This document shows positions 1 to 64,000 of a stretch of DNA of 64,000 nt, one piece after another. The notes below the pieces were generated by a model that did not search any database, was not told where the DNA came from, and saw nothing but the letters and a program-made list of their open reading frames with translations. The stretch spans positions 43,275,025-43,339,024 of the forward strand of contig OX344763.1 in the NCBI GenBank assembly GCA_947034895.1, in the 5' to 3' direction. This DNA is from Rhytidiadelphus loreus (lineage: Eukaryota > Streptophyta > Bryopsida > Hypnales > Hylocomiaceae). Each line of letters starts with the position of its first letter. Positions within the stretch are counted from its first letter, which is position 1. The translations under genes were made by a program, and so were the position numbers.

Positions 1-150
1 GCAAGAAAAGGAATATTGTTTTCCTCTTATATCATTGTAAGAGAAAAGAGTTTGAGCAATTTTTTTGGTAATCACCCAATTGTCTTCAATCAATAGTATA
101 CGAATGTTTGGAAGAAGGAATTGCTCTACAATAGGATATTTGGTGCACTT
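1..150 (-). repeat. partial duplicate of the 3' end of the 358-1926 gene
   Basis: Bases about 5-145 repeat bases about 305-435 with scattered differences: the same stretch with the 'tcaatagtata' and 'gaatgtttggaagaagg' words, preceded by the same 'gagtttgagcaattttttt' downstream sequence. This is the C-terminal coding end and 3' flank of the neighbouring minus-strand gene. The copy stops matching near 145, so it is a gene fragment, either a local duplication or the edge of a second copy lying left of the window. Confidence 0.7.
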
Positions 151-357
151 AGTGACACACAAAATAAACAATAATTTTCAATGAACTTTAAAATCAATTT
201 ACATTTTACATTTTAAATTTTTAAATTTTTTTTAATGTGTGTAACTTTTACAAAGGAAAATTTTCTTTAGATACGAAATGTACAGTTCTAATAGTGGTAA
301 CTAATACTTTTTTTGCTCATATATCATTGTAAAAATAAGGAGTTTGAGCAATTTTTT

Positions 358-1926
358 TTAATCTCCTAAGTGTCTTGGATCAATAGTATACCAATGTTTG
401 GAAGAAGGAATTCCTCTAGGATATTTGGTACGTGCATTCAATTGATTGGTTGACCTAGTCATTAACCCTTTTTTATTTGTCAATGCAACTCCTAAAGTGT
501 AATTTTCTAATTCATCTCCCTTTGTATCAATTTCTAAAGTACCATGTACATACTCTAGACTTCTAAGAAATAAACCTGAACCATTGTTTGTAGAAAATTT
601 GTATAACACTTGAAACAACCCAAATTCTGCTCCTTCCGGATGACCTTTAGTGAACCATGTGATAATTGATGACTCCAAATCATTAAGATCAATGTGGGGC
701 TTGATATAAGAATTTTTGCTAATGTGCATTTGAATGACATTGGTTGGATTCTCTTTATCACCAATACACAAATAGCGAGCAGGACTACTTTGGTTTTCAA
801 AATAATTATTGATTTGTATTCCAAAATGTGGCATAAGACTTTTCCAAATGTTTGATGCGCATTGATCACCCAAATCCTTAAATGCCTTCTCTGCTGCCAA
901 TGATATCTTTGAATTGTGGTACAGGACAATATCTCCTTCTACACCCTCTCCTGCATTTGTTGAATAACCGTGGCTTCTATTCTTGTAATTTCCACGCAAT
1001 GATGTATTTTTATATTTGATTTGACCATATGGTGTTGTTGTTTCATAATATAAATTCACTAGTCTTGATGTCATTTCATATGAACTTTTTATAAATGCAT
1101 TTGGAATATAAAGAGCTACAATGTAGAATAATTCCAATTGCAAGGTTGATGGAGGAATTTTTGATCCATCAAAAATAGCCAACGCTATCGAAGTAGTCTT
1201 CACTAGTTTATCTTGTTTGTATATATTTTGCCACTTCAACTTGTCATTGTTAAAATTTTTGTGTTTCCAAAATGGTTCATTACCCGTTGAAGCACTACTA
1301 TTTGGAATACTCAAATAACTTATGTGAAGTTCTACATTTTTAGGTAAGTTCAATCTTTGCAATGTATTTCTATATAAAATACTAGATTTTGATATAACAC
1401 ATTGGACTATTAAATCACTTTTTGATTTAGTGAATTTTCTACATCCCTGCAATAGTTCATGAAATTCTAATATACTATCAATTTGGAAATCCCTACAATT
1501 CCACAATCCCAATATCTCAACACAATTTTCAGAATATACTATATTCTTTACATTGGGACACTTTTTACATTTACTTCCTTCTTCAAAAAACTTAGGCAAG
1601 CAATTTGCACAAACTCTATGGCAACATTGTGATTGATGCCCACGCGTAAATAAACTATTATACTCTCTATAAAATGCATCTACAAAAACATCATGTTGTA
1701 GTGTAAATTGGCAAGGAATGATATACATTTTTTTATTTTTATATCGTGTAGCATGTGTACTATATGTACATCCCTTGGCTCCATCTCCATCATAATTCAA
1801 TTCAATAAGGTTCTCCTCTTTCAGTAAATTCCATGAAGTTAGTTTATTTTTTTCAAAATTTCGGTCTTTGTAATTTCTTCCTTCTTCTCTTTCTCTTTTT
1901 CTGCCAATTAATTGTGAAGATGCCAT
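358..1926 (-). CDS. Cys-cluster protein with 2-oxoglutarate oxygenase-like C-terminus, single exon
   Basis: A 522-residue frame when read from the Met at 1926-1924 (MASSQLIG). The open frame continues upstream to 2163, but that part is low-complexity Phe/Ile/Tyr sequence translated from an AT-rich tandem repeat and is probably not coding. A basic N-terminus (GRKREREEGR) is followed by a Cys/His cluster near residues 80-125 (CCHRVCANC, then CKKC) that looks zinc-binding. Near residues 400-480 come H-x-D (KPHID), a Gly-rich strand (EGAEFGLF), and GSGLFLRS followed by VHGT. That order (HxD, then a distal His) is typical of double-stranded beta-helix Fe(II)/2-oxoglutarate oxygenases, including the TET/JBP-like group. 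This is a motif-level inference only. The gene is intronless and may belong to a mobile element. Confidence 0.55.
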   Translation of the reverse strand: MASSQLIGRKREREEGRNYKDRNFEKNKLTSWNLLKEENLIELNYDGDGAKGCTYSTHATRYKNKKMYIIPCQFTLQHDVFVDAFYREYNSLFTRGHQSQCCHRVCANCLPKFFEEGSKCKKCPNVKNIVYSENCVEILGLWNCRDFQIDSILEFHELLQGCRKFTKSKSDLIVQCVISKSSILYRNTLQRLNLPKNVELHISYLSIPNSSASTGNEPFWKHKNFNNDKLKWQNIYKQDKLVKTTSIALAIFDGSKIPPSTLQLELFYIVALYIPNAFIKSSYEMTSRLVNLYYETTTPYGQIKYKNTSLRGNYKNRSHGYSTNAGEGVEGDIVLYHNSKISLAAEKAFKDLGDQCASNIWKSLMPHFGIQINNYFENQSSPARYLCIGDKENPTNVIQMHISKNSYIKPHIDLNDLESSIITWFTKGHPEGAEFGLFQVLYKFSTNNGSGLFLRSLEYVHGTLEIDTKGDELENYTLGVALTNKKGLMTRSTNQLNARTKYPRGIPSSKHWYTIDPRHLGD

Positions 1927-1994
1927 GACAATATAATTGAACACAATAATTGAATATTTTTTGGTGAATATAACTAGAATGCAATAAAATGAAA

Positions 1995-2190
1995 ATAAAA
2001 TGATAAAATAAGAAGTTATTTGATATAATGCAAGTGAGATGATAATATAAAAAGAAGTTACTTGATAAAGTGCAAGTGAAATGATAATATAAAAAGAAGT
2101 TATTTGGAATATGATGCAAGTGAAATGATAATATAAAAAGAAGTTATTTGGAATATGATGCAAGTGAAATGATAATATAAGAAGAAGGTA
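1995..2190. repeat. AT-rich tandem repeat upstream of the oxygenase-like gene
   Basis: About four copies of a unit near 50 bp containing 'gtgaaatgataatataa' and 'aagaagttatttg'. It lies directly 5' of the likely start codon at 1926 (minus strand), so it occupies the proximal promoter or 5' UTR. It explains the repetitive extra N-terminal reading frame. Confidence 0.75.
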
Positions 2191-2199
2191 CTTGATGAC

Positions 2200-5100
2200 A
2201 ATTTATAGTCCAAAAGATCCCTAATTTTAAAACGTAAAATAACTCTTTTGCTTTTATATTAAAGCTAAAGAACTTTAAGTTCAAGTGTTGAACAAGTCCA
2301 AATACAAGATGAAGATGTTAATAGATGACTACGAACTTTTACTTTGAGCAATTAAAATATCTAGGACTTTAACTTATATTAATAGATAAAAGCAATAATA
2401 GATCCTAAAACTGTGACCACAAACTATTATATAAGACAGAGTTTGTGTTAAAATTATAGTTCTCAAATTTAGAACCTTATGGGTTGAAAGTTTTTTTTAG
2501 GGCATTTAAAAATGACATCAACAAATGTCAAATTAATACAAATACATGTGAGTTAATGCCTCTCTAAGATGTAGTTCTTCTTGTAGTTAAATATTTAAAT
2601 TAGTAGAAGTTGTCGTTAATTTTTGATAATTATTTTAGTACATGATAGAGGTTCAATTATACTTCAATGAAGTGCTAAACCATGTACCTTTCGATGGTTG
2701 CCACTTTCTATTTTTAATTTAATTTAAAATGGAGTGGATAGTGTAGACAATTTTATTTAAGAAAGCAACTTCATTATCACTCATGAAAAATGTGAGAAGT
2801 ACAAGTTTACTAGAAAATAAAGGTTACTTTAATCTATTAATAAGTTTGAAAAATAATACAAACACAATAATCACAATAATGAAAAAATATATTGTATAAT
2901 TGCACAAATTGCTATAATGAATTGCGAAAGCGAAATCCAAACTACAGTTGGACATATTGTAGTGCAATTGATGCACTTATATGAAATAAAGATTCAAAAT
3001 CACTAAATCCTACTTTAATTTATATATAATTTCATCATTTCTATTAGTGAATTGTATTTAGATACCTTTATTTCGTTAGTACAACATGTTTAAATCTAAA
3101 AATAATGCAATTCTAGCTTTCAACAATTCACTTCATGCATTCTAAACTAAGTAGTGTTCATTGTAAAACAATTCAAATTAAAGATTCCAATCACATCTAT
3201 ATGAAAGCAAATTTTAAAGTTAACGAACTTGTCCGATTTCTAACTTTTTTTAAAACTTTGTTGGTGCCATGCAAGATACACATTAAGTTAAAAAAAAAGG
3301 GGACAAAAAGGACTAGAATCAACTAAACATTCCAAGGCTAATTCTTTTATATTTAAAAAGCATTCACCACAATCTAAGGCCTTTGATTATTTTGGACTCA
3401 TAAATGTTGAGTTGTAATTAAAATTTCATTGATTTCCTTCTTTTATAAAGTTGAGAATTTGTTAATCTTCTTATTTACTTCATAATGTTGAAAAAGTTCA
3501 ATTAATTGACCATTCAAATTACATTTTCGAAGTGAAACTTTATTTTAACATGAATTTCTTTTTTTCAAATGCATTTAAATTAAACTAAGAAGTTGTACTT
3601 GTAATGAATTAATGATGTACTTTTTCCACATTATTTTTTCACACATTATCCTTAGGTTTCTTAGTTCCTATAATGTACTTTTTAACACATTTTTATTAAT
3701 TTTCCAAAAGCCTTAAACCCTTCACTTCTAATCTTTTATAAACTTTGATGAGAGCATTTTGAAGCTTCAAAGTACATCACTTTCAAACTTCTTCTATTAA
3801 ATATCTTTTCACGTGAGCTCAAGGAAAATTTCACCATCATGTTTATGAATATCATTTGTATTTCTTTGAAAAGTTACATATTTCTTTAGGGAATTTTTTA
3901 ATTTCAAATTTATTTTAAAAAGAATTTCTTTGTAAACCACCATAGAAATGAATTAGAAGCTTTTCAAAATGGAGCTCCGATTCATGATTTCTGTGCATTT
4001 CATTGACAATGAAAAAAATTAGTGGTTCATATTTAATTTGTTCATAAATCCAACATTTTCTATGTATTTTCATATTGTATGAAAAAAAAATTATCCTTCT
4101 TTCACATGCAAATCTTGAGGCATTTGACATGTGATGTTTTAACCTTCACAACATGGCTCATGATTTCTATGCTTGAAATTGGAATTGGAAAAAATTAGTC
4201 CATATTTAAAATTTAATTTGGTTATTAAAGAGAGAAATCATGTGAATTTCGAAATACTTTCAAGATGTATATAAATTACAAAACATAAGAAGAAATTGGT
4301 TTGAATAAAGAACTTTAAAAAAGAATGGTATTTGTGGATATTGACCTTTTCTTTTTTCTTATACTAATACATAGAAGTTCTATACGTCATATTAATACGG
4401 CAATGTCTTTAAATCTCAAGAAAAAGTTAATTTAGTTTCTTACTCATCTAATTTTTTTTTAAATGATGATATCAAATTATTCTCAAAACATTTAAAATTT
4501 GTTCATAGTTTGTGGTTTAGGTTTTAGGGCGCCAAATTTAAGGGTTTAAGGTTTCCTATTTTCCGTTTAGAATTTAGGGCAAAAGATTCAAAATTTAGGG
4601 TGTAGGGTTCAACATATAGGGTTTACAGTTGTTTGTTCCAAATTCAATGTTTAGGGTGAAGGGTTCAGCATGTAGGGTTAGGGTTTAGAAGTAAATGGTC
4701 GCAAGACTTTTAATTTTTTGGATTTTTAAGTTTGAAAATGAACATGTGGTTGAAATGCAAACAACAAATTATGTGGCATATAAGTCAACTGAATTCATTA
4801 ATGGTACTAAGTTTAAATTAGTCGAGGAAGGCTTTCTTGGGCTACTTCTTAGTGGTGGGAGAACTTTTCCGCCCCAAACTGTGGGAAAGCATCCGTTGAA
4901 TGCGATTTTTTTGGATGGAATCTCAGAAAGTATACGGGATGTCCGCGCATGTGCCGTTGATTCCGTCGAAGTTTGAATTTCAAGCTTTTCGCGCTATGTG
5001 ATTTCCCACCCCAACAAGCACAAGAGTTTCCTTCCTTGTCCACGGCAACTTAGTATTGCAAGTGTGCCCTCTCTGCTCGGTTAGAGCGTCCTTCATTTTT

Positions 5101-5640
5101 GTCATTCCATTGCTTCTCTATCTCTCCTACACTTTGTTTGCAGGTGTTGTCGTCCTTCAATGTTTCGTCCTTTCTTTGCAAGTATGTTACATTGAGAATG
5201 CTTGAATAATCTTGAGATTTCTCTTTCTAGTAGCTTTCTGGTGAGTTGTTCTTTGCGTGAAGTAGTTCCCGTAGACGGTTCTGTTATCTACTCTTATTGT
5301 ATACTACTGTCTTTCAAGAAGTATACGTCACATTTCTAGCATTATTAGGAATTCAATGAAGCATAGAAGCTCTGATATTCTCTTGTGCATATTCGAGTGT
5401 TGTTATCTGCATTGTTTTAGTAAAGTAGGACTCTCCGATAATGTCGCCGTATTTTTCGGGAACTTGATCTTCTTAATGTTCATAAGTAAAAGAGTATTGA
5501 ACGAAGAGTCGGAGGGAATCTATTGCCATCGACGAATTTGATATCATCCTCGACTCGAAGAAAACTAATCCATCTTAAGTAATAACTGTTCATTATGCGG
5601 CAGTGGAATCCTGTACTTCCATGTCGTATTGAATATCGAT
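2200..5640. other. AT-rich non-coding stretch with degenerate telomere-like tract
   Basis: No supported gene. From about 4508 to 4690 there are many imperfect TTTAGGG-type words (for example 'gggttagggtttaga'), as in old interstitial telomere-like tracts. From about 4815 to 5050 the base composition becomes more balanced and short open frames exist, but none has a recognisable domain. This part could be the 5' region of the element carrying the gene at 7042-9914. Confidence 0.5.
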
Positions 5641-5654
5641 AGAATAGTTGTGCA

Positions 5655-6775
5655 TTTTTATCTTCGAGACGAAGATACTCTAGAGAGTTCAAGGATTATT
5701 TGTGTTGTGCATGTCAACTTTTGAATAAGTATGCTGAACATCATCATTCAATCTAAAAAGGTAGAGAATCTTCGAGTCGAAGATAATATTACAACTCTTG
5801 AACAAGTAACCATATCTTTGTGTCTAATATAATATTGAGACTCTTGAACCGTGTAACCATATCTTCGAGTCGAAGATATGGTTGAGAGACTTTTGGACTG
5901 GGGAAATATATCTTCGAGTCAAAGATAACATTTAGACCCATGAACCAGGTAACCATATCCTTGAGTCAATAATAACATTGAGTCTCTTGAACTGGGAAAC
6001 TATATCTTCGAGTCGAAGATAATATTACGAATCTTGAACATGTAACCATTTCTTTGTGTCTAGTATAATATTGAGACTCTTGAACCGTCTAATCATATCT
6101 TCGAGTCGAAGATAAGGCTGAGAGACTCTTGAACTGGGAAAATATATCTTCGAGTCAAAGATAACATTTAGACCCATGAACCGGGTAACTATATCTTTGA
6201 GTCACTAATAACATTGAGACTCTTGAATTGGGAAACTATATCTTCGTGTCGAAGATAATGTTTAGACCCATTAACCAGGTAACCATATCTTCAAATCAAA
6301 GATAATATTGAGACTCGTGAACGGGGAAACCAAATCTTGGAGTCCAACATAATATTTAGACCCTTGATCCAGGTAACCATATCTTCGAGCCGAAGATAAA
6401 ATTTAGATTTATGAACCATGTAACCATATTCTCGAGACGAGGATAGAATTTAGATTCCTGATCCAATTAATCATATCTTCGAGTCAAATATAAAATGTAG
6501 ACTAATGTTCAGGTAATTTGATCATCTAGTAATATAATAATTGGGACTCTTAATCATGTCACCATATCTTCGAGCCGAAGATAAAATTTAGTGTCGGACA
6601 CACTTATCTTTATATTTTGTGTTAATGGTGAAATTCAGACTCGTTCACAGTTAACCATATCTTCGAGTCATAGATAATATGTAGACTTCTGAACATTTAA
6701 CTATAGTTTTTGGTCGATGATATAATTTATGGTCTTCAACCAAGTGACCATATCTTCGAGTCGATGATAAAATTT
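5655..6775. repeat. array of 19-bp palindromes TATCTTCGAGTCGAAGATA
   Basis: About 17 perfect or degenerate copies of TATCTTCGAGTCGAAGATA, a 9-bp inverted repeat around a central G. They are spaced about 55-65 bp apart and separated by a conserved spacer ('gagactcttgaacc', 'gtaaccata'). There is a higher-order repeat: about 5770-6009 is repeated at about 6010-6245 with few changes. The array ends roughly 270 bp before the start of the gene at 7042. Dense palindromes directly upstream of a transposase-like gene suggest a protein-binding array, either subterminal transposase sites or a promoter. Confidence 0.85.
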
Positions 6776-7041
6776 AGACTCGAGCATAAGCTACACTTTA
6801 GTAGTCCGTACATAATGTCATGTTCAATTTTTTTGTTTGTTAGTCAATTTGAAACAAATTTTCTTATTTACAAAGTGCTAAACAATTTTTTAATCTTCAA
6901 ATCAATAATATTTCATGTCAGTTTCAATTGCCTTCCATTCGAATACATATTTTTTTCAGTCTGACACTCACATATAATAGTAATCATTGTATTTTTATTT
7001 ATTGCTAATATCTGACGTTGTTTACATGTATGATTTGTAGG

Positions 7042-9914
7042 ATGGATATCCATGGCCCAGACGACTTTGCTATCCCTATACCAATTCTTCCAGTGGGTGT
7101 CGCAAACTGTGATGGTATTCCTCGAGACTCTTGGAATACGAAGTGTGTCATCTTGAGGAATGAAATTGGAGATGACATTGCCAAAGGAATTTGTAGGAGT
7201 GTTGATGCAGATCTTATCATTGACATGGATAGGCAACCACTTGGTGATGACCGAGTTGCAATTCAAATTGCAGAGTCTTTATGTGAGGCAAAAGTTCCAT
7301 CGACTTGGATGTGGTCAATGCACTCTTGGCATATTAAGCTAGTGTTTTTGAATGGTGTGAGTCTATACGATCATGACCAAACCCATATTTACAACACTGC
7401 TTTGGCTGCTTCTAGCCGTCGTAATCGAGTAGGAGTTCGTTCATATGAGACTTCTCGTGAGAAAAAGGATCCTAACCTTCCTCCCAAAAAGGAATCCCTT
7501 CTCACAGCACAATCGATCATTGAAGTGTCGACCAAACCATGTTGCCGTAAGAATTGCTTGCAACATTTTCCGCGTGGCGAAATTGAAGCCATACGTTCTC
7601 AATTGCATGTAAATGGTGGAGTATATGTCCGCAAGCTCTGCCTTCTTGAAGCACACAGGCAAACACACAAAGATCCTGACGGGAAGGAATGGATAACTTT
7701 GAAGAACAATGATGTGTGTCTCACTGCGTGGTGGACCATCCACGGGATTTCAAAAGCTACCTTCTACAGGTTCAAGCGCATGGCCAAAGATGGAAAACAA
7801 GCAGAGGAGCATGGGAATTCAGGGTCCAAGAAACCACGTACGCATACTGTGCAAGCTACCGCCACACTTCGGACATTGCTTTCGAGTGCAGCTGACAAAA
7901 TGCCACACAAATCGAGAACGCTGGAATCAGGAGAGAAAGTTCCCGCAATGGTCTTGCCGTCAGCGTTCCGTTGGAGTGATCAATTACCAAAAATCAATGA
8001 GGCCAATGCCGCATTCAATTTGCCACCTCTTTCTTCTAGTGGCTTGAGCAATATTCGGCGAGCTTCTTTTCCTGAATTTGCTCCAAAGTCTCGTGGAGAT
8101 ACTTTTTCAAGGTGTGGATTATGCGATACGTACAGGCAATTGAAAAGTGCTTGCACTCCACTTTCTAATGCACAAGACAAGTGGTCCAAGATTTTGAATA
8201 GTCACCTTGGTGGACAGAAGGCCCATAGAGAATTGTATTATGTGAATCGGTATATTTCTGAAGAATACCCTGAGAAGATGTTGTGCATCATCCATGATAA
8301 AATGGATCACTCGAAGACTGCTTCTCCTCACTTCTCTCACAAGACAAAAGCAACGGATTCTTTCATGAAGATGCCTATTGCTGTTACAGGTATGATTGCC
8401 ATGGTCATGGCGACATTCGATATGCGCACTACGGGCTAGACATTTTTCCAACTGACTCAAATCATACTATTGGGTCTATTGCAAGGTTGTTGCGTGATCT
8501 TGAAGGACCACCAAAGAATTCTTCACGTACATTATTTTCAATGGAGGAGGGGCAATCTACATTAACAAAAGCAATGTTGATGGGCTCAGACATTTGCTTG
8601 GATTCTCTCCTTCCACTGCTAGAAGAGCCAATCCCTTCTCGCCCTCTACCACCTATCTTGGCTCTACAACTTGACAATGCATCAGGAGACAATAAGAACC
8701 GATGGGTTTTTGCTTTCTGTTCTCTACTGGTATTCAAAGGCATTTTCCGCGAGATATACATCAACTTCCTCATTGTTGGCCACACTCATGAAGACATTGA
8801 TGCTCTTTTTGGTCGATGGAGCACCATGTTGAAGACGAATAACTATCCGACACTTCCAAGACTTATGAAATCCTTCATGGATTGTGAAAGTCATCCGGTA
8901 ATTCCTCATCTCATCGAAGAAGTGCCTGATTTCAAGAGATTTGTACACAGATACTTGGATACAGGTGGGGACTTCTTGGAAGGTCATTCTACGTCCCAGC
9001 AGTTCAAGTTCTACATGGATTCAAGTGGATGGCCCTTGATGGAGTATAAAAATCTATATACAGATGTGAAGTGGCAACTAGAGCATGGTAGGGGGATTCG
9101 GTTGTGGTTTGAGACTGAAGATGGGCGTCCCAAACTACCAAGTGGTAGTCTACCACCTTTGCCTCCACAACAGATGCGTTCATTTGGTGAGATCAAAAAG
9201 GGTTTGGATGGTTTCATTGCACACTGGAGTAGAATGGCAAACAACGAAGAGTCAGGAGAATTCAGGCGTTTGAATGATCCTATAAAGGATTATTGGAAAG
9301 GTGTGAGAACTGCTCTAGATGAACCTCTAGTGGTGTGTGAGACATTGAAGGATGGATTTTGGCCGGCTTCGAGGATCACCAATGAACCGGAAGATACAAT
9401 GCAGCAGGATGGCACAGTGCATGAAGACTTTGCAGAAGATGCACCTTTCGTTGGGCGTAGGCGTGATCGTCCACGTCCTTCATTTCGTGTTGCTCGTGAT
9501 GTGTATGCAGGTTATTTTGTCGTGGTGCATCCTGCTGATGATGATCCAAAGCCGTTTTGGCTTGCTAGGGCACTGACAAACCCGAATCCAGATCCAGGAC
9601 ACGTTCATTTGATCCAAATCCAATATTGGTCACCTGCTTCAGATCGTCACGTTCATATGGATACATATGTTGGATGGGACACAAAAGCAGGGAATGTGTG
9701 GCGCGAAGATCGTGCAATCCCCCCATGTTGGTCAAATACGGACTGTATCATGACAGCTTTCAAGGCACGTGGTAAAATGGGGGTTGAAGATCGACCTCAA
9801 ATTAACACAAGAGTTAAAATTCCCAAACCACAGATTGCCATCATCAAATCATCAGTGGTTGCCTTTATGTCTACTTCCAACAATGATGCATCCTCGGCAG
9901 AAGCAGAAGATTAG
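7042..9914 (+). pseudogene. transposase-like (DUF7869-like) gene split by a single frameshift
   Basis: Two adjacent frames, 7042-8439 and 8400-9914, are one gene of about 957 codons. At 8399-8401 the first frame leaves a conserved-looking sequence, and shifting one base continues it without a gap (HGHGDIRYAHYGLDIFP) into the second frame. One lost base in a CC run explains the break. A 3' splice-like 'tttgtag' ends at 7040, so ATG 7042 is a sensible start. Visible parts: Zn-like Cys residues (CGLCDTYRQLKSAC), an acidic residue in IIHDKMDHSK, another in LQLDNASGDNKN, and VGHTHEDIDALFGRW. This D...D...E/D layout is found in the eukaryotic DUF7869 group and could be an RNase-H-like nuclease core. 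The C-terminus has an SH3/BAH-like stretch (YFVVVHPADDD, PFWLARAL). It probably encodes a mobile-element protein. The frameshift may be real decay or a sequencing error. Confidence 0.7.
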
Positions 9915-10930
9915 TTCATAGTTGTGTTAGTATACCACTCTTGTTATATATAAGTAGAATGCACTTTTGCATTTATAGTTTTTGAGATATTGTAAGTGTG
10001 TTGTGTCATTTCTATTATTGATATGTAAGAATATTGATTTCTATTAATAGTAAATGTTATTCTTATCAATCAATTTGTAAATAATGCAATTGCTACTTTT
10101 TCTGAAAAAAATTTGGTTAAAATTTCTTTCAAATGAAATTTGGTATCATATGTTTGTAGTTTATTGTTTTAACATATAGAACATTCGATTTCAAAAAATG
10201 TCTTTACTTTATAACTTCTTGGTATATTTTATTCCTATGTTTATAATGAAATTAAAATATGAAAATGCTAATTGTAAGGTTTTGCTATTTTGCTTAACTC
10301 TAGCAAAATATATAAAATAGTGTTTTGATATTTTGAATCACAAATTATTAAAAAGTCTCAATTTAATGAACACTAATTATGTTCTAAATATAGGAGGTAT
10401 GAAAATGAGACTCTAACTTGTCTCAATTTAATGAATAAGGCCTTTTCTGATGTTCTTTTTGTTTGCTGCATTGATGAAATTGCCTGGAACTCTATAATTT
10501 CGATTTCAGGGTTTGCTATTGTTGTCTTAGGGTTTGGAATGTCTGTATTTGCTTTGGTTTGCTCAGGGTCTCATAGAACTCTGCATTCAGTGCCAGGAAT
10601 TCCTATGCGCGTGAGGTTTTAGTATGTGAGTGTTCGGCATGAATTGTGAATATATCAGGAGTTTATCATTTCTTCAATCCTCTGGTTAGCTTAGGATTTG
10701 ACTAAGCGGGAGGGTTTGAACAGCACTTGTGTTTCTAAACTGTGAGGGATTTGTTTCATAAATGTAGGTCTGGATTTGGTGAACCTCGAACGAAGGCATT
10801 ACCGTGAGTGCATTACTATTGGCATTGCTGCAGTTCTCGTGCATAAAGAAATCTGTAGCTTGGAGAAAGCAGGATTTGGAAATTGCAGCGACTTTAGTGA
10901 CACCAGGTACATTTGTAACCCCTTCAGATT
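9915..10930. other. AT-rich intergenic sequence, no gene seen
   Basis: The 3' flank of the preceding gene is followed by low-complexity AT-rich sequence. From about 10480 the composition is more balanced, but no frame shows a recognisable domain. No terminal inverted repeat could be matched to the region upstream of 5655. Confidence 0.4.
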
Positions 10931-10969
10931 GAGCATAGAACGACTTAGAAATCGCACTAGGACTATGGG

Positions 10970-12702
10970 TGCCTGTAACCGCGCACCTTCAAAGGCGCAT
11001 ATAATAATTTGGAGCGCCCACCCTAAACCTTCCCAAGCCTTCTTGGGTGCTTGGAGGATTAGAGCGGGCGCTCTGAACCATTCCAAGTCCGGGAGGATCA
11101 GAGCGCCCGCTCTAATCCTCAGAATGTTGTTTTGAATAAAAGAGAGCGATGTGAATTGTACCTAGTCGGGGAGGTTTAGAGCGCCCGCTTTGAACTTGCT
11201 CAAGCGATGTTGGAATCAGAGCGGGCGCTCTGAACCATTCCAAATCCTGGAGGATCAGAGCGCCCGCTCTGATCCTCTCGGAATGCTGCTTTGAATGAAA
11301 GTGACATTATTTAATCATTCCTAGTTAGGGAGGATCAAAGCGCCCGCTCTGATCCCCTCAAAATGCTGCTTTGATTGAAAGAGAGATTATAGAATCATAC
11401 GTAGTCGGGATGAATCAGAACACCCGCTCTGAACATACCAGAGCGATCTTGGGTGCTTGGAGGATCAGAGCGGTCGCTCTAAACAATTCCAAGTTCGGGT
11501 GGATCAGAGCGCCCGCTCTAATCCTCAGAATACTGTTTTGGATGAAAGAGAGCGCATTGAATTGTACATAGTCGGGGAGGTTCAGAGCGCCTACCCTGAA
11601 CCTACCAGAGCGATCTTCGGTGCTTTGAGGATCAGAACAAGAGCTCTTAACCAATCCAAATCTTGTAGGATCAGAGCGACCGCTCTGATCCTCTCAGAAT
11701 GCTGCATTGAACGAAAGAGTGCTTGTTGAATCATACGTAGTCGGGGAGGATCAGAGCGCCCGCTCTGAATCTACCAGAGCGACCGTGGGTGCTGGGTGGA
11801 TCACCGCAGGCGCACTGAACCAACTCAAATCCTGGAGGATCAGAGCGCCCGCTCTGATCCTCTCAGAATGTTGTTTCGAATCAAAGAGACTTATTAAATT
11901 ATACGTAGTCGGGGAGGATTGAGCTCCCGCACTGGACCTACCAGAGCGATCCTGGGAGCTTTGAAGATCAGAGTATGTGCTCTGAAACAATCAAAGTCAT
12001 GCAGGATCAGAGTGCCCGCTCTAATCCTCCAAACATCCTACAGCGCTCAGTTAGGTTTAGAGCAGGCGCTCTGAACCAAATAAGTCAAGTAGATTCAAAA
12101 CAGGTTCAGAGCGGGCGCCCTAAACCTCACCAAAAGAGAATAAAATAAAGAGGTTCAGAGTGGGCGCTCTGATTCTGTCAAAGACATAGCTGACCGCATT
12201 GTATATAGTGAAGTATCACTGTTGTAGGAATAAGCTAGAGGGGAACTCAGATCCTCATTAGTACCAGATAAACAAGGGGAGGATCAGAGCGTCCGCTCTA
12301 AACCTCCTTCGCGGAGTCTAGTTGAACATCACTCCGCTTACCGTGGATAAGTTCGATTACTAGAGATGAATTAGACATAGATCATGGTAAACGCTCCGTT
12401 CTAATGGCCCTAGATCCCAACTCAGTTTAATGAAATATTGCTAGTGATAATTAATTCATCTCCCATGTAGGATATACTCAAGAGAGATTCAGAGCGCCCG
12501 CTCTGATCTTACCCGTGAAGATAAATGACGAATCATGAAGAGCATGCCCATAGTCTAACCAAGTAGAATAGACTGGATTTCAATTTCCAGGCAAATGATG
12601 AATATGAATCAAGTAAGGTCCCTCGGTCGAAAACTACTTCATAATTAGTAGTTCCGCCACAGATTTATATCCAGGTGCGGATTAGAGCGCACGGTCTGAT
12701 TT
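10970..12702. repeat. array of GC-rich palindromes built on GAGCGCCCGCTC / GAGCGGGCGCTC
   Basis: About 23 copies of an imperfect palindrome: an 11-base arm GGATCAGAGCG, a central CC, then the reverse complement of the arm. Cores occur as GAGCGCCCGCTC and as its reverse complement GAGCGGGCGCTC, often alternating. Copies lie 35-100 bp apart. Spacers are themselves repeated ('cagaatgctgctttgaa', 'cgtagtcggggagg'). The last degenerate copy (about 12678-12702) ends some 25 bp before the ATG of the next gene. Open frames running through this array are repeat artefacts. Confidence 0.85.
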
Positions 12703-12726
12703 GTACCAGTGTCTGTGCACAGTGCA

Positions 12727-13878
12727 ATGGAGTCGTTCCTCGACAACACGCCCCACCTCACCAAGTACATCAAACAAATTGCGTCAGAGAGAGTGCACAA
12801 GTCCTGGGCGGCGCACGTCGAAGGGAAAACTCCGCTGGAGTTTGTCGCATCCAAGGCCTTGTGGAATGTAGAGATGAGCTACCTCAAGGGCTCCCCCGTC
12901 TTTTGTTTAGAACTAGGCTTCACGAGTAACGGTGACCCCAAATGGAAAACATTTAGGGAACTCGTAGTCATCAATGTGAATGTGCTACGCGAGGCCATTC
13001 TAGTAGATGTAGTGAACACTTTGAATAACGCATTCGGAGTGCTAGCCATCAGGGTAGAAGATGAGATGACGTTCTGTCACGAACGCATCCTAAAAAATTA
13101 CGATCAAGTTCCCCATATTTTCCAAACCTTGATGCTCGATATCAAAGGTAGAGTAGAAGCTCATTTAGACGATTTTGTAGCAATTGGTCATGCAGTAAAA
13201 TCATTTCTCACTAATGCAAACAACCTCCAAGCTGCGGTAACAGTCGAATTCCAGTCCAAGCAGAAGCAAATAAATCAAATGGACTCGCAAGGTCAACAAC
13301 AGAAGAAATCCAAGAGGGGAGGAGCATCGAGCTCCAGTGCAACCACGCGGGCCAGACTGCCGGCCGCATCGGCCCTTGCTGGAGCCTCAAATGTGGCGCC
13401 ATCTTGACCCCGTGCTTCTCCCGCGTTAGAGGTAACCGAGACGGGCGCGAACATCCCAGCGCCACCGGCAGCTCGAACTGGTGACACACCAACCGTCACG
13501 GAGATAGACAGGGACCCAATCATCCCTCTGCAGCCTACAAAAGAATCTGCGGGGCGTTCTGGACTGAGGTCGCGCGAGAAGAAAAAACCCACGAGGAAGA
13601 GGAATCCTCAACCCGAGGTTGCGGCCGGGTCATCACAAGATGCAACGAGGATGGTCAGGCAATGGCGGGCAGATGTTGAGTCGTCCAGCTCCTCACAGCA
13701 GAGCGACCTGCCGGACAACACCGACGTCTCCGAGGAGGTCGCGCAAAAGCAGGCGATCAAGAAGGTGAATGGAAAATGGTTGGACAACCTAGACACTGTG
13801 CCTTACGATCCCGAAGCCGTTCCGGCCTTCCGTAGATGTCAAAAAACACCTCATATGCCCAGTTTGGACAAAATTTGA
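12727..13878 (+). pseudogene. unrecognised gene with one in-frame TGA
   Basis: The frame begins at ATG 12727 (MESFLDNTPHL), is open to a TGA at 13405-13407, and stays open in the same frame to a TGA ending at 13878. That makes about 383 codons with one internal stop. The first part is a helical-looking globular region, then a Gln/Lys-rich linker with KKSKRGG. After the stop come a Pro/Ala/Thr-rich segment, a basic stretch that looks like a nuclear signal (SREKKKPTRKRN), and a Ser-rich acidic tail (ESSSSSQQSDLPDN). The internal stop follows TCT and precedes CCC, and CGA to TGA is the simplest origin. GC content and codon use are higher than the surroundings. I do not recognise the family. A gag-like or DNA-binding protein of a mobile element is possible but unproven. 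Confidence 0.55.
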
Positions 13879-14003
13879 GTAAGTTATGGCCATTCGAAAA
13901 TTCCAGTTTCCCAATCTGTGATTCAGATCAGCGCGAACCGCGCTGAATTGCATACTCCCAAAATCATGGAATTCTCCCAAAATAACGAATATCGTGTTTA
14001 AGG

Positions 14004-15214
14004 TACTTAGTAGGAGCAACGTCCATCCACCGTCCTTCTCCCGGCATCCGGGGTTTCTGTAGGCATGTGCCAGATGCGGTCTACTATTCTCGGGGCGGTG
14101 GATCGGTGTGGGGAGGGTGTCCATTGAAGTATCTATTGACTACTCATAACTCAAGCCGTCGAGTGCATGTGTGTCGTTGTAAACCAACTTGGCTCTCGTT
14201 GTGCACCGTGGTATTTAGACAACCCCACATCCGCTTGACGTCTTGAGTTATGAGCAGCCAATAGGTACTTCAATGGGCACTCTCTTCACACCAATCCACC
14301 TCCCGAGAAAAGTCGACCGTTTCTGGTTCCCACCCTCAGAAACTCCGGATGCTAGGACGTGAACGGTGAATGGCCGTCACTGCTACCAAGTACACTCGAA
14401 CAACTTGGGGAGAGTATGCATCACAGCGCCGTCTTTCCTTGCGCCCAGGAGCTCCTTGAATGCAAGTGACGCCCTGCTCGCGAGGTGGGTCTTGGTGTGT
14501 TTCGTGGGTGACCATGTGTCAACATCTTTCGAGGAAGAAGTTGACTCCCCTATGAACTTCTGTCCAGACATGAATATTCACAAGGGATTCATGGCACTGG
14601 AATCAATGGCCCTCTTCTTCGTAGGGCGTCACCGGCATACAAGGTGCTCATTGGCGCAAGGAAGGACGACGTTGTCATGCAGATTCTCCTCAAGCTGTTT
14701 GAGTGTACCTAGTGGGAGCGACCGCCATCCACCTTCCTTCTCCCGGCATCCAGGGTTTTTGTGGGCATGTGCCAGATGTGGTCTACTATTCTTGGGACGG
14801 TGGATCGGTGTGGTGAGGCTGTTGATAGGATTACCTATTCGCTGCTCATAACTCAAGCCGCCGAGTGGATGTGGGTCGTTCGTGTTCAACTTGGCTCTCT
14901 GTATGCATTGTTGAATACGGACGACCCCACATCCGCTCGACGGCTTGAGTTATGAGCAGCCAATAGGTATTACGATCAACAGCCTCATCACATCGGTGCA
15001 CTTCCTAGGAAAAGTCGACCGTTTCTAGTTCCCACCCTCAAAAACTTCGAATGCTAGGACATGGATGGTGAATGGCCGTCGCTCCTACAAGGTGCACTTG
15101 AACAACTTGAGGAGAATGTGTATAACAACGTGGTCCTTCCTTACGCTGATGAGTTCCTTGTATGCCAGTGACGCCCTGTTCGCGAGGTGGGTCCTGTTGT
15201 GTTTCAGCGGTGAC
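14004..15214. repeat. nested fold-back (inverted repeat) elements
   Basis: Two long imperfect hairpins lie side by side. In the first (about 14004-14395), 'gtacttagtaggagcaacg' at the left end pairs with the right end near 14390. The arms extend through 'actcataactcaagccgtcg' to a loop near 14200. The second (about 14600-15200) has the same arms plus longer flanking arms: sequence around 14640-14705 is the inverse of that around 15095-15175. The inner arms contain the words 'gtggatcggtgtgg' and 'ttgagttatgagcagcc'. This resembles fold-back DNA transposons inserted in, or derived from, one another. The right part of the second is interrupted by the hAT element at 15215. Confidence 0.7.
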
Positions 15215-17049
15215 CAGGGTTGTTCGCTGCGATAGCGCAACACCGCGATAGACAGACGTCGCGCAACTTCTAGTAGAGCCCGCGCGACGTCACGAAAAGT
15301 CAAATTTACCTTTGACTTTATATAAAATTACCCCCCTCCAGTTGGATGCCATGTGGCATCTACATGGAAAACTCAAGGGGCGCATACGGGTACTAGGCGA
15401 TTGCATGTAAGGGCGACCTCTTGTAGGGGCGATTGCATGTAGGGGCGACTGGAGGTAGGGGCGACCTCTTGTAGGAGTGATTTGTAGTGCAATTCAAAAC
15501 TACCACTTCTGCTGCAATCATCCAAGAAAATAGAAAAAATATTTTTTGAAGAATCTAACCGTAAGATCTTGTACTTAAGTTGTCTAAGATCATGTGGTAA
15601 AAATTTCATAAAGTTTGGCCATATAGATAAGAAGATATTAGCATTCAAAGTTGGAAAAAAAAATTGAACTTTGGCTTGCAATTTCAGATGACTTTGACCA
15701 CCATTTGTGGAAAAAAATTGCACTATAAACTCTAAATTTTAAAAAATTATGTTGAAAAATTGAATTGAAAGTTTAAGCAAAAAATTTCAATAGAAACACA
15801 CTTGATTTTCATTCTTTAAGAAATTGTTGAATAGAAGTTGGTCTATGATTGAATGAAAAACTAAATTGTTAATAGCTCTAAGTTGGAATTGAAACACAAT
15901 AAGCACAATGGTGAGATTGTTGTAGTAGACAAACTTAACTATATTAAACAATTTTCAAAAAAATTGTATAAATTGCATTCAAAAATATATCATATAAGAT
16001 GTTTTTTAAAAAAATTGTTTAAATTGTCTAAAAGACAAGATTGTCCATAATTTTTTCATTGCTAGTCCAAATGGAATGAATCAAAGCTTCACATGTAGAC
16101 AAAAATATAATATTTGAGGGAAAAAAATTTAATATTAATTGACTTATTGTAATTTTTTTGTTGCTTGTTGACCTCTATTTTCAGCTTAGGGTGGCATAAA
16201 TTTTGCTTTTGGACACCAATTGAAGAAAAATTTATATTCTTACAAAGATGATGTACTCTTCTATCCTCCAAAAAAGTTCAAAAAATGAAAATGAAAATTG
16301 AGACTATATGCACCTACTTGAATTCTTTAAAGTCCTTCAAAAGGACTCAAGTTGGTCCTTTAGGGGTTAAACTCAACTTTATTTTTGTACACTTTTACAC
16401 ACATTAGTTTAGAAGCAAATAAATTAAAATACATTGTTTGGAAAAAATTACAAAATATTTGCACAAAAGAATTCAAATTCAAGATTCAATACATAGACCT
16501 TGGCACCTAGCGTTTTGAATATTTAATATTTTTTCTAAATGGCACATCATATAAAAAGTGGTTAATATATTTACTTTCCTTTTCAAAATTTGGAAGCATG
16601 AAATGTGACCTATGTTTTTATTTGTACTAACATAATAACAACATACCCTATTACAAAACATCAATGCGATAAACAACTTCAGGGGCTTTATCAACCATGA
16701 GTAGCTTTACCACCTATCTACATATTAGTTGCTTCTTTGAATCAGGTTCAATGACTATAGTTACCCAACTTCCTCACAAAGTACCTCATTACTAATGTGT
16801 TTTCAAATATTCCATTGTCATATTTGAGTAGTTGCGTGGATGAGTGTCTCTATAATAGCACCTGCGGCCTTACTATTGGTAACTAAAATCAAAAGAGTCC
16901 TTTTATTGTTGACCACATCGTCAAACATTTGTTTCTACTTCGGATCTCTCATTAAAAAGCGTATAATCTTTGTCCTCACTTGTTGGTGCCCAACTTTGAA
17001 TTAGAAGCACATGTCATTATGTCACCATCTGTTTAGTGATGTCAATTTT

Positions 17050-17620
17050 AGTTGCCCCTAGAAACCCCCAAATGGCCCAAATTTGCCAATTTTTGGACAA
17101 AAGGAGGGCCATTCTTTCCACCTTCACCCGCAGTTGCCTCTTACCCGAGGTCACCCTTAAGAAGTCACCCTGACCCACGTTGTCCTCCATGAGAGGTCGC
17201 CCAAAACCCGAAGTCGCTCCTAGAAACCCCCAAACGGCCCAAATTTGCCAATTTTTGGACAAAAGGAGGGCCATTCTTTCCACCTCCACCCGCGGTCGCC
17301 CCTTACCCGAGGTCGCCCTTAAGCACTCACCCTGACCCGCGTTCTCTTCCATGAGAGGTCGCCCAAGACCCGAAGTCGCCCTTAAGCACTCACCCTGACC
17401 CACGTTCTCTTCCATGAGAGGTCGCCCAAGACCCGAAGTCGCCCCTAGAAACCTCCAAACAGCCCCAATTTGCCAATTTTTGGACAAAAGGAGGGCCATT
17501 CTTTCCACCTCCACCCGCAGTCGCCCCTTACCCGAGGTCGCCCTTAAGAAGTCGCCCTTAAGAAGTCGCCCTAACCCGCGTTCTCCTCCATGAGAAGTCG
17601 CCCAAGACTCAAAGTTACTT
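17050..17620. repeat. GC-rich minisatellite inside hAT copy 1
   Basis: About 3-4 units near 165 bp, each with 'gccaatttttggacaaaa', 'ttccacctccacccgc' and 'gaggtcgccc', so each contains variants of the ACCCGC[A/G]GTCGCCC motif found elsewhere in this transposon family. The long frame through it on the minus strand is a repeat artefact. Confidence 0.8.
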
Positions 17621-18029
17621 GAAAAACGGATTGGATTGCATATTTTGGGTGATGAAAGTAGAAATTGACAACTTCATTATAGACAGTCAATTACTTTTGT
17701 TTTAGTTTGCTAGGTATATTAGTGGACCTACCTTGTTAGGTGAGCTAAGTAAATGGACCTTGATGAGATCAGATTTCATAGCTTTGACACCTAATTTCAT
17801 TTATTAAAAATGAAAGCTCCTCTAAAAATCTAGTTGCTTTGAATTCTCTATAGTACTACTTGTATTTGACAATATCTTGTTTGATCTATTAATTAGCTCT
17901 AGTATATAAATTTTATGACAAGATGTCATCTTCTATTGAACACTCAAGTTTTGCAAACATGCAATTTTGTTAAATATATATCAATGTTTCATTTTCATTT
18001 ATTCAATTGGGATTACATGATATGAAATA

Positions 18030-19560
18030 AATCAAATAAGAAAGATCATACATATCTCTCCATCTATTTTTTTGTATTTTAGAAATCATTTGATAAATTA
18101 TACACTTATAGAATGACTATTTGAGATTTGTTTAAATCCGTAGGGGAAATTTTCATTTAAATCTCTTCCCCACTAATTTAGAAGTGAATATGGTAAGTAA
18201 TTCATAAGTACAAAGATGTTTGGAGAATCAAGAAAATTAAATGGGGAAGGTATTGCAAATATTTTCATACATTATTTTGTATTTTGAAATACACTTCATA
18301 AATTATAGACCCCTTTAGTAGGATAATTCTTTGAAATTTGCATAAATTAAATCAAAAGGGGAAGTTTTCATTTAAATTCCTTCCCTACTAATTTTTTAAG
18401 TTAGAGATGAAGGTGGTAAATAATTCATAAGTACATAGATGTTTGAAGAATCAAGAAAATTAAATGGGGAAGGTATTGCAAATATCTTCATGCATTATTT
18501 TGTATCTTGAATTTTTTTTTATAAATAATACACCCATAGGATAAGTCTTTGAGATTTGCATAAATCAAAAGGGGAAGTTTTCATTTATTTTTCTTCCCCA
18601 CTAATTTTTTAAATTAAAGATGAAGGTGGTAAATAATTCATGAGTACAAAGAAGCTTGGAGAATCAAGAAAATTAAATGGGGAAGGTATTGCAAATATCT
18701 TCATGCATTATTTTGTATCTTGAAAAACAATTTATAAATAATACACCCATAGGATAAGTCTTTGAGATTTGCATAAATCAAAAGGGGAAGTTTTAATTCA
18801 AATCTCTTCCTTCTAATTTTTAAGTTAGAGATAAATGTGGTAAATAATTCATAAGTAGTTGAGTACAAGGATGCTTGGAGAATCAAGAAAATTAAATGGG
18901 GAAGGTATTGCAAATATCTCCATTCATTATTTTGTATCTTGAAAAACAGTTGATAAATAATACACCCATAGGATGATTCTTTGAGATTTGCCTAAATTGA
19001 ATAAAAAAAAGGAAGTCTTAATTCAAATTTCTTCCGTCTAATTTTGAAGTCAAAGATGAAGGTGGTGAATAATTCATAAATAGTTGATTACAAGGATGCT
19101 TGGAGAATTGAGAAAATTAAATGGGGAAGGTATTGCAAATATCTCCATTTATTATTTTGTATTTTGAAATACATTTGATAAATAATATTCCCATAGGATG
19201 ATTATTTGAGATTGCATATATTAAATCAAATGGAATAATTCTTATTTAAATCTCTTTCTTCTAATTTTTAAGCTTGAAATTAAAGTGGTAAATAATATAT
19301 AAGTATGATGAATTGATGATACTTGGAGGATAGTGAAATTCAAAATGGAAAGCTCTTTCTAAAATCTACATTTTATTATTTTGTATTTTAAAATCTACTT
19401 CATAAATAATACCTTGGTAGGATGACTTTTAGAGATTTGCATAATTCAAGAGGAAAAGCTCTAATTTAAATCTCTTTCCTCTATTTTTAAATTTTAGATG
19501 AAGGTGGTAAATTATACATAAGTATGATGATACATAGAGAATAGAGAAAATCAAATAGGA
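18030..19560. repeat. tandem AT-rich repeat, unit near 230 bp, inside hAT copy 1
   Basis: About seven diverged units, each with 'aaattaaatggggaaggt', 'attgcaaatat', 'attattttgtat' and 'ataggat'. The second copy of the element (57330-58260) has fewer units, which explains most of the length difference between the two copies. Confidence 0.8.
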
Positions 19561-20882
19561 ATGTTTTTATACAAATCTTCAGAGGGTGTTCAAATTTAAA
19601 ATCCACTTGTTAAATAATACACTGATAGGATGTTAATCTCTAAATTCTCATTGTCTTCACAAGGGGCAAATGGATTTTGGCCAAGTTCCTATATGATCAA
19701 ATTTTTATGAAAAGATAGGAAAAAAAAATTAGCTTTCTAGGAATGTAATATTAATTTTAATTGGTGCCTAGGAGCAAGAGTTATACAACAATTAGCTTTG
19801 ATCTAAATTAAATCATTTGGATGAGCAAAAACAAATCTTGAAAAATTTGAATTAAAAATTAATTTTTTTTCTCATATATTTTATTTTATTTTCATATGGA
19901 AAGCTTTTATTCATTTCATTTGGATTTATGATATGAAGAGGTTGCCAAGAAGTTGTAGAGCATCTTGTTTTGCAAGCAATTATAATATTGATTTGTAAAA
20001 TATAGGTATAGGATTTGTTTTTGAGTTCAATTTTCAGAAAAATTCAAAACAAATAGGTCCACCAAATTAACATTGATTGTTAGAACAATCTCACTATTGG
20101 AATTCGTGAGTTTTAATTCCATCTTAGAGCTATTAATGATTTAGTTTTTCCCTCTATAATACCTTTTTTTACTAAATAAATTTTTAAATAATGAAAATTA
20201 CATTATATTTTAAACTTTTATTTTTTCTATATTTTCAACTCAATTTTGAATGATGAAAAAAAACTAAATTCAAGATCTACAATTCAAACTATTTAAGTTA
20301 AGAAGATTTGAAGTCTTAAACTAGTTTGCCATTGTGCCAAAAAAACACAATTTCTTCACTTTGAATGCATTTATCTTGCAATCTATGTGGTCAAAATGTC
20401 TGAAATTTTTTCCATGCATTCTCAAACTATTCTATTGCAAGATCCTATGGTAACATATGGAAAAAAAATACCATTCTAAATTTTTTTTCTCTTTGCAATT
20501 TGCACAAAAATGACAGTTTTGAGTGTTTTTTGACAATTGCAACAAGGAGGTCGCCCCCCTGGACCAGAAGTCGCCCCCTTGGACCAGAGGTCGCCCTAAT
20601 TTTTGAAACCCGTACTCGCCCCATTTGTACTTGCACTCGCCTCCATCCGCGGTCGCCAAGGCTGAAGTACATGCGCCCCTACCCGCAGTCGCCCAATTTG
20701 GCTTTCCACGTCATTTTGTAAACCTTGCCACGTAGGCAAAATCAATTTACTGTGGGGTAAAATTTTTTACCCCTCCGCGACGCGATGTCAAGTAAACTCA
20801 ACACTTGGTGACACACGACAGGCGACGTCAGACGTCATACATGATGCCTAAACCCAAAAATATGTCAGACAAGACAACCCTG

Positions 20883-21497
20883 CCGGTGACCATGTATCAA
20901 TATCTTTCGAAGAGGAAGTTGACTTCCCCTGTGAATGAGGATGGGTTGTGAGTGCTCTTGCTTTTACTCCTCACAGTCGACCGGTTCAACCATGATGTAT
21001 TCGGCAAAGAGGCAACGTCGGAACTGGTCCATGGCGGAATTGACGAGCATTTGTCTGCAAATCTCCGAATGCATTGTAAGACCTCACAAAGACATGATTG
21101 GCAAATAGACGCTTGCTTTTGTTCATGAAGCTCAAGACCCTTCACTCGAAGTTGGCTGGATGCGGTTTTTTAGGCGCAATTGGAGGATGTGGAGTGAAGA
21201 TCCAACCCTATGCGGTGGCGAATGAACACTGAAGTAGTGTGTCCTGGCGTGAACTTAGAATGTACTTAGTTAAGATTATTTCTTCCCCCATTTTATAGTT
21301 TGTCCCAGCGTGAATTTAGTTAAGATTGTACCTTCCCCCATTCTATAATTTGTCCTGCAATACATGGTCCCAAAAGTTCGGCGTAAATAGTTTCTTCCCA
21401 GACTGCACCTTTTCTTTTGCGTCTCTCCCTTTACTATACACGACAACCCGTAGAAGAGAGAGCTAGGAATGTTGTAAACGAAGTTGGATCCCTATGC
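20883..21497. other. right remainder of the fold-back region and unclassified sequence
   Basis: 20883-20945 continues the host sequence broken by hAT copy 1 (compare about 14505-14560). The stretch 20945-21180 could be eroded coding sequence, but no domain is recognisable. About 21225-21350 holds two copies of a unit near 63 bp with 'agttaagatt', 'cttcccccatt' and 'tataatttgtcc'. At about 21497 begins the remnant of the older cargo element. Confidence 0.4.
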
Positions 21498-22314
21498 AAA
21501 ATTTGCCTTGTTATTGTGTCAGTTGTGATGATGGCGCCATGCCGGAAAGAACTTCCCGATGTAACACCATTCAATGTAGTCTTCGCACACCTGCATATTC
21601 CATGGCTCTGGCTCCTCGTTCCACCCTTTGAAAGCTAGGTGGTTATCATTGTTCAACACATGCCATCGCTTCTTGTGAATGTTACCCTTCCTTTTTCTAG
21701 TCTTGTCTTTGGCAGCCTTCCTAATTGCACCAGGAGTGTGTACAGTGGAAAAACCCGGAAGGGACCCATCACTACTACCTCCAGTTGCCATGAGATTTGC
21801 GGACGTTGCAAAATTCTAAGAACCAAATGATAGCAAAAAATAGTATATATATTATCCAAAAGGGTCATGCATGCAGCCAACAAAGGTTGCAAGACAGAAA
21901 GCCTCAATGGAAAATGAAGGTGATTGCATGATGATGGGCTACTGGCTATATAGGGCGAGTGACTTCGGTCTAGGGGGGTGAGTACGGATAGGGCAACTGC
22001 GTATCCAGCGACTGCGGGTCTGGGTAAGGTGACTGCAGGTCAGGGTAGGGCGACTGTGGGTCTGGGTAGGGCGACTGCGGGTCCAACGTGGGCGACAGCA
22101 GGTCTTGAGAGGGCGACCGTGGGTCCAAATTGGACGACTTCGGGTCCACCACCAGGTCTAGGTACCTTTTGCGCACCCGCGGTCGCCCACCCAAGACCAC
22201 TTCCTGAACCCGCGGTCTCCCTCCCAAACCCGCAGTCGTCCACCCGCGGTCTCCCTCAGAAAACCGCAATCGCCCATTCGCTGTCGCCCTCCTCCACCCG
22301 CAGTCGCCCACTCG
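21497..22314 (-). pseudogene. truncated 5' end of a RING-family cargo gene with its promoter and motif array (older element)
   Basis: Homologous to 44085-44880: the first 90 codons of the RING-H2 cargo gene (ATG at 21791-21789), the promoter and the 14-mer array. The frame ends at TGA (21521-21519) exactly where the intact paralogue has CGA after HHHN, a direct CGA to TGA change. Homology is lost just beyond (about 21497), so only the 5' end remains. On the right it is cut at 22314 by the terminus of the 22.8-kb element. The sequence resumes at 45078. Confidence 0.85.
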
Positions 22315-22489
22315 CAGGGTTGTCTTGTCTGACATATTTTTGGGTTTAGGCATCGTATATGACGTCTGACGTCGCGTGTCGCGTGTCACGAAGTGTCAAG
22401 TTTACTTGACATCGCGTCGCGGAGGGGTAAAAAATTTTACCCCATGGTAAATAGATTTTGCCTACGTGGCAGGGCTTCAGAACTGACGT

Positions 22490-22830
22490 GGACAGCCAGC
22501 GTGGGCGACGGCGGGTGTGGGCGCGTGCAGGTCTGCCTTGGGCGACCTCGGGTAGAAAAATTGAGGCGACTACGGGTGAAGGGGCGATTGCGGGTCAGGG
22601 GCTTTAGGGCGACTTCGGGTGAAGGGGCGACCGCGGGTGGAAAAAATAGAGGCGACTGCGGGTCAGGGGCTTTAGGGCGACTTCGGGATTAGGGGCGACC
22701 GCAGCTTCGGGTACTGAGGGCGACCGCGGGTCCGACAGGTAGGGGCGACTGCGGGTTACAAGGCGACTGCGGGTCGGAGCAGCAGACAGCGACCGCGTGT
22801 TCCAGGGCGACCGCAGGTTCAGTTTAGGAT
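22490..22830. repeat. 14-mer motif array near the left end of the giant element
   Basis: About a dozen variants of GGGCGACTGCGGGT (plus-strand reading) within 340 bp, some 180 bp inside the terminus. Subterminal short-motif arrays are typical transposase-binding regions in hAT elements. The terminal 130 bp itself matches the right terminus of the non-autonomous copies, including 'ggtaaaaaattttacccc'. Confidence 0.8.
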
Positions 22831-23339
22831 TTGAGTTTGGCATATTCAGTCTTTGAAGTAACACGTCACATAGGTGTTTTATAAGCGTAGAATTAGGTGC
22901 TACGTTATATTGGGGTTTACAATTTACAAGTGCAAATAATAGAGCCCATGAAATGTAAATTGGACAAACTTCTCTAATCCCAAAAATTCACCCAGTATAA
23001 GGCCACAATAATAATGTCAACAACAATTATATTAATTAGTCATCGATATTGCTTTGAGGCGGACTTCAAATGTAGCCATACTTGCATTGCACTTTTATAA
23101 CCTCGTTGCAGTCATCACCTAACTGCCTACCAATTACAACTCAACATATATTTTAAAACCGGTAATCTGTCCCTCACTCTAATATGCTCATATGCTTGAT
23201 GAAGCATTACAAAATCCTTACACATTAGGATGAAGGCTCAAAGCTTGAACTACAAAGATTTGCTACCTAACATATAAGCTAAAACCTTATAACTATAATT
23301 ATAACTATAACTATAATTATTGTCTACTTCTCTAGTACT

Positions 23340-26300
23340 CTAGTCACCAGGCGTGAATGTGGAATCGCTCGGCACCTCATCAGCATTAGGGTCTGTATCT
23401 TCGTAAGACTCTTCGTTGCTCCTGTTGTCGCCCGAGCTTTCGATTTCATCATCTTCCCTTGTTACTACTTCGATTTGTACCTCACGTTCTACCTCTGAGT
23501 TCAGATTTCGAACTTCTGTATCTACACCACTGAACCCTTCAGTTTGCACAAGTCGTTTCGTGAGCCTCAACGCATCCGTAGTTCCATCTATGTTGGATGC
23601 AGGGTGTCGCCTTCCTCTACTTGATTGTCCAACATTCTGGGTGGAACATCCCGCTCCAATGGTACACCGTTGGACAATTTGAGTGGGTCGTTTAGGATTT
23701 CGGGGTCCCCTCTCGTCAACCCTCCTAATACGCCTTTTCTGGCCTCTACTGTTGTGCCCCTGGATTCCTAATGATGATTCGCTAGGGCCAGACACGGATG
23801 AAGGTTGAGTGGGTTGTGGAGCTGAGCCGTGAACCTCTTCATCAATCGTCCGTAGAGCACCTCCACGCACCGGTGGCCTTGTTGGAAGGGTTGGGATAGA
23901 CCTCCTCACTGTTGCCACATTTGTAGTCGTCTCTGGATTCAATGGCACATTCCGACTTCGATTCATAACATATGCCAATGGCACATCATCATCATCATCT
24001 GTAGTAACAGTTGTTCCGAGGGTAGATGCGTTCAATACAACGGGATTTGATATTCCCTCGTGTACAACTTCATTGACTTCGATGGCCTCTTCTTCATGTT
24101 CGCTTCTCATTGGAACTTGTGCACTGCTTCTTAAATTGCGGGCCATATTTGGAGGCGAACTAGTTGATATTGGAGATCTAGCTTCTTCCTCTACGGGTGC
24201 CATGGGAATAGGTACGCCTTCGTCATTGTTGTCGGGGGTGCTTTCCCTCCTCAGTGATGCATGTGCCGGCGAAATTGCATCCATATTGTGCACGACGTTC
24301 TGCGGTGGACTGCGTACAAGTGAATTTCCCGGAGAAACATACCCATCGTCACTAAAATCAAATGTATTCCCGTATATTGGTCGTGGAGGACTATGTGGCG
24401 GCCTAACCATTGCATTCCAAGGATTGTTGCGCAACCGATCCTCTTCATCCCTGCGGTTCTCGCGTTCTCTCATAAAATCTGGAACAACGTCGTCTTCTTC
24501 CCCTGAAGACAAAGGCCCATCATGCTCGTCCTCATCGTCTCCATCTGCAAGCATCTGGTCGTAAAAAATGGCTGGGTTGTGTCCACGTTTTTGACGTTCA
24601 AGTTTGTTGTTCACATAGATATACACCAATGTCTCTGCCTTTGTCGTGGCCAAGCGGTTTCGCACTTTATTGTGCACAAAGGAATACATGCTCCAATTCC
24701 TTTCACACGAAGATGCAGAGCACGTCAAACCGAGAATTCGCTTTGCAATTTTTGGAAGAGCATTGCCCCCCCCACGATTCCACCATTGATGAGGCAATAA
24801 TTGACATTCAATGATATCGGGAGCCTCATGTAAAGGATCGAATGCACCTGTCTTCTCTTCAAATTGAGTTAGCTCCTGCATTGCTTCCACCACTGACACG
24901 TTCAATGGTACGCTCAGTTTTCGTATGACTCGATTCAAAGCTCCCTTCGCGTAGCCATTGTTATGAATAGCCTCCACGTCACTCAAGTATGGATTTAGTA
25001 GTGCCCCCGCATAGTGTAGGTCAGTAATCATCAACTTCCAGCGAGCATCAAATTGTTTCTCATATCGTGTTGCCACCACTGGATCAAGGAAAAATGGAGC
25101 ATTCTTGAGAGAATAAACGTGCTCCTTCAAGGCTGTCATCATTACTAAAGCTTTCGACATTGCCGGGACTTTTCCATCAAAATGACGAACACAAAGCAAC
25201 ACGGGCTCTACCATATGGAGGAAATTGTCGCACTGAACCCAAAACTCTTCTGAACGGATATCTTGCCTTGCAAGTTTGGCCTTGCCCATAATGAAATGTC
25301 CATTTCTGCGGTTTTGCAAACTCAACTCGAACGTCATGTATGTCTCATCCAGTGTCACGTTGTGCACTGCTTGCTTGCGGTCTACCAAACGATCAATCAT
25401 CAAGAAATTTGTGGCAAAACGTGTTTTGCTTGGAAGTCTCAACACTTTGTTTGGTGAAAATCTCCGAAACAACGCCAAAGTATGTTGGTATTTCTTGATG
25501 AACTTCACAATTGATGAAGCCTTTTTTACCAACTCCTTTACTCTCTGATCCTTTCCCCAGTCTTCTAAGAGTAAGTCCAAAATGTGTGCCGCACAACCCT
25601 GCCTATAAATGTGAGGGTACCTTTCTTCCAACCTTGCCATCGCCCCTGTCATGACTGCAGCATTGTCCGTACACAATTGCACAACGTTGGTAGGCCCAAC
25701 TTCCTCAATGTATCGTGCCATCGTCTCAGTCGTGTAAGATATATCCTTCTTTTCCCCAGTACTATCCACTGATCCCAAAAAGACATCCCCGGCGGGACAC
25801 ACCAACATCATATTTAGTAATGGCCGCGAATTAGTATCGGACCAACCATCTGAACAAATTGTCGTTCCATACTGACTTATTGAAACCCTCGTCCGCTCCG
25901 AGACCATGGCTTCAACCGATGCCTTCTTAACATCCATCATTTTCGTGCGAATCGCATTATACGGTGGCGGTTGGTACACGAATCCAGCTGCTGCAGTTTG
26001 TTTAACAGCATTCACGAAGGCCGGGTGGCGCACAACATTAAATGAAATGTTCGCCTCGTAAAAGAAAGAAGCCCACAACCTATCCAACTCTTGTCTGCGG
26101 CCCGTCTGTAATGATTCATCCATGCTTCTTTGCCGAGAAACAGATGGCATGTTCCTCCTTCTCTCAAGCGTTGTTCTAGTAGAATCTACTGAATCAGGCG
26201 TAGGATTTGGTCTTGCATTTGATTCAAAGGGATTGAGAGACCCTTCTTCTTCGACATCCAACGCAGGTGCGACAATAGACTCTGCAACATTAACTGGTGC

Positions 26301-26615
26301 ATCATGTCTAGCCGGTGCATCATACATCTCTTCGTAACTCATGGACCTTGGAACTTGCCCCTCGCCAGTCCGAAACTTTTCTCGTACAATTCTAGGGATC
26401 TCCTTACAATGCTCCGATGTAGTCGAGCCGCCATAGCCAAAGTGAATCAATGCTCTCTTTCGTACAAATGCTTTGCTCCACCCACAAAACACGCATTTTC
26501 GAGCATGGGGGGAATTATCAATTGGGGTACACGGTACTAGCCAAGGGTCCCAATCCTTTGTGGACCTCCGCATATCATTCATGGTCCCCCCCCTCCCAAC
26601 ACCTTGTCCAACCAT
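23340..26615 (-). CDS. hAT transposase with BED-type zinc finger and long C-terminal tail
   Basis: 1,091 residues from ATG 26615-26613 (MVGQGVGRGG). The frame extends upstream without another ATG. An N-terminal BED-like finger is at residues 41-70 (CVFC, then H58 and EHC at 68-70). Next comes a DUF659/RNase-H-like region with CSDGWSD, then LCTDNAAV and the following GCAAHILD. The C-terminal hAT dimerisation region has SSCERNWSMY. The two Asp and the Glu fit the hAT D-D-E triad, so it may be active. After about residue 690 there is a tail of some 400 residues, acidic then Ser/Pro/Arg-rich, unusually long for this family. It is unbroken, lies 1 kb inside the left terminus of the 22.8-kb element and reads toward it. 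It is the likely source of transposase for the non-autonomous copies with the same ends. The stop codon is TAG. Confidence 0.9.
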   Translation of the reverse strand: MVGQGVGRGGTMNDMRRSTKDWDPWLVPCTPIDNSPHARKCVFCGWSKAFVRKRALIHFGYGGSTTSEHCKEIPRIVREKFRTGEGQVPRSMSYEEMYDAPARHDAPVNVAESIVAPALDVEEEGSLNPFESNARPNPTPDSVDSTRTTLERRRNMPSVSRQRSMDESLQTGRRQELDRLWASFFYEANISFNVVRHPAFVNAVKQTAAAGFVYQPPPYNAIRTKMMDVKKASVEAMVSERTRVSISQYGTTICSDGWSDTNSRPLLNMMLVCPAGDVFLGSVDSTGEKKDISYTTETMARYIEEVGPTNVVQLCTDNAAVMTGAMARLEERYPHIYRQGCAAHILDLLLEDWGKDQRVKELVKKASSIVKFIKKYQHTLALFRRFSPNKVLRLPSKTRFATNFLMIDRLVDRKQAVHNVTLDETYMTFELSLQNRRNGHFIMGKAKLARQDIRSEEFWVQCDNFLHMVEPVLLCVRHFDGKVPAMSKALVMMTALKEHVYSLKNAPFFLDPVVATRYEKQFDARWKLMITDLHYAGALLNPYLSDVEAIHNNGYAKGALNRVIRKLSVPLNVSVVEAMQELTQFEEKTGAFDPLHEAPDIIECQLLPHQWWNRGGGNALPKIAKRILGLTCSASSCERNWSMYSFVHNKVRNRLATTKAETLVYIYVNNKLERQKRGHNPAIFYDQMLADGDDEDEHDGPLSSGEEDDVVPDFMRERENRRDEEDRLRNNPWNAMVRPPHSPPRPIYGNTFDFSDDGYVSPGNSLVRSPPQNVVHNMDAISPAHASLRRESTPDNNDEGVPIPMAPVEEEARSPISTSSPPNMARNLRSSAQVPMRSEHEEEAIEVNEVVHEGISNPVVLNASTLGTTVTTDDDDDVPLAYVMNRSRNVPLNPETTTNVATVRRSIPTLPTRPPVRGGALRTIDEEVHGSAPQPTQPSSVSGPSESSLGIQGHNSRGQKRRIRRVDERGPRNPKRPTQIVQRCTIGAGCSTQNVGQSSRGRRHPASNIDGTTDALRLTKRLVQTEGFSGVDTEVRNLNSEVEREVQIEVVTREDDEIESSGDNRSNEESYEDTDPNADEVPSDSTFTPGD

Positions 26616-26864
26616 GTAGTAGATCAACACTGGGTCTTCAAAGAAAATGACTACAATAATCACACTAATACTATGGAAGATGTAATGACAAAGCAACCCG
26701 CTTAGAGTGGTCTTGTAAACCCTTCTAAACACGGTTGTTGCCCTCCGAAGAAGTTAAACGTCCGCATGAAGCCTCTTTCGAAGGTCCAAGACAAGAGTTT
26801 TATCAACGGAGCCAAGGTGATAAAACAAGGGGTACCCCTAGAACTTTATACAAGAAAACTCCTT

Positions 26865-27200
26865 GAACCCGCGGTCGCCCCATGAGAGAATGCGGGTCCA
26901 AAAACCTGAAATCAGTCAGGTGATGGGCGACTGCGGGTCCAAGATTGGGCGACAGCGGGTCCAGAAGTGGGCGACTGTGGGTCCAGGAGTGGGCGACTGC
27001 GGGTCCAGAAGTGGGAGCCACGGGTATAGTAAAGGGCGACTACGGGTCCAGAAACAGGCGCCACGGGTATAGTAATGGGCGACTACGGGTCCAGAAACAG
27101 GCGACTGCGGGTCAGGAACGGGCGACTGCGGGACCAGTAATGGGCGACTGCGGGTCCAGAAACAGGCGACTGCGGGTCCAGGAACGGGCGACTGCCATTT
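26865..27200. promoter_or_regulatory. 14-mer motif array upstream of the hAT transposase
   Basis: About 14 variants of GGGCGACTGCGGGTCC on the plus strand, i.e. ACCCGCAGTCGCCC reading in the direction of the minus-strand transposase gene. The array starts about 250 bp before its ATG. The first unit (about 26878) is in the opposite orientation. Confidence 0.75.
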
Positions 27201-27252
27201 GTTTGGATAATTCTTGCATCCCCTGGGGTAATTTGGGGCCTATAATTGAAAC

Positions 27253-27373
27253 TATAGGCAATTTCGTTAAAATGGCGGTATTCCAGTATAATGGCACTGC
27301 ATTTGCTAGAAAATAACACTACATTCCGGTAAAATGGCAAAAAACTGCCGCCATTTTAACGAAATTGCCTATA
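27253..27373. repeat. perfect 26-bp inverted repeat with loop of about 70 bp
   Basis: Arm 27253-27278 (starting TATAGGCAATTTCG) is the exact reverse complement of 27348-27373. The loop contains a second partial copy ('ccggtaaaatggc'). It lies between the array upstream of the transposase and the 3' end of the next gene. It may be a small MITE or a structured intergenic element. No poly-T tract follows immediately, so I do not call it a terminator. Confidence 0.85.
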
Positions 27374-27796
27374 ACTATGAATTCAGAATTTCCACTAAAA
27401 AAATAAGCCTTGAAAATAAAAAATTCTAGTGTTTGCCCTGGAGTGGCAATGAGTAGGTCAATTCACCCTAGCCGTGACAATTGCTCTGAACTTCAATAAC
27501 AAGTTCTTTTCCAATCCGGCAAGTTTTGAATTTTCCTTTTTTTTTTAATTCTCTTTTAATTCCGAAAGTCCGAACTCCCAAGGTCATTTTCCTGCCAAAA
27601 TTCCTAGAATATTCAAGTATTTACAACATTGCAAACATAAATAACCAAAAATTCATATCTATATTTATGTACTCTTGTCAAGGAACTACATAGAATTCAA
27701 TGTGCTTGCATTAAAATGTTCAAAATGGATAATATCCTTTTATATATACATAAGATGGAATATACATAGTCCTCAAAAATGTGCTAAAAATGAAAA

Positions 27797-29404
27797 TCAT
27801 TCAACATCCATTTTGGCCTTTTCTTTGCGGTCATGAGCCTCACGTTCCAACTCATACAAGACTTTCCTACCTTCCAACTGCAAATTCCTAAGGTATCGGT
27901 CATCCTTCCCCAACTTCTTTTCCAACCAAAATTGCTTGTATGATTTTTGGAACTTCAAAAGCACCTTCAGTGCATCCCGATGTTCTTCCAATTTTGGATC
28001 CAATGACAAAGAAACCCCAAGCTTCTTTTTCAAGTCAACTACTTCCGTAAGAGACAATGCTTGTTTAGTAGCCACATCTTTCCAACCACACATTTCTGCA
28101 ACACGATCAAGGGGGGCTTTGTCCTTTAATGCTTTCAAGGAATTTAATCTTGATCGTGCTTCTTCCACCCCTTGCTTCTCCAAGTCTATCTGATCTTCCT
28201 CCAGCTTGCATGCTTCCATAATTTTGGCAAGCCGTGATTTCGCAAACTCATTGCTAGAAGAACTAGATCCTCCAGCATGCCGAGAAGAGAATCTAAGGTA
28301 AAATGCTTCCAAGTCTAAAATCTTTGTTATTTGCGTTGACAAAAGAACTTGCCGACTTTTAAGTTCAGCACGTAAGCTATTTACAATATCTCCACTCAAA
28401 GTTTGCGTTTTTTGATTGCGAAGCTTCTCACATTCTAGATGCTTTTCATTCAACTCATTTAGAAGCTTCTTGAGTTGAGCTATGTAAACAACTTTGGTGT
28501 CCAACATTACTGTGTCAGGGACAGTTCCATCTTCAACAAATTCCTCACTTCGGTACATGTGATCAACACAATCCAATTGGAACAAAGAAGGCTTAACATC
28601 TTCTTCTGTTTCCATCTCTGTCCAAAAAACATCATCTTCTGCTTCTTGCATGCATGCAAGCACATACTGCAAAACTTCGTCTTCTTCAGTGCGAGGGACT
28701 GTAATCGGATTCACCATAGCAAGAGGCAAAATATCAAGATTTTGTGGTTGCCTAGCTAGTTCACCCTCTTCTTCCATTGTCGGGGGAGGTAAATTTTGTG
28801 AAGTAGAAGCCACCATCGCCATGTTTTGGGGCTGCATTGGAGGGTCTTCACCAAGGTTGTCTTCCTCTCCCGAAGATGAATCAGATGACGTCCAATGAAA
28901 CTGCTCATCGGGCACTCCCTCCTTCAAGTTTTTCTTCTGGCCTAGCCCTTCACGTGGATTGGCTGATAGAGCCGCCCTTGGGATGTCTTTTGTCGGTGGA
29001 AGGCGAGCATGCTTCACTCCCTTCATTGAACTCCAATCCACGCTTCGAAACAAAATGAGTTCCGCATACACCATTGCACATATGTAATACGGGACTTCGC
29101 TCCTGGGCACTGAATATGTGCCATACAAGTATCGATAAATTTCGATACAACGTTGCACAAATGCATCATTACGGCATGGATGCAAATTGGCCGTATTGTT
29201 GCGCCGATTCGTGTAGTGCCGATGATAGGGGAATAACTTGTCGATGTGGCACCACCCCACGAAGGACTTACAAGTCTTGGCGGTCTAGTGGCCCGTAATT
29301 CGATCCCAACCTCGGTAGGCCACACACGCTGGGTCCAAAAGGATGCATCGTTGCCTAGGGTGCATGGCTCCTTTTGCCTTGGTCTTCTTCTTGTGGTCCA
29401 CCAT
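27797..29404 (-). pseudogene. cargo coiled-coil protein with the shared WCHIxKLFP domain; one in-frame UAG
   Basis: Reading from ATG 29404-29402 (MVDHKKKTKAKG) the frame is interrupted once, by TAG at 29287-29285 (codon 40), and then open for 495 codons to TGA ending at 27797. The start is supported by the shared promoter block upstream and because the residues after the stop line up with the shared domain (GWCHIDKLFPYHRH, then NNTANLHPC, QRCIEIY, VDWSSMK). After the domain come an acidic Ser-rich linker (SSDSSSGEEDN), a Met/Pro-rich part, then long predicted coiled coil to a charged C-terminus. It is paralogous to the genes at 38687-40174 and 41855-44374. Either it is newly broken, translation starts downstream, or the stop is read through. 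No known function. Confidence 0.7.
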
Positions 29405-29577
29405 TGGAGATGCTCTTGAGATTTGGGGCAAGGAATCTAAACTTAACCCCAAACCGCAAAGTATTATCTAGCTAAAGTTAACCCTAAACCGCAAAGTATT
29501 ATCTAGCGATTAGTGAGTGATGGAGTAAAATCAAGAACATGAGCCACATGTAAGTGAAACTCAAAACCCAAGCTCCC

Positions 29578-29627
29578 GGGCACGCAATCAGCTACTATAA
29601 AGTAGGTGAAAGGCAGTACGCAGCAAG
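29578..29627 (-). promoter_or_regulatory. conserved cargo-promoter block of the 27797-29404 gene
   Basis: In gene orientation it reads CTTGCTGCGTACTGCC, then TTTCACCTACTTT, then AGCTGATTGCGTGCCC. The same order (CACTGTCTTTCACCT, then GGCTG-ATGCGTGCCC) occurs upstream of the kinase-like gene (34498-34538) and the plus-strand coiled-coil gene (38429-38466). It lies about 175 bp before the ATG. Confidence 0.7.
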
Positions 29628-29669
29628 AAGGGAAAGTGGCGAAGTCGGGTGGGGAGACAGCTAATTAAC

Positions 29670-29895
29670 CCGCAATCGCCTTGGGGCGAGTGCGGGAAGG
29701 GGCGCGTGCAGGTCTGAGAGCGACCGCGGGTAGGGTGATTGCGGGTCTAAGGGGCCGACTGCGAAGGCGACTGCAGGTAGGGCGACTGCGGGTCTGGGGC
29801 TACTGGGGATGGGCGACCGCGTGTGGGGCATCACAGAGTAATTTCTGGACCCCTACAGTGGGGCGACCGCGGGTGGGCGACTGCGGGTACAGGGC
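29670..29895. promoter_or_regulatory. 14-mer motif array upstream of the 27797-29404 gene
   Basis: About nine variants of GGGCGACTGCGGGT on the plus strand, hence ACCCGCAGTCGCCC relative to the minus-strand gene, ending about 265 bp from its ATG. Confidence 0.75.
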
Positions 29896-31150
29896 GGGAT
29901 TTTGAATTTCTGAACCTCTAAGACTTTCACTTTGAAGTTCTCTTACACAAAATTGTGGACATAAATTTTAGTTACCAATGCACTTCATAAAAATGTATTG
30001 CACCTTTTCATCTTTTATTTAAAAATTTGGGTTATGCATCTTTAGCCATTTTATTAATTATTGTTGCAACTTATTAGATTTGACATGCAAAAAGAGGATT
30101 CCCACCCTAACATGACTTCTGCAATTTCAATAAGAAAATAATCAAACATAAGAAATTTACCATCCATGATTCACATGGTTGCGTTTTATTTTCCAATGCA
30201 ATCTCTATTATGTTTAGTTTGAATTTGTATGGTGAATCCATTGTAAAACAAGATCCAACTATGAAGAATGTGGGATTCTTGATCAATGTAGACCACTTTC
30301 GGAGAGCTCCAAAAGAAGGGGTTTGGGAATTGAGGGATAAATACCTTTTATTCATTTATGGTCAAGTGTAATTGACACATTATAAATTGCGTGAGAGAAC
30401 AAAACTCAATATAATCAATTATACAATGCATAGGATAGGTGTAGTAAGATGGTTGTTCAAATATCTCATAAGGATTGGGTGTGACAGCATGAGCTCCCAT
30501 ATAACTTTCATCATGTGCTTCATCAAGCACCGTGAAGGTGTAGTTGGGAACTAATTGTCACAATTAATTGTCATAGCTATTTCCCAGCTGATTTCATGGT
30601 TTTGTTCAAATTTTATTTATCTGTACATTCATAGGTATCCAAACAATAAAACTTGTTTCATATTAATTAAAAGTGTAGCCATCATATTTACAAACAAAGG
30701 GATTAAATCAAGGGCATACATTTGTACATTTTCAATATTTGGGGATTTCAAACTTGTGAACCAAGAATAACAAGCCACAACATTTATGGGTATATATTTT
30801 ATTGGGGGGGTCACATTTATGGGTATATATTTTTTGGGAGGGGTCACATATGTAAACCATTAAAGTATTGGGCACTAATCAATTAAACATTCATATACCA
30901 TGGACTGTTTAGCAAAATATGATCATCCATCTGAGATAAACAATCCATGCATTGTTTAGCAAAATCATAGTATAGAAATGTAAAATGAAGTTCTTTGTCA
31001 AGCACATTGCTATTTCACATGTCTAGCATGACTTTAGTACTATTATCTTCATAAATAACTTATTTCTTTTTATGATCCCAACTCAAAAATCAAAATAGGG
31101 TCTTATGCCATGGTACAAGGCTGCCGTTTAATGCACCACAACAATGTCTC
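29896..31150. other. AT-rich spacer inside the giant element
   Basis: No supported gene. About 30780-30845 holds two copies of a unit near 33 bp ('acatttatgggtatatatttt' type, followed by a G run). Otherwise it is low-complexity. Confidence 0.45.
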
Positions 31151-31153
31151 TAG

Positions 31154-31960
31154 TCACGAACGATTTGCCCGTGGCACAAGGTTGTCCAAGTTTGCGCGAG
31201 CTTGGTTTAACCTATTATTGGTCTGCTCAAAGATATCCGTGGTGTTGATTTGAACGCTCAGAGATTGTGTAAATGCGCGTTCCTTCCTGTGCTCATCATC
31301 CTAAGGTGGAATTGTCATTAGTACATATGATATTCACAGAATGGGGTACAAACAATACTAACCTAGCAAGTATATTAACTCGTGTTGTGGTATTGCACTA
31401 ACCTTAATGAGTTGTAACAACAAGCATCCATTCTCAGACTCAGAAAGTTTCTCGACATCCTCAAATTCTTCTAATAAAGCCCTGCATCTCCCGGCCCCCC
31501 ATATCAATGAATATTAAAACATAACAACTACATATGGGTATTTTTAGCATATAATCTTATAATACAAGTTCTATACTAGAACAACCGAACCTGAGGTTTG
31601 TGCAATCTTTTCCTTGCCGAACCCACACATATTCTTCCATCATGGCCCACCCCTCCCTAATGGCCTCATCAAATTTGGCTCCCCAAACAATATCGCGTGT
31701 GTTTTGTATTAAACACATCACTCGTCCTACAGCAAATAAGCACTAATAGTGAGATGAAATGTTCACCACCAACTATCCAACTAGAAATGTTCATTAATAC
31801 ATGTTCATTTCATTATTCAAGGATTCAAATCACCTATACAAAATGAAGGGCAATATTTTACTCACCCATTTTGCTGGCTTGGAAATGGCCTTTGGACTCA
31901 TTGCATTGGCCATAATGAGCAAAGCAATACAATTTGTAGCCTTTCCAAAAGTCCTTAATC
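31154..31960 (-). CDS. intron-bearing cargo gene, four 3' exons (5' part unresolved)
   Basis: Four exons keep frame across three introns: 31960-31866 (ends ATG G, donor GTGAGT), 31726-31591 (acceptor TTGCTGTAG, donor GTTCGG), 31487-31403 (donor GTTAGTG) and 31300-31154 (acceptor CACCTTAG, stop TGA). Exon lengths of 95, 136, 85 and 147 bp and the intron phases agree at each junction. The product includes DFWKGYKLYCFAHYGQC, GAKFDEAIREGWAMMEEYVW, a short acidic helix (LLEEFEDVEKLSESENG) and a helical, Asn/Gln-rich C-terminus ending VPRANRS. I do not recognise the family. An upstream exon probably lies within 32257-32469 (MRISKPFDVEGLETAIAF), near a copy of the cargo-promoter block. It is the only cargo gene with introns, which suggests capture of a host gene. 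Confidence 0.6.
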
Positions 31961-32256
31961 CTATTTCAAAGATCACAAATCAATTCCAATAGAATAGTCA
32001 TTGTCATGGTGATTCTCCCACCTATTAAAAAGACATTGTCTACAATACAAGTGGATGACAATAAGGAAGTCAAAGGCAAACTAAACAAATTTTTACTGGA
32101 AATATTCATGGTCGAGAATAATTATGACTTCCTCTGAGCACTTGCTAAATTGAACACCTACCATTAAGCCTGTAAGGAGCCAAATAACTAATCATTAGCA
32201 ATGCAAGAAGATTAAATTTGAATAGGCTACATAACAATTGAGGCCCCCCTACGTTA

Positions 32257-32469
32257 CTATAACACCCAAAAATGAAAGAGAATCAATGAAGAACCAAATG
32301 AATCATTTTCATTTGAATTGCTAATTGTTTTAAATGTGAATTTAGTGTACCCTTTTTCGGTGACTTCACACCCATTTGTGTGTGCATCCTTATTATTCAA
32401 CAACTTTGCCACAATGAATGCAATTGCCGTTTCAAGGCCCTCTACATCAAATGGCTTTGATATTCTCAC
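32257..32469 (-). CDS. candidate 5' exon of the intron-bearing cargo gene
   Basis: An open stretch beginning ATG at 32469 (MRISKPFDVEGLETAIAFIV) lies between the promoter-like block (32582-32627) and the four supported exons. Its 3' splice donor was not resolved, so the end is the limit of the frame rather than an exon boundary. The first 45 or so residues look protein-like; the last part may be intron. Confidence 0.35.
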   Translation of the reverse strand: MRISKPFDVEGLETAIAFIVAKLLNNKDAHTNGCEVTEKGYTKFTFKTISNSNENDSFGSSLILFHFWVL

Positions 32470-32581
32470 TATCCTAAACTAATGAAAAAGATTTTGGGTT
32501 CATTGAAGTATACAAGAAGTGTCTGCTGTATTGTTGGCTGTTTGTGGGAAACCAAAAAAACCACGAGACCTCCACAACATT

Positions 32582-32627
32582 GGGCCCACATTCAGCCACT
32601 ACAAGGTAGGTGAACTACAAGGCGCAG
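32582..32627 (-). promoter_or_regulatory. conserved cargo-promoter block of the intron-bearing gene
   Basis: In minus-strand orientation: CTGCGCCTTGTAG, TTCACCTACCTT, then AGTGGCTGAATGTGGGCCC. It matches the block upstream of the kinase-like gene (TTTCACCTACCTT ... GTGGCTGGATGCGTGCCC). It is 113 bp before the candidate ATG at 32469. Confidence 0.65.
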
Positions 32628-32667
32628 TTATGAAAATTATGGACCACAGGCTGGAACAGCCCATGAA

Positions 32668-33475
32668 ATACCCGCGGTCGCCAGGGGCGCATGCGCTAAC
32701 CCTAACACGGATACTAGGGCGACAACGCATGGGGCGACTGCGCGTGGGGCGACCGCGGGTCCGGTCCAAGGATCCCTCGCGTCTTTCAAGGGCGACCTCG
32801 GATCAGGGCGACCTCGGGTCCTCGAGGGGGAAACACATTTCAAAATCCCCCCTCCATCAGGGCGACTGCGCATAGGGGGCAACTGCAGGTCAAGGAAAAA
32901 ATGCAAACTCCTTGACCCGCAGTCGCCCCCTACGCGCAGTCGCCCTAATGGAAGGGGAGGGAGACACCAAATACTTTTCCGCCCTCTATCAGGGCGACTG
33001 CGCGTAGGGGGCGACTGCGCGTAGGGGGCGACTGCGGGTCAAGGTGGGAGACACCAAAAATTTCGAAAATGCAATCTCCCCCCTTCCATTAGGGCGACTG
33101 CGCGTAGGGAGCGACTGCGCGTAGGGGGCGACTACGCGTAGGGGGTGACTGCGGGTCAAGGTGGGAGCAACCTAACTATTTCAAAATGCAATCTCCCCCC
33201 TTCAATCAGGGCGACTGCGCGTAGGGGGCGACTGCGGGTCAAGGTGGGAGACACCAGAAATTTCGAAAATGCAATCTCCCCCTTTCCATCAGGGCGACTA
33301 CGCGTAGGGGGCGACTGCGGGTCAAGGTGGGAGATACCAGAAATTTCGAAAATGCAATCTCCCCCCTTCCATCAGGGCGACTGCACGTAGGGGGCGACTG
33401 CGGGTCCCCAGATCACTTCCAAAATCAGACCTGGGGTTCTAGGGCGACTGAGCTTTAGGCGACTGTGGGTATGGG
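32668..33475. promoter_or_regulatory. extended 14-mer array with a tandem repeat near 110 bp
   Basis: Variants GGGCGACTGCGCGTAGG and GGGCGACTGCGGGTC are embedded in 5-6 tandem copies of a longer unit containing 'gtgggagacacca', 'atttcgaaaatgcaatct' and 'ccttccatcagggcgact'. The motifs read ACCCGCAGTCGCCC relative to the minus-strand gene ending at 31154, so the orientation rule is kept. Confidence 0.75.
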
Positions 33476-34090
33476 CATGTTTCACAAGATTAATTTTTTT
33501 TTTGGGACCCCTCTCCCTTATTGTTTCTAATTCCCTTTAATCATATGTTACTTCCTCCATTTTGTTTACAAATTCAATAAGACAAACAAATCCTAGGTTT
33601 TGCATTAGCTCTCCAACACTCCTTTGGCAAGAAGTTCCAAATGAAAGTTTTATGTACATTCTAATAGTGGGGAGGTGTAATTAGATTTATTTGGGCATGA
33701 TTCACGAGATGGTGTTTTTTTTGGGACCTCTCCCTTATTGTTTCTAATTCCCTTTAATCATATGTTACTTCCTCCATTTTGTTTACAAATTCAACAAGAC
33801 AAAAAAGACATGATTCTGTTTTAGGTCTAAAACACTACATCTCGTGTAGGATGTGTAAGTATTTTATGTAGGTTTAAGGATTTGATTCTAGATAAAAGTT
33901 GTATTATTGTTTTCCAAGGTCTAGGGTCTAGGGTTTAGGGTTTGGGAAACCCTTCACATTGTGAGAATAATTCTTCCATTGCCTTGCTATGTCTTTGATA
34001 TGAACTGACGCCTAACATTTATTACCAATTTTGGATGTGAGATAAGGAAAAATCAATTAGAATATGCTGCAGATGCTAATTAGTGTTGGG
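33471..34090. repeat. two copies of a unit near 115 bp in otherwise gene-free sequence
   Basis: About 33471-33588 is repeated at about 33690-33805 ('ctcccttattgtttctaatt', 'atcatatgttacttcctcc'). A short telomere-like tract ('tctagggtttagggtttggg') lies near 33920-33945. No gene was seen. Confidence 0.7.
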
Positions 34091-34104
34091 TCAGATTGGT
34101 TGTT

Positions 34105-34450
34105 GGTTTAGGGCGACCGCGGGTCAGGGGCGACCGCGGGTCATCGACGAAGCAAAAAACACATTTGAATCAGGGCGACTGCGGGTCGAAGAGACTTCTT
34201 TGTGGGCGACCGCGTGTGCAAGTTTCGGGATGGTTTAGTTGGTACCCGCGGTCGCCCACGATCCGCAGTCGCCCTTGATGCGCAGTCGCCCATTTCAGCG
34301 CTCCAAAAACGCGCAGTCGCCCATTCCCGCTGTCTTCAGACCCGCAGTCGCCCCTCCTCAGACCCGCAGTCGCCCCACTTCAGACCCGCAGTTGCCCCCT
34401 CCCGACCCGCAGTCACCCAAACGCACGCGCCCTGAAGCAACTTCGGGTAC
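34105..34450. promoter_or_regulatory. 14-mer motif array with orientation switch, upstream of the kinase-like gene
   Basis: From 34110 to about 34215 the motif reads GGGCGACCGCGGGTC. From about 34243 to 34440 it reads ACCCGC[A/G]GTCGCCC, about nine copies, in the direction of the plus-strand kinase-like gene. The gene-proximal side thus keeps the same orientation as at the other cargo genes. It ends about 185 bp before the ATG. Confidence 0.75.
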
Positions 34451-34497
34451 TTAAGCGTTAGCCCCACTTTCGATTCTCACCTTACTTTAGCCTTGCG

Positions 34498-34540
34498 CAC
34501 TGTCTTTCACCTACCTTCAGGTGGCTGGATGCGTGCCCGT
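34498..34540 (+). promoter_or_regulatory. conserved cargo-promoter block of the kinase-like gene
   Basis: CACTGTCTTTCACCTACC followed by GGCTGGATGCGTGCCC (34523-34538), then a T/G-rich stretch with a G run. It is the same block as at 38429-38466 (plus) and 29578-29627 (minus). The ATG follows about 90 bp later. Confidence 0.7.
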
Positions 34541-34627
34541 GGGCTGGGGTTTCAATTGGGGGGGGAATTTTTACCCTTTCAATCTACGAATTTTGAACTA
34601 CGGTTTTGAATTGTTCCTAAGTACAAC

Positions 34628-36220
34628 ATGGCTTTTCCACATGAAGGCAACACTACAAGGAGAAAGTCTTTATGGGATCTGGACCTCGATGATCCAATTT
34701 TTTTCGAGGTTCCGATAGCTGTAAATGAAAACGAAAAAGGAGGGAGTCAAGAGCGACGGAAGGGCAAGAAGCAGAAGTCAGCACATGACAAGGACTCCAA
34801 CTATCCTCCCCCGAGTTATACCCGATATGCATACGAAGCGTGTCTCCAGTGGTACGCAGGGAAAAGTGTACAATTCTTGGAGGCAAGCTATTTGAGGTGT
34901 CCTACAACTGGTAGTGTGGCCTTGCCAAACGATTTACAAGCACGGATTTTAACCAAGCTAAAGGGATCCGATGATTTCGCAGACATTGATTTGACATATT
35001 CTTCAAGACTATTTGAATGGCTTGATAACACATTGAAAGCGGTGATGTTCAATACCAAGAAATTGATGGAGGAACATCGATCGTTTCTTCCGATAGTAGA
35101 GGAATCAGAAGACATCAAGGCATTCCACCAAAAAATGGAGTGGTGGTCCAACGCAGTGAAGAAATTGGCAAGAGGCTCGACAAGGGGTTTTAAGTGGAAA
35201 AATGCAGCGGTGCAGGCAGCATTTGCACGAGATGGTGGATTGTGTATCACGTGGATCCCCGATACGGCGAAAGTGGTGCCCCTTAGTGCTTTTGAACGTG
35301 AAGGGGGGTATGCAAAAGTGCGTAAGGTACGCATTGAAGGAATGGATACAATTCCAAGCTACATCGCTTTTGCTGGGAAAGTATCCAAGGCAATAAACCC
35401 GCGCGAGGGGAGAGCGCAACGATCCATGGAGGCCCTTGCATGCCCCTTGAACCACCCTGGCATCATTAAGTTTTTTGCCATTCATTCTCGCACGAATGAA
35501 GCGTACACTTTGTGGTGGAATGGGGGCCATTTGAATGAGTTGAGGCATTTAGATCGTTCTATATCACCAACCATTGACTGGCATGAAATGCAAAAAGCCA
35601 CAAGACTTCCTGAAGAGAAACAAAAAGAACTTGGTCTCTTCCGAAGGCACAAGGCAAAGTTGGCATGGGCTTTAGTATATGTGACAAATCTCATGCACAA
35701 GTGCCGCGTGCTACACAATGACTTGTCTCCCATGAACATCATGTTGCATTTTCCGGATTATTCAAACGACATAATCAACATTGGAATTTGTGATTTTGGA
35801 ATATCAAGTCGTTTTGACGAAAACGCGCCTTCACATTTTGGAAAGCCATCTGAGGCCGAGAGGGATCAATACCGAGAAGGTCGTTGGTGGGTTGCCCTGG
35901 AGTTGTTTTATGCATATGGACCTCCAAATTCCGATACAAGCATACCGATCATGCAACAACGGTATAAATATACGCAACAGTCAGACTCGTATTCTATTGG
36001 GAAGTTGACCGAATGGATGAGAATTGGTGATATAGACGATTGGGACAAGGATTTGTTCAAGAACCGCGAGGGATCAATGTACTTTGGAATGAAGTTGCGT
36101 GAACTCGTGAACACTGATCCAAAGAAGAGACCAACGTGTATAGAGATCACAAATTCCCTTATGTCTCCACCATGGTCCATGATGCCCCCCGAATTGGTGT
36201 TCCGAGACTCACCTTTGTAA
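34628..36220 (+). CDS. protein-kinase-like cargo protein, single exon
   Basis: 530 residues, unbroken, no introns. The first 215 residues are a basic start and a helical region of no known family. The kinase-like domain runs from about 218 to 520. Visible parts: a degenerate Gly loop (EREGGYAKVRKV, 223-234); candidate ATP-binding Lys at 251 or 254; a helix-C Glu in RSMEALACPLNHPGIIKF; the catalytic loop HNDLSPMN (363-370, the HRD position being HND); DFG at 389-391; an altered APE region (WWVALELFYAYG); a helix-F Asp in QSDSYSIGKL; and DPKKRPTC near the end. Catalytic Asp365, Asn370 and Asp389 are present, so it may be active, although the Gly loop is unusual. It lies between arrays in the giant hAT element and has the shared promoter block. 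Ser/Thr kinase is the likely type, but the substrate is unknown. Confidence 0.75.
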   Translation: MAFPHEGNTTRRKSLWDLDLDDPIFFEVPIAVNENEKGGSQERRKGKKQKSAHDKDSNYPPPSYTRYAYEACLQWYAGKSVQFLEASYLRCPTTGSVALPNDLQARILTKLKGSDDFADIDLTYSSRLFEWLDNTLKAVMFNTKKLMEEHRSFLPIVEESEDIKAFHQKMEWWSNAVKKLARGSTRGFKWKNAAVQAAFARDGGLCITWIPDTAKVVPLSAFEREGGYAKVRKVRIEGMDTIPSYIAFAGKVSKAINPREGRAQRSMEALACPLNHPGIIKFFAIHSRTNEAYTLWWNGGHLNELRHLDRSISPTIDWHEMQKATRLPEEKQKELGLFRRHKAKLAWALVYVTNLMHKCRVLHNDLSPMNIMLHFPDYSNDIINIGICDFGISSRFDENAPSHFGKPSEAERDQYREGRWWVALELFYAYGPPNSDTSIPIMQQRYKYTQQSDSYSIGKLTEWMRIGDIDDWDKDLFKNREGSMYFGMKLRELVNTDPKKRPTCIEITNSLMSPPWSMMPPELVFRDSPL

Positions 36221-38020
36221 TAGGATAGTCTAGAGCAAGAGTTTAGTGGTGCAAGCAATGAGCTTGGTGGCCAATTATGTGTTGCTTACTTTGTAATATT
36301 ATCCTATAATATATGAAGGAATTTTATGCTACGCGCCTTGTCTTTAGAAAAACAATTACTCAGTGGGCTATTTGTCAAATTGTATATATTGAATATGGCC
36401 TTTTACACATTGTTATGCAAAGTATAACAACTTTTGAATTCAAATGTTCTTGGTCCTTTTTGATTCCGTAGTATATAATGGACGCAAGGAAAATAAGAAA
36501 ATGAAAATAAATTAGTTGGTAATTGATGTTGAAGACTTGTATTATTTCTTGAATAAAATGTGCTAGTATGCACTTGAAAGGAGTTTTACTTTCATGGTCA
36601 TTGAATTCAAATAGTTGTTTTTTCAATCCCTAAAAAAATGTAAGTCATACATCATTTACATTCTCTTATTATTTTTTCTATTTCCAAAAATAAAAGCAAG
36701 TTGGGTTTTTTTTCCTATTTATTCTAATTCAAATATAGGAAACATACATTTTAGACTTTTTTAGACTTTTCCTTTTTATTCGTACTTTACCTATTTCAAA
36801 ATAGATGAGAGATGTTTTTATTTATTTATTTAACCTTTTTCGCTCTCTTCCTATTTATTTTATTTGGAAAAAGGAAGTTCATTGACTTCTTGCAACCCCT
36901 TTTTTTTTTTGAGACAATGAAACAAGAGTGGATATTGCAAAAAAGATATGTAGCCATAATCTTTGTCATTTATTAAACACGCAATTCGAGAAAACTTGGA
37001 TGAATTCAATAATAAATGTAAATCTGGTTTTACCATATATATTATTCCTAGTAGCATAATGTTTTCCTATCATATTCTTTTTTTTGGTATATGTCATCCA
37101 AATTGATAAAAACACACATTCTTTCATAGATGGTTGGAGTATGATATAAGTCCAACAATGACTTTCATTTATAGATTTGTGTCCGTACAAGAAATTTAGT
37201 TATTAGGCATGTAATTTACCAAAATTAGTGTGTGTAACATAGTATGTAATTTGAGTCTACATCCAAAAATACATAATGAACATCTCATGTCAAAACAATT
37301 ACAAAGACATTATTGTTACAATTGCAATGGTTAATACTTAATAATCATAACATTGGTTATTAACAATTGAATTAGTTATTAACAATAAAATTAGTCATTA
37401 ACAATGAAATAAGTCATTTACAATAAAATTAAGAATTAACAATGAAATAAGTCATTTACAATAAAATTAAGAATTAACAATGAAATTAATTAATAAGAAA
37501 AAAATTAGTTAACAAGAACTTCTTCTAAAACAATTGCAAAGATTTAACTTTTGTTCAGATAATCAATAAGGAATCCATTTGTACCACAACCGACCTCAAC
37601 CCTAATGGCTCCCCAAATATAGTATAAAGTATAAACTAGTATTCCATAAATTTTGCAACACAAATGGGATTGAGCTCACAATCCTTTTTTTTTCCCTTGA
37701 GATTTGGTGCTCAAAAGCAACAAAAAATTTAGGCTAGCTATAAGATATAGGAATTTTTTAGGAAAATTTTGGATGAAATTGCTAGAAAAAATTCAACTTC
37801 TAGAAAAGTCTTCGATGAAATCGCCACAATGTAAATGAAAATAGAATTTTAGATACTTAGTATCACATTTTCTATCCAGTACGTGGATGAATGTTGAAGC
37901 TTGGAGCCCCTCCGTAACATTTAGTATCGCCACTTTCCCAGTGCAAGGAAAAATGGAAAAAAATATCACAATCTATAAACATGTACTAAGAAAGAAAAGA
38001 AAAGTCCATGCATTAATAGA
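36221..38020. other. AT-rich spacer, no gene seen
   Basis: The 3' flank of the kinase-like gene, then AT-rich sequence. About 37340-37500 is a simple tandem repeat with 'attaacaatgaaat' and 'aagtcatttacaataaaatt'. No domain-bearing frame was seen on either strand. Confidence 0.5.
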
Positions 38021-38024
38021 TGGA

Positions 38025-38402
38025 CCCGCGGTCGCCTGGGACCCGAGGTCGCCCAGGACCCGCTGTCGCCCAGGACCCGCGGTTGCCTTCGCAAAGTGGA
38101 CCCGTGGTCATCCTGGACCCGCGGTCGCCTAGGACCCGCAGTCGCCCTGGACCCGCGGTCGCCCACTCGCCCGGGCTCCTTCGACCCGCGGTCGCGTTGG
38201 AGCACCTGTCCAGACCCGCAGTCGCCCCACTCTAGGACCCGCGGTTGCCCTCGAGCACTTGCGCTGACCCGCAGTCGCCCCACTTCCGGACCCGCGGTCG
38301 CCCTGGAGCACTGGGCTGACCCGCACTCGCCCCACTTCAGGACCCGCACGCGCCCCAGGGCGACCTCGGGTACATCAGCGTTCTCCTCCACCTGCAGTCG
38401 CC
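38025..38402. promoter_or_regulatory. 14-mer motif array upstream of the plus-strand coiled-coil gene
   Basis: About 16 variants of ACCCGC[A/G]GTCGCCC, in the direction of the plus-strand gene at 38687, ending about 285 bp from its ATG. Frames on both strands through this array are repeat artefacts. Confidence 0.8.
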
Positions 38403-38428
38403 ATTAAATTTTCCCTGGCATTCTGCAC

Positions 38429-38466
38429 ACTGTCTTTCACCTGCTGACGTGGCTGAATGCGTGCAC
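38429..38466 (+). promoter_or_regulatory. conserved cargo-promoter block of the 38687-40174 gene
   Basis: CACTGTCTTTCACCTG, then GGCTGAATGCGTGCAC (38451-38466), then a G run. It is the same layout as at 34498-34540. Confidence 0.7.
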
Positions 38467-38686
38467 AGAAGCTAGGGGTTTGAGTTGTGGGGGGGGATTT
38501 TTGTCCCTTTGCACGGCTCATTTTATTCACGCTTGGATGACATAGGGTGTTTCACGAGAACATTGTATTTTTGTAAATGTTAAATGTGATAGGATTACGT
38601 TTAGCATTTTTTACACCTACGGTTTAGGCTTGCAACCCTAAACCGCATAGTACTTAGTTGGCTACTTTTGAGACGAAGTGATCATT

Positions 38687-40174
38687 ATGGAGGGCGAGGA
38701 CTCTCAACCGCCACACGGTATGTCAAGATACCGACTTCGGCTCAACAAAAAGGCGGTTTGTGACAAGGATCGTAAAAGGAGCGGCGAACCTCGCAAGAAG
38801 CGTGTACCCATCTTGTTGCATCCAAAGATGAAGGCCTTTTTGGGATGGGAAGTAGAACCAGAGCCTTGGACATATGAAACTGTAAACAAATATGTGGATT
38901 GGTGCCACATCAACAAGTTGTTCCCGTTTTGGCGACACCCTTTGCACGTGAAGTCTAATAAGGCAAATTTGGCTTACTGCAAGAGTGTTGTCTTCCAGCG
39001 AAGGTGTTTGGAGGTATGGCAGCAACTCTATTTGGAGTCCCAGCCTTATCGAAATGACAACTTCTCTTTCTATCTTGTGCAAATGGTGTACGTTGAAGTT
39101 CAATTGAAGAAAAAGGTAGATTGGACAACCTTGAAGGAGCTTCCTATCGGTGACCGCCCGGACAGACCGATAGTGCTGGATGAAGGACTTCTTCAAGCAA
39201 ATCAAAAGCTTTTAGAGGCAAAGCCTGACAAGTTGGCTGTTGGTGATGACCAAGTTCAATGGTCTTCAACTTCTAGCTCAGATGAGCACACTCACGAATA
39301 CGATGGATATTCTTTTGAGAGTGACGACGAAGACATTGGCAAAGAAAAACAAGAGGCGGCTGAGGACGTTCAAGTTGACAAGAAGGGAAAGAGGAAGCTT
39401 GAGGAGCCACAATCATTGTCCAAGATTCAAAAACAAAGCGAAGATGTTCATGTACCGATCAATGTGGACCGTTCTGGTGCAGACATTGGGTCTAGCGGAA
39501 GTAGTGACAATGATTCGGAAGACAATTTGGAGATGTTGGGCACTAAGATCAAAAGTGCACGAGCAGCTTTGACTTCAACAGTAGCGGATCTTATGAATTT
39601 GAAAGAGAAGGTACAACATCTTCCAATGAATCCAACTGTTGTGGATGGGTTGAAGAAGGAGTTAGAGGCGACTGAAAACGCCGTTGCTGAAAATGAGAAG
39701 ATTTACTCTAAGTTAAACAAAAGTAGAGTAAATTATTTCAAGAAGATCGAAGACTGGCGAGCACACATTTCCGATGATTTAGCGGTGCTTCAAAATAAAC
39801 TTGATCTTTTGCAATGTGATAAATGGTCCCATCAAAGCGAAAGGAGAAGCTTGAATCTTCAAATACGTGAGCTAGAGATGGAATATTATGATGATGCCTT
39901 AAAAGAAGCCAAAAAAGAGGGCATCTTGGCTTTAGCTCCAGATTATGGTAGCAATACAGAAGAAAGAGCAACGCTTTTTTATTTGGTGAAGCTACTGGAG
40001 AAAAAACAAGAGTTGTTGCACAAGGGCATATTGGACTTGGAGCGCCACATCCTTTATTTTAAGGAATGGCGCAAGTGGGCCTATGAAGGCATAGGTGCCA
40101 CCCGTGTGGAACTTCAAAGAATGAGACCAAAGCCCAAAGAAAGTGACTTTGTGAATAGTGAAAAAAATGCTTAG
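38687..40174 (+). CDS. cargo coiled-coil protein with the shared WCHIxKLFP domain
   Basis: 495 residues from ATG 38687 (MEGEDSQPPHG); the frame is open a little upstream but has no other ATG. A basic N-terminus precedes the shared domain at about residues 40-155: GWEVEPEPW, KYVDWCHINKLFPFWRH, NKANLAYCK, RRCLEVWQQLY, VDWTTLKEL. Then come an acidic Ser-rich linker (SSTSSSDEH, ESDDEDIGKE), a Lys-rich stretch (KKGKRKLEE), and about 200 residues of predicted coiled coil (280-485). It is unbroken and intronless, with stop TAG. It is paralogous to 27797-29404 over the whole length and to the RING gene in the N-terminal domain. Function is unknown; the arrangement suggests a scaffold or nuclear adaptor. 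It is convergent with the RING gene across 1.7 kb of AT-rich spacer. Confidence 0.75.
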   Translation: MEGEDSQPPHGMSRYRLRLNKKAVCDKDRKRSGEPRKKRVPILLHPKMKAFLGWEVEPEPWTYETVNKYVDWCHINKLFPFWRHPLHVKSNKANLAYCKSVVFQRRCLEVWQQLYLESQPYRNDNFSFYLVQMVYVEVQLKKKVDWTTLKELPIGDRPDRPIVLDEGLLQANQKLLEAKPDKLAVGDDQVQWSSTSSSDEHTHEYDGYSFESDDEDIGKEKQEAAEDVQVDKKGKRKLEEPQSLSKIQKQSEDVHVPINVDRSGADIGSSGSSDNDSEDNLEMLGTKIKSARAALTSTVADLMNLKEKVQHLPMNPTVVDGLKKELEATENAVAENEKIYSKLNKSRVNYFKKIEDWRAHISDDLAVLQNKLDLLQCDKWSHQSERRSLNLQIRELEMEYYDDALKEAKKEGILALAPDYGSNTEERATLFYLVKLLEKKQELLHKGILDLERHILYFKEWRKWAYEGIGATRVELQRMRPKPKESDFVNSEKNA

Positions 40175-41850
40175 TGGTTGGATCTAGTGTGGTAGAAAAA
40201 AACAATTTGGCCTTCCAATTTTTGATTTTCCAAAGTTTTTGTGGAATAAAGAAATTCACACCTTTGTTTTTGAAATGTACATATGTTTTTATTATATTTT
40301 GAATACGAGGGCTATGAATTTGGTGTCTTTGCAAGAATGGATGTCAGAGATGGTACCTACGGGCTGAAATTTGGGACTGAATTTTTGAAACTTTATTTGA
40401 AGATAGAAAAAACGATTACCTTTGTGGTAATATAACTTTTTTTCCAATCGGTGCCCGGGAACAAAAGTTATGCCCATATAGTCCAAACTCCAAAGCAGGG
40501 GAGAATGGGCAGCAAAAAAATGTGACAAGCATTTGAATTTATTTTTCTAAGTTTTTTTCCCTCATAGATTATAATTTTGTCTATCCGGAAAGCTTTTTTT
40601 CATTTCATTTGGATATTTTATGAGAAAGTTATGGACAATCTTGTTTATTGGGCAATTAGAGCTTCTGGTGGGAAAAATACCTTGTAAGATTAATTTAGGA
40701 ACGCAATTTTGGCAATTGTTCAAGAAAAGAAGTTTGACATGGTTTAGTTTGCTTGCAACAACAATTTGACCGTGGGGATTAGTGCATTTTAATTCTATCT
40801 TAGAAAGAAAATAGATTTTCATTCAATCTCATATGTACTTCTATTCTACAAGTTTTTTAAGAATGAAAATTAAGTTTTTTTGAAAACCTTTTTTTTATTT
40901 AGACTCTCAACTCAATTCTCCACTATATTTGTTTAAAGCTCAAAACTCTGTAGTGCAAGAAATTAAAGTGAAAAATGTTAAAAGTCAAATAATGTAGTCC
41001 AGCAATGTGCTGAAAAAATTGTTTTTTTCACTCTAAATGCGGATATCTTGCAAAGTTGCAATCTGTAAGATGAAAAATTCTGAAATTTTTTCCACACATT
41101 CTCATACTAGTAAGGTGTAAGATCCTATGGTTATGTGTGGGAAAAAAACAATTTTCAAAAACAATTTTGGATACTTTAAGAAATTGTTGAGTAGAAGTAG
41201 GTAAGATGTAGTTGTAGAATTTAAATAATGAATATCTCTAAAATGAAATGAAAATGGTGAGAGTGTGCTATCAAGTGAAGTTAACTATGTGACCGGACCT
41301 AATTTTTTTTTAGATTGTAGAAATTGCCTGGAGAAACAAATCCTACAAGCAACTTTTAAAAGAAGAAGCTGTAGACTCAAGTTGCCCACCAAACAAAATG
41401 GTCCATAACTTTCTCATAAAAAATCTGAATGGAATGAATCAAATTTTTCCATGTAAACAAAAACATGTTGTATGAGAAAAAAATCCAAAAGGAAAAAATT
41501 CATTAAAAGATTTGAAGATAGCAATTTTGTGGGGACCGTGTATGGAATCATTGTGCGAGGCATTACAACAAATGTATTTGCATTTCACCAATTACATTTT
41601 AGGCTACAAATGTATAAGTATGCCCAAACCTTCAAAACCAAAGCAATAGAAGGTTGTTGTCCATAAGCATAGTAGTACAATACACAGCCAAGGCGGTATA
41701 GTTTTAGAAGCCAACATCTTAACCCTAACTTTTGCTAGAGTACTACATTGTGCGAGTATGGATATACTATGGCCCTTATACTATGGGCCTTACATCTTGT
41801 ATACTACTACGATTAACTAGAACCACCGTTGAAGTAAGTATCTCATAGAA
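40175..41850. repeat. AT-rich spacer related to the bodies of the non-autonomous hAT copies
   Basis: No gene. Stretches such as 'gaaattttttccacacattc' and 'caagatcctatgg'-like sequence (about 41085-41135) match about 20400-20455 of hAT copy 1. About 40560-40690 ('ggaaagc', 'tttcatttcatttgg', 'atcttgttt') matches about 19890-19985. So the body of the small elements has a diverged relative inside the giant element, consistent with the small ones being internal-deletion or rearranged derivatives. Confidence 0.6.
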
Positions 41851-41854
41851 ATAT

Positions 41855-44374
41855 TTAATTCAAGTCCATTGGATTGTTCTGAGAACCACTCGTTGCACCT
41901 TGTTCGTAATCATTGGACTCTCCAACAACGAGTTTCTTCTTAGCACGAGTCCTTGAAGCAGGTCCATCTGCTTCTAAAATAGATTCCAAGACATTGGAGT
42001 TCTTGAGAGCTTCAAGTGTCCTTTTAGTTTGCGGAGAGTGTAACTCCAATAGATAATCGAGTGCTTGGCTTTGATAATAAGGCCCGTATGTTGAGTCGAG
42101 GTAAGCCATACTATTCAAGTCTTCTGGAGTGGCATTTTCATCACGATTAGCCCCTTGTTCACCTTCAAAATTCCAACGGTGTCCTTTCGGATGAGCACCC
42201 CACTTGAAGGTTTGGGATGTCTTATCAAAATATCCACCAAGGCATTGAAAAAAAACCGCCCTCTTCCCTACATTGTGAGCTCCTTTTCCCATAAGGTTGA
42301 ATGCCACTCTTAGAATTTCACGCGGGTCCATTTCCCAATTCAATTGTGAGGCAGCAGCTCCCATTTCTTGATCATATAGGCCTTCTCGCTAACTCCAAAG
42401 CAAGTCTCGTCCCCAAAATCGTGTCTCTGCCGTCGTGTCTCTATTGTGTTCCCAAGAAGGTGGCATGTAAGTCATCAAGTTGAACATGGTATACAAGCGA
42501 TCATGGAATGGTGCTGCACAAATCACACATCGTCGTCTAATCAGACATTGAGTGATGAGACACTGAGGATGGTACACATGTGTACATGATCCAAGTGCCC
42601 ATCCTCCTTCTGGCCCAAATTGTTCTAGACATATGGGGCATTTGGTATGATCCAAGACAAAATGAGCTGGCTTTGGCCACAATAGACTTTGGTCTTTTTC
42701 GTTGAAGTGACTAGACATCTGATTTCCATGGTCCCAACCATTTTGTGCCCAGTCTATGACATTTTTTTCCGCCACGTCAAGCATGGACATGTTATCCGGA
42801 AACATGTCCTCCATCAATGCCCATGATGTCAATCCATTCTCTTGTTTAGGGGCATTTGCTACAAAGTTCTTCGAAACTTTGTCTAGCTCTTTCGCAACTT
42901 GTTGAGATCGATCCACGGAGAGAATGCACACGACCTTCCAATGATAGTATGTCGTTGCCAACACTGCCAACTTCTCTCGAAGCATTGTATTTTCCTCAGC
43001 CAAATCAAGTTCCTTTGATGATTGTAGATGTGGAATGGCAGGAAACGAAAGTGAATCCTGAGTCCCGTGCAAACCATCAACGTGCGGATTGCTAGAATCT
43101 CTTGAGACGAACGGAAGTGGTGCCATTGGAAGAATTGAAGAACGCTTCGTACGCTTGGCAGGGGGAGAAAGGTGAATGACATCGCTGGTGAGGTCCCCAA
43201 CAAGCTTGTCCAAGTGATGTGGATCCTGCTCAACAAAAGTTTCGTCCATGTCCGACAATGTGAAAGTCTGACGCTCTTTTTCTCGAAGACCTTGTAATTC
43301 TTTGGATTGTTGAGAAATGAGAGCATTTTTTTGTTCACATGTAGACCGCCATTTCTTCACATCACCTTCTAAGGTTGCAATTTGTGCATCCTTGGTCTTC
43401 AAGAGGTCGAGAGCCTTTGCCAACGTCATCGCATTGTGAACAACATCAGATTCAGACTGTGGAATGGGAATGTGACTTCTGGCACATACGGGCGAGTCGT
43501 CACTTAAAGCAAAGTCGAAGACGTTGCTGGCGTCTTGTGGTGGCAAGATTGGAGTCGCAATTGTGGTTGAGGCTGATGCCAATCTAATTTTCGTGGTGGA
43601 CCGTCGCACCTTGGCAGGATGTTTCATCTTCTTTCCCCGCGATGATGAAGCGGCTTGAACATTTGGATTTGGAACTGGAACTGGAACTGGAACTGGAACT
43701 GGAACTTGGACGGGGGTGATAATCTGCTCCTTCACTCGTACAAGCTTAGGAATCCGTGTGCCATCTGAATCATTATCCTCTTCTGATTCTTCCGTGTCCA
43801 CCTTTTGAGTTTCTTTGTTTTGTGGATTACTTCGAAAAGGCCCAAGTCCACCCTCTGGAAATTTCAGAACTCCTCTTGGAATTATTCCAACTTCTGGACG
43901 CTCCACGTAGGTACTTTCTTTGATCGTGGTCCAGTCAACTTGTTTGTTCAAGGCGACCTCAACATAGGCACCTCTAGCAATGAACAAAGGGGCCTCATTC
44001 CTATCTACAAAAGGGGTTTTGTAGAGGACCTGCCACAATTCTAAACACCTTCGTATGAAAGCTGGATTTTCACAATACTTCAAATTTGCCTTGTTATTGT
44101 GTCGGTTGTGATGATGGCGCCATGCCGGAAAGAACTTCCCGATGTGACACCATTCAATGTAGTCTTCGCACACCTGCATACTCCAAGGCTTTGGCTCCTC
44201 GTTCCACTCTTTGAAAGCTAGGTAGTTATCATTGTTCAACACATGCCATCGCTTCTTGTGAATGTTACCCCTCCTTTTTCTAGTCTTGTCTTTGGCAGCC
44301 TTCCTAATTGCACCAGGAGTGCGTACAATGGAAAAAACCGGAAGGGACCCATCACTGCTACCTCTAGTTGCCAT
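41855..44374 (-). pseudogene. cargo RING-H2 protein with the shared WCHIxKLFP domain; one in-frame UAG
   Basis: ATG 44374-44372 (MATRGSSDGSLP). 661 codons are open to TAG at 42391-42389, then the same frame continues for 177 more codons to TAA at 41855, so the gene spans 839 codons with one internal UAG. Order: basic start (KDKTRKRRGNIHKKR); shared domain at about 50-170 (WNEEPKPW, YIEWCHIGKFFPAWRH, NKANLKYC, RRCLELW, VDWTTIKES); a Pro-Val repeat near 235; a coiled-coil stretch near 330-390; RING-H2 at 579-619 with CPIC, CTHVYHPQC and CVIC ligands. RING-H2 proteins are usually E3 ubiquitin ligases. The part after the UAG (VGKRAVFFQCLGGYFD, PKGHRWNFEGE) is conserved-looking but unknown. The 661-residue form already keeps the RING, so the truncated protein could work. 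It is the cargo gene nearest the right terminus. Confidence 0.8.
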
Positions 44375-44444
44375 GAGATTTGCGGACGTTGCAAAATTCT
44401 AAGAACCAAATGATAGCAAAAAATAGTATATATATTATCCAAAA

Positions 44445-44463
44445 GGGTCACGCATGCAGCCAA
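44445..44463 (-). promoter_or_regulatory. conserved cargo-promoter core of the RING gene
   Basis: In gene orientation TTGGCTGCATGCGTGACCC, matching the GGCTG-ATGCGTGCCC core of the other cargo promoters. It lies about 70 bp before the ATG, with a TATA-like 'tatatatta' between. The remnant of the older copy (about 21880-21900) has the same core with one change. Confidence 0.65.
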
Positions 44464-44539
44464 CAAAGGTTGCAAGACAGAAAGCCTCAATGGAAAATGA
44501 AGGTGATAGCATGATGATGGGCTACTGGCTATATAGGGC

Positions 44540-44935
44540 GAGTGACTTCGGTCTAGGGGGGCGAGTACGGATAGGGCAACTGCGTATCTAGCGACTGCGG
44601 GTCTGGGTAGGGCGACTGCGGGTCCGACGTGGGCGACAGCGGGTCTCGAGAGGGCGACAGCGGGTCCAAATTGGGCGACTTTGGGTCCACCACCGGGTCT
44701 AGGTACCTTTTGCGCACCCGCGGTCGCCCACCCAAGAACACTTCCTGAACCTGCGGTCTCCCTGCCAAACCCGCAGTCGCCCACCCGCGGTCTCCCTCAG
44801 AAATCCGCAGTCGCCCACCTGCAGTCGCCCTCGCCCACCCGTAGTCGCCCACCCGCAGTCGCCCTCGTCCACCCGCAGTCACCCACCTGCAGTTGCCCCT
44901 ACCCGCACTCTCCTACCCGTACGCGCCCTCCAGTT
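44540..44935. promoter_or_regulatory. 14-mer motif array at the right end of the giant element, upstream of the RING gene
   Basis: From about 44545 to 44690 the motif reads GGGCGACTGCGGGTC, i.e. ACCCGCAGTCGCCC relative to the minus-strand RING gene. From about 44715 to 44935 it reads the other way. The array therefore serves as both the gene-proximal array and the subterminal array of this end. Confidence 0.75.
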
Positions 44936-45069
44936 TGCCAAGTGGATGCCATGTGGCATCCACCTGGAGGGGGGTAATTTCCTGTAAAGTCAAAGGTAAA
45001 TTTGACTTTTCGTGACGTCGCGCGACGTCTGTCTGTCGCGGTGTCGCGCTGTCGCAGCGAACAACCCTG

Positions 45070-45278
45070 CCCACCCGCAGTCGCCCCTACCCGCACTCTC
45101 CTACCCGTACGCGCCCTCCAATTTGCTAAGTGGATGCCATGTGGCATCCACCTGGAGGGGGGTAATTTCCTGTAAAGTCAAAGGTAAATTTGACTTTTCG
45201 TGATGTCGCGCAGGCTCTACTAGACGTCGCGCGACACCTGTCTGTCACGGTATCACGCTGTCGCAGCGAACAACCCTG
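45070..45278 (-). mobile_element. right terminus of the older hAT cargo element
   Basis: A near repeat of 44850-45069: motif array, 'agtggatgccatgtggcatc', 'gtaaagtcaaaggtaaattt', then the terminus ending GCGAACAACCCTG at 45278. It continues the remnant 21497-22314 across the 22.8-kb insertion. The flank after it is TTCCATGG. The other end and matching target duplication of the older copy were not found. Confidence 0.75.
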
Positions 45279-45754
45279 TTCCATGGAGATCTCATTGCTG
45301 AGAGTCAACATATTGTAACCATTATAGAACAAGGGCCGCAGAGGAACAGCATTGGCCACGGGTGATTGCGTAATTTCGTAAGTAAATCTACTCTCTCTTC
45401 ACAGTTGCTACCTCTTCGCAATATTGTGCATTGAAGATACCATTATTATACCTACTACTATATTTGGATATGGCAGAACGTACATAAATAAATCATGTAG
45501 TCATTCTCAAAGTAAAAAAGTTCTAGAAATAATCTCACCGCCACATTAGGAATGAAATTCTGATAGATCACTCGTCCTAAACACGAAGACTATTGGTCGG
45601 ACAGTAAGCTTTGTAGAATCTAAGACATTGAGCGTTGGTTCAGTCCTTGAGCAAGTTCCTAAGAGGTTGGGGTTCCAAGTCATCCTTCATTGAAGGACCG
45701 ATTCCGTAATCACGGATCACTGACGTTGTATTTTTTGTCAACACGGAGACCGAA
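45279..45754. other. 5' flank of the broken multi-exon gene
   Basis: Sequence of balanced composition without a supported gene. It probably holds the promoter or 5' UTR of the gene starting at 45755, itself cut on the left by the older hAT element ending at 45278. Confidence 0.4.
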
Positions 45755-46140
45755 ATGGCGAAAAGACGCACCACTAGGAGCGCGGTCGCCGAGGCCCAGA
45801 GAAGTGAAGAGCACGATATGAACAACAACGATGAGGAAGAAGGGCCACCTCAGGTGAACATGACGGATGCACAGCCAACTGTGGGTTCTGAGGAAGAAGG
45901 GCCACATCAAGTGATCACGATGGTTGCACCACCAACTACGGGCTCTGAGTAGGAAAGGCCGGATCAGGTGAACACAACGGATGAACCGCCAACTGCGGGA
46001 TCTGAGGTAATTGTCATTCCACCTTCACTAGACCAAACCCACGACCAAACCCCCGACCCTGCCATCGGTGCCGAGAGGAAGGAAATCCCGTAGAGGATTA
46101 GATCCGCGGAGGTAGAGATGGCCCACATCGGGTCTGATCA
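45755..46140 (+). pseudogene. N-terminal exon of the broken ParB-like/methyltransferase-like gene, two in-frame UAGs
   Basis: ATG 45755 (MAKRRTTRSAVAEAQRS), then three tandem repeats of about 19 residues: EEGPPQVNMTDAQPTVGSE, EEGPHQVITMVAPPTTGSE and a third broken at its first residue by TAG 45950-45952. A second TAG occurs at 46091-46093. The frame is otherwise open to about 46180. The tail motif GSE...IGAE is echoed in the downstream cassette array, so these cassettes probably derive from this exon. The link to the exons after 53699 is by order and shared motifs, not by a demonstrated splice. Confidence 0.5.
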
Positions 46141-46169
46141 GCGGCACATATCTTGTCACTTTTTTTTCG

Positions 46170-47525
46170 TATTGTGAATCCAGATCAGAGAAAGCTTCCC
46201 AGGCCATGCCATCGGCACCAAGGGCACGGGAAGAGCACAGTGGGTTTAATCCGAATAGGGTTGGAATCGAGGGAGACTCACGACTGTGTTGGTCTGATCC
46301 AACATTGGCAAACCCCTGGTGAGTTTCTCGTTATTTTTTTTTGCTCGACGAATAGAGATCAGAGCACGACCCCGAGGACGTGGACATCGGTGCCGAGAGG
46401 AGGCTCACGACTGTATTGGTCTCATCCAGCATTGGTTGACCTTAGGTGAGTTTCTCGTTATTTTTTTTTGGCTTGCGGAATAGGGATCAGAACACGACCC
46501 CGAGGGCGTGCCCATTGGCGTCGAGGGGAGTCTCACGACTGTGCTGGTCTCATCCAGCATTGGCTGACTTCAGGTGAGTTTCTCGTTATTTTTTTTTGGC
46601 TCGCCGAATAGAGATCAGAGCACGACCCCGAGGGCGTGCCCATCGGTGCCGAGGAGAGGCTCACGACTGTGCAAGTTTCATCCAGCATTGGTTGACCTTA
46701 GGTGAGTTTCTCGTTATTTTTTTTTGGCTTGCCAAATAGGGATCAGAACACGACCCCGAGGGCGTGCCCATCAGCGTCGAGGGGAGTCTCACGACTGTGC
46801 TGGTCTCATCCAGCATTGGCTGACCTTAGATGAGTTTCTCGTTATTTTTTTTTGGCTCGCCGAGTAGGGATCAGAGCACGACCCCGAGGGTGTGCCCATC
46901 AATGCCGAGGGGAGACTCACGACTGTGCAAGTTTCATCTAGCATTGGCTGACTTCAGGTGAGTTTCTTGTTATTTTTTTTTTTGGCTCGCCGAATAGGGA
47001 TCAGAGCACGACCCCGAGGGCGTGCCCATCGGTGCCGAGGGGAAGCTCACGACTATGCAAGTCTCATCCAACATTGGCTGACTTCAGGTGAGTTTCTCGT
47101 TATTTTTTTTGGCTCGCCAAATAGGGATCAGAGCACGACCTCGAGGGCGTGCCCATCGGTGCCGAGGGGAGGCTCACGACTGTGCAAGTCTCATCCAGCA
47201 TTGGTTGACCTTAGGTGAGTTTCTCGTTATTTTTTTTTGGCTCGCCGGGTAGGAACCAGAGCACGACCTTGAGGGCGGGCTCATCGGTGCCGAGGGGAGG
47301 CTAACGATTGTGCTGGTCTGATCTAGCATTGGCTGACTCCAGGTGAGTTTCTCGTTATTTTTTTTTAGCTTGCCGAATAGGGATCAGAGTACGACCCCGA
47401 GGGCGTGCCCATCGGCGCCGAGGGGAGTCTCACGACTGTGCTAGTCTGATCTAGCATTAGCTGACTTTAGGTGAGTTTCTCGTTATTTTTTTTTTGCTCG
47501 CTAAATAGGGATCAGAGCACAACCC
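46170..47525 (+). repeat. tandem exon-like cassette array, left part (about ten units of 126-130 bp)
   Basis: Each unit is GTGAGTTTCTCGTTAT, a T run, 'ggctcgccgaatag', then about 88 bp containing 'ggatcagagcacgacccc', 'gaggctcacgactgtg' and 'atccagcattggctgac', ending 'ttcag' or 'ttag' before the next GTGAGT. Units therefore look like small exons separated by 38-40 bp GT...AG 'introns', shorter than usual plant introns. Units occur about every 128 bp from 46320 to 47471. The array resumes at 52587 after an LTR insertion. Confidence 0.8.
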
Positions 47526-49544
47526 TGTGAGTGTTTCTAATTCCACCCTTAAGTCAGAAAGTTGCACACAGGTTCTAGCAGCATAAGTTAGCAAATTATA
47601 AGGGTGAAATGTAAACGTAGTGTTCTTTGGCCTTCCAAGCAATGGACACTTTGTTATGTTGATTTTTACCTAATTTAAGTACTTTCAAAACACTCTAATA
47701 GTTAAGAAATAAAGGTTGTTGAGGGTTAGTTAATTGTGATTTAAACTTCTAGTTAAACTAAAATTCTACCTAAACTAAATCAAAGAATACAATTTGCCTT
47801 TTCCAAAATGGTAAAGCAAGTTGGATTCTGATATTCCTAATGAAAGTTATGTGTGGATGAAATTCGTACCTAATTCTATCCTAAAAACTTCATCCGTCAA
47901 CTAAAAATAGCAAAATAATGTAAAATAAATCTAAATTTCAGGGTTGAAAGGTTAATTAAGTTATCTAATGGAATTTTTAGAGAAACCCTAATTTTGACCT
48001 ATTTTAGGAATTTCATCCAAATTTAGGTCAAATCTTCATCCACGCTTTTGTCATTCCAAATTAAAGTAATTTTGAAAGTAAAAGATGGATTTGGAATCTT
48101 CAAAAGATTCTCTAAAAGATTATGGTTTCAAAAGATTCCCCAGTCGTGCTTTGAGAATATTCCTAATTGTTTTTTAATTAATCCTACTTTTAAGTTATTA
48201 TTCTAAATTTAGTGATCTTTTAGGTTTTTATGGTTTTTATGAGTAAAGTGATTAATTAACTTCTTGTTAAGATAAAAAGTAAGAATTTAGAACTTTTAGG
48301 TGAAAAATTTTAAATGGATGAAAATTCCCCTTGGTTGGATGGAATTCGTTCCTTTAATAATTTTCAAGAGAATTAGGTTTTTGACTTCCCCTAATTATTC
48401 TAATATTTTCTAAATTCCTAAATTAGATTAGATTCCTTTTGAGATTCCTTTGGATGAGATTACTATTTCGTTTTCCAAATTAATTCAAAGTTAATCTAAT
48501 TATTACCTTTATGATTTTAGTTAAGTTTTTAAAAGTTTTCTAACAATTTAAATTCTACTAGCTATTGGATTCTTAATGGTTAATTTTGTTAGTTTTAATT
48601 TCCTAATCTAAATTTTAAAAGAATGAAAGCAAAAGAAAAGACAAAAGATAAATTTTGAAATCATACCTTGGTGTCAAGAATGTCGATCGTCTCGTCATCG
48701 CAAAACACCATCATAATTGTCTCCTCGAAATTCTCCATTGTCTTTCATGAATTTGAAAGAAATCTTAGTATTATTGTTTCTAAACCTATCTAAAAAGTCC
48801 AAGTTTGTTAGTTTTGGCAATTTAAAACTAATCCTTTGATTTTAGGAAAATAAATTAAATGATAAATTTAATTCAATTTTCCCAAGTTTTCAATGAATAG
48901 TAGTTTTATTCGATTGCCAAATTTTTAATAGTTATTTTGTTAAATATTCCAAGATATTAGTTGTTGTTTGTTTTTATTGTTTTGGCTTATTAGGCCTAAT
49001 AAAACAAATCCCCCAAACTACAAACAAACAACTAATTTGGCTTTGGAATCCTAATTAATAACTAAAACCAAATGAATGAATAGTATTCTAATAAAATAAT
49101 CAAGAACAATCAAAAACAAATCTATCAATGAATAGTAGAAAGAATAACTTGAATAAACAAACCAAAACAATTAGTTAATGAATAGTTAGATTCTTACCTT
49201 AATAGTTGTTTAGTCCTTTAATTCCTTCACGTGTCAAATTCCTTCCTTCTTATTCTTCTTTCGTTCTTCAATCTTTCATTTGGTTTTCTTGCAATTTGAA
49301 GTTGGCTATGGCGTTTAGAGAAAATTTGAGATTTTCACGAACAATGTTAGTTTGAAATACTTAGTGTTCAAATTCTTCCAAAATTTGTAAAAGAGTTTGG
49401 AGCGTGGCAACCACCGCCTTAGCTTACAACTTCTGAATGTAATGATTAGAAGTTGGGTTCAAACCTCGGTTGTGAGTAATGCGAGCTCAACCAAGCCCTG
49501 TGCTGGTTGTACTATCTTTTGTGAACAAACCCCGCCTTTGCAAC

Positions 49545-49750
49545 TAACCCTGTGACCCCTCCTGCTGGTGCGACCTCCCTTCCTGCCGAGCGACCTCCTC
49601 CTGCCGGTGCGACCTCCCCTTGTCGTGCGACTCCTTTCCTGCCCGTGCGACCTTCCTCTCCTGCTCGTGCGACCTTCCTTCTGCTAGTGCGACCTTCCTC
49701 TCCTGCCGTGCGACCTTCCTCCTGTCGTGCAACCTTCCTTCCTTACCCGG
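49545..49750. repeat. minisatellite CCTGCCGGTGCGACCTCC type within the solo LTR
   Basis: About 10 imperfect units of 18-22 bp with 'gtgcgacct' and 'ctcctgc'. It is followed to about 49870 by repeats of a 'gactgagacc' / 'gcttgcgagaacc' unit. Frames through it are artefacts. Confidence 0.75.
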
Positions 49751-50209
49751 CTTGTGAGACCCGACTGCTTGTAAGGACCGAATGAGGCCCGGCTGCTTGC
49801 GAGAACCGACTGAGATCCAACTGCTTGTGAGAACTGACTGAGACCTAGCTGACCGTAATGGCCCAACTGATGGGTTTATGAGACTGGTCAGGAAGACTGA
49901 TTTTATACTAATTAATCTGGTTGGGACAAAGGTTATGGTTTAATCCACCTAAAGGAAGAGAAAATATCACAGACAAAAATCAAATCCAATAATAATTAAG
50001 CTTCACTAAATAGACTACGGAAATGTATCACCAATTATGAGCAATTCTGTAAAATTATTCCAAGACACGAATAATTTTAATGTTAGATAAGGATTTTAAA
50101 GACTTAAACAATTGAAGTCTCTGAAAATCTATTCAAAGGCTCCACTATAAAAAGCTCTGCCGTGCATGACAACCTTGAATTCAATGTTTTTCACAAAGGC
50201 AAAGTTTAC

Positions 50210-50425
50210 ATTTAGAAGGTCAAAGCTCCGCCGTACGGGAGCAACCCCAAGAATTAACGATCAAATCAAAGTTTCAAGTACCCGTTTCCAGGTTTCAAAG
50301 TCAAAGCTCCGCCGTGTGGGAGCAACCCCAGGAAATTAACGGTCAAATCAAAGTTTCAAGTACCCGTTTCCAGGTTTCAAAGTCAAAGCTCCGCCGTGCA
50401 GAAGCAACCCCAGGAATAACTAGTA
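50210..50425. repeat. tandem repeat near 90 bp within the solo LTR
   Basis: Just over two units containing 'aaagctccgccgt', 'gagcaaccccagg', 'ggtcaaatcaaagtttcaag' and 'tacccgtttccaggtttc'. Confidence 0.8.
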
Positions 50426-52586
50426 TCCAAGGACCCAAACTTAGTATTTTGAAAACTTAATTCTTAAAGGAAGTACACATGACAGTGTTTAACCAAACAT
50501 TATCAATTATTCAAACCAAACATCCGTTATACAACAAGTTTTGGCACGGGGTGATGCTTAAAACCTTTTGGCAAAGTCTAGCTTCGCCGCTTTAAAGTTT
50601 TAAGTTCACAGACTATTCTCAATTCACACAAATGGTTGGTTAGTATCCAAAAGAACAATAAAATCAACTAGAGTTTGGGAACTACTCCCACAACTCCCAA
50701 AATATCAAAGTTTTGGGGCTTGAAGCCTCCAAATTCAAGAAATGAGTGAGTTAACACAAACAACACTAGAGTTCGTGGATTTCCTCCACCTATACTCTTG
50801 AAAAGCAAAGTTTTGGGGCTTGAAGCCTCCAAATTCAAACAAGAAAAGAAAACAAAGCTTTGAAGGGGCCCTCCGGACCTTCAAAGTACAAGAGAATAGA
50901 AGAAAATAGCCAAAATTTGGCTTAAAAAGTGCTCCGACAAGTGTCGGTAGCACGACAAAAGCAACAACAAGAATGAAACAAAGAAATGAGGGCCACGAAC
51001 AACCTCGAGGAAGGGCCTTATATACTCGCTCCCGGCCCCCCCCGGTAAGTTGTTCGTAAAATTATCTTTACTTTCAATCTAGATATTTTGCTAAACTACC
51101 TAAACGTATTTTCTAAATAATCTTTGTTTAATGGGAAGGAAGGTTCTCAAGCGAGTTCCTTCTAGGCCCTAAATGGCCTTAGAATCTTTTCCCAAATCAA
51201 ATATTTGATTTTCCCAAAGATATTTTAAAAACCTACCTAATTAACCAAGATATTTTGTGTTTTAATCTAGGGTTAGTTCTAAATTGGCTTTCTTTAGTCC
51301 AAAAGATGGCTTCTTACGCAAGACAAGTATCTTGGGCAAATCCAATCTTCGATTTTACAAGAGATATTTGCAAAATCAACCCAGATTAATCCAAAATTAC
51401 CTTTTAAAAGTCAAACTAAGGGCTGACCCTCTCTATCTTTTGAGGGACAACTGAAAACTGAAAACAAACTGCGCCATCGCGTTCAGAAGACCCCAATTAG
51501 CCTAAGGAAACCCTTACCCCTACCTCTCCAGTCGTTTTAAAGCGCAAATTTGAGTCACGGTAACTCAGAACAAAAGTTAAAAAGCTAACTTTTGGAGTTT
51601 GCGTTTTTTGATGAAACTGTCGGTCCTGGGTGGTTTAGAATATTTGTGGGAGTAAGAATTGACCCTTGAAACGCTCCGTTCAGACACCGCTAGCTCCTGG
51701 TTTGCCGGTCAACCCGCCGCCAAGTTGTAAATTCTTGTAAAATTCGTTGTCGGTTCTAATTCTGGTAGTTGGGAATGTCGGAATGTCTTCAAACTTGACA
51801 GGGCTCTTTATTGGCACACAAAACACTATCCTAATTTTTAGTGAGATTTTACCGCAACATTGGTAATTTCTAGGAATTTACGAATGCAGTTTTAAGCGGT
51901 TGACTTCCCATGGAGTCATCGTGGAGTTTTGTAAAATCCCGAAACTTTTGGGCAATCTTCTACAAGATGTCCATCAACTAAGGGCAAAACCAAATCTCCA
52001 ATAAGAATGCTATTTTTAGCAATTCTTTAATAATTTCCACCCGGGGGGGAAAATTATTCTTGATACGGGGGGAATCTTGGATGATCGGGCTTCTATTTGG
52101 CCTCCTGGCATGCTTTGACCTAGAAAAGCACCTCTCTGTATGTTCCAATCATCATTTCCTCCATCTTGGTCTATGAATGACTGTATTTCTCAAAATTACC
52201 TGCAAACAGTAAATCTAACTCTTTCGAGTTAGATTTGGACTGACTCGGACTAGACTCTAACTTTTAACCAGTTTGTTACATGTATACTTATAGTTGTTGT
52301 ATTACATGAACAAGACACTAGGACTGGTCAACTCTCAAATTCTCACATCGCTCGGAATTACTGACTTAACTACTTATTTATACTAATAAGACCTAAAATT
52401 AGTGAAAATGTAACGTCTTACGTGTTTCACACATTTAAGGCCATTACACACCTCTTTGGTAGAGACTTCTACCGAAACCCACAATAATTGTATTTTTATA
52501 TGTTTTTTCCTATTTTTCACTTAAAAATTAACTAAAAATCGCAAAAAATAAGTTCAAAGTTCCAAGTGCCAACTTGAGGGCTTACA

Positions 52587-53165
52587 GACCCCGAGGGCGT
52601 GCCCATCGGCGCCGAGGGGAGTCTCAAGACTGTGCTGGTCTCATCCAGCATTGGCTGACCTTAGGTGAGTTTCTCGTTATTTTTTTTTGGCTCGCTGAGT
52701 AGGGATCAGAGTACGACCTTGAGGGCGTGGACATCGGTGCCGAGGGGAGGCTCACGACTGTGCTGGTCTGATCTAGCATTGGCTGACCTTAGGTGAGTTT
52801 CTCATTATTTTTATTTTGCTCGCTAAGTAGGGATCAGAGCACGACCCCGAGGGCGTGGACATCGGTGCTGAGGGGAGGCTCCCGACTATGCTGGTCTAAT
52901 CCAGCATTGGCTGACTTTAGGTGAGTTTCTCGTTATTTTTTTTTTGCTCGCCGAGTAGGGATCAAAGCACGACCCCGAGGGTGTGCCCATCGGCGCCGAG
53001 GGGAGTTTCACGACTGTGTTGGTCTGATCCAGCATTGGCTGACCTTAGGTGAGTTTCTCGTTATTTTTTTTTTGCTCGCCGAATAGGGATCAGAGCACGA
53101 CCCCGAGAGCCACGCTATCGACGCCGAGGGGAAGGTCAGACCACTGCGGGTCTGATCAAAGAAGG
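52587..53165 (+). repeat. tandem exon-like cassette array, right part (about four units)
   Basis: Continues the array after the LTR: GTGAGTTTCTC units at about 52666, 52794, 52920 and 53047. The last cassette (about 53086-53165) diverges and ends 'tctgatcaaagaag' before a GTAAACC donor. It is therefore the probable junction to the downstream exons of the same gene. Confidence 0.75.
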
Positions 53166-53227
53166 TAAACCTCATACAATGCTTTTGTCTATTCAATGAC
53201 CTTTTTCGTTGCCCTTCATGTTTTAGG

Positions 53228-53691
53228 CAGGGTTGTCACCGTCACGTCCTGTCCGTGCGTCAGGATGTCCGGACGGACGTCAGGATTCAACCCTGGCGTC
53301 CGTAAGGATTTAAAAAAAATAAAAAAATAAATTTTTTTTTTTTTTTTTTTTTCGCTGGACGGTCCGTCCGTCGGCCTGGACGGGTGGTCTGTCCACCTTG
53401 ACGGGTAGTCCGTCCACTGGGACGGTCGGGCCGTCACCTGGACGGTCAAATTGTCGACCTAAACGGTGGACGGACTGGCCGTCCAAAAAAAAAAAAAAAA
53501 AAAAAATTTTTTTTTTTTTGACGACCTGGCTGTTCACTGGTTTGCTCCAGGGTGCCAAACTGGCTGTCAAAAAAAAAAAAACTTTTTTTTTTTTTTTTTT
53601 TTGGGCTGACGGCAATACCGACACGTCAGGACGGACGCGTCATGACATCCGGACGTGAAAAGCCCACGTCACGTCCGGATAGACAACCCTG
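53228..53691. mobile_element. 464-bp hAT MITE inserted at a splice acceptor
   Basis: Ends CAGGGTTGTC and GACAACCCTG (10-bp inverted repeat), with flanks GTTTTAGG and GTTTCAGG, an 8-bp target duplication with one mismatch. The interior has CGTCC-rich words ('ccgtccgtcggcctgg', 'gacggtcgggccgtc') and A and T homopolymer runs near 53330-53352, 53486-53518 and 53568-53602. The target duplication contains the 'tttcag' acceptor, so the acceptor is duplicated and the downstream copy remains usable. Confidence 0.85.
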
Positions 53692-56109
53692 GTTTCAGGT
53701 GGATGTAGGTGCACCAATTCCGATTCTGGAGTTTGCAATGGATAACATTACAACCGGTGTCAATGACAACGTGATCGTGAATATTGACGAAGCCATGGGG
53801 GAGGTTCAAGAGGATTTCAAATCCGAGGATGCCTACAGGAGGTCCCAGAAGGTGAATTCCGTGGCCTCTATTGCCGATTTACGTTTGAAGCCTACTTCCA
53901 TATCTCGACTACAGATTCCGTTATGTCGCCTTGTCCAGATGCCCATAGTTAGACCCGCACTTCAGAGTGATCTCACGAAATTGGAACAGGAGTTCGTTCA
54001 TGGGTACAGAGATGGATCAAATGTTTTTTATGTGTCACTCACTAATGAGCAGAGGGAGACTGATATGGTGTCTGATGCGAAAAGAGAGGCTTGGGGGCCG
54101 ATGTGGAATGAAGAGAATGACATCTTTAATGCGATTATGGACGCCACACCAGGTTTGGAGAACTTCAAGGGGTCTAAGTTCTTCGTTTGTGATGGAAACC
54201 ATAGACTTCTGGCGTGGGCCTCTTACATCAGCAAACACCACGACTGTGACAAGGATTGGCATATATCAGTGGATTCAATCATTCTTGACACAAAGGGGAG
54301 GATTGGTGGTGTCCAGGGTTGTTCGCTGCGACAACGCGACACCGCGACAGACAGACGTCGCGCGACGTCTAGTAGAGCTCGCGCGACGTCACGAAAAGTC
54401 AAATTTACCTTTGACTTTATATAAAATTACCCCCCTCCAGTTGGATGCCATGTGGCATCTACATGGAAAACTCAAGGGGCGCATACGGGTACTAGGCGAT
54501 TGCATGTAGGGGCGACTGGAGGAAGGGGCGACCTCTTGTAGGAGTGATTTGTAGTGCAATTCAAAACTGCCATTTTTGCTGCAGTCATCCAAGAAAATAG
54601 AAAAAATATTTTTTAGAGAATCTAACCGTAAGATCTTGTACTTAAGTTGTCTAAGATCAAATGGTAAAAATTTCATAAAGTTTGGCCATATAGATTGGAA
54701 GATATTAGCATTCAAAGTTGGAAAAAAAAATTGAACTTTGGCTTGCAATTTCAGATGACTTTGACCACCATTTGTGGAAAAAAATTGCACTATAAACTCT
54801 AAATTTTAAAAAATTATGTTGAAAAATTGAATTGAAAGTTTAAGCAAAAAATTTCAATAGAAACACACTTGATTTTCATTCTTTAAGAAATTGTTGAATA
54901 GAAGTTGGTCTATGATTGAATGAAAAACTAAATTGTTAATAGCTCTAAGTTGGAATTGAAACACAATAAGCACAATGGTGAGATTGTTGTAGTAGACAAA
55001 CTTAACTATATTAAACAATTTTCAAAAAAATTGTATAAATTGCATTCAAAAATATATCATATAAGATGTTTTTCAAAAAATTGTTTAAATTGTCTAAAAG
55101 ACAAGATTGTCCATAATTTTTTCATTGCTAGTCCAAATGGAATGAATCAAAGCTTCACATGTAGACAAAAATATAATATTTGAGGGAAAAAAATTTAATA
55201 TTAATTGACTTATTGTAATTTTTTTGTTGCTTGTTGACCTCTATTTTCAGCTTAGGGTGGCATAAATTTTGCTTTTGGACACCAATTGAAGAAAAATTTA
55301 TATTCTTACAAAGATGATGTACTCTTCTATCCTCCAAAAAAGTTCAAAAAATGAAAATGAAAATGAAAATTGAGACTATATGCACCTACTTGAACTCTTT
55401 AAAGTCCTTCAAAAGGACTCAAGTTGGTCCTTTAGGGGTTAAACTCAACTTTATTTTTGTACACTTTTACACACATTAGTTTAGAAGCAAATAAATTAAA
55501 ATACATTGTTTGGAAAAAATTACAAAATATTTGCACAAAAGAATTCAAATTCAAGATTCAATACATAGACCTTGGCACCTAGCGTTTTGAATATTTAATA
55601 TTTTTTCTAAATGGCACATCATATAAAAAGTGGTTAATATATTTACTTTCCTTTTCAAAATTTAGAAGCATGAAATGTGACCTATGTTTTTATTTGTACT
55701 AATATAATAACAACATACCCTATCACAAAACATCAATGCGATAAACAACTTCAGGGGCTTTATCAACCATGAGTAGCTTTACCACCTATCTACATATTAG
55801 TTGCTTCTTTGAATCAAGTTCAATGACTATACCCAACTTCCTCACAAAGTACCTCATTACTAATGCGTTTTCAAATATTTCATTGTTATATTTGAGTAGT
55901 TGCGTGGATTAGTGTCTCTATAGTAGCACCTGCGGCCTTACTATAGGTAACTAAAATCAAAAGAGTCCTTTTATTAATGACCACATCGTCAAATATTTGT
56001 TTCTACTTCGGATCTCTCATTAAAAAGCGTATAATCTCTGTCCTCACTTGTTGGTGCCCAACTTTGAATTAGAAGCACATGTCATTATGTCACCATATGC
56101 TTAGTGATG

Positions 56110-56920
56110 TCAATTTTAGTTGCCCCTAGAAACCCCCAAACCGCCCAAATTTGTCAATTTTTGGACAAAAAGAAGGCCATTCCTTCCACCTCCACCCGCA
56201 CTCGCCCCTTACCCGAGGTCGGCCTTCAGCACTCCCCCTAACCCGCGTTCTCTTTCATGAGAGGTCACCCAAGACCCGAAGTCGCCCCTAGAAACCCCCA
56301 AACGGCCCAAATTTGCCAATTTTTGGACAAAAAGAGGGCCATTCTTTCCACCTCCACCCGCACTCGCCCCTTACCCGAGGTCGCCCTTAAGCACTCGCCC
56401 TCACCCGCGTTCTCCTCCATGAGAGGTCGCCCAAGACCCGAAGTCGCCCCTAGAAACCCCCAAACGGCCCCAATTTGCCAATTTTTGGACAAAAAGAGGG
56501 CCATTCTTTCCACCTCCACCCGCACTCGCCCCTTACCCGAGGTCGCCCTTAAGAAGTCGCCCTGACCCGCATTCTCTTCCATGAGAGGTCGCCCAAGACC
56601 CGAAGTCGCCCCTAGAAACCCCCAAATGGCCCCAATTTGCCAATTTTTGGACAAAAAGAGGGCCATTCTTTCCACCTCCACCCGCACTCGCCCCTTACCC
56701 GAGGTCGCCCTTAAGCACTCGCCCTCACCCGCGTTCTCCTCCATGAGAGGTCGCCCAAGACCCGAAGTCGCCCCTAGAAACCCCCAAATGGCCCCAATTT
56801 GCCAATTTTTGAACAAAAGGAAGGCCATTCTTTCCACCTCCACCCACACTCGCCCCTTACCCGAGGTCGCCCTGACCCGCGTTCTCCTCCACGAGAGGTC
56901 GCCCAAGACTCAAAGTTACT
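56110..56920. repeat. GC-rich minisatellite inside hAT copy 2
   Basis: About five units near 165 bp, the same family as at 17050-17620 ('gccaatttttggac', 'cccttacccgaggtcgcc', 'catgagaggtcgccc'). Long frames on both strands are artefacts of the unit length being near a multiple of three. Confidence 0.8.
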
Positions 56921-57329
56921 TGAAAAACTCATTGGATTGCAATTTTTGGGTGATGAAAGTAGAAATTGACAACTTCATTATAGTCAATTACTTTTGTTTT
57001 AGTTTGCTAGGTACATTAGTGGATGTACCTTGTTATGTGAGCTAAGTAAATGGACCTTGATGACATCAAATTTCATAGCTTTGACACCTAATCTCATTTA
57101 TTAGAAATGAAAGCTCTTCTAAAAATCTAGTTGCTTTGGATTCTCTATAGTACTACTTGTATTTGATAATATCTTGTTTGATCTATTAATTAGCTCTAGT
57201 ATATAAATTTGATGGCAAGATGTCATCTTCTATTGAACACTCAAGTTTTGCAAATATGCAATTTTGTTAAATATATATCAATGGTTCATTTTCATTTATT
57301 CGGTTGGAATTATATGATATGAAATAAAT

Positions 57330-58260
57330 CAAATAAGAAAGATCATACATATCTCTCCATCTATTTTTTTGTATTTTAGAAATCATTTGATAAATTATAT
57401 ACTTATAGAATGACTATTTGAGATTTGTTTAAATCCGTAGGGGAAATTTTCATTTAAATCTCTTCCCCATTAATTTAGAAGTGAATATGGTAAATAATTC
57501 ATAACTACAAAGATGTTTGGAGAATCAAGAAAATTAAATGGAGAAGGTATTGCAAATATCTCCATTCATTATTTTGTATCTTGAAAAACAATTTATAAAT
57601 AATAAACCCATAGGATAAGTCTTTGAGATTTGCATAAATCAAAAGGGGAAGTTTTAATTCAAATCTCTTCCTTCTAATTTTTAAGTTAGAGATAAATGTG
57701 GTAAATAATTCATAAGTAGTTGAGTACAAGGATGCTTGGAGAATTGAGAAAATTAAATGGGGAAGGTATTGCAAATATCTCCATTCATTATTTTGTATTT
57801 TGAAATACATTTGATAAATAATACTCCCATAGGATGATTATTTGAGATTGCATATATTAAATCAAATGGAATAATTTTTATTTAAATCTCTTTCTTCTAA
57901 TTTTTAAGCTTGAAATTAAAGTGGTAAATAATACATGAGTATGATGAATTGATGATACTTGGAAGATAGTGAAATTCAAAATGGAAAGCTCTTTCTAAAA
58001 TCTACATTTTATTATTTTGTATTTTAAAATCTACTTCATAAATAATACCTTGGTAGGATGACTTTTAGAGATTTGCATAATTCAAGAGGAAAAGCTCTAA
58101 TTTAAATCTCTTTCCTCTATTTTTAAATTTTAGATGAAGGTGGTAAATTATACATAAGTATGATGATACATAGAGAATAGAGAAAATCAAATAGGAATGT
58201 TTTTATACAAATCTTCAGAGGGTGTTCAAATTTAAAATCTACTTGTTAAATAATACACTG
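57330..58260. repeat. tandem AT-rich repeat inside hAT copy 2
   Basis: Fewer copies of the 230-bp-type unit seen at 18030-19560 ('aaattaaatgg', 'aaggtattgcaaatat'). Confidence 0.75.
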
Positions 58261-61200
58261 ATAGGATGTTAATCTCTAAATTCTCATTGTCTTCACAAGG
58301 GGCAAATGGATTTTGGCCAAGTTCCTATATGATCAAATTTTTATGAAAAGATAGGAAAAAAAAATTAGCTTTCTAGGAATGTAATATTAATTTTAATTGG
58401 TGCCTAGGAGCAAGAGTTATACAACAATTAGCTTTGATCTAAATTAAATCATTTGGATGAGCAAAAACAAATCTTGAAAAATTTGAATTAAAAATTAATT
58501 TTTTTTCTCATATATTTTATTTTCATATGGAAAGCTTTTATTCATTTCATTTGGATTTATGATATGAAGAGGTTGCCAAGAAGTTGTAGAGCATCTTGTT
58601 TTGCAAGCAATTATAATATTGATTTGTAAAATATAGGTATAGGATTTGTTTTTGAGTTCAATTTTCAGAAAAATTCAAAACAAATAGGTCCACCAAATTA
58701 ACATTGATTGTTAGAACAATCTCACTATTGGAATTCGTGAGTTTTAATTCCATCTTAGAGCTATTAATGATTTAGTTTTTCCCTCTATGATACCTTCTTC
58801 TACTAAATAAATTTTTAAATAATGAAAATTACATTATATTTTAAACTTTTATTTTTTCTATATTTTCAACTCAATTTTGAATGATGAAAAAAAACTAAAT
58901 TCAAGATCTACAATTCAAACTATTTAAGTTAAGAAGATTTGAAGTCTTAAACTAGTTTGCCATTGTGCCAAAAAAACACAATTTCTTCACTTTGAATGCA
59001 TTTATCTTGCAATCTATGTGGTCAAAATGTCTGAAATTTTTTCCATGCATTCTCAAACTATTCTATTGCAAGATCCTATGGTAACATATGGAAAAAAATA
59101 CCATTCTAAATTTTTTTTCTCTTTGCAATTTGCACAAAAATGGCAGTTTTGAGTGTTTTTTGACAATTGCAACAAGGAGGTCGCCCCCCTGGACCAGCAG
59201 TCGCCCTAATTTTAGAACCCGTACTCACCCCATTTGTACTTGCACGCGCCCCCATCCGCGGTCGCCTAAGGCTGAAGTACATGCGCCCCTACCTGCAATC
59301 GCCCAAGTTGGCTTTCCATGTCATTTTATAAACCTTGCCACGTAGGCAAAATCTATTTACCGTGGGGTAAATTTTTTTACCCCTCCGCAACGCGATGTCA
59401 AGTAAACTCGACACTTGGTGACACGCGACACGCGACGTTAGACGTCATACACGACGCCTAAACCCAAAAATATGTCAGACAAGACAACCCTGGTGGTGTC
59501 ATGCATGCTATGCACGACATCAATAAGTAAGTGCTTCCATTCAAGCATTTTTTCATTTTTGGTTAAGCATGTGATCATTTCAGAAGATTTTGACAGTTTT
59601 TTTTTTTTTTTTCAGGCATACAAAAAGTTCATTTATCAAGACCAGTCTTGTTCATACGCTTTATCGTGTTCAAAAATATGGCATGCTTCCGCTGGAGAAG
59701 TTCTCAGAGCATTTGAGTGAGTCCGAGATGACTCAATGCCACCAGAATCTCCGGAAAAGTTGGTACTCGATGTCCGTTGAGGTGTTCACTTCATTCATCT
59801 ATCGGGTAACGATTCTCACACATCGTGTGCGTATTCCTTGTATGTTTGAGTTGTGTAGAAGCATTAATCCTTCCAATGTTTTGTTCACTTCCATGTTGTT
59901 TTGTTTTGCAGTATGAGATAGCAGCGGCTGCTGACCTAGTAGTTAGGTTGTATAGGGAAGAGACACCTGAGGATATGTAGTCAGAGGCGGGTGTCTTGGC
60001 TACCATGAGGTTAGGTACGAAGGAGAAGACAACAAGGTTAGTGCAGAAGTTGGGAAAGCTGACTGCTGTGGCCAATCCCAATCTGGAAAATGAGTGGCTC
60101 CAAGAGGAATGATGACATCTCTTTAGACCTCTCCTTTTTGTTTTCTTCTCGTTTCATTTAGTTCATTCAACTTAAAGTGATTTGTACTTTCAGATCGAGC
60201 GTCATTGGAGCTCCAACATCACTCCAGAAATGACTCTGGAGAAGTTGGAGTTGATTGCAACATGCAACGTGAGCAAGGAGCATAAGGTTAAGTGGCTTAC
60301 ATGGTGGAACTCATCAGTTCAAACGAGGGAGGCAAGAAGGTTCCCACTGAAGCCAGCTGGAGAGATAGAACTGAAGTCTTTCCTAGCGAAGGCGTGCTAG
60401 TATGCAAGGGTAAGTGTTCTTCTTTCATTTCATTCATGTTTTATTCATCTCATTTTGTGGTCATGATCTAGTCCACGGTGATATTAGATGGTTAGTGCAA
60501 TTTGGATTGCGATGCAATCTATTAGTATACATCACGTCTTTTAATGGCCTTGCAGATACAAGACACGGGAGCTGAAATGTTTGATAACATTGTGAAGAAA
60601 GACCAGTTGAAGTTAGCCATGGACTCTCCCTAGGAGCCCGAGACTTTTCCAGATTATGTTGAGGACTGGAGAATTCGAGTGTGGGACCACGCTTTCTTGC
60701 CCCAATTTAGGGGACATGATGTCTTCAGAAAGTCAGATGACTTCAAGAAACACAAGGGCTCTGATCTAGTTGTCAAACGGGTGATCTACCGATAAGATTC
60801 TGATATCTTAATGCCATTGTGATATGCTTGATTAAGTTTGTTTATTGCCGATGTTTAATCATTTTTTTGTATTCTGAAGAGTTTGGTCTATACAGGTATT
60901 TCAAGTATGAACTGTTGCCTAAGGGGGCAATTGCAAAGCGCGATCTACCTGTGTTTTGGGGAACATGGTTGGATGTTTCATCAGAGCATTGCATGTTCTC
61001 GGCATCGCAATTGAAATGGTGGATGAGTTTGCATTTGAAAACCAATGCGTGGTATTTGGATTGCCCGCCAGAATTCACGCCGTTGCCTGAGGACCATTTG
61101 AAGCGATCGATCAATACTGATGTTGTGGTTCAGGATGTTGACAAGTTTGCTGGTCTTGATGAGGATGCCAAGGCGAAGGCAATCAAAAGGAGAGACGACG

Positions 61201-62245
61201 TCGACAAGAAGATTGCACTCAAGAACTCGGAGGCGGTGGACAAGGCAAAGGAGAGAGCCACGAAGAAGACAAAGAAGCTTACTGAGTCTGAGCAGGTACT
61301 AGCAGCGGAGAAGGGGAAGAATCCCAAGAGGGTGTCTTACGTTCATCCACAAATGATGAGGGCTCCCAACATAAACGCTCCAATTCACGTGGCACCAAGC
61401 GTGATTCTGAGTATGCTTCACTTAGCAATGACGAGATACAGCATGGTCCATCCACTGTAGAGTACTTGCAGGATTCGGAGATATTGATTGACGAGCTGGT
61501 TCTGAATTACTCTCTTACTGATGTCTTGGCCGATTCTCTACCCCAAGTATACCATGACATTGTCAATTTTGTTGACAAGGTTCGCATTTTCACTTTCTTC
61601 CATTTTTTACTTTGGTTTTTGCTCTTTAACATTATTGGTCTGTTTCCTAACTGATTAAATCATTTTGCAGCACAAAGGAGAGAAGGAGCGTTTCTTCCGT
61701 GGTGTTCGGAGTGATAAACCCCGAGTGGACCTCGTCATTGTGGACATGCCCAAGGGTTTGCCTGTCCCAGGTTTATCAACACCTGCACATACTGTTCCGA
61801 AATGGAACATGGTCCACCCTTCTGGGCTGGAGGCGGTGTTCGAGTTCGCTGATGGTCATTTGCACGATGATGGTGCGTTACTCATTATTCATTCTCGGAG
61901 TCCTGTCGTCAAAGCTACGATTTTGAAGTACACTGCAACATATTCGTTTAAGAAGATGAAGGATTGGTGGGGAACAAACTGGCTTCATTTGGCCTCACCA
62001 GTGTCTATTGGATGTATGGTATGATCATCCTTCACTTTTCCCTACTTTATTCATGGATTCGTCTTCTGTTGACAAAAATGCTTTCATTCTTGAATATGAC
62101 ATAATCTACTGTAGGTGGTGTATTTTTTGTTTACTTCTATTTAGATTCTCCTAATTGATTACATTTCTACTTCTATGGGTTTGTTATGGCAACTAATAGT
62201 TTATATTTGATCATTCAATTTGGACTAATTCACCGTGTACCTCTA

Positions 62246-64000
62246 TGTGAGCCCCAAATTCGTCACTTGGGACTCATTGTTTTCTTTTTTTTAGTTTATT
62301 ACAAATTAAGGCATAAAGTACTACAAAAAGCCCCCCAAAGAGTGTAGAACCAAAATAGATATGTCACGTACCAGTATAGCATTTGGTCATAAATAGCCTT
62401 TTATCCATAGATTACCCATAAAACCCACTTGTATATAGGTTAGAACCCATAATTAGTGGAAAACAATAGGGCTACTGGGAACTTACCCAACATAGCCCAA
62501 ACCTAGTGCATGTGACCATGATAGGCTAAATTAGTCTTAGGAGAGTTAGGGAGGTCCCCACGTAAATCTCCAAAGATAGGTTCTAGTTTCTCCATTCCAC
62601 CGACGAAACATTAGGAATCCAAATTGTTAGCTTGCAGGTGTTACTTGTCCTAGACAGGCCCCATGGAGGAATCCACAGCCGCCGGATAGTGTTCTTGGAT
62701 CTGGAACATGTCGGGGTGTCCACGGCAAAATCCATTCGCCAAGATTCCCTCACGTGTGAAAGATTCCCTAACTGCCGGTGATTCAATCGAAGTCAGTTTT
62801 CACCTCGCCACCAACTGTGTGCCAGGATAGCCCAAAACTTGGCACGTGGCTTGGGGGACTCCATGAGAGGTTCCCCCCAAAAGTCTCGGTTTTTTCTGAT
62901 CTCCAAAGGATCTTTTTCCGAGTAGTCAACCGCCAAAGGCCACGTTGGGAAATTCACGGAAAATACCCAGGCCGCGGTAAAATCTCACTAAAAATTAGAC
63001 TAGCATATTTTATGTTAATAACACGCCCCGACAAATTTCATGATGTTCCAATAGCGGGAAGCAGCCGAAACTGACAACATTCCCCCAATTAATAATTACG
63101 GCAGGATCTTTGCGGGATTGACCGGCGTCCCGGGAGTGTACGAAGTTGGAACGAAGACATCAAGGAGTCTTTTCTTACTCCCTAGAGCCTCCCCAACAAC
63201 CCTAGCTAGTTACCCAGGCCAAAAGAGGTAAACCCCCAAAGTTAGGTTTTTACCCATTTAATTGGCTCTAGTTGGCACTAGTTTTCAATGGTTTTTTTGT
63301 GATAGAAATAGGGGGTAGGAGGTCCTTTACGCTAAAAATGGCATTCTGAAGCCATTGGCGCAATCCATTTGCAATTCCGAGCTAAACTCCAAAAGTTAGA
63401 AGTTAGGGCCAACGTAAAACCCAAAATTAGGTGAAAATCTCAAATTTGGATGAAAATCCGGATGGATGAGGTTACTCGTCGAGGGGGGGAGTGGGCCCTT
63501 GGAAACCTATAAAAGGGGGCCCTTCTCTCTCCCAAAACACCCCCAATACTTGTCTTGGGTCCGTGGGTCCGACCTCTTTTTATGTTTTGGCACTTGCCAA
63601 AACTCCCTACGGTGTTTTTGGAGCACCCTTGCTCCTCTTGTTGTTACATTTCTTTGGGTGTCTAAGTCCGGGAGAGTTACTCTTGTCGTGTCCTTGGAAC
63701 TTGTATGGGACTCTTGGAACATTGCCTTTAGAGTCTTTGATCACCGTTTTATTGTACTAACCCTAGAGCCACCTTTCACCGTACCTTGGCGATGCCGCTT
63801 TGGGGGGCCTCTAGTTTCATGACTTAGTGGTTATACTAACTTGCCCTTCACTAACCCAGTGCTCTCTTACCTTCCGTACTAACTAAGTCCGTGTCTTTGT
63901 GAGAAAAGAGTGGAGTAGTGCTCTTGGGGTAACCAGACTCCACCTTTCTAGTATTAGTCCTAGATTGTGTGTTAAAAGAGTCACTAGGCGGCGGAGCTTT
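62246..64000 (+). mobile_element. start of a long LTR (runs off the window)
   Basis: Begins TGTGAGCCCCAAATTCGTCA and follows the layout of the solo LTR at 47526-52586 read on its minus strand: the same opening (TGTAAGCCCTCAAGTTGG), a shared 'ggattgaccggc' / 'ttgaccggc' block followed by a 'cttactccc' block, 'aactccaaaagttag', and a TATA-type box (CCTATAAAAGGG at 63505-63516). The 3' end and internal region lie outside the window. It is inserted just after the last exon of the broken gene, probably in an intron. Confidence 0.6.
63505..63516 (+). promoter_or_regulatory. TATA-type box of the long LTR
   Basis: CCTATAAAAGGG, about 1.26 kb into the LTR, followed by a CT-rich initiator-like stretch ('ccttctctctcccaaaacac'). 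It corresponds to GAGTATATAAGG on the minus strand near 51020 in the solo LTR. Confidence 0.5.

Follow-up and report, generated by a model that had tools for sequence, protein, structure and literature searches.

Ordinary hAT transposons are a few kilobases long and carry one or two genes. VANDAL elements, which belong to the MULE superfamily, carry accessory genes beside the transposase; the cargo of Starships varies between elements, and Teratorn is fused with a herpesvirus. In Arabidopsis, VANC proteins are reported to remove methylation at targets that in many cases are arranged as tandem repeats, with VANC21 described as located in non-coding regions (PMC5735166). The Starship enzyme is reported to be a tyrosine recombinase, DUF3435, and the same article describes ToxhAT (ToxTA) of fungi as a 14-kb DNA transposon that carries ToxA, is present as a single copy per genome, has TA duplications and 74-bp terminal inverted repeats, and is likely Tc1/Mariner according to its authors (PMC12506042). 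Teratorn of fish is described as a giant piggyBac-like element of 180 kb with many genes (PMC10175614). For plant hAT elements, the consensus of the terminal inverted repeat (TIR) is given as [T/C]AGNGNNG (PMC6027215).

The locus analyzed here lies in a stretch of 64,000 nucleotides, C3:43275025-43339024 (hereafter the window), of a genome of 407 Mb. It spans 22,755 bp from 22315 to 45069 and is referred to as element A. With a probability of roughly 85%, element A belongs to a family of giant hAT units of approximately 22.7 kb, in which six genes are carried as integral parts in a broad sense. Element A resembles the plant DUF659 hATs (Ac/Ds kin) in its DUF659 and hAT dimerisation domains, the CERNWS motif, the form of the TIR and the 8-bp duplication, whereas its length and its six genes set the family apart from ordinary plant hATs. 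It has in common with ToxhAT that it carries more than a gene for transposition, but ToxhAT, despite its name, is judged likely Tc1/Mariner.

The ends of element A and the site of its insertion consist of the following features.

22307 to 22314, no strand: left target-site duplication CCCACTCG, identical to the right one at 7 of 8 positions
22315 to 22323, plus strand: left terminal inverted repeat CAGGGTTGT
45061 to 45069, minus strand: right terminal inverted repeat ACAACCCTG
45070 to 45077, no strand: right target-site duplication CCCACCCG
21499 to 22314, minus strand: remnant of an older copy (5' part of the RING gene and right array), into which element A was inserted, found by self-comparison
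45070 to 45278, no strand: rest of the right end of the older copy, on the far side of the insertion

The termini at 22315 and 45069, which had been proposed in an earlier note on this DNA, are confirmed, as the unit starts with CAGGGTTGT, stops with ACAACCCTG and is flanked by 8-mers that agree at seven of eight positions; the chance of such an agreement or a better one between two random 8-mers is p = 3.8e-4. The left end carries CAGGGTTG and the right end its mirror image, which fits the plant hAT form. In the self-comparison of the window, 21499-22317 matches 44082-44858 at 90%, and element A sits inside a right end of its own family that is older. This older right end is interrupted by 22315-45069 with the 8-mers at the joints, which indicates a single insertion with hAT-type ends rather than a chance pair of ends facing outward.

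Between these ends, six genes are found.

23340 to 26615, minus strand: hAT transposase, 1091 aa, uninterrupted in A, with motifs DGWS, CTDNA and CERNWS (Pfam and motifs)
27797 to 29404, minus strand: gene of P535, interrupted by a stop at codon 40 in A; has the shared N-terminal domain
about 31154 to 32480, minus strand: gene 3, multi-exon, exons read by eye, 5' end uncertain
34628 to 36220, plus strand: divergent protein kinase, 530 aa, open in A (Pfam Pkinase, 8.3e-10)
38687 to 40174, plus strand: P496 gene, 495 aa in A, with the shared N-terminal domain
41855 to 44374, minus strand: gene of the RING protein (835 aa in c23), interrupted by a stop at codon 658 in A; has the shared N-terminal domain

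The transposase had been described as apparently intact, and the open frame of 1091 residues with a DUF659 match at 1.8e-36 bears this out. The match to Dimer_Tnp_hAT (2.2e-4) is just at the cut-off of 21.4 bits. The motifs DGWS, CTDNA and CERNWS, which we take to be of catalytic meaning, are located at positions 256, 315 and 637, respectively. At E 0.001 the transposase has 193 relatives; among the 120 listed, identity reaches at most 74%, with 76% of the query covered. The closest of these are nameless, and the named ones are mostly plant proteins, with one labelled as a Bacilli MAG. The plant proteins include one of Physcomitrium with 40% identity along 47% of the transposase, as well as matches in Ceratodon with 40% along 50% and 68% along 12%. 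The domains and motifs of the transposase, the short TIRs and the 8-bp duplications place the family in the hAT superfamily. The genome also encodes a LEAFY SAM domain (E 1.8e-27); to our knowledge, the LEAFY family is restricted to plants. Together with the named relatives of the transposase, this domain identifies the host as a plant and suggests that it is a moss.

The distribution of the unit over the genome was determined by searching with its two ends. The left-end query of 286 bases had 693 first-look candidates and gave at least 40 scored matches with 97-100% identity, one of which is the end of A itself. The right-end query of 170 bases gave at least 41 matches with 85-100% identity, which include the right end of A and the older one beside it; in the right-end search 40 of 569 candidates were scored, and the counts are lower bounds. 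Of the 39 left ends besides that of A, 20 were followed inward over their first 9.5 kb. Transposase DNA was present in 17 of these 20, partly in incomplete form, including L021, where the similarity is lost at base 3664, and P535 DNA, again partial in some, was present in 16.

Besides element A, four full copies were read from end to end: c24 (22,714 bp), c11 (22,682 bp), c16 (23,030 bp) and c23 (22,538 bp), at sites on C3 and C4. All four are colinear with A and are bordered by the perfect 8-bp duplications CTCCCCGA, GGAATGAT, GTCAGGAT and GTTACAAT, respectively. The pairwise identity among the five full copies, with gaps left out, is 98.1-98.6%, and the DUF659/hAT transposase, the kinase, the RING gene, P535, P496 and the multi-exon gene are present in every one. 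The claim that the two ends bound one gene set thus holds in five of five full copies, with four perfect duplications and that of A at 7/8. From six more copies, 0.9 kb was taken at the predicted position of the right end. A right end with a matching 8-mer was found at the predicted distance in five of them, where the duplication is perfect in L018 and L022 and 7/8 in L009, L014 and L027; in L010, neither a right end nor other element sequence was found within the 0.9 kb. In total, both ends were inspected in 11 giant copies, and 10 of these have an 8-bp duplication, six of them perfect and four at 7/8, where five of the ten were read throughout and the other five in their end regions.

Large near-identical blocks, taken alone, would also fit a segmental duplication or another way of repeat spread apart from transposition. 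However, the flanks of c24, c11, c16 and c23 (0.5 kb on the left, 1.5-2.0 kb on the right) resemble neither each other nor those of A at E 1e-3, and each of these copies has an 8-bp duplication of its own. Among the 20 left flanks only one matches the element: that of L019 matches the transposase gene at 98.6% identity, which indicates that L019 is nested in another giant copy. The flanks of A itself match the element because A sits in the older copy. The unrelated flanks and separate duplications refute segmental duplication, which retains practically no probability.

Elements with the same ends and a much shorter interior are also present, two of them in the window.

15215 to 20882, minus strand: short element with the same ends as A, flanked by GCGGTGAC and CCGGTGAC, 7/8 identical
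54314 to 59492, minus strand: short element with the same ends as A, with GTGGTGTC duplicated on both sides

Three of the 20 left ends sampled (L020, L025 and L026) belong to internal-deletion derivatives, which consist of element bases 1-827 joined to about 8050-12058, a part that holds gene 3 and two arrays, with L026 being less complete. L020 (5,287 bp, duplication 7/8) and L025 (5,313 bp, duplication 8/8) both have the right end; in L026 the right end was looked for and not found. The two short elements near A could suggest that 22315 and 45069 are the ends of different short hATs. Against this, the colinear unit of 22.5-23.0 kb occurs at four other loci with perfect duplications, and in five further copies the two ends lie as far apart as predicted and are bordered by duplications matching at 7-8 of 8 positions. 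These nine other copies refute the reading as separate smaller elements, to which we attach a negligible probability.

Among the five full copies, 749 variants occur in a single copy and 81 are shared. C>T or G>A changes account for 561 of the 749, and 210 of these 561 are at CpG. This star-like pattern fits a recent burst followed by the decay of what was presumably methylated DNA. Most copies are broken somewhere: the transposase is free of stops and frameshifts in 4 of 17 copies with full or near-full coverage (A, L014, c11 and c24), and none of the five full copies has all five long frames open. The ends, the duplications, the constant content of five copies and the burst, taken together, make it nearly certain that the family of 22315-45069 moves as one mobile unit, namely as a cut-and-paste hAT.

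The five non-transposase genes listed in the earlier note are all present, but the full reading frames of P535 and the RING protein are longer than the open frames in A, where each is interrupted by a stop. The 425-aa frame at 27797-29074 is the C-terminal part of the P535 gene of 535 codons, which is open in 4 of 14 fully covered copies (L009, L022, L028 and c11). In the same way, the RING frame of about 835 codons is stopped at codon 658 in A, so that the separate frame at 41855-42364 is the 3' part of the RING gene; this gene is open in one of the five full copies (c23), and its RING domain matches below the Pfam cut-offs (1.3e-5, 25.2 of 27 bits). P496 is open in three of the five full copies. 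The earlier note had called two of the proteins coiled-coil; for P496, long helices appear in a low-confidence predicted model. The 10 relatives of P496 include five (P0067-P0071) with 45-49% identity over 95-99% of the length, in other contigs. Gene 3 has several exons with GT-AG borders, as read by eye, and its 194 assembled residues gave no Pfam match.

The kinase frame is open in three of the five full copies. K251, E268, D365, N370 and D389, residues with presumed roles in kinases, are conserved in all five. The APE motif is altered at P424, which is L in A (ALE at 423-425) and S in c11. The kinase has 66 relatives at E 0.001, of which the first five (P0001-P0005) are full-length with 48-69% identity and lie in other contigs. 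P0001 and the P496 relative P0069 come from a contig of 6460 bases, which is a candidate for a related element.

P535, P496 and the RING protein have in common a new N-terminal domain of about 150 residues, which is 35-44% identical (E 6e-29 to 6e-35) and in which certain W, C, H, R and F residues are invariant. No match to this domain was found in Pfam, in the PDB by sequence (best E 0.11) or with Foldseek at E 0.001, and DNA binding by the domain is therefore a guess.

The large size and the several non-transposase genes recall Teratorn, which is also giant and multi-gene, and could point to a composite derived from a virus. In contrast to Teratorn, no viral gene was seen in A. No viral family appears above the Pfam cut-off among the element proteins, a comparison of three proteins with PHROGs gave none either, and IMG/VR yielded no relatives of the kinase or P496 in two scans. 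A viral origin is accordingly very improbable.

The non-coding parts of the unit are occupied by arrays of a 14-bp motif, ACCCGC[A/G]GTCGCCC, for which up to two mismatches were allowed.

22503 to 22818, plus strand: left subterminal array, GGGCGACYGCGGGT pointing inward, 13 matches
26867 to 27177, no strand: array before the transposase gene, 11 matches, 10 in sense
29668 to 29888, no strand: array before the P535 gene, 9 matches, 8 in sense
32670 to 33470, no strand: array before gene 3, with 32500 assumed as the start of the gene, 23 matches, 20 in sense
34111 to 34418, no strand: array before the kinase gene, 12 matches, of which the 8 closest to the gene are in sense
38024 to 38403, no strand: array before the P496 gene, 16 matches, 15 in sense
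44589 to 44686, no strand: array before the RING gene, 5 matches, all in sense
44716 to 44898, minus strand: right subterminal array, mirror of the left one, 10 matches

The window contains 145 matches to the motif, compared with 0, 0, 0, 1 and 2 in five local shuffles, and the suggestion that the element has regulatory arrays of its own was correct in this respect. Element A has 99 matches and the four other full copies have 91-103; none of the 99 is located inside the five single-frame coding regions of A (10.5 kb, with gene 3 left out). The motif precedes all six genes, and 66 of the 86 matches within 1.1 kb upstream are in the sense of the gene. Ten of the 20 that are not belong to the right subterminal array, which adjoins the RING gene. 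The left and right subterminal arrays mirror each other.

These results bear on whether hAT ends once captured five host genes, perhaps through macrotransposition involving two flanking elements, and have since copied them without a role in the element. Several introns in gene 3 and the common occurrence of RING and kinase domains in hosts are in favor of such passengers, and the short same-end elements that flank the unit in the window make macrotransposition imaginable. The within-burst pN/pS of 0.49-0.69, in which many changes are post-insertion, is just mildly below 1, which passengers would also explain; the shared variants of the transposase alone give about 1.1, and the burst offers no clear sign of selection on the accessory genes. 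On the other hand, passengers would not be expected to have the same 14-bp array at each gene, including the transposase, and mostly in sense, nor to include three genes that are mutual paralogues, and full-length relatives of the kinase and P496 exist in other contigs. We regard the passenger origin as unlikely. One gene order and content in five copies together with the same motif array at each gene make the genes look integral to the element rather than loose cargo, and this is the probable case.

The constant gene order and content and the common array also leave the likeness to Starships drawn in the earlier note unsupported. Starships and element A are both giant units in which an enzyme for transposition is accompanied by several further genes, but A differs in its hAT enzyme, in having one gene set in five of five full copies and in the many ends per genome, and DUF3435, which is the first gene of a Starship, was absent from the element proteins scanned in Pfam. 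There is also a likeness to VANDAL and VANC, in which accessory genes accompany the transposase as well; short-motif tandem arrays are found in the non-coding parts of A. The differences are the hAT transposase and the additional kinase and RING genes of A, and no Pfam match to a MULE transposase or a VANC homologue was obtained among the element proteins.

As for the mechanism, the DUF659/hAT transposase would, judging from homology, cut at the CAGGGTTGT ends and reinsert the unit by 8-bp staggered joining, and the inward-facing subterminal arrays may help the transposase complex to assemble. The distribution of the motif is as expected if one DNA-binding factor acts at the promoters and near the ends, and the common motif before each gene suggests that the gene set answers to one regulator encoded by the element. 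The likeliest regulators would be P535, P496 and the RING protein, which share the N-terminal domain, as activators or anti-silencers; that the accessory proteins bind the arrays in this capacity is proposed tentatively, by analogy. The kinase and the RING protein could modify the transposase, the regulators or host silencing factors. More speculatively still, the three paralogues, as a new protein family, might form a transposon-borne circuit with the kinase and with RING as a ubiquitin ligase, acting through the one 14-bp motif at each promoter and at the two ends, by which the genes and the transposition complex would be switched together and shielded from host silencing, the first such case in a hAT.

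The reading of this locus as a gene-carrying giant hAT is supported. The observations that were to refute it, namely ends that never bound the same gene set elsewhere or that belong to separate smaller elements, were looked for in part and did not do so. No giant multi-gene hAT was met in a search of mostly open-access literature, in which ToxhAT was the single cargo-carrying element with a hAT name; in whole-word searches, the word hAT was absent from a review of giant eukaryotic transposons (PMC6431247) and from a 2026 review of plant gene capture (PMC13317346). Judging from this literature, the family appears to be new within hAT in size and gene content.

The efficiency of DNA transposition is reported to fall above 6 kb of cargo (PMC6431247). 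The present family indicates that hAT ends are able to bound and spread a six-gene block of 22.7 kb in a plant despite this fall. Two new parts are concrete enough to be tested, namely the N-terminal domain common to three proteins and the gene set defined by the motif, and the near-identical copies, with their open and broken genes and short derivatives, provide a natural system for the roles of accessory genes and the evasion of silencing.

As listed below, the window also holds a short element with the termini of the giant hAT element, two repeat arrays and a pair of ORFs.

Further features of the window
7030-9914: two neighbouring ORFs; DUF7869 domain (Pfam, 2.6e-39) in the second
46271-47525: array of a 128-bp unit
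52587-53132: array of the same 128-bp unit as at 46271-47525
54314-59492: short element with the giant element's termini and a perfect 8-bp duplication

The start of the short element lies within an ORF at 53642-54424, where it probably disrupts a gene. Both 128-bp-unit arrays sit in the interval that separates the giant element from the short one at 54314. The ORF pair at 7030-9914 may be a single split gene.

Elsewhere in the genome, the giant copy L019 is flanked on its left by the transposase gene of a further giant copy. The left-end and right-end genome searches located two ends in identical orientation, spaced by ~13.6 kb (left, G000:C1:73014040; right, C1:73027517), which are perhaps a shorter derivative.

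In three short derivatives of the element (L020, L025 and L026), only the left end, the stretch of the multi-exon gene 3 with its adjoining arrays and, in two of the three (L020 and L025), the right end are retained, which suggests a deletion family retaining gene 3.
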